In this document: positions 1-36,281 of the stretch, piece after piece | Numbering within the stretch: position 1 is the first letter of the stretch | Layout of the letters: each line of letters opens with the position of its first letter | Assembly: GCA_030153935.1 (NCBI GenBank) | Contig: JASKKX010000013.1 | Coordinates: 1-36,281, forward strand | From: Verrucomicrobiota bacterium | GTDB lineage: Bacteria; Verrucomicrobiota; Kiritimatiellia; Kiritimatiellales; Tichowtungiaceae | Direction of reading: 5' to 3' | Length of the DNA: 36,281 nucleotides | Notes under the pieces: model-generated | Databases searched by the model: none | Told to the model about the DNA's origin: nothing | What the model saw: only the letters and a program-made list of their open reading frames with translations | Made by a program: the position numbers and the translations under genes

Positions 1-1
1 C

Positions 2-91
2 CTTTGCTCCGAAGCTTATCCGCGGTTTAACCCGAGTGACGGGCAGATCGTCTATGTGGGACTGGGCCTATATAAAAAAGCTATGGCCTGA
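2..91 (+). CDS. C-terminal end of an unidentified protein (partial, enters from left edge)
   Basis: Open frame from window start: ...LCSEAYPRFNPSDGQIVYVGLGLYKKAMA*; converges on the minus-strand MFS gene. Confidence 0.45.
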   Translation, partial: LCSEAYPRFNPSDGQIVYVGLGLYKKAMA

Positions 92-2270
92 TTAATTGAT
101 ATGTGAAATAAACACAGGCAAGCGCATCGGTGAAATCTGTGGGTCCGCCGGTCGAGATCAATGTGAGAATTCCTTTTTTCAGAAATTGTTCAGATCCGTT
201 GAAATCCTGTTTCCGCAGGAAAGTTTCGCACACAGATCCAATCTGTACCCAAGACTTATGACCGAAAAACTGTTTGAGATTTTTACGTGCTCTGAAGAAA
301 TCCAGACTGTCTCTGCAATCATTCAGGAAGGTATCTATCACCGGGTCATTTCCCTCTGAAGCCGCTGCCCGGTAGAGCTCTTCTAAATAAGGTTGAAAAT
401 CAAGGATATCCGAATAGAGGGAAAAGACGGTTTCTTTATATCGCCGACTCCGCCGTTTATGGACAGATTGAAACAGATACTGAAGAAAGGTTCCTTCCGT
501 ATCCATATTTTTCAGAGCAATGATATAGTTCAATTGAGCCGCTATCGGATTATCCTGTAGAAAATAAATTCTCACTTTATCCAGGTAATCGGTATTGCCT
601 GTCCTGCCAAGCGATTTCGCCGCTATTGACCGGATAATCAGATCGGGATCATCCAGCAGTGAAATAAGAAGATGTTCAATTTCTGATCCTTTATATGCGC
701 CGAGAGCAAACAGGGCTTTTTCCCGGTAATAGGAGTCCGGATCCGCTGCTTCGGAAAGGAGATACGGCAGAAGAGACGGACGGGGAAAGTTGAAAAGGGA
801 GATAATCATCTCCTCTTTACTGTTTGAAAGAGGAGTTCCCATAAGGGATTTAATTTCTCTTGTGGCGGTTTCGTTTGCGTTATTGCCGATCGAAAGCAAT
901 ACGGTTTTTTTCTTAAATTCCGAATCGGCCCGGCCCAGTTTGCCGATATCGATATAGGCTCTCATCCCGTCCGGAGAAAAAACAGAAAGCATATCCCGGG
1001 CGGAAAGGCTTCCTTTTTCTTCAACCGACAGAGAGAGCCAAAGACCGATTACGCCAAGTATAAAAATAAGAGCGAAGAGAATCGCGTAAGGATTTAAAAC
1101 GACCGGGAAATGAATCAGCGTTCCTATATCAATACAAAAACCGCCTATAACTCCAAACAGGAGGGAAACAATAGCCATCATAAAATTATTCATGGCATTA
1201 TAACTGAAGGCCTCTTTTTCCGGAATTCGGTATAAAAAAAGGCGATTGATAAAGATATCACTGGCTCCGAGACAAAAGTAGGAGAAAAATCCGAGTAACA
1301 GAAAAACAATGAGAGGCGCGGCGACCGGCACAATCATCCAGAACAGGGAGACAGCGATTCCCCCGGACATAGAGACCAGTAATAAGGGGCGGCTGCCGAT
1401 TCGATCCCCGAAGGTTCGAGTGAAAACTCCGGACAGGTAATAGGCCAGCACCTGGGTCATCGAGTACAGGAAAATAATATTAAACGGAAGTTTGGCTTCC
1501 AGGCGAAGGAAGGGAATGGTCAGTCCCATCAGCACCATAAGGGATACATTGGTCCATCCAAGCAGCAGAATCAGGCATTCATTCCGGTCCTGCAGTGCCT
1601 CCTTCAAAAGCACGTTGAGATTTCTTCCTTTTGTATACGAAACGCCGTCTCGGCATGGAATTTTCTTCAGCTGGCTCGATGCGGCGGTATTCATTACAAC
1701 GCCGCCGAACTGCATGGCGAGCAGGCCCGTCAGCCCGGAAAAAGCCTGTACGGAGGATATGGCGAAGCTGATCAGCTTTGACAGCAGAGCGGTCACCTGA
1801 AACGCGATTCGTGTCTGAGAGATTACCCGCCCGTAAGTTGCCGGAGTGGAAATCAGCTTAAGTTCCGGATTCGCCACTACCACGCCGGCCATTCGGAAGA
1901 TGCAGAAACAGGTGTATACGGTCAGAATGAGGTAAACGGCGGCTTTTCCAGACAGGAAAAACAATGAGAAATAGAACAGGCAGATCAAGCCGCGAATCAA
2001 CCAGGCCCCGTAATGGATTTTGATATAATTTTTTCCGGCGAGTAACCGCGGAAGGAAAGGCAGGATCATTCCCGCCACAAAGGGCGCGGCGGAAAGATAG
2101 CCTAACTGAATATTGGAAGCCCCGAATGTCATTGCCAGCAGAGCGACAACCGTATCACCCAGAAAATTGTATCCGGCACCGTTAAGGGCTTGATACCGGT
2201 TATAATATTTCTGCCCTCTCTGACGTTCTTTTTCCGATAAAAATTTACTTTTCAAGTCCATGGTGCTCAA
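81..2270 (-). CDS. MFS-type membrane transporter fused to C-terminal HEAT-repeat-like region
   Basis: 729 aa; about 12 hydrophobic segments then LFALGAYKGSEIEHLLISLLDDPDLIIRSIAAKSLGRTG HEAT-like repeats. Confidence 0.75.
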   Translation of the reverse strand: MSTMDLKSKFLSEKERQRGQKYYNRYQALNGAGYNFLGDTVVALLAMTFGASNIQLGYLSAAPFVAGMILPFLPRLLAGKNYIKIHYGAWLIRGLICLFYFSLFFLSGKAAVYLILTVYTCFCIFRMAGVVVANPELKLISTPATYGRVISQTRIAFQVTALLSKLISFAISSVQAFSGLTGLLAMQFGGVVMNTAASSQLKKIPCRDGVSYTKGRNLNVLLKEALQDRNECLILLLGWTNVSLMVLMGLTIPFLRLEAKLPFNIIFLYSMTQVLAYYLSGVFTRTFGDRIGSRPLLLVSMSGGIAVSLFWMIVPVAAPLIVFLLLGFFSYFCLGASDIFINRLFLYRIPEKEAFSYNAMNNFMMAIVSLLFGVIGGFCIDIGTLIHFPVVLNPYAILFALIFILGVIGLWLSLSVEEKGSLSARDMLSVFSPDGMRAYIDIGKLGRADSEFKKKTVLLSIGNNANETATREIKSLMGTPLSNSKEEMIISLFNFPRPSLLPYLLSEAADPDSYYREKALFALGAYKGSEIEHLLISLLDDPDLIIRSIAAKSLGRTGNTDYLDKVRIYFLQDNPIAAQLNYIIALKNMDTEGTFLQYLFQSVHKRRSRRYKETVFSLYSDILDFQPYLEELYRAAASEGNDPVIDTFLNDCRDSLDFFRARKNLKQFFGHKSWVQIGSVCETFLRKQDFNGSEQFLKKGILTLISTGGPTDFTDALACVYFTYQLIRP

Positions 2271-2582
2271 CGCAATAAAAATTGCTGTTTACGAATTTTC
2301 CGAACAAAGTACAGCATATCGCAGATCAAAAGATAAAACGGTCCGCCATCGGAGTCAGTTCTGTTCTCCGTTTATCCTGACTCGGTGAGAGAAGAAACGG
2401 CGCGACAGATCCGAAACAGAAAGTGGATTGTGATTTCTCTCATTTCTTTTCAGGTTAGGTACCCATGTATTGCCGGGGTTTATCGGAATTCATGCTCCCC
2501 TGAATTACGTTGTCATCCAAAGCCGGGCAGGATATTTTCCAAACAGATATTACTTGTTGCTCAGCCGTGATGAAGGGGAAAA

Positions 2583-3482
2583 ATGAGGTTTTCGGCAGTT
2601 TGGAATATTCTATTGCGGTGCAGCGCAATTCTGTTTTTCTCCGGTTGTGAAAAAACACTTCAGTTTGACGGGGAAAAAGCATTTTCAGAAACCGAGGCGC
2701 TGGTGAAAATTGTGCCGCGAAATGCGGGCAGCGGCGGTGCGCGCCGTGCCGCGGTGCATCTGGAAAGTCGTTTGAAAGCGTTCGGATTGAAGACCGCTAT
2801 GGATACATTTTCCGAAGAGACACCGAGCGGGAAAATGTTTTTCAACAATGTACTCGGACATTTGCCGGGAAAAACCAACCGGCTGATTGTGCTCGCTTCG
2901 CACTTCGACACAAAGAGCGGCATTGCGCCCGATTTTCAGGGAGCCAATGACTCCGGGTCCAGTTCCGGCGTGCTGATGGAATTGGCACGGGTGCTTGCGG
3001 AACACGCGCCGTTCAAAACCGGATTTCTGGTTGCATTTCTGGATGGTGAAGAATGCCGCACCGAATACGGCCCGCACGACGGGTTGCACGGCAGCCGGCG
3101 CCTTGCACAGCGGATTTTTGATGCAGACGACGCCAAACGGGTGGAGGCGGTGATTGTTCTCGATATGGTCGGCGACAACGATCTGAAGATTTCTGTGCCG
3201 CGCAACAGCCACCGCGGTCTGGTGAAAGAGTTGTTCGCTGCCGCGCACGAAACGGGAGTTCGCTCGCAGTTCAGCCTCGGAACCGGCTCGGTTCTTGACG
3301 ATCACGTTCCGTTTCAGATCGCGGGCATGCCGGCAGTGGACATCATCGATTTCGAGTACGGTTCTGCACCGGGCCTGAATGACTATTGGCATACGCCTGA
3401 AGATACGCTCGATAAACTGTCAGTCCAAAGCCTGCAGACGGTCGGGGCTGTTATATTGCGCATGGTGGAAAACCTGCAGTGA
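2583..3482 (+). CDS. M28-family peptidase / glutaminyl-peptide cyclotransferase-like protein, lipoprotein-like signal
   Basis: LASHFDTK, GANDSGSSSGVLMELAR, FLDGEE, VLDMVGD, DYWHTPEDTLDKL motifs of the M28/QC fold; N-terminal LFFSGC lipobox-like. Confidence 0.8.
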   Translation: MRFSAVWNILLRCSAILFFSGCEKTLQFDGEKAFSETEALVKIVPRNAGSGGARRAAVHLESRLKAFGLKTAMDTFSEETPSGKMFFNNVLGHLPGKTNRLIVLASHFDTKSGIAPDFQGANDSGSSSGVLMELARVLAEHAPFKTGFLVAFLDGEECRTEYGPHDGLHGSRRLAQRIFDADDAKRVEAVIVLDMVGDNDLKISVPRNSHRGLVKELFAAAHETGVRSQFSLGTGSVLDDHVPFQIAGMPAVDIIDFEYGSAPGLNDYWHTPEDTLDKLSVQSLQTVGAVILRMVENLQ

Positions 3483-3702
3483 TCCGCAACGGAGACCGCC
3501 GGCAGCAAACGGTTTCGCGGAGAACGACTCTTCTGCAAGGCGATGGTGCAGAATGTCTTTGAAAACTTAAGGATGCGCTGTTTTTTCCCGTAACGTTCAG
3601 AACGGGTGCGGCGGTCTATCTCCGTGACGATTTCTTCTGCAGGATCGTGTACGCTAATCGGCGTAAAAAAGTTTTCGCCGTTGCCGATAAGAGTGCTCTT
3701 GA

Positions 3703-4317
3703 TTAGAGATCGTATTGAATCACCCAGTCGGTAGCGGGCAGGGAGAGCTTTACTTCGCGATAGTGATCGGAAAGTTCCCCCTTTTCTTCCGCAGGCTCGC
3801 CGCGGCAGATAATTTTAAACGCCCGGCATTTATCGAGCCCCACAGCTTCAAGGAAGTTATCGGTACGGACCATCATAGAAACCACACCCTGCAGTTCGCC
3901 GTTGGTGAGTACAGGATAACGCATGGCGATAAGGCGCGGCTGAATAAGGCTGCCGTGGCCCGGCTCGCTGAGTTGCGGCGCAGGGTTTTTATCCATCTGT
4001 TCCCAGAAATAATCGAGCTGTTTGACTTTACGCAGACTGAAGCCCCGGGCGAGCGCATTCCGTCTGCGGTAGGTCTGGCGGATGACGTAGTCCGTATCGA
4101 TCAGCGTTCCGCCGAAAAATCCGTCCGTGGCTTCGGCACAAGGCCTTATGGCATCGCGGAAGGTCTCCACGGTCGGTTTTTGTGCGGCGACCTGACCGAG
4201 GCGGGCGAAGGCGTTGTCGAAATAGGTTTCGACGGCAAGGCCAATCGGATCATCGGTCTGTGCGGCCTGAACCGCGAGGGCGGTGAGCAGCAGGGCAAGG
4301 GTGATGCAACGCTTCAT
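3703..4317 (-). CDS. secreted protein, possible Cache-like sensor domain
   Basis: Signal peptide MKRCITLALLLTALAVQAA; overlaps the upstream methyltransferase gene by 4 nt. Confidence 0.5.
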   Translation of the reverse strand: MKRCITLALLLTALAVQAAQTDDPIGLAVETYFDNAFARLGQVAAQKPTVETFRDAIRPCAEATDGFFGGTLIDTDYVIRQTYRRRNALARGFSLRKVKQLDYFWEQMDKNPAPQLSEPGHGSLIQPRLIAMRYPVLTNGELQGVVSMMVRTDNFLEAVGLDKCRAFKIICRGEPAEEKGELSDHYREVKLSLPATDWVIQYDL

Positions 4318-4997
4318 AATGAGTCCTTCTTTTTGAGTTCAAAAACGGTAATGTATCCCGAGTGATGCGAGTCCGCCCTCCAGGTGAATGGACTGGCATC
4401 AAACGCTTCGCGCAGTCTGCCTTCGATATTTTCAGCGATTTCGCTCTGCTGAAAAAGCCAGTAGCCAGAGCGGGCACAGAGTATGCCGAACCAGCTGGTG
4501 GGAACGTCGACGTCGACGATGATGAACGATCCGCCAGGCCTGAGGACTCGTGCGGTTTCAGTCAGCACTTTCTTTTTCAGTTCAAAGTGGATGTGGTGAA
4601 AGAAAAAAGTCGAGACAGCGGCGTCGAAAGAGCGGTCTCTGTAAGGGAGCTGTTCTGCAAGGGCGGCGTCGAAACGAATGTTGGATATAGGGGCAGCTTT
4701 GCGTTTGGCGATCTCAATCATTTCTTCGGCGGCATCGAGGCCGGTGCAGAGTGAGTGTTCTTTATCGGTGAGCGCACGGGCAATATCGCGAGTGAGTGTG
4801 CCGGTGCCGCAGCCGATGTCGAGAATCTGTTCATTGCCACGTAGTGCGAGCAGCCGGGTGACGAGGCGGTGGTATCGCCGCTCAAAACCGAGAGTCATCA
4901 GAGGGACGAGCAGGTCATAGACCGGCGCGGCGTGATCGAGAGTAATGCCGTCGGTCTGCTGTGCAACGCTTGAGCGCCTGTGCTGTTTTTTATGCAT
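4314..4997 (-). CDS. class I SAM-dependent methyltransferase
   Basis: ILDIGCGTGTLTRDIA motif I; LRPGGSFIIVDVD; start MHKKQHRR overlaps stop of the upstream gene. Confidence 0.85.
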   Translation of the reverse strand: MHKKQHRRSSVAQQTDGITLDHAAPVYDLLVPLMTLGFERRYHRLVTRLLALRGNEQILDIGCGTGTLTRDIARALTDKEHSLCTGLDAAEEMIEIAKRKAAPISNIRFDAALAEQLPYRDRSFDAAVSTFFFHHIHFELKKKVLTETARVLRPGGSFIIVDVDVPTSWFGILCARSGYWLFQQSEIAENIEGRLREAFDASPFTWRADSHHSGYITVFELKKKDSL

Positions 4998-6006
4998 ACT
5001 GCAGATCCTGAAGATCAAGCACAGAGAACATCGAATCAGCCAGATATTCTGCTGTTTTCTTGTGGATGCCGAGGCCCATGTCGCCGAGTTTCCGCAGACC
5101 GTCGCGCATCATGCCGAATCCAAGCTGCGCGGCTGGAAGGGCGATGGGCAGGACCTCGAGATAAAGCCGGTCAGTAACGGTCAGATCGCGGGTTCCCAGG
5201 GTCTGGAAAAATTCCGGTTGATTTTTCCAAAGACTGGAAAGCAGATAGTTGTGGCGGCGTTCGATATGGTCGCGGGCGAGGTCGCGGATATCATCGAGCA
5301 CCTGACAGCCGATTCCGAACCGGAGCAGCGCCTTTTTAAGTTCTGCGGAGCGGTGGCGGTCCAGGTGCGGCTCTACGATCTCCGGAGCGAAAAATGCGAC
5401 GTTGAAGAGGAGGCCGGTTTTATAGCGGTGAATGACAGAGAGGACGGTTTCCGGGTCCGGGCGCTCAATAATGCCTTCCTCTTCGCTCGCTTCCTGAGCG
5501 GCGCTCGGCAGGAGAATTTGCAGAGAGCGCTCTGAAAGAGCCTGTGCCTGTTTTGCAGCCAGGGCACCGGTCTCGACTCCTTCGGCAAGAAGTTGCTGGA
5601 AGATGCGGTCGGCTGTCATGATGGAGACGACTTGTCGCATAACGCGCGAGGAACCGGGCATTTGTATCGGAATGACAACCTTATCTTCGTGATCGAGCAG
5701 ATTATCGGCGCTGGTAACCCAGATGCGGAAGAGATGAATCAATTTGCCGTAAAAGAGGCGATGTTGCGGCTCACAGTCGAGCAGGTGATACATGGACTGA
5801 AAGAGGGTGGAAAAAATATTTTTACGCAGGGTGTAAAACGATTCGGGAACAGAATCCATTGAAACTCTGTATTCAGAAGGTGTGTCGGGCGGGACGTGTA
5901 AAACTTCATCAGCTGTTTTGTAAATATATTTAATAGCAATACGTTGCTCATCGAACGCCGCCTTGAAGATGCGGTCTGTCTTCCAAATATCTGTCCATGT
6001 TTTCAT
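4990..6006 (-). CDS. class I isoprenoid-synthase-fold protein (polyprenyl synthetase-like)
   Basis: Two Asp-rich motifs: SADNLLDHEDK and QVLDDIRDLARDH; all-alpha length about 338 aa. Confidence 0.65.
   Translation of the reverse strand: MKTWTDIWKTDRIFKAAFDEQRIAIKYIYKTADEVLHVPPDTPSEYRVSMDSVPESFYTLRKNIFSTLFQSMYHLLDCEPQHRLFYGKLIHLFRIWVTSADNLLDHEDKVVIPIQMPGSSRVMRQVVSIMTADRIFQQLLAEGVETGALAAKQAQALSERSLQILLPSAAQEASEEEGIIERPDPETVLSVIHRYKTGLLFNVAFFAPEIVEPHLDRHRSAELKKALLRFGIGCQVLDDIRDLARDHIERRHNYLLSSLWKNQPEFFQTLGTRDLTVTDRLYLEVLPIALPAAQLGFGMMRDGLRKLGDMGLGIHKKTAEYLADSMFSVLDLQDLQYA
5193..5241 (-). repeat. palindrome pair (31-bp period) inside isoprenoid-synthase-like CDS
   Basis: Coding strand CTTTCCAGTCTTTGGAAAAATCAACCGGAATTTTTCCAGACCCTGGGAA. 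Confidence 0.8.
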
Positions 6007-6122
6007 TAATATCAAATCATATTAGTCATGTTTAGTCCTTCTAACAATCCAAACGTTCATTTTTAATTTTTTTGATCAGCTGTTTCTGTTCCCCATGTGC
6101 ATAACGGGGCTGCTTTTACATA

Positions 6123-6767
6123 TCACTGCGGCGGCAAAACCCCTTCGGAGACGAGCTGAGCATCCATTTCCGGAGTAAGCGGCATGGGCAGCGGCGGCCG
6201 TCCGCTGCGGATGGCATCCATCTGTACGTCTTCCAGATGCTTTTTAAGAGCGTCTCCGGTCAGTTTCGGTTCCGGCGGTTTTTCTTCTGCCTGCTGTTTG
6301 CGCCGTTCCTCGATTTTTCTCAGAAGTGCCCGCCGGCGTTCCGCGTAGGAATTCTGTTGGGAAGATGGCTGGCTCCTGGCCATTTGCTCTCCGTCTCCGG
6401 ACTCCAGCTTGAACAGTACAACTTCGTTCCCTTTACGCAGCAAAGCTTCTGAGGAATCCATATCCGCTTCGACCAACTCCAGGCCATCCTGCGGTTCACC
6501 GATACGAAGGATATAGCTTTTCTTGAGGTTACTATCGATAATACCGGCCCGTATAGAACCGTCCGAACCTTCCAGCAGCATGGAAAGACGCAGATTGCGG
6601 GCGAACGATTGGGTGGACGAAACCGTTTGCAGTGCATCGGCTTCGAGCGGTTCCTGTCCAAAAGGCTGTTTATCAATAATCGGCTGATAACGACTGAATC
6701 CTTCCTCCGCCGCACTGCTGAGCAGAGCGGAGAACAGCAGGATCAAGATGGGTCCCTCTCTCTTCAC
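6123..6767 (-). CDS. hypothetical secreted protein
   Basis: GTG start giving VKREGPILILLFSALLSSAAEEGFSRYQPI; signal-like N-terminus, polar low-complexity C-terminus. Confidence 0.5.
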   Translation of the reverse strand: MKREGPILILLFSALLSSAAEEGFSRYQPIIDKQPFGQEPLEADALQTVSSTQSFARNLRLSMLLEGSDGSIRAGIIDSNLKKSYILRIGEPQDGLELVEADMDSSEALLRKGNEVVLFKLESGDGEQMARSQPSSQQNSYAERRRALLRKIEERRKQQAEEKPPEPKLTGDALKKHLEDVQMDAIRSGRPPLPMPLTPEMDAQLVSEGVLPPQ

Positions 6768-6850
6768 TAGGACAGAGAGTATCTGTTCTTGTCTAAATTT
6801 CGTCAAGCGGTAGGCTGTTAGCAACACATATTAGAAGCAAAGGAATCTGC

Positions 6851-8512
6851 ATGCGACGTGGAATTGCGACTCTGCTGATTGTTTTAACGGCCTGCGCCGT
6901 TTCGGCGCAAATGCCGCACCGGGTGGCCGTGCTGGTGAACGAAAATTCGCAGGATTCAAAAAAGGCGGCGAATATTTTTGCCGTGCTGCACGGAGTGCCG
7001 GGCGTTAATCTGATCTATCTCGACCTGCCGGACTCCATGGTTGCCGGTCGTGCGGAATGTACACCGGAGGAATTCCGGACGCTCATTTATGAACCGGCAC
7101 AGAAAACAATCGAAGACCGCGGCCTGAACGACCAGATTCTGGCCTGGATCTATTCCGTCGACTTCCCGATCCGTATCGTTACCTCTTCCAATGATCGGCA
7201 GCAGATGTCGATTATGGGGCTCACGTTCACCCGCGGCAGGGTTCCCCCGCTGGAACAGATTGAAAAAGGACTTTTTTTGTCCCCCCTTTTCGCCGGGCCG
7301 GCAAAAGAGGGCGGGCCCAAAAATCCGCCGAGCTCTTTTGATGTTCTGAATGCAAGGCTCAAAGACAGGATGCCGCTGCCTTCCATGATGCTCGGCTATA
7401 TCGGAGAAAACGGGACAGATATGGGCACTGTACTGCGCTGCATTGAAGACGGCGTCCGCGCCCGTCGTCAAGGCGGCGGCAACCCGCGCGTGCTGCTGGT
7501 GAAGACCGACGACAAAGCCCGGTCCGAGCCGCGCGAATGGCAGTATGCCGATGTCAAAGCGGAACTGGCGCTGCGTAAAGGGACCGCAGTGATTGCCACC
7601 AACCAGCCTCCCGCGCAAACCGGTCTGATGGGGGTAATGACCGGTGCGGCCAACCTGAATCCATCCGGCTTCGGCACCTTTGCGCCGGGAGCGCTGGGCG
7701 AACATTTCACCAGCTGGTCTGCTGAATTCCAGAAGCCGCAGACCAAATGCACCGAGTGGCTGAAGGCCGGTGCGACTGTGACGGCGGGCATGGTGACCGA
7801 ACCATACAATGTCTGGACCAAATTCCCGCATGCACGCTTTTTTTCCCACTATGCCTCCGGTTGCACGGCAATGGAGAGTTTTTACCAATCCATTGCCAGT
7901 CCGGTGCAGATCCTGCTCCTCGGCGATCCGCTTTCACAGATCAGAAGACTTCCGGTTCAAATTAAAGCGGTTGGCCTGAACAAAGAAATTACCAGCGATC
8001 TGGATGCCGCCTTTGTGGCTCAGGCGAAATTTCCGATTCCTGTCAAAGTGTTCTACAGTGCTTTGCTCGACGGAAAACAGATCAAAGCGATGGAAGGAAA
8101 TAAACTGGTGGAGCTGCCGTTTGCGCAGATGGGCGATGGATATCATGAAATCCGTCTGATTGCGCAGGAGCTTTCCTCGGTGACACTCGGCGGGTTCAAA
8201 GATTTTCCGATCAGGATCAATAAAAAAGGACGTTCGCTGAAGATCACCGGCATAGCCGACGGCGCACCGCATCAGGTGGTTGTTACCGCTTTTCCCGGCG
8301 GCGAAGACCGACCGACAGAAATGGCTCTGCTTTGGAACGGGCGCGAGCTCGACCGTAAACCGTATACGGCGGATACGCAACTGGTCTTCGATGAACGGAC
8401 CGTCGGAGAGGGGCCGCACCGCCTGCAGGCGGTTGCCGTCTATGAAGACGGCATGGAAGTGCGCAGCGAACCGCAGTCTTTTGCTATTGCATTTAATCCT
8501 TCGCCTGAATAA
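6851..8512 (+). CDS. TIGR03790-family protein
   Basis: Signal peptide followed by MPHRVAVLVNENSQDSKKAANIFAVLHGVPGVNLIYLDLP; family recognised from memory of N-terminal pattern. Confidence 0.7.
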   Translation: MRRGIATLLIVLTACAVSAQMPHRVAVLVNENSQDSKKAANIFAVLHGVPGVNLIYLDLPDSMVAGRAECTPEEFRTLIYEPAQKTIEDRGLNDQILAWIYSVDFPIRIVTSSNDRQQMSIMGLTFTRGRVPPLEQIEKGLFLSPLFAGPAKEGGPKNPPSSFDVLNARLKDRMPLPSMMLGYIGENGTDMGTVLRCIEDGVRARRQGGGNPRVLLVKTDDKARSEPREWQYADVKAELALRKGTAVIATNQPPAQTGLMGVMTGAANLNPSGFGTFAPGALGEHFTSWSAEFQKPQTKCTEWLKAGATVTAGMVTEPYNVWTKFPHARFFSHYASGCTAMESFYQSIASPVQILLLGDPLSQIRRLPVQIKAVGLNKEITSDLDAAFVAQAKFPIPVKVFYSALLDGKQIKAMEGNKLVELPFAQMGDGYHEIRLIAQELSSVTLGGFKDFPIRINKKGRSLKITGIADGAPHQVVVTAFPGGEDRPTEMALLWNGRELDRKPYTADTQLVFDERTVGEGPHRLQAVAVYEDGMEVRSEPQSFAIAFNPSPE

Positions 8513-8526
8513 AGAACTCATGCTTC

Positions 8527-8952
8527 ATGAAAATCTGGACCTCCAACAGCCCTTCCAATACCTGGAAAATCGCCGCGGAGTTTTTCCAAACATTGGAAAA
8601 ACCGGCGGTGATCGCCTTGCACGGTAACCTGGGAGCGGGGAAAACCTGCTTCGCACAGGGGCTGGCACTGGCTGCAGGCGTTAAAGAACCGGTCTGCAGC
8701 CCCACCTATACGCTCATCAGCGAATACCGCGGAACCGTTGCATTCAACCATATTGATCTTTACCGCCTCGGCGGACCTGAAGAGGCGTTCGACCTCGGCC
8801 TCGACGAATATCTCGAAACCGACGGCATCACCGTCATCGAGTGGCCAGAGCGCGCGGCCGAGCTGCTGCCGCCGTTTACGGTTCATTTACGCATTAACCG
8901 CGGAGAAAACGACGGACAGCGCATCATCTCTATTGTGGAGAACCCCTTATGA
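8527..8952 (+). CDS. tsaE: tRNA threonylcarbamoyladenosine biosynthesis ATPase TsaE
   Basis: Walker A LHGNLGAGKTCFAQGLA; SPTYTLISEY; HIDLYRL; VIEWPERA. Confidence 0.93.
   Translation: MKIWTSNSPSNTWKIAAEFFQTLEKPAVIALHGNLGAGKTCFAQGLALAAGVKEPVCSPTYTLISEYRGTVAFNHIDLYRLGGPEEAFDLGLDEYLETDGITVIEWPERAAELLPPFTVHLRINRGENDGQRIISIVENPL
8551..8601 (+). repeat. palindrome pair (31-bp period) inside tsaE
   Basis: CCTTCCAATACCTGGAAAATCGCCGCGGAGTTTTTCCAAACATTGGAAAAA. Confidence 0.85.
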
Positions 8953-9590
8953 TCACCCTTGGTATTGAATGCTCCTCGCGGCAGGGCAGTGTGGCCCTGC
9001 TGAAAGACGGTTCTCTGCTGGCCGAAAAAGTCTGGATTGCCGACCGCGTGCGCCACAATGTGATTTTCAAAGCCCTGGAAGCCCTGCTGAGGGAGACGGA
9101 TGTATCGTATGACGATATATCCCTCTACGCGGTCGGACGAGGACCGGGATCCTTTTCCGGCATGCGGATGTCTTTTGCGATTGCCCAGGCGCTGGCCCTG
9201 CCGGATCGGACCGAGGTGCGGGCGGTAAGCAGCGGCGCGGCGCTGGCGTTGGCTGCCGCGCATGAAACCGGCGCGAAACAGATCGCCGTTGCCGGTGATG
9301 CCCGCCGCGGGCAGATTTGGATCGGTTTTTTCCAAACAGCGGACACGGACTTCGTTGAACTTTCCAAGGGCTGGAACCTTGTCCCCTACGAAGAGGTCGA
9401 ACTGCCTGAAGACATCCCGGTAGTCAGTCCGGAGGCTGAACGGCTGGAGAACATTTTTCCAGCCATTGGGAAAGCGCAGTTTCCGCTGGCGCGTGATGTC
9501 GCCGGGCTGGCGGTGCAGCAAAAAATTCCAGAGCCCCTTGAACCGCTCTATATGCACCCGCCGGTCTTCATTGAACCAAAATTCAGTTGA
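8949..9590 (+). CDS. tsaB: tRNA threonylcarbamoyladenosine biosynthesis protein TsaB
   Basis: LGIECSSRQGSVALL; VGRGPGSFSGMRMSFAIAQALA; overlaps tsaE by 4 nt. Confidence 0.92.
   Translation: MITLGIECSSRQGSVALLKDGSLLAEKVWIADRVRHNVIFKALEALLRETDVSYDDISLYAVGRGPGSFSGMRMSFAIAQALALPDRTEVRAVSSGAALALAAAHETGAKQIAVAGDARRGQIWIGFFQTADTDFVELSKGWNLVPYEEVELPEDIPVVSPEAERLENIFPAIGKAQFPLARDVAGLAVQQKIPEPLEPLYMHPPVFIEPKFS
9326..9376 (+). repeat. palindrome pair (32-bp period, first copy degenerate) inside tsaB
   Basis: TTTTTTCCAAACAGCGGAC then TTTCCAAGGGCTGGAA. Confidence 0.55.
9454..9474 (+). repeat. single palindrome (N8 variant) inside tsaB
   Basis: TTTTTCCAGCCATTGGGAAAG, read F-P-A-I-G-K. Confidence 0.65.
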
Positions 9591-9622
9591 ATTTTTGCGG
9601 CTTCTTCCGTAATTTTTCAAGG

Positions 9623-10879
9623 ATGAGAATGACTGTTTTTTTTCTGACCGTCTTTCTTCTGTTTTGCCGGACAGGATATGCCGTTCTTTTTTATTCAACC
9701 GGTGATGCATCGTATAACACAACGGCGCCGACAGGCGTTCTGACAAATTCCGGCTGGCAGTTCCAGGGCAGATTCAATCAATATCTGGGAACACCGGTCG
9801 GTCCGCATCAATTTATAACAGCACAGCACCTGGGCGGCAGCGTCGGTAATAAGTTTTATTATGATGGCGAGGTGTTTACAACAACCGGTAAAACGGATGA
9901 CCCCGGCAGTGATCTGAGGTTGTGGGAGGTTTCGGAGCGGTTTCCGCGTTATGCGCCGCTGTATTCCGACACAGATGAAGAAGGGAAGGGCCTGGTTGTT
10001 TTTGGACGGGGCGTTGACCGGGGAGCGGCTGTAACCAACACGGTTACGAGCGGCTATGGCCCGTTTCAGACAACGGAAGTTATTACCAACGGATGGAAGT
10101 GGGGTGCTTATAACTATACGCAGCGCTGGGGAACCAATACCGTCAGCGCAACCACCACAATCAACGGGTCTCCGGTCTTAAAAGCCGAATGGACCCCGGA
10201 TAGTGGGGCCAGCGAGGGAATGCTGGCTGACAAAGATTCCGGGGGAGCTGTCTTCATAAAAGACGGTGAAACCTGGAAGTTAGCCGGAATTAATTATGTC
10301 ATCGGGCCGGCGACTGAATACAGCCTGAATTCAGACGGATCCGATGCGTTCAGGGGCAGTATTCTGGATTTCAGAGGCGGTGTTTACACAAAAAGCGGCA
10401 CGAACTGGGTTTCAATTCCCTCAAGCACCCGAAGTGCCTTTTATGCCACCCGGATTTCGTCCCGCTACAGCTGGATCACCAACAATATCCCGGATTTTGA
10501 CCAGGATACCGACGGATTGCCGAACTGGTGGGAGGAGGAATATTCGACAACGGCGACCGGACTGACTGCGTCTGCCGATAGTGACGGCGACGGCATCGTG
10601 AATGAAGATGAATATACCGCCGACACCGATCCGACCAATGCGGTTTCGTACTTTGAAATGACCGGATTCACCGCCTCAACCCATCAGACGGTTTATTTCA
10701 ACGGCAGCACAGGCCGGCAGTATCAGGTTTTTTACACCACCAATGATCTGAGCGATGCCGGATTGACCTGGCTTCCGGCGCACACCAACCTGATTCGGGG
10801 GACCGGAACCGACTCGTCGATCACGGTGACGAATGCCGGCAGCAAAGCGTTTTACCAGTTGCGGGTTTCGCTTCCGTAG
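9623..10879 (+). CDS. secreted trypsin-fold serine protease-like protein with Ca-binding D-rich repeats
   Basis: Signal peptide; FITAQHLGG (His region), DKDSGGAVF (Ser region); DQDTDGLPNWWEEEY and DSDGDGIVNEDEY repeats. Confidence 0.65.
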   Translation: MRMTVFFLTVFLLFCRTGYAVLFYSTGDASYNTTAPTGVLTNSGWQFQGRFNQYLGTPVGPHQFITAQHLGGSVGNKFYYDGEVFTTTGKTDDPGSDLRLWEVSERFPRYAPLYSDTDEEGKGLVVFGRGVDRGAAVTNTVTSGYGPFQTTEVITNGWKWGAYNYTQRWGTNTVSATTTINGSPVLKAEWTPDSGASEGMLADKDSGGAVFIKDGETWKLAGINYVIGPATEYSLNSDGSDAFRGSILDFRGGVYTKSGTNWVSIPSSTRSAFYATRISSRYSWITNNIPDFDQDTDGLPNWWEEEYSTTATGLTASADSDGDGIVNEDEYTADTDPTNAVSYFEMTGFTASTHQTVYFNGSTGRQYQVFYTTNDLSDAGLTWLPAHTNLIRGTGTDSSITVTNAGSKAFYQLRVSLP

Positions 10880-10890
10880 ACAAAATCCTC

Positions 10891-10919
10891 TTGACACTCT
10901 GTCGGCATCTCCCTATCAA
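10891..10919 (+). promoter_or_regulatory. sigma70-like promoter for aroB
   Basis: TTGACA (10891-10896), 17-bp spacer, TATCAA (10914-10919). Confidence 0.55.
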
Positions 10920-10929
10920 CCATGCATCT

Positions 10930-12024
10930 ATGAACTGCGACATACAGGTTGATCTGGGGGATCGTTCGTATCCCATTCACATCGGTTCGGGAATTCTCGA
11001 TTCGCTGGGCGAGGCCTGTAAAACCGCCGGACTTACCGGTCGCTGCCTGGTTGTCGCGGATGAAAACGTCGCGCCGCTCTATGCCGATCGCACGTTCCAA
11101 TCCTTGGAAAAGGCCGGATTTTTTCCCGCCCTCACGGTGCTTTCCGCCGGAGAACCGACCAAATGCCAGACGCAGCTTCTGAATCTCTACAGCGCCGCCG
11201 CGGCACACGGCCTTGATCGCCAGTGCTTCATGGTCGCCCTCGGCGGCGGTGTGATGGGTGACCTGACCGGCTTTGCCGCTGCCAGCTGGCTGCGCGGGAT
11301 CCGGTTTGTGCAGGTACCGACCTCGCTGCTGGCGATGGTTGACAGCTCTGTCGGAGGGAAAACCGGCATCAATATTCCCGAAGGAAAAAATCTTGTCGGG
11401 GCATTTCATCAGCCGGAACTGGTACTGATTGATCTCGACACGCTCTCAACCCTGCCGCCGCGCGAATTCGCCGCCGGCATGGCCGAAGTGGTGAAGTACG
11501 GCATCATCCGGGACGCCGATCTGTTTGACGTTTTGGAAAGGAACACCCTGCCGCAACGCAGCTGCTTTCAGGGTTCGGAAAAAATCGGAGACGTGATTGC
11601 CCGCTGCTGCGAAATCAAGGCGGACGTCGTTCGGCAGGACGAGCGCGAGGGTGGTTTGCGCGGCATTTTGAATTTCGGACATACAGCGGCGCACGCCATC
11701 GAAAATGTGGCGGGCTACGGTCAGTACCTCCACGGCGAAGCGGTGGCGATCGGCATGGTTTATGCCGCGCATCTCTCTGTTGTGCTCAAAGGACTTTCTA
11801 TCGAAGAATCCGCACGGATTGAAAAGCTGCTCACCGGGCTTTCTCTGCCTGTCGGCGCGCCGAAGTTCGCGTGGAAGGCTATCCGCACGGCCATGGCGGT
11901 CGATAAAAAAACGGTCGGCGGTTTGCCGAAGTTTGTGCTGGCCGACCGGCTGGGCCATGCGGTGTTCGGTTGTGAAGTTCCTGAAGAGCTGCTGGAGGAG
12001 GTTTGGGATGGCATCCGTCAATGA
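10930..12024 (+). CDS. aroB: 3-dehydroquinate synthase
   Basis: LGGGVMGDLTGFAAASWLRGIRFVQVPTSLLAMVDSSVGGKTGIN; RCCEIKADVV; LNFGHTAAHAIE. Confidence 0.96.
   Translation: MNCDIQVDLGDRSYPIHIGSGILDSLGEACKTAGLTGRCLVVADENVAPLYADRTFQSLEKAGFFPALTVLSAGEPTKCQTQLLNLYSAAAAHGLDRQCFMVALGGGVMGDLTGFAAASWLRGIRFVQVPTSLLAMVDSSVGGKTGINIPEGKNLVGAFHQPELVLIDLDTLSTLPPREFAAGMAEVVKYGIIRDADLFDVLERNTLPQRSCFQGSEKIGDVIARCCEIKADVVRQDEREGGLRGILNFGHTAAHAIENVAGYGQYLHGEAVAIGMVYAAHLSVVLKGLSIEESARIEKLLTGLSLPVGAPKFAWKAIRTAMAVDKKTVGGLPKFVLADRLGHAVFGCEVPEELLEEVWDGIRQ
11095..11111 (+). repeat. single palindrome inside aroB
   Basis: TTCCAATCCTTGGAAAA, read F-Q-S-L-E-K. Confidence 0.75.
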
Positions 12025-12622
12025 ACAGATTGTGCGCGAGTATTTTGAAACGCTCGGCTTTTTTGTCACTCAGCCCAATAAACACCAGGTGGCCGCACGT
12101 CACAAACTCGATGTGGAAGAGATTGACCTGCTGATTGCCCGGCCCGGCCCGGCCGAGGTTTTCAATACGCCGAAAGCCGTGTTGTGGGGGGCGACGGAGT
12201 TGGGAAAAGTGCAGCGCGCGGTGGTAAGCATTCGCGGCTGGCACACAGACCGCTTCAGTCCGGCGGTGCTCAGCACGAATCCCGAATTATTCCATTTCAC
12301 GAAACTGCCGGTGATCAACGAAGCGCGCCGGCTTCTCGGTGCCGGCACGGTGACCCGGATTCTCTGCCTTTCAGATTTGTGTGCCGCCGCAGCGCCGCAG
12401 GAAAAAACACTCGCCATGATGCGCGAGAACGGCGTGGACGGGGTGTTGTCGTTCCGCACGATGCTGCTGGAACTGATCGAAAAAACAGATGTTTCCAAGA
12501 ATTATGAGAAATCCGATCTGCTCCAGATCCTGCGGATTCTCAAGACGTACAACCTGCTTAAAGAGGCTCAGCTCGAATTTTTCGAAAAGCGAAAAGGCAG
12601 GAAGCGCGGGCAAAATCATTAA
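12008..12622 (+). CDS. hypothetical protein, translationally coupled to aroB
   Basis: ATG within aroB 3' end in another frame; 204 aa MASVNEQIVREYFETLGFFVTQP...; C-terminus RKRGQNH lies in a direct repeat. Confidence 0.65.
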   Translation: MASVNEQIVREYFETLGFFVTQPNKHQVAARHKLDVEEIDLLIARPGPAEVFNTPKAVLWGATELGKVQRAVVSIRGWHTDRFSPAVLSTNPELFHFTKLPVINEARRLLGAGTVTRILCLSDLCAAAAPQEKTLAMMRENGVDGVLSFRTMLLELIEKTDVSKNYEKSDLLQILRILKTYNLLKEAQLEFFEKRKGRKRGQNH

Positions 12623-12635
12623 GGGCAAAATCATT
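12608..12635 (+). repeat. tandem direct repeat GGGCAAAATCATT x2
   Basis: 12608-12620 and 12623-12635 identical 13-mers just upstream of the GxxExxY gene. Confidence 0.8.
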
Positions 12636-12652
12636 TTTTTGGAAGGCTTGTT

Positions 12653-13519
12653 GTGCCGATAAAAAGCTCTGCAGTTATACGGCCCCTCGGTCAGGATGCG
12701 TTTCATGCGGTGGATAAAAAGGTCATGGGGCATGCATTCGCTATCCATAATGAAATGGGCCGTCTTTTTGATGAGACGATTTATCAGACAGAGCTGGTTC
12801 GCCGGTGCGTCCAGGAGGGGATGTCGGCTCAGCGTGAAGTCATGATTTCCGTAATACACAAATCCTTTCGCAAGGATTACTTTTTGGATACGTTGTTTTC
12901 GAATGGAGCGATTTATGAATTAAAGTGTGTTGCCGGACTAACGGGAGGGAATGAAAGCCAGCTTATCAATTATCTGCTGCTGGCCGGGGTGCAGCACGGG
13001 AAACTCATTAATTTCCGTTTGCCATCGGTCGGGAGTCGCTTTGTATCAACAGGTTTAACCCACGAAAAACGGAGGGCATTTCAAGTTGATCTTTCTGAAT
13101 GTCAGGCAGGTGACTCTCACCATGAATATATGAAAAGCCTGATTCTGTCTTTGCTGAGAAACTGGGGGGCGTTCCTTTCCATCGACCTCTGCAGGGAAGC
13201 GATTGTTCATTTTTTGGAAGGCTCGGAAGAAGCTGTGCGCCCGGTGGCTGTGGTTTGTGACAATCAGCCTGTTGGAAGAAAAAACATTTGTTTTTTAGGT
13301 GATAAAGAGGCTGTTCATTTATCCGCCATGACGGATCATTTTGCGGGATATGAAATCCATCTCCGTCGCTTCCTGTCCCATATAAAGCTGGATTCTATCC
13401 TGTGGATTAATTTCAATCAGAATCAATCGCCTTTAAAACCATCTTACGAAAATAATTTTGCCCCCGAGGAACTATCCAATGACGGATCGCGAAGCGTATA
13501 TTGCTCTGAATATGATTGA
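12653..13519 (+). CDS. GxxExxY-like protein with long C-terminal extension
   Basis: GHAFAIHNEMGRLFDETIYQTELVRRC and YFLDTLFSNGAIYELKCVAGL resemble the GxxExxY (PD-(D/E)XK-like) family; GTG start; overlaps dprA start. Confidence 0.65.
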   Translation: MPIKSSAVIRPLGQDAFHAVDKKVMGHAFAIHNEMGRLFDETIYQTELVRRCVQEGMSAQREVMISVIHKSFRKDYFLDTLFSNGAIYELKCVAGLTGGNESQLINYLLLAGVQHGKLINFRLPSVGSRFVSTGLTHEKRRAFQVDLSECQAGDSHHEYMKSLILSLLRNWGAFLSIDLCREAIVHFLEGSEEAVRPVAVVCDNQPVGRKNICFLGDKEAVHLSAMTDHFAGYEIHLRRFLSHIKLDSILWINFNQNQSPLKPSYENNFAPEELSNDGSRSVYCSEYD

Positions 13520-14597
13520 AGGGCTCGGGCCGATTAAAGTCCGGGCTCTGATTGACGCTCTGGGATCGCCGCGCGCGGTATTTGATCCGGATCGGTCTGA
13601 TTTCCGAATGGTGAAGGGAATCGGCGAAAAACTTTCTGAAACAATTCTGGAGCGACGTGCTCAGATTGATCCGCAGGCCGAGATCGCAAGGGCGGAAGCC
13701 TCAGGCGCGAGGATTATTACCCGGCTTGATGAGGAATATCCCGTCGCGCTTAAAATGATTTATGATCCGCCGCCGGTTCTCTATGTACGCGGTGCTTTTC
13801 TGCCGCGCGATCGCCACGCAGTGGCGATGGTCGGCTCACGAAAGTGCACCCATTACGGCCTGAATATCGCCGATCGGCTTTCCTATCAGCTGGCGCAGAC
13901 AGGGTTCACCGTGGTGAGCGGCCTCGCGCGCGGCATCGACTCCGCCGCGCACCAGGGGGCATTGAAAGCGGAAGGACGCACGATTGCGGTGCTCGGTTCG
14001 GCGCTTGACCGGCTTTATCCGCCGGAGAACGCGGATCTGGCCGATGCGATTGCACAAAGCGGTGCCGTTATCAGTGAATACCCTTTTGGACGGCAGGCTG
14101 ACCGCCAGACTTTTCCATACCGTAACCGGATTATCAGCGGGCTTTCAATGGGGGTGATTGTGGTCGAGTCGGGAGCTGAAAGCGGCTCTCTGCATACCGC
14201 CGATGCAGCGGCAGAGCAGGGCAGAAGTGTCTTTGCTGTTCCGGGCCGGATTGACTCTCCGGCATCGAAGGGAACCAACCGCCTGATAAAAAACGGAGCG
14301 AAATTAGTGGACAACGTGGACGATATATTAGAAGAGTTCGAACTTTTATTGCCGCCGGGGGCTTTTGAAAAACCTCCGGAAAAGGCATCGGCCCGGCCGG
14401 AAGTACCGCTGTCGGATGAGGAGCAGGCACTGGTTAAGGCCCTTTGGGACGAGGCGCTGGACGTAGACAGCCTCGCGCGCGTTTCCGGATTGCCAAGCCG
14501 CAAAGTAAGTGCGCTGCTCATTGGGCTGGAAATGAAACGCGTTGTGAAAATGCTGCCGGGCCGTGTGGTCGAACTGGCCGAAGATTTAAGAGGTTGA
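13479..14597 (+). CDS. dprA: DNA-processing protein DprA
   Basis: AMVGSRKCTHYGL, VVSGLARGIDSAAHQGAL, FPYRNRIISGLS, VPGRIDSPASKGTNRLIKNGA; C-terminal winged-helix-like region. Confidence 0.96.
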   Translation: MTDREAYIALNMIEGLGPIKVRALIDALGSPRAVFDPDRSDFRMVKGIGEKLSETILERRAQIDPQAEIARAEASGARIITRLDEEYPVALKMIYDPPPVLYVRGAFLPRDRHAVAMVGSRKCTHYGLNIADRLSYQLAQTGFTVVSGLARGIDSAAHQGALKAEGRTIAVLGSALDRLYPPENADLADAIAQSGAVISEYPFGRQADRQTFPYRNRIISGLSMGVIVVESGAESGSLHTADAAAEQGRSVFAVPGRIDSPASKGTNRLIKNGAKLVDNVDDILEEFELLLPPGAFEKPPEKASARPEVPLSDEEQALVKALWDEALDVDSLARVSGLPSRKVSALLIGLEMKRVVKMLPGRVVELAEDLRG

Positions 14598-15031
14598 ACC
14601 GCGAATGATCGCGAATAGGATGGATGAAAGAGCTGATAGAAAAAGAACTGGTTTTTAAAATCACGGGATGTGCCATGGAGGTCCATAATGAACTCGGACA
14701 TGGACTGCGCGAGAAAACCTATGAGCGGGCTCTTTGCCGTGAGTTTGATCTGCAAGCCATTTCCTATAATCCGCAAGCAATCTATCCTGTATTTATAAAG
14801 GTGAAAAAATGATGACTATATTCCCGATTTGGTGGTCGGGGAACGGGTTGTTGTTGATGCGAAGACTACTGAGGCGATTGGCGATGTTGAGCGGGGGAAG
14901 ATGTTGAATTACCTGAAGATTACCGGGCTCAAGGTGGGTCTGATTGTAAACTTTAAAAACTCGAAACTGGAATGGAAACAGATCGTGTCAGATACCGCCC
15001 GGTAAAAATTTATCAGCGTCCATTCGCGGTT
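14597..15031. mobile_element. candidate small insertion with 11-bp terminal inverted repeats carrying a decayed GxxExxY gene
   Basis: AACCGCGAATG at 14597-14607 and its reverse complement CATTCGCGGTT at 15021-15031 flank the GxxExxY remnant. Confidence 0.5.
14624..15005 (+). pseudogene. frameshifted GxxExxY protein
   Basis: Frame 1: KITGCAMEVHNELGHGLREKTYERALCREF...YPVFIKVKK*; the rest, DDYIPDLVVGERVVVDAKTTEAIGDVERGKMLNYLKITGLKVGLIVNF..., continues in another frame. Confidence 0.85.
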
Positions 15032-15045
15032 AAAAAGGAACTTAG

Positions 15046-17511
15046 ATGAAAAAACTGGTTATTGTAGAGTCTCCTGCGAAGGCAAAGACAATTAATAAGT
15101 ATCTCGGTGAGGATTATATCGTGAAAGCCTCGATGGGGCATGTGCGCGATCTGCCGCCGAAGAAACTGGGTGTGGATGTCGATAAAGGATTTGAGCCGGA
15201 ATATGTGAACACCAAAGGTCGCGCCAAGGTGATCGCCGAGCTGAAAGCCGCGGCAAAGAAATGCGATGAGGTGATTCTGGCACCCGACCCGGACCGGGAG
15301 GGAGAGGCGATTGCCTGGCATCTTTTTGAGCTGCTCAAAGGAATTATTCCCCCGGAAAAATTCAGTCGCGTCACCTATAATGAGATCACAAAAGCTGCGA
15401 TTCAGGAGGCGTTTTCGCATCCCGGTGAACTGGATAAAAACCGTGTCAACTCTCAGCAGGCGCGCCGGGTTCTTGACCGGCTGGTCGGATTCAAGGTGAG
15501 CCCGCTGCTTTGGAAGCAGATTAAAGGCGGAGTCAGCGCGGGACGCGTGCAGTCCGTGGCCTTGCGCCTTGTCTGTGAGCGTGAGCGCGAAATCCAGAAC
15601 TTTAATCCGGAAGAATACTGGGTGCTTGGTGCAAATGTCCGCAAGCTGATTGATCCGCGTGATCCTTTCGAGGTCAAGCTGGCGCAGATCAACGGTGAAA
15701 AAGCTGAAATCAAAAGCAGTGAACAGGCGGAAAAAATTCGTGCGGAACTGGAGCAGAGCACATTGCATGTCGCCCGGATCATTGAAAAAGAGATTCAGCG
15801 CAAGGCGCGAGCGCCGTTTATTACCAGTACATTGCAGCAGGCAGCCTCCAGTGTTTGCGGATTCACTCCGGCGCGCACGATGAGCATTGCGCAGGCGCTT
15901 TATGAAAACGGGCTGATCACCTATATGCGAACCGACTCGGTGAACATCGCTAAAAGTGCGCAGGAGGCCTGCCGAACATTTATCGGTGCCGAGTACGGCA
16001 ACGAGTATCTTCCGTCCAAAGCGAATGTTTACAAAAGCCGCGGCAACGCGCAGGAAGCGCATGAAGCGATCCGCCCGACGGATGTTGCACAGACTCCGCC
16101 GGACATTTCCGGTCTCAAGCCCGAAGAGCAGAGACTGTATAAACTGATCTGGGAACGGTTTGTTTCCAGCCAGATGGTGCCTGCGCGTATCGCCCGCCGC
16201 ACGGCTGAAATCGAAACGGATGGCAGCAATATCTATCTTTTCCGCGCGACCTCTTCGGAAATTGCGTTCCCCGGTTATATGCGCGCCAGTGGCATCGAAA
16301 AGGCTGCAGACAGGAAAAACGAAGATGAGGATGACGAAAACGGTGAAACCAGACTCCCGCCGCTGGCCGAAGGCGAAAAACTCGATTGTGTCGAATGGAC
16401 CGGCGAACAGAAATTCACCAAACCGCCGGCGCGCTTCAGTGAGCCGTCGCTTATCCGCGCACTGGAAGCAAACGGCGTCGGACGCCCGAGTACGTATGCG
16501 CAGACCTTGTCTGTGCTCGATAAGCGTGAATATGTAACCAAGGAAAAACGTTCGCTTGTTCCGACCGAGGCGGGATTGCGTGTGAACGACTTTCTGGTCG
16601 GGGCTCTCGACTCACTTTTCAACGTCAAGTTCACCGCCGAAATGGAAGCACAGCTCGATAAAGTCGAAGACGGTTCCGTCGAATGGACCGATATGATGAA
16701 TAAATTCTACAAACAGTTCCTCGAATGGCTCGAAGGCGCGCGCGATATGGCGGATCCTGAGAGCACGAAAGAACTGCTCACCGCTTTTGAGCAGGTCAGG
16801 GAATGGGCCGCTCCGGTTAAACGCGGTCGCCGCACGTATGATGACAAAGAAATCATTAAATCCGTTCGTGAAAAGTTTGACGAGGACGGTCAGATTACTC
16901 AGCGCCAGCATCAGATGCTTTTCCGGATGGCCTGTAAATATATTGAACAGCTTGATGCGGAAGAAGTGAAGAAACTGGGTCTTGAAAAACCGGAAGAACC
17001 GCGTACTGAAACGCATCGCAAACTGGAACTGCTTCGGGGTGTTGAATTTGATGCGCCCCGCAAAGTGGGGCGACGCACGTATGATGATGCCAAATTCTGT
17101 GCTTCGCTTCGTCAGCAGGTGCAAAACGGCCGCCGTCTCAGCGAACGGCAGGTTGACGCCCTTGACGCCCTGCTTCTGAAGTATGCTGAACAGATCGAGG
17201 ACTTTGAGCGCGTCAAAAAGAACTTTAACCTGACCAGGCCGGAAGTGTCCGACACAGGGGTTGCAGGATCACTGCTCGGCCTGCTCAAAAACATTAAAAC
17301 ATGGAATCCTCCGGTCAAACGCGGTAACCGTGAATTCAATGACCGGACGTTCTATGAATCGCTGGCCGGACAGTTCGAAAGCAAGGGGTCGCTTTCGGAG
17401 AAGCAGATCGCTGCACTCAAAAAGATCGTCGCCCGCTATGCGGATCAGATTCCCGACTATGATTTGATTCGCGAGCAGTACGGCCTTCCCGAACCGCGGA
17501 CGAAGAAGTAG
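15046..17511 (+). CDS. topA: DNA topoisomerase I with three C-terminal GRRTYDD-type repeats
   Basis: KLVIVESPAKAKTINKYLG, PDREGEAIAWHL, ITYMRTDS; C-terminus has three related repeats and no visible Cys4 zinc fingers. Confidence 0.96.
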   Translation: MKKLVIVESPAKAKTINKYLGEDYIVKASMGHVRDLPPKKLGVDVDKGFEPEYVNTKGRAKVIAELKAAAKKCDEVILAPDPDREGEAIAWHLFELLKGIIPPEKFSRVTYNEITKAAIQEAFSHPGELDKNRVNSQQARRVLDRLVGFKVSPLLWKQIKGGVSAGRVQSVALRLVCEREREIQNFNPEEYWVLGANVRKLIDPRDPFEVKLAQINGEKAEIKSSEQAEKIRAELEQSTLHVARIIEKEIQRKARAPFITSTLQQAASSVCGFTPARTMSIAQALYENGLITYMRTDSVNIAKSAQEACRTFIGAEYGNEYLPSKANVYKSRGNAQEAHEAIRPTDVAQTPPDISGLKPEEQRLYKLIWERFVSSQMVPARIARRTAEIETDGSNIYLFRATSSEIAFPGYMRASGIEKAADRKNEDEDDENGETRLPPLAEGEKLDCVEWTGEQKFTKPPARFSEPSLIRALEANGVGRPSTYAQTLSVLDKREYVTKEKRSLVPTEAGLRVNDFLVGALDSLFNVKFTAEMEAQLDKVEDGSVEWTDMMNKFYKQFLEWLEGARDMADPESTKELLTAFEQVREWAAPVKRGRRTYDDKEIIKSVREKFDEDGQITQRQHQMLFRMACKYIEQLDAEEVKKLGLEKPEEPRTETHRKLELLRGVEFDAPRKVGRRTYDDAKFCASLRQQVQNGRRLSERQVDALDALLLKYAEQIEDFERVKKNFNLTRPEVSDTGVAGSLLGLLKNIKTWNPPVKRGNREFNDRTFYESLAGQFESKGSLSEKQIAALKKIVARYADQIPDYDLIREQYGLPEPRTKK

Positions 17512-17522
17512 ACTCCCCGTCG

Positions 17523-18476
17523 ATGAAAACCATCGCAGATCCTTGTGTTGAGCATTTTATGCGCTATCTGCAGGGCGAAAAAAACGCTTCGGGGCATACG
17601 GTCAGTAACTACCTGATTGATCTCAACCAGTTCGTCGAACTGACGTGGGGCAAAGATGCCTCGCCCCCGTACAACTGGAAAGAGGCCGATCGTCTGGCTG
17701 CCCGGAAGTTCCTGGTCTTTTTCCAGAAACTGGAAATGGCCCCCGCAACAACCGGGCGAAAGCTTTCTGCGTTGCGCTCATTCTATAAATTTATGGTGCG
17801 CGAGGAATACGTTCCGCTCAATCCGTTCAGCGGTCTTCACCTGCCGAAAAAGGGCAGTTACCTGCCTGCTGTTCTTTCGATGAACGAGGTGAACCAGTTG
17901 CTGGCCGCTCCGCAGGCGATGGCCGCCGGAACGGCAAAAAAAACTCTGTTTGACGAATATGTGCCGGTACGAGATACCGCGATCCTGGAGGTGCTCTACA
18001 GCACCGGGATGCGCATCGGTGAACTGGTGACGATGAGTGAAGCCCGGATCGATATTCTTTCCGGCATCATCAGCGTACTCGGAAAAGGGAAAAAAGAACG
18101 GCTCTGTCCGCTCGGTCGTCCTGCGGAACGGGCCTTGCAGAACGCGCTTTCCATGCGTTCTGAGGTTTGGAACTCATTCGGCATGACGGGCGATTCGAAA
18201 AAGGTGATTTTCCTCAACAAACACGGCGGACCGCTCACCGCGCGCTCCATTGAACGGATGCTTAAAAAATATGCGGCGTACTGCGGACTCAAGCCGACCA
18301 TTTCACCGCACGCCCTGCGCCACAGCTTTGCCACCCATTTGCTCGACAACGGCGCCGATCTGCGCAGCGTGCAGGAACTGCTTGGTCACGCCAGCCTGTC
18401 GACCACACAGATCTACACGCACGTCTCCGTCGAAAAACTCAAACGGGTTTATGAGGAGGCGCATCCGCGCGCTTGA
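17523..18476 (+). CDS. tyrosine recombinase XerC/XerD
   Basis: LYSTGMRIGELVTM, HALRHSFATHLLDNGADLRSVQELLGHASLSTTQIYTHV catalytic R..HxxR..H..Y. Confidence 0.95.
   Translation: MKTIADPCVEHFMRYLQGEKNASGHTVSNYLIDLNQFVELTWGKDASPPYNWKEADRLAARKFLVFFQKLEMAPATTGRKLSALRSFYKFMVREEYVPLNPFSGLHLPKKGSYLPAVLSMNEVNQLLAAPQAMAAGTAKKTLFDEYVPVRDTAILEVLYSTGMRIGELVTMSEARIDILSGIISVLGKGKKERLCPLGRPAERALQNALSMRSEVWNSFGMTGDSKKVIFLNKHGGPLTARSIERMLKKYAAYCGLKPTISPHALRHSFATHLLDNGADLRSVQELLGHASLSTTQIYTHVSVEKLKRVYEEAHPRA
17718..17736 (+). repeat. single palindrome inside xer recombinase gene
   Basis: TTTTTCCAGAAACTGGAAA, read F-F-Q-K-L-E. Confidence 0.75.
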
Positions 18477-18507
18477 AACTTATGTCCGGAGTCGGAATAC
18501 TGCTGCG

Positions 18508-19785
18508 ATGATTTGGATTTTTTACAACCTGCTTTTTCCGATTGGGTTTCTGTTCCTGCTTCCCAAATTTATCCTGCGCATGGCACGCCGCGGCGGATAT
18601 CGGCGGCATTTTGAACAGCGGTTCGGGATTTATGGCAGCGGCACCGCTGCCCGGTTGGCGAAAGGCCGCCGCATCTGGATTCATGCAGTCAGCGTGGGCG
18701 AACTGTTTGTCGCACTCCGTTTCATCGAGGAATACCGCAAGGCACATCCGGAAGCTTTGTTTGTGTTGAGTACGAATACATCCACCGGCCACGCGCTTGC
18801 CGAACGACAGCTTGACCGCCGCGACGTACTGATCTATTTCCCCATTGATCTGCCGTTTGTCATGAAAAAGGCGTTTGATACCATTAATCCGCTCAAGCTT
18901 ATTCTGGTCGAATGCGAATTCTGGCCGAATTTTGTACGTCAGGCGCATCGTCGCGGCATTCCGGTGGCATTAATCAACGGGCGTATTTCCGATTCGTCGT
19001 ACAAGGGCTACATGCTGCTGCGTCCATTCACCCGCCGACTGCTTGAACTGATTGACCTGCTCTGCGTGCAGGGTCGGCAGGATGCGGAGCGCATCATCGC
19101 CATGGGTGCGCGGCCCGAAACAGTAAAAATACTCGGAACAGCCAAATACGATCTGTCGCCGGCCATTGTCGGAATGGATGTGACCGCGCGAGCAGTCCTC
19201 CGGAATCTTTCTGTTCCGGACAACGCGCTTATCCTGCTCGGCGGATCGACCTGGCTCGGTGAAGAAGAGGCCCTTTGCCGGATTTATAAAAACCTGCGCG
19301 AAACCTGTCCGGAACTTTTTCTTGTCCTGGTTCCGCGTCATGCGGAACGACGCGATGAGGTGAAAAAGGTGATCGAAAATCAGGAGCTTACGGTTGCGCT
19401 GCGCAGCCGGATGAATGGAGGACTCGATAAACCGGATGTGCTGATCGTGGACAGTACCGGGGAGATGATGAATTTTTATTCCATTGCAGATGTCGTTTTT
19501 GTCGGCAAGAGTCTTTGCGAACATGGAGGACAGAATCCGATTGAGCCGGCGCTCTTCAGCAAACCGATTGTCGTGGGTCCCAATATGGAAAACTTTCCGG
19601 CGGTCATGGACGACTTTCTTTCAGCGAACGCCATCAGGCAGGTTCAGAGTTTTCAGGCATTGGAGAAAACCATTGCCGAACTGCTGGCGGATTCCGCAGT
19701 TCGCGAGCAGCTCGGCCGTGCCGCCCGCCGTGTCATCGACAACCGTCGCGGCGTGATTGCCACAATGGTTCATGCCATCGGCTGA
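18508..19785 (+). CDS. waaA: 3-deoxy-D-manno-octulosonic acid transferase
   Basis: IWIHAVSVGE, STNTSTGHALAE, PIDLPFVMKKAFDTINPLKLILVECEFWPNF, GGQNPIEPALFSKPIVVGPNMENF. Confidence 0.95.
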   Translation: MIWIFYNLLFPIGFLFLLPKFILRMARRGGYRRHFEQRFGIYGSGTAARLAKGRRIWIHAVSVGELFVALRFIEEYRKAHPEALFVLSTNTSTGHALAERQLDRRDVLIYFPIDLPFVMKKAFDTINPLKLILVECEFWPNFVRQAHRRGIPVALINGRISDSSYKGYMLLRPFTRRLLELIDLLCVQGRQDAERIIAMGARPETVKILGTAKYDLSPAIVGMDVTARAVLRNLSVPDNALILLGGSTWLGEEEALCRIYKNLRETCPELFLVLVPRHAERRDEVKKVIENQELTVALRSRMNGGLDKPDVLIVDSTGEMMNFYSIADVVFVGKSLCEHGGQNPIEPALFSKPIVVGPNMENFPAVMDDFLSANAIRQVQSFQALEKTIAELLADSAVREQLGRAARRVIDNRRGVIATMVHAIG

Positions 19786-19788
19786 TGG

Positions 19789-20430
19789 TTATTTACCGAA
19801 CCATTCCTGCAGGTGGTTCTGAAACTCCTGCACCGTCATGAAGAGGAAATCCGGAAGCATGGATGCCAGTTTTTCCGGTTCAGCAGTGGATGCCCAGGCC
19901 ACTGCGGCAACTTTAATCCCGCAGGCTCGTGAAGCCAGGATATCGGACGGGGTATCTCCGACATAGAGAATGTCGTTACGGTTTATCGAAAAAGACTCAA
20001 TAATCTCTTCAAAGCACCGTTCTTTAATCGGACCCTCGGGCGATCCGGTTTTAACAGTGTCAAAATAATCCGAGAGGCCGTAACGGTTTAATGTAATCGC
20101 GGCACTCAATGAACCTTTTCCCGTAACCATTCCAACGAATACGTCTTTTCTTTTGAGCCAGCAGAGCAGCTCGGGAATGCCTGGGAACGGTTGCGGCCAT
20201 TGATGGTGCAACTGCTCATAACTGCGTAGATATTCGGTTACGCCGGCTTCGTATTGGCCCGGAATAAAAGCACGAATGGTTCCTTCTTCGGAGGGGCCGA
20301 AGGTGGCAATAATCTCCCCATCCGTCAGCGTTCGCTCAGCAAGCGGTTCGATTGCTTTGCGGAATGCGGCAATACACAGCGGCAGTGTATCGCCGAGGGT
20401 TCCATCTAAGTCAAAAAGGATTGTTTTCAT
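19789..20430 (-). CDS. HAD-superfamily phosphatase (phosphoglycolate phosphatase-like)
   Basis: MKTILFDLDGTLGDTLPL, GMVTGKGS, ILYVGDTPSDILAS. Confidence 0.88.
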   Translation of the reverse strand: MKTILFDLDGTLGDTLPLCIAAFRKAIEPLAERTLTDGEIIATFGPSEEGTIRAFIPGQYEAGVTEYLRSYEQLHHQWPQPFPGIPELLCWLKRKDVFVGMVTGKGSLSAAITLNRYGLSDYFDTVKTGSPEGPIKERCFEEIIESFSINRNDILYVGDTPSDILASRACGIKVAAVAWASTAEPEKLASMLPDFLFMTVQEFQNHLQEWFGK

Positions 20431-20518
20431 ATTGTCCCCATAATCATAGCCGGATGGCATCAGGAAACAAACCGTAAAAAACCGTTGTCGTAAAATCGTT
20501 GGAATGCTAAGAAAAAAG

Positions 20519-20584
20519 ATGAAAACAGTTTTGGCATTCGATTTGTTCAAAGGGAATCTCCCGGCCGCTGTGCGGTTCCGGTGA
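20519..20584 (+). pseudogene. truncated duplicate of glycerate kinase N-terminus
   Basis: MKTVLAFDLFKGNLPAAVRFR* resembles MKIVLAFDSFKGNIPAREVCEI of the intact gene at 20977. Confidence 0.6.
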
Positions 20585-20599
20585 AAAGAGAGCAGAATC

Positions 20600-20929
20600 A
20601 TGAGTACGACCTATCGGGACAGTCCGTGGGACCGACAGGGTGTTATCGACACCATCCTGCGGAAAGTAGCCTTTCCGCACATGGCGCAGGTGCGCCAACG
20701 GTTTGACAATGCGAGCCTCCAGGATATCCCGGCGGCGATTTTCACCTGTGTCGGGATCGATAAGCGGCATCCGCGAATTGTCCGGATCGAAAATACTTTC
20801 CATCTCTCCACGATCCGGATTTCCGCCGCCCTGCGCCGGGAAGCGCTGGACCGTCCCGACATCGACATCCTGGAACCGTTCCGGCCCCTGCCGTTCAACT
20901 CCAACGGAGATTTGCTGCTTGAGGGATGA
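20600..20929 (+). CDS. 109-aa ORF, possibly a C-terminal fragment of a larger protein
   Basis: Open frame MSTTYRDSPWDRQGVIDTILRKVAFPHMAQVRQRFDN...ISAALRREALDRPDIDILEPFRPLPFNSNGDLLLEG; no confident family. Confidence 0.4.
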   Translation: MSTTYRDSPWDRQGVIDTILRKVAFPHMAQVRQRFDNASLQDIPAAIFTCVGIDKRHPRIVRIENTFHLSTIRISAALRREALDRPDIDILEPFRPLPFNSNGDLLLEG

Positions 20930-20976
20930 ATCCGCTCCATGGGATACCTTTCAAGTGTTTAACAGAAAGGGACAGA

Positions 20977-22047
20977 ATGAAAATTGTTTTAGCCTTTGAC
21001 TCATTTAAAGGGAATATTCCCGCTAGGGAAGTGTGCGAAATTGTCCGCGACGGGATTAAGTCCGTTCGTCCTGAGATCGAAACGGTGATTCTGCCGATGG
21101 CTGACGGCGGCGAGGGGACGGCCGAGGCGATGATGGCTGCACTTGGCGGGGAATGGATTCCGGTGACCGTCACCGGTCCCCTGCCGACGATGAAGGTGGA
21201 CGCCGGCTTTGCCTGGTTCTCTGCTGAAAAAACAGCTGTGGTTGAAATGGCGGCCGCCAGCGGCCTGCCGCTTTTAAAGCCGGACGAGTACAACCCGATG
21301 GTGGCCACGACGTACGGAACCGGCGAGCTGATTAAAGCTGCAATCGACAAAGGGGCAGAAAGAATTCTGCTGACGGTTGGCGGCAGTGCAACGGTTGACG
21401 GGGGCGTCGGTGCAGCCGAGGCGCTTGGATGGAAGTTCCCGGAATCCGGGGAGATCGTTCCTCCGGAAAACCTGCAGTTGCCTGAAGTCGATGTACTGTG
21501 CGATGTAACCAATCCGCTTTGCGGCCCGAATGGTGCGGCGCATGTATATGGCCCGCAGAAGGGTGCAACGCCGGAAATGGTGGAGCAGCTCGATTCCAGA
21601 CTTCGGAAACTTTCGGAGAAAATTATCCGAAGTCTGGGAAAAGATGTACGCGATCTGCCGGGCGCGGGCGCGGCGGGCGGACTGGCCGCCGGAGCTGTGG
21701 CGTTTATGAACGGGAAACTGGTGAGTGGCGTCGACACAGTGATGAGTACGATCGGACTGCCCGCGGCCTTGCGGGGAGCTGCATGGGTGCTGACCGGCGA
21801 GGGAAAGTTTGATGCACAATCTGTGCAAGGCAAAGTTGTCGACGGGGTGGCGCGGCTGGCGGCACAGGCCGGCGTAAAAACCGGCGTGATTGCCGGGTGT
21901 ATTCTGCTGAGCGAGGCGGAGTGGCGCGCGGCGGGAATTTCATTTGCGGCGACGCTTCAGCCGGAAGGGATGAGTGTGGAAGAATCAATCCGTCGCAGCC
22001 GGGAACTCCTTTTTGCGGCGGCGGCCGCTTTTGCCCGCGATTTGTAA
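20977..22047 (+). CDS. glxK: glycerate kinase (GlxK/GarK type)
   Basis: MKIVLAFDSFKGNIPAREVCEIV, PMADGGEGTAEAM, GVGAAEALGWKF, GAGAAGGLAAG, VLTGEGKFDAQSVQGKV. Confidence 0.93.
   Translation: MKIVLAFDSFKGNIPAREVCEIVRDGIKSVRPEIETVILPMADGGEGTAEAMMAALGGEWIPVTVTGPLPTMKVDAGFAWFSAEKTAVVEMAAASGLPLLKPDEYNPMVATTYGTGELIKAAIDKGAERILLTVGGSATVDGGVGAAEALGWKFPESGEIVPPENLQLPEVDVLCDVTNPLCGPNGAAHVYGPQKGATPEMVEQLDSRLRKLSEKIIRSLGKDVRDLPGAGAAGGLAAGAVAFMNGKLVSGVDTVMSTIGLPAALRGAAWVLTGEGKFDAQSVQGKVVDGVARLAAQAGVKTGVIAGCILLSEAEWRAAGISFAATLQPEGMSVEESIRRSRELLFAAAAAFARDL
21592..21642 (+). repeat. palindrome pair (31-bp period) inside glxK
   Basis: GATTCCAGACTTCGGAAACTTTCGGAGAAAATTATCCGAAGTCTGGGAAAA. Confidence 0.65.
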
Positions 22048-22101
22048 TTGTTGCGGTTCATGGGGTTGATGTAGAGTTTTCCGGAATAAGGAACTGAACT
22101 G

Positions 22102-22401
22102 ATGGCCTCATCGGATATTTATGAAGTGAAAGAATCCCCTTGGGCAGACCGGGCGAATCATCCGTCGATATCCCGGCGCCGTTCGGGGCACCGCCGTTCG
22201 CGCAAGACCTTTGACGGGGAGAACGATCGTTCTAAAACGAAGCGGAGACGCAGTCGTAACCGCGGATTCCGTCGATTTCGACATTTGATGAAGAATCCGG
22301 AATTCAGCAAAAAATTCTGGATTATTGTGCTGAGCATATCGGGATTGATCCTGGCTGTACTGATTGTGTGGGACCTGTTTTTCCGCTATCCCCGAATCTG
22401 A
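22102..22401 (+). CDS. small basic single-pass membrane protein
   Basis: 99 aa, Arg/Lys-rich N-terminus and one C-terminal TM (FWIIVLSISGLILAVLIVWDLFF). Confidence 0.55.
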   Translation: MASSDIYEVKESPWADRANHPSISRRRSGHRRSRKTFDGENDRSKTKRRRSRNRGFRRFRHLMKNPEFSKKFWIIVLSISGLILAVLIVWDLFFRYPRI

Positions 22402-22418
22402 ACCGGCTTTAAAAGCGG

Positions 22419-23237
22419 TCATTGCCAGTTTTTGAACAGATCGTTGAAGAAAGCATTGGTCTTCTTTTTCCACTCTTTCCAGGTGGATTTTGCCCTGCGG
22501 GCATACGGAGGAGGGCTGACTTCCACCTCGGCCTGCTGCTCAATGGTGAACCATTCCTGCTGCATATGCTGTGCATAGACCGCGCGATATTCCGCTCCCG
22601 CTGCCTGATAAATGAAGATCGCAATCAGAACCAGGATAAAGTTGCCGTGGAAAAGTCCGAAAATTCCAAAGGCAACCGCCATGATCCGCCCGATGCGTGC
22701 GGCCAGCGCGGTTGCTTTGAGGCGGCCGAGCCGCGGTGTCATAAACGCGCGGAAGATGCGCCCGCCGTCCATCGGAAACGATGGCAGCAGATTGAAAAGC
22801 AGCAGTGCCAGGTTTATTGCGGACAGAATAAAGAACAGTACTGCAAGCGGGGCCAGCCCCAACAGGGTAAACAGCCCGCCGATGAGTCGGCAGAGCAGGG
22901 CCAGGATACCGCTCACCGCCGGGCCGGCAGCCGCCATAAGAAACTCGTCCTTCGGCTGCGATGGCATATTACTCATTTTAGCAACCCCGCCGATCGGCAG
23001 CAGCATAATTTCCCGTACGTGACATCCCTTGCGGATAGCAACCCAGGAATGACCTAATTCATGGAGTGCCACGCAGACGAAGACTCCTGCCGCACAGAGC
23101 AGTCCGAATAAAAAACCGGCAGTTCCGAACCACGGCACGAACTGAAGCGCGAGAATCGGCAGCAGAATAATCAGTGTAATATGCACCCGTACCGGAATGC
23201 CCATAACGTGGGTCAGCAGATAAGAACGTTTAATCAT
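22419..23237 (-). CDS. M50 site-2 protease family protein
   Basis: CVALHELGHSWVAI zinc motif; LLPSFPMDGGRIFRAF. Confidence 0.92.
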   Translation of the reverse strand: MIKRSYLLTHVMGIPVRVHITLIILLPILALQFVPWFGTAGFLFGLLCAAGVFVCVALHELGHSWVAIRKGCHVREIMLLPIGGVAKMSNMPSQPKDEFLMAAAGPAVSGILALLCRLIGGLFTLLGLAPLAVLFFILSAINLALLLFNLLPSFPMDGGRIFRAFMTPRLGRLKATALAARIGRIMAVAFGIFGLFHGNFILVLIAIFIYQAAGAEYRAVYAQHMQQEWFTIEQQAEVEVSPPPYARRAKSTWKEWKKKTNAFFNDLFKNWQ

Positions 23238-23306
23238 AATCAAATCCTTGGTTTTCTGAAGTTTCAGGGCTTCGGGGGGGCATGTCAAGTTTAGGGGTGC
23301 AATGGA

Positions 23307-23335
23307 TTGACGCTATAAGGGTGTTCCGGTATGGT
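23307..23335 (+). promoter_or_regulatory. sigma70-like promoter for gap
   Basis: TTGACG (23307-23312), 17-bp spacer, TATGGT (23330-23335). Confidence 0.5.
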
Positions 23336-23342
23336 TTTTTGA

Positions 23343-24386
<1,044 letters not shown>

Positions 24387-24400
24387 GGCACTTGCATCAT

Positions 24401-24434
24401 AAAAAGCCGCTCCGGTTTCCGGGGCGGCTTTTTT
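24401..24434 (+). terminator. Rho-independent terminator of gap
   Basis: AAAAAGCCGCtCCGGTTTCCGGgGCGGCTTTTTT stem-loop with T tract. Confidence 0.88.
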
Positions 24435-24504
24435 ATTTTTCAAGCATCGGCAACTTTTTACTACAGGGATCAATAGAATTTCAGTTGCTGGAAGTTCGTT
24501 GATG

Positions 24505-24520
24505 GAACCGGTACCGGTTC
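24505..24520. repeat. perfect 16-bp palindrome GAACCGGTACCGGTTC
   Basis: Direct reading in the 24435-24722 intergenic region. Confidence 0.8.
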
Positions 24521-24722
24521 TATTTGCAGATTCGCCGGCTTTTCAAGAATTTGTATTTGTGAGGCGGGAATGTTTTCAACTTCAGCGGCTTCCTTGGAAA
24601 ACATCCTTATCTATCCCGATGAGAGCCCCCAAGGCTGCCCGAGTAATTCGCAGGTTAGTTTTCTCTTTTCTTAATATTTTTTGAAACCGGTTTTTTCTCC
24701 CCATGCCTCTACGCAGTAAAAA

Positions 24723-27626
24723 CTATTTCAGCCATTCTTGCGGATCGATCGCTTCGGTGCGGCAGATGTGGGAATAGTCTTCGTAGTGCGCGATGAGCGG
24801 TTCGGTGGCCAGATCGCCGGTGCGCAGTTTTCGAATATTGGAAAAGAGAGTGCCCAGAAATGTATCCGTCAGTTCCGGCGTCATGGTCAGCCGTTTTTTG
24901 CTGAAGTGAGATGTCATTTTCTTGAGATCGCGCTCCTGCAGATGATAAACCGCCTGCGTTTTTTCATTCAGTTCCGGCAGGTTATGCGCGTCGAAAAACC
25001 TTTCCTGCGCCGCGAAGATGTAAACCGGAAGCTGACAGTCCAGATTGAGCGCAATCTCTTTCTCCAGAGTTGTCAGCGGCTTCGAGGCTGAACGGCTTTT
25101 GTAGTCAATCACCAGCAGCCGTTCCAATTCACCGTTTGAATTGAAGAGCAAATCCACCCGGTCGATTTTCCCTTTCAGCTGAATCTCCTCTTCGCAGCGT
25201 CTCAGCGCGACCGGCAGGTCATGCTGCAGATCAAACTTCATTTCAAACAATGCCGGATAGCGGTTCTCGGCCTGCGCGGTTTCGATGTCCATGCGAACGA
25301 AATTTTCCACGATCTGCAGAATCTTGCGTTTCTCTGTTTCCCAGACGGACAAATGTCCCAAATGCCGGCTTGGCCGTTGCTCCGCTTTGGTAAACTCCTC
25401 TTCCGCAAGGCGACGGACCAGCGCGAGCAGATCATTCGCTTTTGCCGGATCAAATACTGCCAGCGGAATTTCCCCCGCCGGAGTGATTGTCCAGCCATTG
25501 GAAGATTTTGAGGCATACAATCCGCTTTGTTTTGCGACAGCGGAGTACACCTGTTCGAGAATATCGTGGATCACCATACCGCGGTCCATTGGATCGGTGT
25601 CGTCTTCGTGCGTATGCTCCGGTTTGATGCCCAGCACCTTTTCCAGAAAGAAGACATAACGGTTGCGGGCCAGCGATTCCAGGGCGGTGGGGCTGAATTC
25701 CGGATTTTTTTCAAGCCAGCGGGAAAGGAGCGGCTGGACTTTTTCAGCCGGGAATACGACGGGATTTTCCGGCGGCGCAGATCGGTTTGCCTGTGTCTGC
25801 CGCACTTCATCTTCAGCGCGGCAGAATTCCGGAGGCAGGATGGTATAGAACGATTCGCCAAGGGACGGCTTTTCGATTCCGGCCAGGCCGCGCATTCGCT
25901 CGAAAAACTCACCGGGAGTGCGCTCTTTGCCTTCGGTATCAGCGCGGGTGTACGAGAGCGTCAGTTTTTCCCGTGCCGCGCCCATCGCTGTTAAAAACAG
26001 AATTTCCTCCTGAATCAGGGCTTCTCCGGTTTCGGAAAGTGTCAGCCGCGGACAGAGAATATTCTGCTCTGTAAGAAACTTTTTCAGTGCGGTTCGCTCC
26101 TCATTACTCAGCAGTGAATCGGTTTTCGGAATCTGCGGAAAGGTGCGGTCATCCATTCCGGCGATGAAAACCGAATCAAAACGCAGCCCCGCGGCATCCA
26201 TTGGATTGACGATCCAGACTCCGCTTTCGGTACTTTGTTCGTCCTGGAGCGTTATATTATCAAGCAGTTCTTCAAAGAGTGCGGTCAGCTGTTCCGGCGG
26301 CAGCGGGCGGGTTTCAATTATACCGGTTTCTTCAATCAGATTCAGTACCTCTTCCGGCAGAGTAAGACCGTGCCGTTCAATCAGCGCGCGAATGTGTTCC
26401 GCGAATTGGCTGGGGGTTCTGGATTTTTCCACCCCCTGGAAAAATCCACTGAGCTCCTGCGGCAGACGATTCAGACGCGGCGGTTCTTTTTTCCGGAGGT
26501 CCTGAATCAGCAGCTGCCGCGCGTCGGCATCGAGACCGGGCCACTGGATTCCGGGCATTAAGAGCAGATCGCAAAGGCGATCGCGTGAACGGTTCTGCGG
26601 AAAGGCGAGCAGGGCGAGCAGGACCTTAACCGGCGGGTATGCCGCGGCGGGCAGACCGCGCCGAAAGTGATATGGAATGCCGAAACGCTGGAAAACGCTG
26701 GGGATGATGTCGGTATACGGGCTCAGATCGCGCAGGATCAATGCGGTTTCATCCGGCAGGGTCCCGGTTTCAATTCCGCGGGCAATACGCCGTGCGGCAT
26801 CTTCGATCTCGCCATAGGGATGGGCCGAAACAAAAAATGAAACCCGGTTGCGGGCATCTGTTTCAAGGATATTGCTGTCGTCCGCTTCAAACGCATCGGC
26901 GAAATCCTCCAGCCACGGTTTCCAGTCCTCTTCAGCGCCGCGCACCAGCTCACTGCGGACTGCGGCACCGAGCCGGTCCTCGGCGGCTTCGGCATGTGCG
27001 GCAGGCAGAGCGGAAACAATCTGTACCCGTTCCGGTCCGAGCCGCTTTTTAAGGGCACCGGCAAAGCGTTCCTCAAACGGATTGAACCAGCGTACCGCGC
27101 GGAAAACGAGACCGTGCTGCAGTTCACGCGGAAGTTCTCCGTCTTCAATCAGTCGGAGCAGGGCGGTGTTGACCGTGGCGCGGTCGGCGATGTTCGCGGC
27201 GTTGCACAGCGTCCGCCAGGCCTTCATGAGCTGTCCGATGCCGTACAGTTTATGGTTTTTTTCATGAGCCGTCAGCCAGTCAATAATCGTCTGTTCCTCT
27301 TGAGAAAAGACAGCAAACGTTTCGAGAGTCTGTTTGAGCAGACCCGCCCGCGAGGCGGTTGAGAGGTGCGCCAGCGGCTGGTCGGAGACAAAAGAAACCG
27401 TTCCGGCAGCTTCTTCAAGGAACAGCCGCAGTGCCGTCGGACCGGGAGATCGTCCTGTCAGAAGGCCGGCCCACCGGGCGGCCTGTTCGCAGCGTTCCAT
27501 CAGTTTCTTCTGGGTCAAGAATCTGCCGGTATCCAGAACGCCGGCCTGAAGAACGAGGCTGCGTTCCGCCCGTCGTTTTGCCAGTTCGGTCGGAAAGATA
27601 TTCAATGCCTCGCCACCTGTCTTCAT
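24723..27626 (-). CDS. AddB-like / PD-(D/E)XK nuclease family protein
   Basis: FIAGMDDRTFPQIP; LLVIDYKSRSASKP nuclease motif; RGMVIHDILEQVYSA; start MKTGGEALNIFP. Confidence 0.8.
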   Translation of the reverse strand: MKTGGEALNIFPTELAKRRAERSLVLQAGVLDTGRFLTQKKLMERCEQAARWAGLLTGRSPGPTALRLFLEEAAGTVSFVSDQPLAHLSTASRAGLLKQTLETFAVFSQEEQTIIDWLTAHEKNHKLYGIGQLMKAWRTLCNAANIADRATVNTALLRLIEDGELPRELQHGLVFRAVRWFNPFEERFAGALKKRLGPERVQIVSALPAAHAEAAEDRLGAAVRSELVRGAEEDWKPWLEDFADAFEADDSNILETDARNRVSFFVSAHPYGEIEDAARRIARGIETGTLPDETALILRDLSPYTDIIPSVFQRFGIPYHFRRGLPAAAYPPVKVLLALLAFPQNRSRDRLCDLLLMPGIQWPGLDADARQLLIQDLRKKEPPRLNRLPQELSGFFQGVEKSRTPSQFAEHIRALIERHGLTLPEEVLNLIEETGIIETRPLPPEQLTALFEELLDNITLQDEQSTESGVWIVNPMDAAGLRFDSVFIAGMDDRTFPQIPKTDSLLSNEERTALKKFLTEQNILCPRLTLSETGEALIQEEILFLTAMGAAREKLTLSYTRADTEGKERTPGEFFERMRGLAGIEKPSLGESFYTILPPEFCRAEDEVRQTQANRSAPPENPVVFPAEKVQPLLSRWLEKNPEFSPTALESLARNRYVFFLEKVLGIKPEHTHEDDTDPMDRGMVIHDILEQVYSAVAKQSGLYASKSSNGWTITPAGEIPLAVFDPAKANDLLALVRRLAEEEFTKAEQRPSRHLGHLSVWETEKRKILQIVENFVRMDIETAQAENRYPALFEMKFDLQHDLPVALRRCEEEIQLKGKIDRVDLLFNSNGELERLLVIDYKSRSASKPLTTLEKEIALNLDCQLPVYIFAAQERFFDAHNLPELNEKTQAVYHLQERDLKKMTSHFSKKRLTMTPELTDTFLGTLFSNIRKLRTGDLATEPLIAHYEDYSHICRTEAIDPQEWLK
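24827..24844 (-). repeat. degenerate palindrome in addB-like CDS
   Basis: Coding strand TTTTCCAATATTCGAAAA, read F-S-N-I-R-K. Confidence 0.5.
26421..26447 (-). repeat. extended palindrome in addB-like CDS with 11-bp perfect arms
   Basis: GGATTTTTCCA-CCCCC-TGGAAAAATCC; coding strand reads F-F-Q-G-V-E-K-S. Confidence 0.85.
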
Positions 27627-27628
27627 GA

Positions 27629-27657
27629 TTGATGAATTTAGCAGAGGGGAGTAGGGT
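27629..27657 (+). promoter_or_regulatory. sigma70-like promoter for kdsD
   Basis: TTGATG (27629-27634), 17-bp spacer, TAGGGT (27652-27657), directly abutting the palindrome pair. Confidence 0.45.
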
Positions 27658-27707
27658 TTTCCAATCATTGGAAAAACTATCTCATATTTTTCCAGAGGTT
27701 GAAAAAA
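27657..27707 (+). repeat. palindrome pair (31-bp period) in the kdsD 5' leader
   Basis: TTTTCCAATCATTGGAAAAACTATCTCATATTTTTCCAGAGGTTGAAAAAA. Confidence 0.85.
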
Positions 27708-27718
27708 CGGGAGAACAG

Positions 27719-28690
27719 ATGAATTTTCAGCAGCGCGCTCAGGAAGTGATCAACATCGAAATTGCGGGGATGGAAAAGGTTCGGGATCAGATTAACGGCG
27801 ATTTCAGCGTTGCGATTGACTGGATTCTTACGACGCTTAAAAACGGTGGAAAAGTGGTTGTTACCGGCGTCGGTAAAAATTTTCATATCGGCCAGAAAAT
27901 GGCGGCAACCTTCACCAGTACCGGCACGCCGGCGGTTTTGCTCCATCCGATTGAGGCGATGCACGGCGATTTCGGGATTGTAGGTGAAAAGGATATCATC
28001 ATTGCCTTGAGTTACAGCGGGGCATCCGATGAGCTGATCGCTCTGTTTCCGGCGCTCAAACGGCGCGGTGTCAAAATTATCGGCATGACCGGGGATCTGT
28101 CCAGTCCGCTGGGCACCCAGAGCGATCTGATTCTTCCGATTACTGTGGACAAAGAGGCCTGTCCGTTCGGGATGGCGCCAACCACCAGTACGACGGTGAC
28201 CCTTGCGCTGGGCGATGCACTGGCCATCGTATTGCTTGAGGCGCGCGGCTTCAAAAAAGAGGACTATGCCAAGCTCCATCCCGGCGGCGCGATCGGCCGT
28301 ACCCTGCTTCTCAGGGTCTCCGATGTCATGCGCACCAGCGACCGCCTTGCCAAAGTGGTTTCCGGTTCCAAAGTAAAGGACGCCGTGCTGGCGATGACCG
28401 GCGCGCGCTCCGGCTGCGTCGCGGTGGTGGATGAACGCGACAAACTCCTCGGGATATTCACTGACGGCGACCTGCGCCGCCACCTGCTCACAACACCGAA
28501 CGTCACGGAAGCCACGATTGATTCGGTGATGACGCATAGTCCCGTTACTCTCAGGAGGGATCAGCTCGCCGTGGATATCCTGAAAATCTACGAAAAGAAA
28601 AACATCGACGACCTGATGGTTGTGGACGACTTCGGCGTCATCGTCGGCGCAGTCGACATCCAGGATCTGCCGAAACTGAAAATTCTCTAA
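27719..28690 (+). CDS. kdsD: D-arabinose-5-phosphate isomerase (SIS + CBS domains)
   Basis: VTGVGKNFHIGQKMAATFTSTGTPAVLLHPIEAMHGDFG; ALSYSGASDE; two CBS repeats at C-terminus. Confidence 0.94.
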   Translation: MNFQQRAQEVINIEIAGMEKVRDQINGDFSVAIDWILTTLKNGGKVVVTGVGKNFHIGQKMAATFTSTGTPAVLLHPIEAMHGDFGIVGEKDIIIALSYSGASDELIALFPALKRRGVKIIGMTGDLSSPLGTQSDLILPITVDKEACPFGMAPTTSTTVTLALGDALAIVLLEARGFKKEDYAKLHPGGAIGRTLLLRVSDVMRTSDRLAKVVSGSKVKDAVLAMTGARSGCVAVVDERDKLLGIFTDGDLRRHLLTTPNVTEATIDSVMTHSPVTLRRDQLAVDILKIYEKKNIDDLMVVDDFGVIVGAVDIQDLPKLKIL

Positions 28691-28691
28691 T

Positions 28692-29327
28692 ATGGGCCGA
28701 CTGGTTATAGAAGGGCTTCAGACGCGGAATGGCGGGCCTTTTTCATTTTCAGTGGAGCGGGGCGAATGCGTAACGCTTTACGGTCCGTCAGGCTGTGGCA
28801 AAACGCTGCTGCTGCGGGCGATTGCCGATCTCGATCCTGCCGAAGGAACTGTTCTGCTGGATGGCGAAAGCCGCGCCGGCATGACCGCGCCGCAGTGGCG
28901 CAAAAAAGTCGGCTGGCTTGCCGCTGAAAGTGCATGGTGGTTTGATCGCGTGGGCGAACATTTCCCGATGGTCGGGAAAGTGAACGGTGATTTTCCCGAT
29001 GTCTGGAAAAAAAGGATCCAGTGCCTGGAACAACTGGGATTTGGAGAAGAGGTTCTGGGCTGGCGGATTGAGCGGATGTCGACGGGTGAAAAACAGCGGC
29101 TGGCACTGTTCCGCTTGCTGCTGAATGAACCGCAGGTTCTGTTGCTCGATGAGCCGACGGCGGCTCTGGACCCCACGAATGTATTTGTGATGGAAAAGGT
29201 AATCGGCGAGTTTCGCCGTTCAACCGGCGCGGCGGTGGTGTGGGTCAGCCATGATCCGGAGCAGGTTCAGCGCGTTGCCGATCATTCTTTGAAGTTTAAC
29301 GGAAGCAGACTGGAGGCGGCGGAATGA
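28692..29327 (+). CDS. fetA: ABC transporter ATP-binding protein, FetA-like
   Basis: LYGPSGCGKTLLLRAIA, RMSTGEKQRLALFRLL, LLLDEPTAALD; partner of FetB-like gene. Confidence 0.82.
   Translation: MGRLVIEGLQTRNGGPFSFSVERGECVTLYGPSGCGKTLLLRAIADLDPAEGTVLLDGESRAGMTAPQWRKKVGWLAAESAWWFDRVGEHFPMVGKVNGDFPDVWKKRIQCLEQLGFGEEVLGWRIERMSTGEKQRLALFRLLLNEPQVLLLDEPTAALDPTNVFVMEKVIGEFRRSTGAAVVWVSHDPEQVQRVADHSLKFNGSRLEAAE
28961..29011 (+). repeat. palindrome pair (31-bp period) inside fetA
   Basis: TTTCCCGATGGTCGGGAAAGTGAACGGTGATTTTCCCGATGTCTGGAAAAA. Confidence 0.8.
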
Positions 29328-30121
29328 ACGGGATTGTTCTTCTTTCTCCGGTTGATTTAAGCCTGGCTGCATTGCTGGTGATTGCGCTGGCGCTGGTGAG
29401 CCGCCGTCTGGAGCTGAAGATCGGCGGGCGTCTGTTGATTTCCGCGCTGCGGATGGTGATCCAGCTTTCACTGATCGGTATTGTGCTGAAGGCGTTGTTT
29501 TCAAGCGGCGCACCGGGCTGGGTGGCGCTGATGGCTTTGGTGATGCTGCTGACCGCCGGACGGGAGGTCCGTGCGCGGCAGAAATACCGGCTGCGCGGGT
29601 TGTGGGGTTTTAATATCGGTCTGGGCGCGATGTTTGTGTCGTCGTTTGCTGTGTCAGTTCTCGCGCTGACGGCAGTGGTTCGCGCCGATCCATGGTATGC
29701 CCCGCGTTATGCAATTCCGCTGCTCGGAATGCTGCTGGGGAATACGATGAACGGGGTGGCGATTGCCAGCAACAGTCTGACTCAGGCCGTGCATGCACAG
29801 CGGACGGTGATCGAGACACGGCTGGCTCTGGGACAGACGAAGTGCGAGGCGATGGCTGATCTTCGCCGGGAAAGCATCCGCACCGGCCTGATTCCGATTA
29901 TCAACTCAATGGCGGCGGCAGGTGTCGTGAGTCTGCCGGGCATGATGACCGGCCAGATTCTGGCGGGAAATCCGCCGGGTGATGCGGTGAAGTATCAGAT
30001 TCTGATTATGTTTCTGATTGCCGCCGGAACGGGCTTCGGCACGCTGGCCGCAGTCTGGGTGACGGCATGCCGCCTGTTTGATGAGCGCGACCGACTGCGG
30101 CTGGATCGGCTGGAACGCTGA
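29324..30121 (+). CDS. fetB: FetB/YbbM-family (UPF0014) ABC transporter permease
   Basis: GMLLGNTMNGVAIASNSL; LPGMMTGQILAGNPPGDAVKYQI. Confidence 0.88.
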   Translation: MNGIVLLSPVDLSLAALLVIALALVSRRLELKIGGRLLISALRMVIQLSLIGIVLKALFSSGAPGWVALMALVMLLTAGREVRARQKYRLRGLWGFNIGLGAMFVSSFAVSVLALTAVVRADPWYAPRYAIPLLGMLLGNTMNGVAIASNSLTQAVHAQRTVIETRLALGQTKCEAMADLRRESIRTGLIPIINSMAAAGVVSLPGMMTGQILAGNPPGDAVKYQILIMFLIAAGTGFGTLAAVWVTACRLFDERDRLRLDRLER

Positions 30122-30204
30122 ATCGTCCAGGCATTGGAGCCGGGCAGCCAACGGTCCGATATTAAGGTCCCCGTTATTAAAGTTCCTCGAGTACAATGCC
30201 CTGA

Positions 30205-30216
30205 TTTGCATGCAAA
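30205..30216. promoter_or_regulatory. perfect 12-bp palindrome TTTGCATGCAAA upstream of the hybrid kinase
   Basis: Direct reading in the 30122-30343 leader. Confidence 0.5.
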
Positions 30217-30343
30217 CACTGTTAACGGCTGACTGAGTTGTGGCGGAAGCTGTCTTTGCAGCTTGTTCTAATAGAGCCGGAAGCCTCAAAGTCTGTAAAC
30301 TCCGGCTCGACGACGGGTGACTTTTGCCTGATAATCCCGACCA

Positions 30344-33300
30344 ATGTACTTGATGAATTCCAGACGTGCAGTACTTGTCATGCTCTTCTGTATTGCGGTG
30401 ATCGCAAAGACCCAGGCAATCGAATTCAATGAAAAAGAGCGCTCCTGGCTTGAGAAACACGGGGAAACGATCACATTTGCTACATCTCAAAACTATCCGC
30501 CTGTTGAATTTTTCAATCAACGGACCGGGTCACAGGGGATCGCGGTGGAGCTGGTCCGCTGGATGGCCGCGGAAGGAGGGTTTCATGCTTCGTTTTCCCA
30601 CATGTCTCTCAAGAATTCCCGTAAAACGGTATTGAACGGACAGAGCGATGTACTCACCTGTCTGTTTTACAGTAAAGAACGCGCCGCAGAGTTTGCTTTC
30701 ACGCCGTCCTTTTTTAAGGTGCCGGCGTCAATCTTTGTTTCTGCCGACCGCTCAGATATCCGAAGGGTTGAGGATCTGAATGGAAAGATCATTGCGATGC
30801 AGGAAGGGGATTATGCCGAAGAGTTTATCCGGGGAAAGGGGATTCCGTGCCGGTTTTTTCTGACATCCGGTTTTAAACAGGCGATAGAAGCGGTTGCAGA
30901 TGGCCGGGCGGATGCAATTATCGGTGATGAGGCGGTTGTTTATTATTATCTCTACGAAGAAAATCTTACCGAAAAAGTTAAAAAGGTTGGCCGGTCTCTT
31001 TATGAGGGGCAGTGCTGTATGGCCGTGGCGAAAAATAATCCGATCCTGCTGTCGATTCTGACCAAAAGTATTGAAGCGGCAAGGCAGTCCGGTGTCATCG
31101 GCCGGATTGAACACAATTGGACGGGACTCGAATACACATCGCTGGGGTTTCAGGCCGTGCGCTACATCCGTTATGTGGTGATCGGGATGGGCATCCTGCT
31201 GGCGGCCGTTCTGCTGTTTTGGATATGGGATCTGCGTCTGTCCCGGCGGGTTCTGAAGAAAAACGAAGACCTGAAAAAAAGCGAAGAACGTTTACGGGTG
31301 ATTTTCCAGAATTCGCCTGATGCCCTTGTTATCGAGGATGAAGACGGCACCATACTCGATGCCAATCCAAAGGCCTGTGAGTTCCATCAGCTGAGTCGGA
31401 AAGAACTGATCGGAAAAAACGCCATCGACCTGATCCCTGCCTCTCTTCAGGGGCGTGTAAAACACGACTTCAGAAAATGGTTTACCGGCGAACTCAAATG
31501 TTATGAGAGAGAAGCTCTGTCAGGCGACGGAAAGGAAATCCCGGTGGAAATCATCGGCGCCCCGCTGTACTTTGAAGGGAAGAGTGCCGTTCTGCTGACG
31601 ATGCGCGACATAACCGCCCGCAGGCGAACTGAACAGGCCCTGAAAGAAAGTGAAATGCGGTACCGCGGTCTGATTGAGGCGCAGAGTAACTTTATTATCC
31701 GGATTGACGCAAAAGGCTGCTTTACTTTTGTCAATGAAGCCTTTTGCCGGTTCGTAGGGCGTTCCAGAGGCGAGCTGATCGGTGCGCCCTGTCAAAGCTA
31801 CATTTATCACGACGACATCTCCGTATCCAGTCGGGCAATCAAGGACTTAATTGAACGAAGAGAGCGGGTCGTAACGATTGAATTCCGTATGTGGGTTCGT
31901 ACATCCATTGCATGGGTCTGCTGGGAAAACATTGCCGTATTTGACGGAGCCGGGCAGGTTGTTGAAATTCAGAGTGTCGGACAGGATATCACAGAACGTC
32001 GCCGTATTTCCGAGGCTTTACAGGAAAGCGAAAAGCGCATGCGGTTCCTGTTTGAGGAAATTCCGCACATTGCCGTACAGGGCTGCAATGCGATGCGTGA
32101 GGTCATCTTCTGGAATCGCGCCAGCGAACGGCTTTATAAATATTCCCGGGAAGACGCATTAGGGAAAAAACTGGAAGATCTTGTTCTGACGGCCGACAGG
32201 CGGGAAAACATGATCCAGGCGTTTGAAAACTGGGTTGAAATCGGAATCCCGATCCCCTCCGGAAAAATGATGAAACGTACAGCCGATGGGGAGTCTGTTG
32301 CCGTTTATTCCAGCCGTCTCGCCACGCGCAATCAGCACGGAGAGTGGGAACTGTATGTGATTGATGTGGATCTGTCCGAGTTGAAACGCGCCAGTGACGA
32401 ACTGGTTAAAGCAAAAGAATATGCAGAAAAGGCGAGCCGTGCCAAAAGTGAGTTTCTCGCCAATATGAGTCATGAAATCCGCACGCCGATGAACGGTGTC
32501 ATGGGAATGACCACCTTGCTGCTGGAAACGCAACTGACGGATGAGCAGCGTGATGATGTCCAAACCATCATGGAATCAACACAGGAACTGATGCGCATCA
32601 TTGATGAACTCCTTGATATTTCCCGGATTGAGGCCGGGGAAGTCCGCCTGCAGTCTGAGCCGTTCTGCCCGCGTGAAACAGCGGAAAAGGTCGTGCTTCT
32701 GTTTGCGGACCGCGCCGGACGGAAGGGGGTGGATCTTTCGGTTGCCGCGCATGACAGTGTTCCCGACAGAATGATGGGCGACGCCGGCCGCATCCGTCAG
32801 ATTCTAATCAACCTCATCAGTAATGCGCTTAAATTCACTCATGACGGACATATACAAATCCGGATGCAGACTGAAGCTGAACAAGACGGCTGGAATCTGC
32901 TCGTCGAGGTTCAGGATACCGGCATTGGAATGAGCGTCGATCTGCAAAACCGTATTTTCGAAAAATTCACCCAAGGCGATACCTCCTCTACGCGCGAATA
33001 CGGAGGAGCGGGATTGGGTCTTGCGATCACCCGTCAGCTGGTTCAGCTGATGAACGGTGAAATTTCGGTGGAGAGTGAGATTGGGAGAGGGACGACTTTC
33101 CGGTTCAATCTTAAACTGGGCCGGATTGAAAAAGATACGCAGTCCGCTCTTTCTTCACTGTCCCGTTCCGAATCAAGCACTGTTGCCTTTAAGGCGGAAA
33201 TCCTTCTGGTGGAAGATAATCCGGTCAACCAGAAAGTCGCCACCGCCATGTTGAAGAAAATGGGCTGCGTTGTAACCGTTGCACCGAACGGTGCCCGTGC

Positions 33301-33577
33301 TCTTGAGCAGATTGCCCAGCGCTGTTTCGATCTTATTTTTATGGATTGTCAGATGCCGATCATGGATGGTTTTGAAACAACCCGCGCGATCCGTCAGATG
33401 GTCGGAAAAATCCGGGACATACCGATTATTGCCATGACGGCCCATGCCCTCAAAGGAGACCGGCAGCGTTGTCTGGATGCGGGGATGAACGATTATCTCT
33501 CCAAACCCGTTCACCGGAATTCGCTGGTCACGATTCTTCAAAAGTATTGCGGGGCCGATGCGTCCACTGGGAAGTAA
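30344..33577 (+). CDS. hybrid sensor histidine kinase: periplasmic SBP_bac_3-like sensor, TM, PAS domains, HisKA, HATPase, REC
   Basis: EVQDTGIGMSVDLQNRIFEKFTQGD; FLANMSHEIRTPMNGVMGMT; ILLVEDNPVNQKVATAML...FMDCQMPIMDGFETT; N-terminal ITFATSQNYPPVEFFNQRTGSQGIAVEL. Confidence 0.95.
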   Translation: MYLMNSRRAVLVMLFCIAVIAKTQAIEFNEKERSWLEKHGETITFATSQNYPPVEFFNQRTGSQGIAVELVRWMAAEGGFHASFSHMSLKNSRKTVLNGQSDVLTCLFYSKERAAEFAFTPSFFKVPASIFVSADRSDIRRVEDLNGKIIAMQEGDYAEEFIRGKGIPCRFFLTSGFKQAIEAVADGRADAIIGDEAVVYYYLYEENLTEKVKKVGRSLYEGQCCMAVAKNNPILLSILTKSIEAARQSGVIGRIEHNWTGLEYTSLGFQAVRYIRYVVIGMGILLAAVLLFWIWDLRLSRRVLKKNEDLKKSEERLRVIFQNSPDALVIEDEDGTILDANPKACEFHQLSRKELIGKNAIDLIPASLQGRVKHDFRKWFTGELKCYEREALSGDGKEIPVEIIGAPLYFEGKSAVLLTMRDITARRRTEQALKESEMRYRGLIEAQSNFIIRIDAKGCFTFVNEAFCRFVGRSRGELIGAPCQSYIYHDDISVSSRAIKDLIERRERVVTIEFRMWVRTSIAWVCWENIAVFDGAGQVVEIQSVGQDITERRRISEALQESEKRMRFLFEEIPHIAVQGCNAMREVIFWNRASERLYKYSREDALGKKLEDLVLTADRRENMIQAFENWVEIGIPIPSGKMMKRTADGESVAVYSSRLATRNQHGEWELYVIDVDLSELKRASDELVKAKEYAEKASRAKSEFLANMSHEIRTPMNGVMGMTTLLLETQLTDEQRDDVQTIMESTQELMRIIDELLDISRIEAGEVRLQSEPFCPRETAEKVVLLFADRAGRKGVDLSVAAHDSVPDRMMGDAGRIRQILINLISNALKFTHDGHIQIRMQTEAEQDGWNLLVEVQDTGIGMSVDLQNRIFEKFTQGDTSSTREYGGAGLGLAITRQLVQLMNGEISVESEIGRGTTFRFNLKLGRIEKDTQSALSSLSRSESSTVAFKAEILLVEDNPVNQKVATAMLKKMGCVVTVAPNGARALEQIAQRCFDLIFMDCQMPIMDGFETTRAIRQMVGKIRDIPIIAMTAHALKGDRQRCLDAGMNDYLSKPVHRNSLVTILQKYCGADASTGK

Positions 33578-33612
33578 GGCCGTCAGCGTGGGAAGCTGTG
33601 TCTGCGAAAAAG

Positions 33613-34239
33613 TCAGACGAAAGTATTGAAAATGCGGTCTCCCGCATCGCCGAGGCCGGGCACAATGTAGGCTGAATCATTGAGACCTGCATCGATTTTA
33701 CAGACGTAGATCTTTACGTTCGGATGGGCTTCACGTACAGAGGCGATTCCTTCGGGGGCAGCGATGATGGAGATCATCCGGATTTCTTTTGCGCCCCAGT
33801 CTTTGACCCTCTGGATGCCGGCAACAGCTGAGCCGCCGGTCGCCAGCATCGGGTCGAGCACAAAGACAATGTCGGGCGGGTGAGAAGAGAATTTCTGGTA
33901 ATACCCGACCGGCTTCAACGTGTGTTCATCGCGGTAGAAACCGAGATGCCACACTTCGGCGGTCGGGAGCAGATCGAGAACCGCATCGGTCATGCCGAGC
34001 CCGGCGCGCAGAATCGGAACGAGTCCAATACGTACATCCAGCACAGTCCCCTCCATTTCGGTCAGCGGGGTTTCAATGGTTTTTGATCTGAGCGGCAGAT
34101 CGCGCGTGGCTTCGGCGGCCAGCAGGACCGCCAGCCGTCGAACCTGGGAGCGGAAAATATGAGGCGTGCTTTCTTTATTTCTCAGATGGGTAAGGTGGTG
34201 GTGAACGAGTGGATGATCGATTTCAAATACTGTTTGCAC
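33613..34239 (-). CDS. upp: uracil phosphoribosyltransferase
   Basis: HPLVHHHLTHLRNKEST; VFVLDPMLATGGSAVAGIQRVKDWGAKEIRMISIIAAPEG. Confidence 0.97.
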   Translation of the reverse strand: MQTVFEIDHPLVHHHLTHLRNKESTPHIFRSQVRRLAVLLAAEATRDLPLRSKTIETPLTEMEGTVLDVRIGLVPILRAGLGMTDAVLDLLPTAEVWHLGFYRDEHTLKPVGYYQKFSSHPPDIVFVLDPMLATGGSAVAGIQRVKDWGAKEIRMISIIAAPEGIASVREAHPNVKIYVCKIDAGLNDSAYIVPGLGDAGDRIFNTFV

Positions 34240-34247
34240 AGGGGCTC

Positions 34248-35819
34248 CTATTTTGCATATTCAACTGCGCGGGTTTCGCGGATGACCGTCACCTTGATCT
34301 GTCCCGGATACTTCACCTCGTCCTGAATCCGGTTGGCAATTTCACGGGCGAGAATCAGTGCTCGGTTGTCGTCGACTTTGGATCCTTTAACCATGACGCG
34401 CAGCTCGCGGCCGGCCTGAATGGCATAGCATTTATCAACACCCTTGAAGGACGCGGCTGTTTTTTCGAGTTTTTCGAGACGTTGGAAATAAAGATCCGTG
34501 GTATCACTGCGGGCGCCGGGCCGGGCCGCAGTCATTGTGTCGGCCGCCGAGGCCAGCACGGCATACACGCTGCTCTTTTCGACATCATCGTGGTGCGCAG
34601 CGACCGCATTGTAGATCAGAGGTGCCTCGCCGTATTTGCGCAGCAGGTTCGCGCCGATCACGGCGTGCGAGCCTTCCACTTCATGGTCGACGGCTTTACC
34701 GAGATCATGGAAGAGGCCCACCCGTTTGGCGGTATCAACATCCAGGTCCAGATCAGCGGCCATCATGGCCATCAGCGACGCCATTTCAATGGAATGATGG
34801 AGTACGTTCTGCTTATAACTGGTTCGGTATTTCAGCCGGCCCAGAATTTCGACCAGTTCAGGAGCGATGCCGGAAATCCCGAGTTTGTAGAGCGCTTCTT
34901 CCCCCGCCTGGCGAATGAGCTCGTCGATTTGAGTCCGGGTTTTCCTCAGCGTTTCTTCAATGCTTGCCGGATGAATGCGCCCGTCTTCGATCAGTCGTTC
35001 CAGTGCGACACGGGCCACCTCGCGGCGGACAGGGTTGAAACTGGAAAGCAGGACCACGCCGGGCGTTTCATCGATAATCAGATTGACACCGGAATCCATC
35101 TCGAATGAGCGGATGTTGCGTCCTTCTTTGCCAATCAGCCGGCCTTTCATGTCTTCGGACGGCAGGGCGACCTGAGTAACCGTTATGTTTTCAACATACT
35201 CCGCCGCATAGCGCTCAATGGCTGCACAAATAATATTCCGGGCTTCGTCCCGGGCTTTTCCGAGAGCGGCTTTCTGTTCGCGGCGGATCAGAAGACTGAG
35301 TTCTCCTTCCAGTTCCTTTTCCACGCGTTCCATAATCATTTTCCGGGCGTCGTCTTGTGAAAGGCTGGCGGTTTCCTGGATGCGGCGATTTCCTTCTTCA
35401 ATACAGTCTTTGAGTTCCTTTTTCTGTGCGTTGAGTTCATCCTGCAGATTCTCTGCTTTATTGAGTTTTTCAGTCAGCACACGGTCTTTGGCTTCCAGCA
35501 GCTCCAGTTTTCGCGAAATATCATTCTCGCGGGCGACCACACGGTCTTCAAGAGCGATAATGCTTTGTCGTTTCTTTTCCAGACTCTGTTCTGCTTTTTC
35601 ACGGGCTTTAAGGACTTCTTCGCGGGCGGATATATCCGCTTCGTGTCTGATCGTCTCCGCCTGTTTTTTTGCTTCTTCCAGAATGATCGATCCGCGGTGG
35701 CTGGCCGCCACGGCATTGGTGCGGGTCAGATAGGCATGGAAGAAAAAACCGAGAACAACGAATCCGATATTGATCACGACGTCCTGTACGCCGCCCCACC
35801 AGATTCCGATATTTTCCAT
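34248..35819 (-). CDS. rny: ribonuclease Y
   Basis: N-terminal TM + coiled coil, KH domain VALPSEDMKGRLIGKEGRNIRSFE, HD domain VGLFHDLGKAVDHEVEGSHAVIG. Confidence 0.97.
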   Translation of the reverse strand: MENIGIWWGGVQDVVINIGFVVLGFFFHAYLTRTNAVAASHRGSIILEEAKKQAETIRHEADISAREEVLKAREKAEQSLEKKRQSIIALEDRVVARENDISRKLELLEAKDRVLTEKLNKAENLQDELNAQKKELKDCIEEGNRRIQETASLSQDDARKMIMERVEKELEGELSLLIRREQKAALGKARDEARNIICAAIERYAAEYVENITVTQVALPSEDMKGRLIGKEGRNIRSFEMDSGVNLIIDETPGVVLLSSFNPVRREVARVALERLIEDGRIHPASIEETLRKTRTQIDELIRQAGEEALYKLGISGIAPELVEILGRLKYRTSYKQNVLHHSIEMASLMAMMAADLDLDVDTAKRVGLFHDLGKAVDHEVEGSHAVIGANLLRKYGEAPLIYNAVAAHHDDVEKSSVYAVLASAADTMTAARPGARSDTTDLYFQRLEKLEKTAASFKGVDKCYAIQAGRELRVMVKGSKVDDNRALILAREIANRIQDEVKYPGQIKVTVIRETRAVEYAK

Positions 35820-35885
35820 TCAGTTACCTTATATTTTAGAAGTTGTTTCGATCATCTTAAGTAGAAATCCGGCCGTTTGGAATAT

Positions 35886-36281
35886 TTAATGTTCGTTGGA
35901 AACTTTAAAAACCCGAATGTCTGTTACCACCGCATCCATTCTGCAGTCATGCGGTTCCGCGGGAATCGTTTCCAGGCATTGGAAATCGAAACAGATTCCG
36001 GCCCGTTTCGCGCTGTACTGCGGAATAAGCCGGTCGTAAAACCCGCCGCCGCGCCCGATCCGGCATCCTGCGCAATCAAAGGCGATTCCCGGCACAATGA
36101 TCAGATCCAGTTCATCTTCGGCAGCAAAAACAGAGGGTACCGGTTCATAAATTCCGAATCGTCCTTTTTGAAGTTTTTCAGTCATTTGCGCCATCCGGTA
36201 GCCGCCGGATATTTCGTTGAATACCGGAAGATAGAATATTTTTTCTGAACAGTGGAAAAGCGGGGTAATATCCACTTCGCC
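35886..36281 (-). CDS. 5-formyltetrahydrofolate cyclo-ligase (N-terminus beyond right edge)
   Basis: DLIIVPGIAFDCAGCRIGRGGGFYDRLI; EPHDCRMDAVVTD. Confidence 0.9.
   Translation of the reverse strand, partial: GEVDITPLFHCSEKIFYLPVFNEISGGYRMAQMTEKLQKGRFGIYEPVPSVFAAEDELDLIIVPGIAFDCAGCRIGRGGGFYDRLIPQYSAKRAGICFDFQCLETIPAEPHDCRMDAVVTDIRVFKVSNEH
35969..35985 (-). repeat. single palindrome in 5-FCL CDS
   Basis: TTTCCAGGCATTGGAAA; coding strand reads F-Q-C-L-E. Confidence 0.7.

What the first reader, a model, noticed from the sequence alone, without database searches (positions are those of the whole stretch)
5193..35985. Dispersed palindromic family TTTTTCCA(N5)TGGAAAAA, mostly inside protein-coding genes
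Reading by hand I find TTCC-N7-GGAA at 1497, 5225, 8553, 8584, 9362, 11095, 17721, 21594, 22079, 26427, 27659, 32045 and 35970, plus N8 variants at 5193, 6570, 9457 and 28993. Chance expectation for the 8 fixed bases in 36 kb is about 0.5. The better copies share a longer consensus TTTTTCCAR-NNN-YTGGAAAAA, not just the 8 fixed bases; 1497, 22079 and 32045 lack it and may be background. Host genes are unrelated: isoprenoid synthase, tsaE, tsaB, aroB, xer, glxK, AddB-like nuclease, kdsD leader, fetA, 5-FCL. Known analogies are Rickettsia palindromic elements, cyanobacterial HIP1 and DNA-uptake sequences, but the sequence matches none I know. It could be a binding site for a chromosome-organising, recombination or uptake protein, or a proliferating palindromic element.
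Basis: partly seen in the sequence, partly recalled or inferred. Interest (0 to 1): 0.92.

Follow-up and report, generated by a model that had tools for sequence, protein, structure and literature searches.

The report
Genome-wide helically phased palindromic binding sites
Bacteria of one class carry hundreds of copies of a 21-base palindrome, spaced in whole turns of the DNA helix and preserved even inside genes, which points to an unknown protein that binds all along their chromosome.

Summary
The site is TTTTTCCA-R-N-S-N-Y-TGGAAAAA, 21 bp with a fixed N5 core. In 663 kb of this genome TTCCA-N5-TGGAA occurs 112 times, against 0-4 at any other spacer. Whole-genome counts beat the reversed-pattern control, and coding counts beat synonymous-codon shuffles. 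Sites stand in arrays whose centre spacing is a multiple of 10.45 bp, with 31 bp dominant and out-of-phase distances empty. Intragenic sites are conserved between species: synonymous third positions in the arms are 82% identical, against 52% expected for matched codons. The interior is only marginally conserved. Of 238 genomes of the class, some lineages carry up to 1,313 strict copies and many carry none; other classes of the phylum carry 0-2. This is neither a mobile repeat nor an RNA hairpin. It reads as the binding site of a homodimeric protein assembling side by side on one face of the helix, most likely a nucleoid-architectural or global regulator, arranged like archaeal Lrp-type arrays. 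The binder is not identified. SpoVT/AbrB and an extra ParB/Noc paralogue are excluded; the single Lrp homologue is disfavoured; Fis-type domains do not discriminate. A cultured relative, probably Tichowtungia aerotolerans, makes the question testable.

The parts
5191..5242 (.). pair of sites 31 bp apart (5191-5211, 5222-5242) inside isoprenoid-synthase-like gene
   Evidence: matrix scores 21.6 and 25.7 bits
8550..8601 (.). pair of sites 31 bp apart (8550-8570, 8581-8601; the second is a perfect 16/16 consensus) inside tsaE
   Evidence: TsaE by Pfam
9327..9379 (.). pair of weaker sites 32 bp apart (9327-9347, 9359-9379) inside tsaB-like gene
   Evidence: 14.5 and 14.0 bits
9454..9474 (.). site inside tsaB-like gene, 95 bp (nine turns) from 9359
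   Evidence: 24.1 bits
11092..11112 (.). site inside aroB
   Evidence: 18.0 bits; DHQ synthase by Pfam
11563..11583 (.). site inside aroB
   Evidence: 17.1 bits
17718..17738 (.). site inside tyrosine recombinase (xer) gene
   Evidence: 21.9 bits; Phage_integrase by Pfam
19648..19668 (.). site inside gene 18508-19785
   Evidence: 18.0 bits
21591..21642 (.). pair 31 bp apart (21591-21611 weak, 21622-21642) inside glycerate kinase gene
   Evidence: 11.8 and 17.3 bits
24826..24846 (.). site inside AddB-like nuclease gene
   Evidence: 15.6 bits
25486..25506 (.). site inside AddB-like nuclease gene
   Evidence: 16.6 bits
26424..26444 (.). perfect 16/16 consensus inside AddB-like gene, kept (up to 4 mismatches) at the aligned codon in orthologues of two relatives
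27656..27707 (.). pair 31 bp apart (27656-27676, 27687-27707) between divergent AddB-like and kdsD genes; positions conserved in relatives
   Evidence: 30.8 and 27.6 bits; position-matched upstream sites in G010 and G013
28960..29011 (.). pair 31 bp apart (28960-28980 weak, 28991-29011) inside ABC-type ATPase gene
   Evidence: 11.6 and 24.7 bits
34470..34490 (.). site inside gene 34248-35819
   Evidence: 21.4 bits
35967..35987 (.). site inside 5-FCL-like gene
   Evidence: 19.1 bits
36240..36260 (.). site inside 5-FCL-like gene
   Evidence: 15.6 bits

Best explanation
Each 21-bp palindrome is the operator of one homodimer of a sequence-specific double-stranded-DNA-binding protein. Each subunit reads the CCA/TGG triplet and the flanking T/A run. 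Neighbouring dimers sit on the same face of the helix, ideally three turns (31 bp) apart, and interact, so that pairs and arrays wrap or loop the DNA. With hundreds of conserved sites spread over the chromosome, in genes and in all kinds of intergenic region, the protein most likely acts as a nucleoid-associated or global architectural regulator. Shown: the site, its geometry, its phasing, its conservation and its taxonomic range. Inferred: binding by a homodimer, side-by-side contact between dimers, an architectural role. Unknown: the protein.
For: Fixed N5 spacer: 112 and 280 copies against 0-4 at other spacers. Whole-genome excess over the reversed control: 47 against 0 here, 202 against 0 in the complete congener. 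Excess over synonymous-codon shuffles: 59 against 11.5, 69 against 13.5 and 24 against 3.9 sites in three genomes. Spacings of 12-200 bp have period 10.45 bp (R 0.83), and 36-140 bp, excluding the 31-bp mode, gives the same. Partners at 30-32 bp: 42, 71, 14 and 55, against 0-0.2 at out-of-phase distances. Arm third positions are 588/716 identical between species against 374 expected for matched codons (z 17.6); interior z 3.1. Aligned sites are kept in 134 of 177 ordered pairs. Position-matched upstream sites in orthologues. R/Y positions do not covary as base pairs. Sites are spread evenly on the complete congener as far as listed. Lrp-type regulators bind sites two or three helical turns apart on one face (PMC2995911).
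Against: No binder was found. The preferred intergenic class differs between species: convergent in G010 and G044, divergent or tandem in G000 and G009, so an architectural role is not the only reading. In this genome many intergenic sites lie 20-80 bp before start codons, as for an ordinary regulator. Orthologue pairs and array spacings are not independent observations, so the p-values are too small.
Confidence: 0.72

Rival explanations
1. An ordinary global transcription regulator with a large regulon: sites act at promoters, and intragenic or convergent sites are reservoirs or side effects.
For: Intergenic sites in this genome peak 20-80 bp before start codons; upstream sites are position-conserved before lrp, purH, an exonuclease/phosphatase-family gene, kdsD/addB-like and rpsP/dinB; 31-bp pairs are common for cooperative regulators.
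Against: In G010 and G044 the densest places are convergent intergenic regions (3.4 and 5.6 per kb); intragenic sites are under synonymous selection; the neighbouring genes share no function.
Confidence: 0.18
2. DNA-uptake or recombination (Chi-like) signal maintained by biased uptake or exchange.
For: Hundreds of copies, in and between genes, copy number variable between species, patchy distribution.
Against: Palindromic with strict helical phasing of neighbours out to about 100 bp, not expected for uptake or Chi signals, which are normally asymmetric (general knowledge).
Confidence: 0.06
3. A proliferating palindromic mobile element (RPE, REP or MITE type).
For: Dispersed palindromes, some local tandem arrays with near-identical spacers (L148 at about 9,350-9,450).
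Against: No flank identity beyond the motif apart from the 31-bp neighbours; interiors are diverse; sites are conserved at orthologous codons.
Confidence: 0.02
4. RNA or cruciform hairpin (terminator-like).
For: Palindrome, enriched in convergent gaps of some genomes.
Against: No pair covariation at the R/Y positions (A-C 22 and G-T 25 against G-C 7 in G000); the A-run lies 3' of the stem, not a U-run; helical phasing; no Rfam match in the window.
Confidence: 0.02

Closest known systems
Lrp/AsnC-type site arrays (archaeal Lrp regulators, e.g. Ss-LrpB)
   Same: palindromic sites for dimers, spaced two or three helical turns on one face, cooperative wrapping (PMC2995911)
   Different: the consensus is unrelated to sites known to me; hundreds of sites including intragenic ones; the only Lrp homologue here has an unconserved recognition helix and does not track motif presence
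AbrB sites of Bacillus (TGGNA/TNCCA, bipartite, from memory)
   Same: TTCCA-N5-TGGAA fits the half-site pattern; hundreds of sites in and between genes
   Different: no SpoVT/AbrB domain in G000, G009 or G010
Noc/ParB, SlmA and MatP site families (chromosome organisation, from memory)
   Same: dispersed palindromes read by a dimer that organises the chromosome
   Different: tens rather than hundreds of sites, not 31-bp arrays; as a rule one ParB in motif-rich and motif-free genomes alike
HIP1 and DNA-uptake sequences (from memory)
   Same: over-represented short motif maintained in coding DNA, lineage-specific
   Different: HIP1 and DUS are not known for helical phasing; here two arms are conserved around a variable interior

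Membership tests
AbrB/SpoVT-type system | genome encodes a SpoVT/AbrB-domain protein | tested here: not met
   PF04014: 0 matches in G000, in G009 (one contig, 98% complete, 202 sites) and in G010
Lrp/AsnC system | sites two or three helical turns apart on one face | tested here: met
   31-bp mode, period 10.45 bp
Lrp/AsnC system | genome encodes an Lrp homologue | tested here: met
   one PF01037 match in nearly every genome of the order, with or without the motif
Lrp/AsnC system | recognition helix conserved where the motif is constant, and protein presence tracks the motif | tested here: not met
   mean pairwise identity in the genus: recognition helix 0.46, RAM domain 0.92; Lrp also present in G016 (4 strict sites) and G021 (0), and near-identical in G014 (314) and G023 (83)
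Noc-type ParB paralogue | second ParB in motif-bearing genomes | tested here: not met
   one ParB in most genomes regardless of motif
Fis-like NAP (HTH_8) | HTH_8 protein restricted to motif-bearing genomes | tested here: inconclusive
   PF02954 present in all 48 genomes tested, mostly in long regulators; no short Fis-like protein in sampled DNA
Palindromic mobile element (RPE/REP/MITE) | copies share sequence beyond the short palindrome | tested here: not met
   flank profile flat except for neighbours at 31 bp; interiors diverse
RNA hairpin/terminator | paired positions covary | tested here: not met
   A-C and G-T combinations as frequent as A-T in G000
DNA-uptake sequence | site-bearing DNA is taken up preferentially | not testable with these tools
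   needs an uptake assay

The most novel reading that the evidence does not exclude
A chromatin-like system particular to this bacterial class: an unidentified protein whose position is written into the genome sequence as helically phased palindrome arrays, wrapping or looping DNA throughout the chromosome, with coding sequences tuned by synonymous selection to keep the sites.
Probability: 0.35. Interest if true: 0.92.

Novelty: new variant of a known kind. Interest (0 to 1): 0.8.

Why it matters
Few bacterial DNA-binding proteins leave a genome-wide, helically phased, evolutionarily conserved mark inside coding sequence. Here the mark is strong enough to see without any experiment, it comes and goes between sister families, and at least one carrier appears to be a cultured strain. 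That makes the long-standing question of how far sequence-specific proteins shape bacterial chromosomes directly testable in a little-studied phylum, and the protein is there to be found. I found no paper describing the motif, within an open-access library only.

Tried and rejected
(1) Peptide-motif idea: in frame the site reads FFQxLEK, but only 59 of 108 intragenic sites are in that frame (59:24:25), and arms are kept while the amino acids between them change. (2) AbrB: absent. (3) Lrp: attractive geometry and a site about 46 bp before lrp in most congeners, but the recognition helix is the least conserved part and Lrp presence does not track the motif. (4) Fis/HTH_8: present everywhere. (5) Noc-like ParB: none. 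(6) Small XRE protein shared by G009 and G010: no good site upstream in G009. (7) Core regulon from low-copy genomes: flanking genes unrelated. (9) Origin or terminus clustering: none seen; the first 100 of 202 sites are compatible with uniform over 1.77 Mb (KS p 0.11).
Full report
WHAT IS THERE. The window holds 14 exact TTCC-N7-GGAA sites against 1.1 expected. The longer consensus at up to 3 mismatches gives 11 against 0.46. A symmetric weight matrix trained on the rest of the genome finds 21 sites of at least 14 bits against 0.3 in shuffles. The consensus is TTTTTCCA-R-N-S-N-Y-TGGAAAAA: 21 bp, with a dyad through a G/C base pair. The spacer is rigid: in 663 kb of this genome TTCCA-N5-TGGAA occurs 112 times and 0-4 times at any other spacer from 0 to 11; in 571 kb of a congener (G010) it occurs 280 times against 0-3.

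GENOME-WIDE AND AGAINST NULLS. The whole genome (2.04 Mb, 100 contigs) has 47 exact TTTTCCA-N5-TGGAAAA and none of the pattern read backwards. Shuffling synonymous codons within genes, which keeps proteins and codon usage, leaves 11.5, 13.5 and 3.9 coding sites (up to 2 mismatches) where 59, 69 and 24 are seen in the sampled parts of three genomes.

HELICAL PHASING. Sites are clustered, and the distance between centres is almost always a whole number of helical turns: 21-22, 31 (dominant), 42, 52-53, 63, 73, 83-84, 94-95. Over 134 spacings of 12-200 bp the best period is 10.45 bp with vector length 0.83. Leaving out the 31-bp mode (63 spacings of 36-140 bp) gives the same period and strength. 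Counting second sites around strong ones, distances of 30-32 bp hold 42, 71, 14 and 55 partners in this genome, G010, G009 and four genomes of other families, while out-of-phase distances hold 0-0.2. Spacings inside one array are not independent, so p-values are only indicative, but the empty out-of-phase bins need no statistics. In this window six pairs are 31-32 bp apart.

CONSERVATION. Upstream regions of reciprocal-best orthologues within the genus share sites more often than expected (58 against 24 pairs), 33 of them at the same distance (within 6 bp) from the start codon, with arms kept and interiors changed. Inside genes, 134 of 177 ordered orthologue comparisons keep a site at the aligned codon. 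At codons with identical amino acids, third positions in the arms are identical in 588 of 716 cases against 374 expected for the same codons elsewhere (z 17.6); for the five interior bases z is 3.1. Ordered pairs count each comparison in both directions, and one gene can contribute several pairs. The direction is nevertheless clear: selection acts on the DNA arms.

NOT AN ELEMENT AND NOT A HAIRPIN. Apart from the 31-bp neighbours, flanking bases are unconserved and the interior is diverse, so copies did not spread as one element. At the R/Y positions, A-C and G-T combinations are as common as A-T in this genome, so pairing is not selected. The window has no Rfam match.

WHERE THE SITES LIE. 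In this genome 52 of 160 sites are intergenic, in 13.5% of the DNA; in G010 127 of 236. In the GC-rich G044 39 of 40 are intergenic, in arrays. The gene calls behind these counts come from a simple caller of my own, so start codons are approximate. The preferred intergenic type varies: convergent in G010 (3.4 per kb against 1.3-1.4) and G044 (5.6 against 2.8-2.9), divergent or tandem in this genome and G009. This does not look like a set of promoters only. Genes with conserved sites are housekeeping and unrelated. In the complete congener G009 the 100 listed sites are compatible with a uniform spread over 1.77 Mb, and sampled stretches on both sides of the GC-skew switches carry sites.

WHO HAS IT. 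All 13 sampled congeners carry it (2-105 perfect copies). Among 238 genomes of the class the strict pattern TTTCCARNSNYTGGAAA ranges from 0 to 1,313, with sister genera sharply different (f26: 455 and 411 in one genus, 0-1 in another; f13: 1,135 in one genus, 0-38 in the others). The reversed control is 0-1 everywhere. About 190 genomes of other classes of the phylum have 0-2. G013 is the Kiruna_bin-04469 MAG: its lrp contig has the same 110,495-base length as the named contig. G009 is a single contig of 3,882,676 bases, about 52% GC in the sampled stretches; Tichowtungia aerotolerans S-5007 has 3.88 Mbp and 53.1% GC (PMC10880615), so G009 is very probably that cultured strain (inference). The sister family would then include Pontiella (G014, G024 and G025 match published sizes of 4.44, 7.40 and 8.66 Mbp; inference).

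MECHANISM. The simplest reading is a homodimer per palindrome, each subunit reading CCA/TGG and an outer T/A run, and adjacent dimers in contact on one helical face with a three-turn repeat. Review literature on Lrp-type regulators describes such an arrangement, with two or three turns between sites and DNA wrapping (PMC2995911). With hundreds of conserved sites spread through genes and gaps, an architectural or global role is more likely than a classical regulon. This last step is inference.

SEARCH FOR THE BINDER. SpoVT/AbrB, suggested by its TGGNA half-sites, is absent from three motif-rich genomes. Each genome has one Lrp homologue and a site lies about 46 bp before its gene in most congeners. 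However, its recognition helix is the least conserved part (0.46 against 0.92 for the ligand-binding domain) and it is equally present where the motif is absent, so it is probably a target rather than the binder. Fis-type HTH_8 domains occur in all 48 genomes tested, and ParB is as a rule single-copy in carriers and non-carriers alike. Only about a third of this genome could be read, so the binder may lie in DNA not seen.

VERDICT. A real, conserved, class-specific family of helically phased palindromic sites whose protein is unknown. The kind of thing (dispersed sites of a nucleoid or global DNA-binding protein) is known; this family and its array architecture are, as far as I could find in an open-access library, undescribed.

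Noticed in passing
L022 (lrp near 16250-16720, minus strand), L069:16894-17373 and L086-L097: A single-copy Lrp/AsnC protein next to an aminotransferase has a near-invariant ligand-binding domain but a hypervariable recognition helix across the genus, suggesting it may have lost sequence-specific DNA binding.
   Followed up: partly
G026:C99:69-182 and G026:C250:71-236: A separate exact 31-bp tandem array of TTTTTCCATTGTGTGGAAAAA in a genome that otherwise has almost no sites; interior lacks the R...Y pattern, so it may be a different repeat or a locally amplified array.
   Followed up: no
L148:9350-9450: Four consecutive sites, the last spacers nearly identical (ACTCGCCAARACT), suggesting that arrays can grow by tandem duplication of the 31-bp unit and then diverge.
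   Followed up: no
G020:C240, G019:C140, G034:C42, G018:C127, G014:C7:91746: Short (122-135 aa open frame) HTH_8 proteins resembling Fis occur in several genomes of the sister family; role and relation to the motif untested.
   Followed up: no
window 6851-8512 and 6123-6827: Two predicted proteins (553 aa and 234 aa) beside tsaE have no Pfam match.
   Followed up: no
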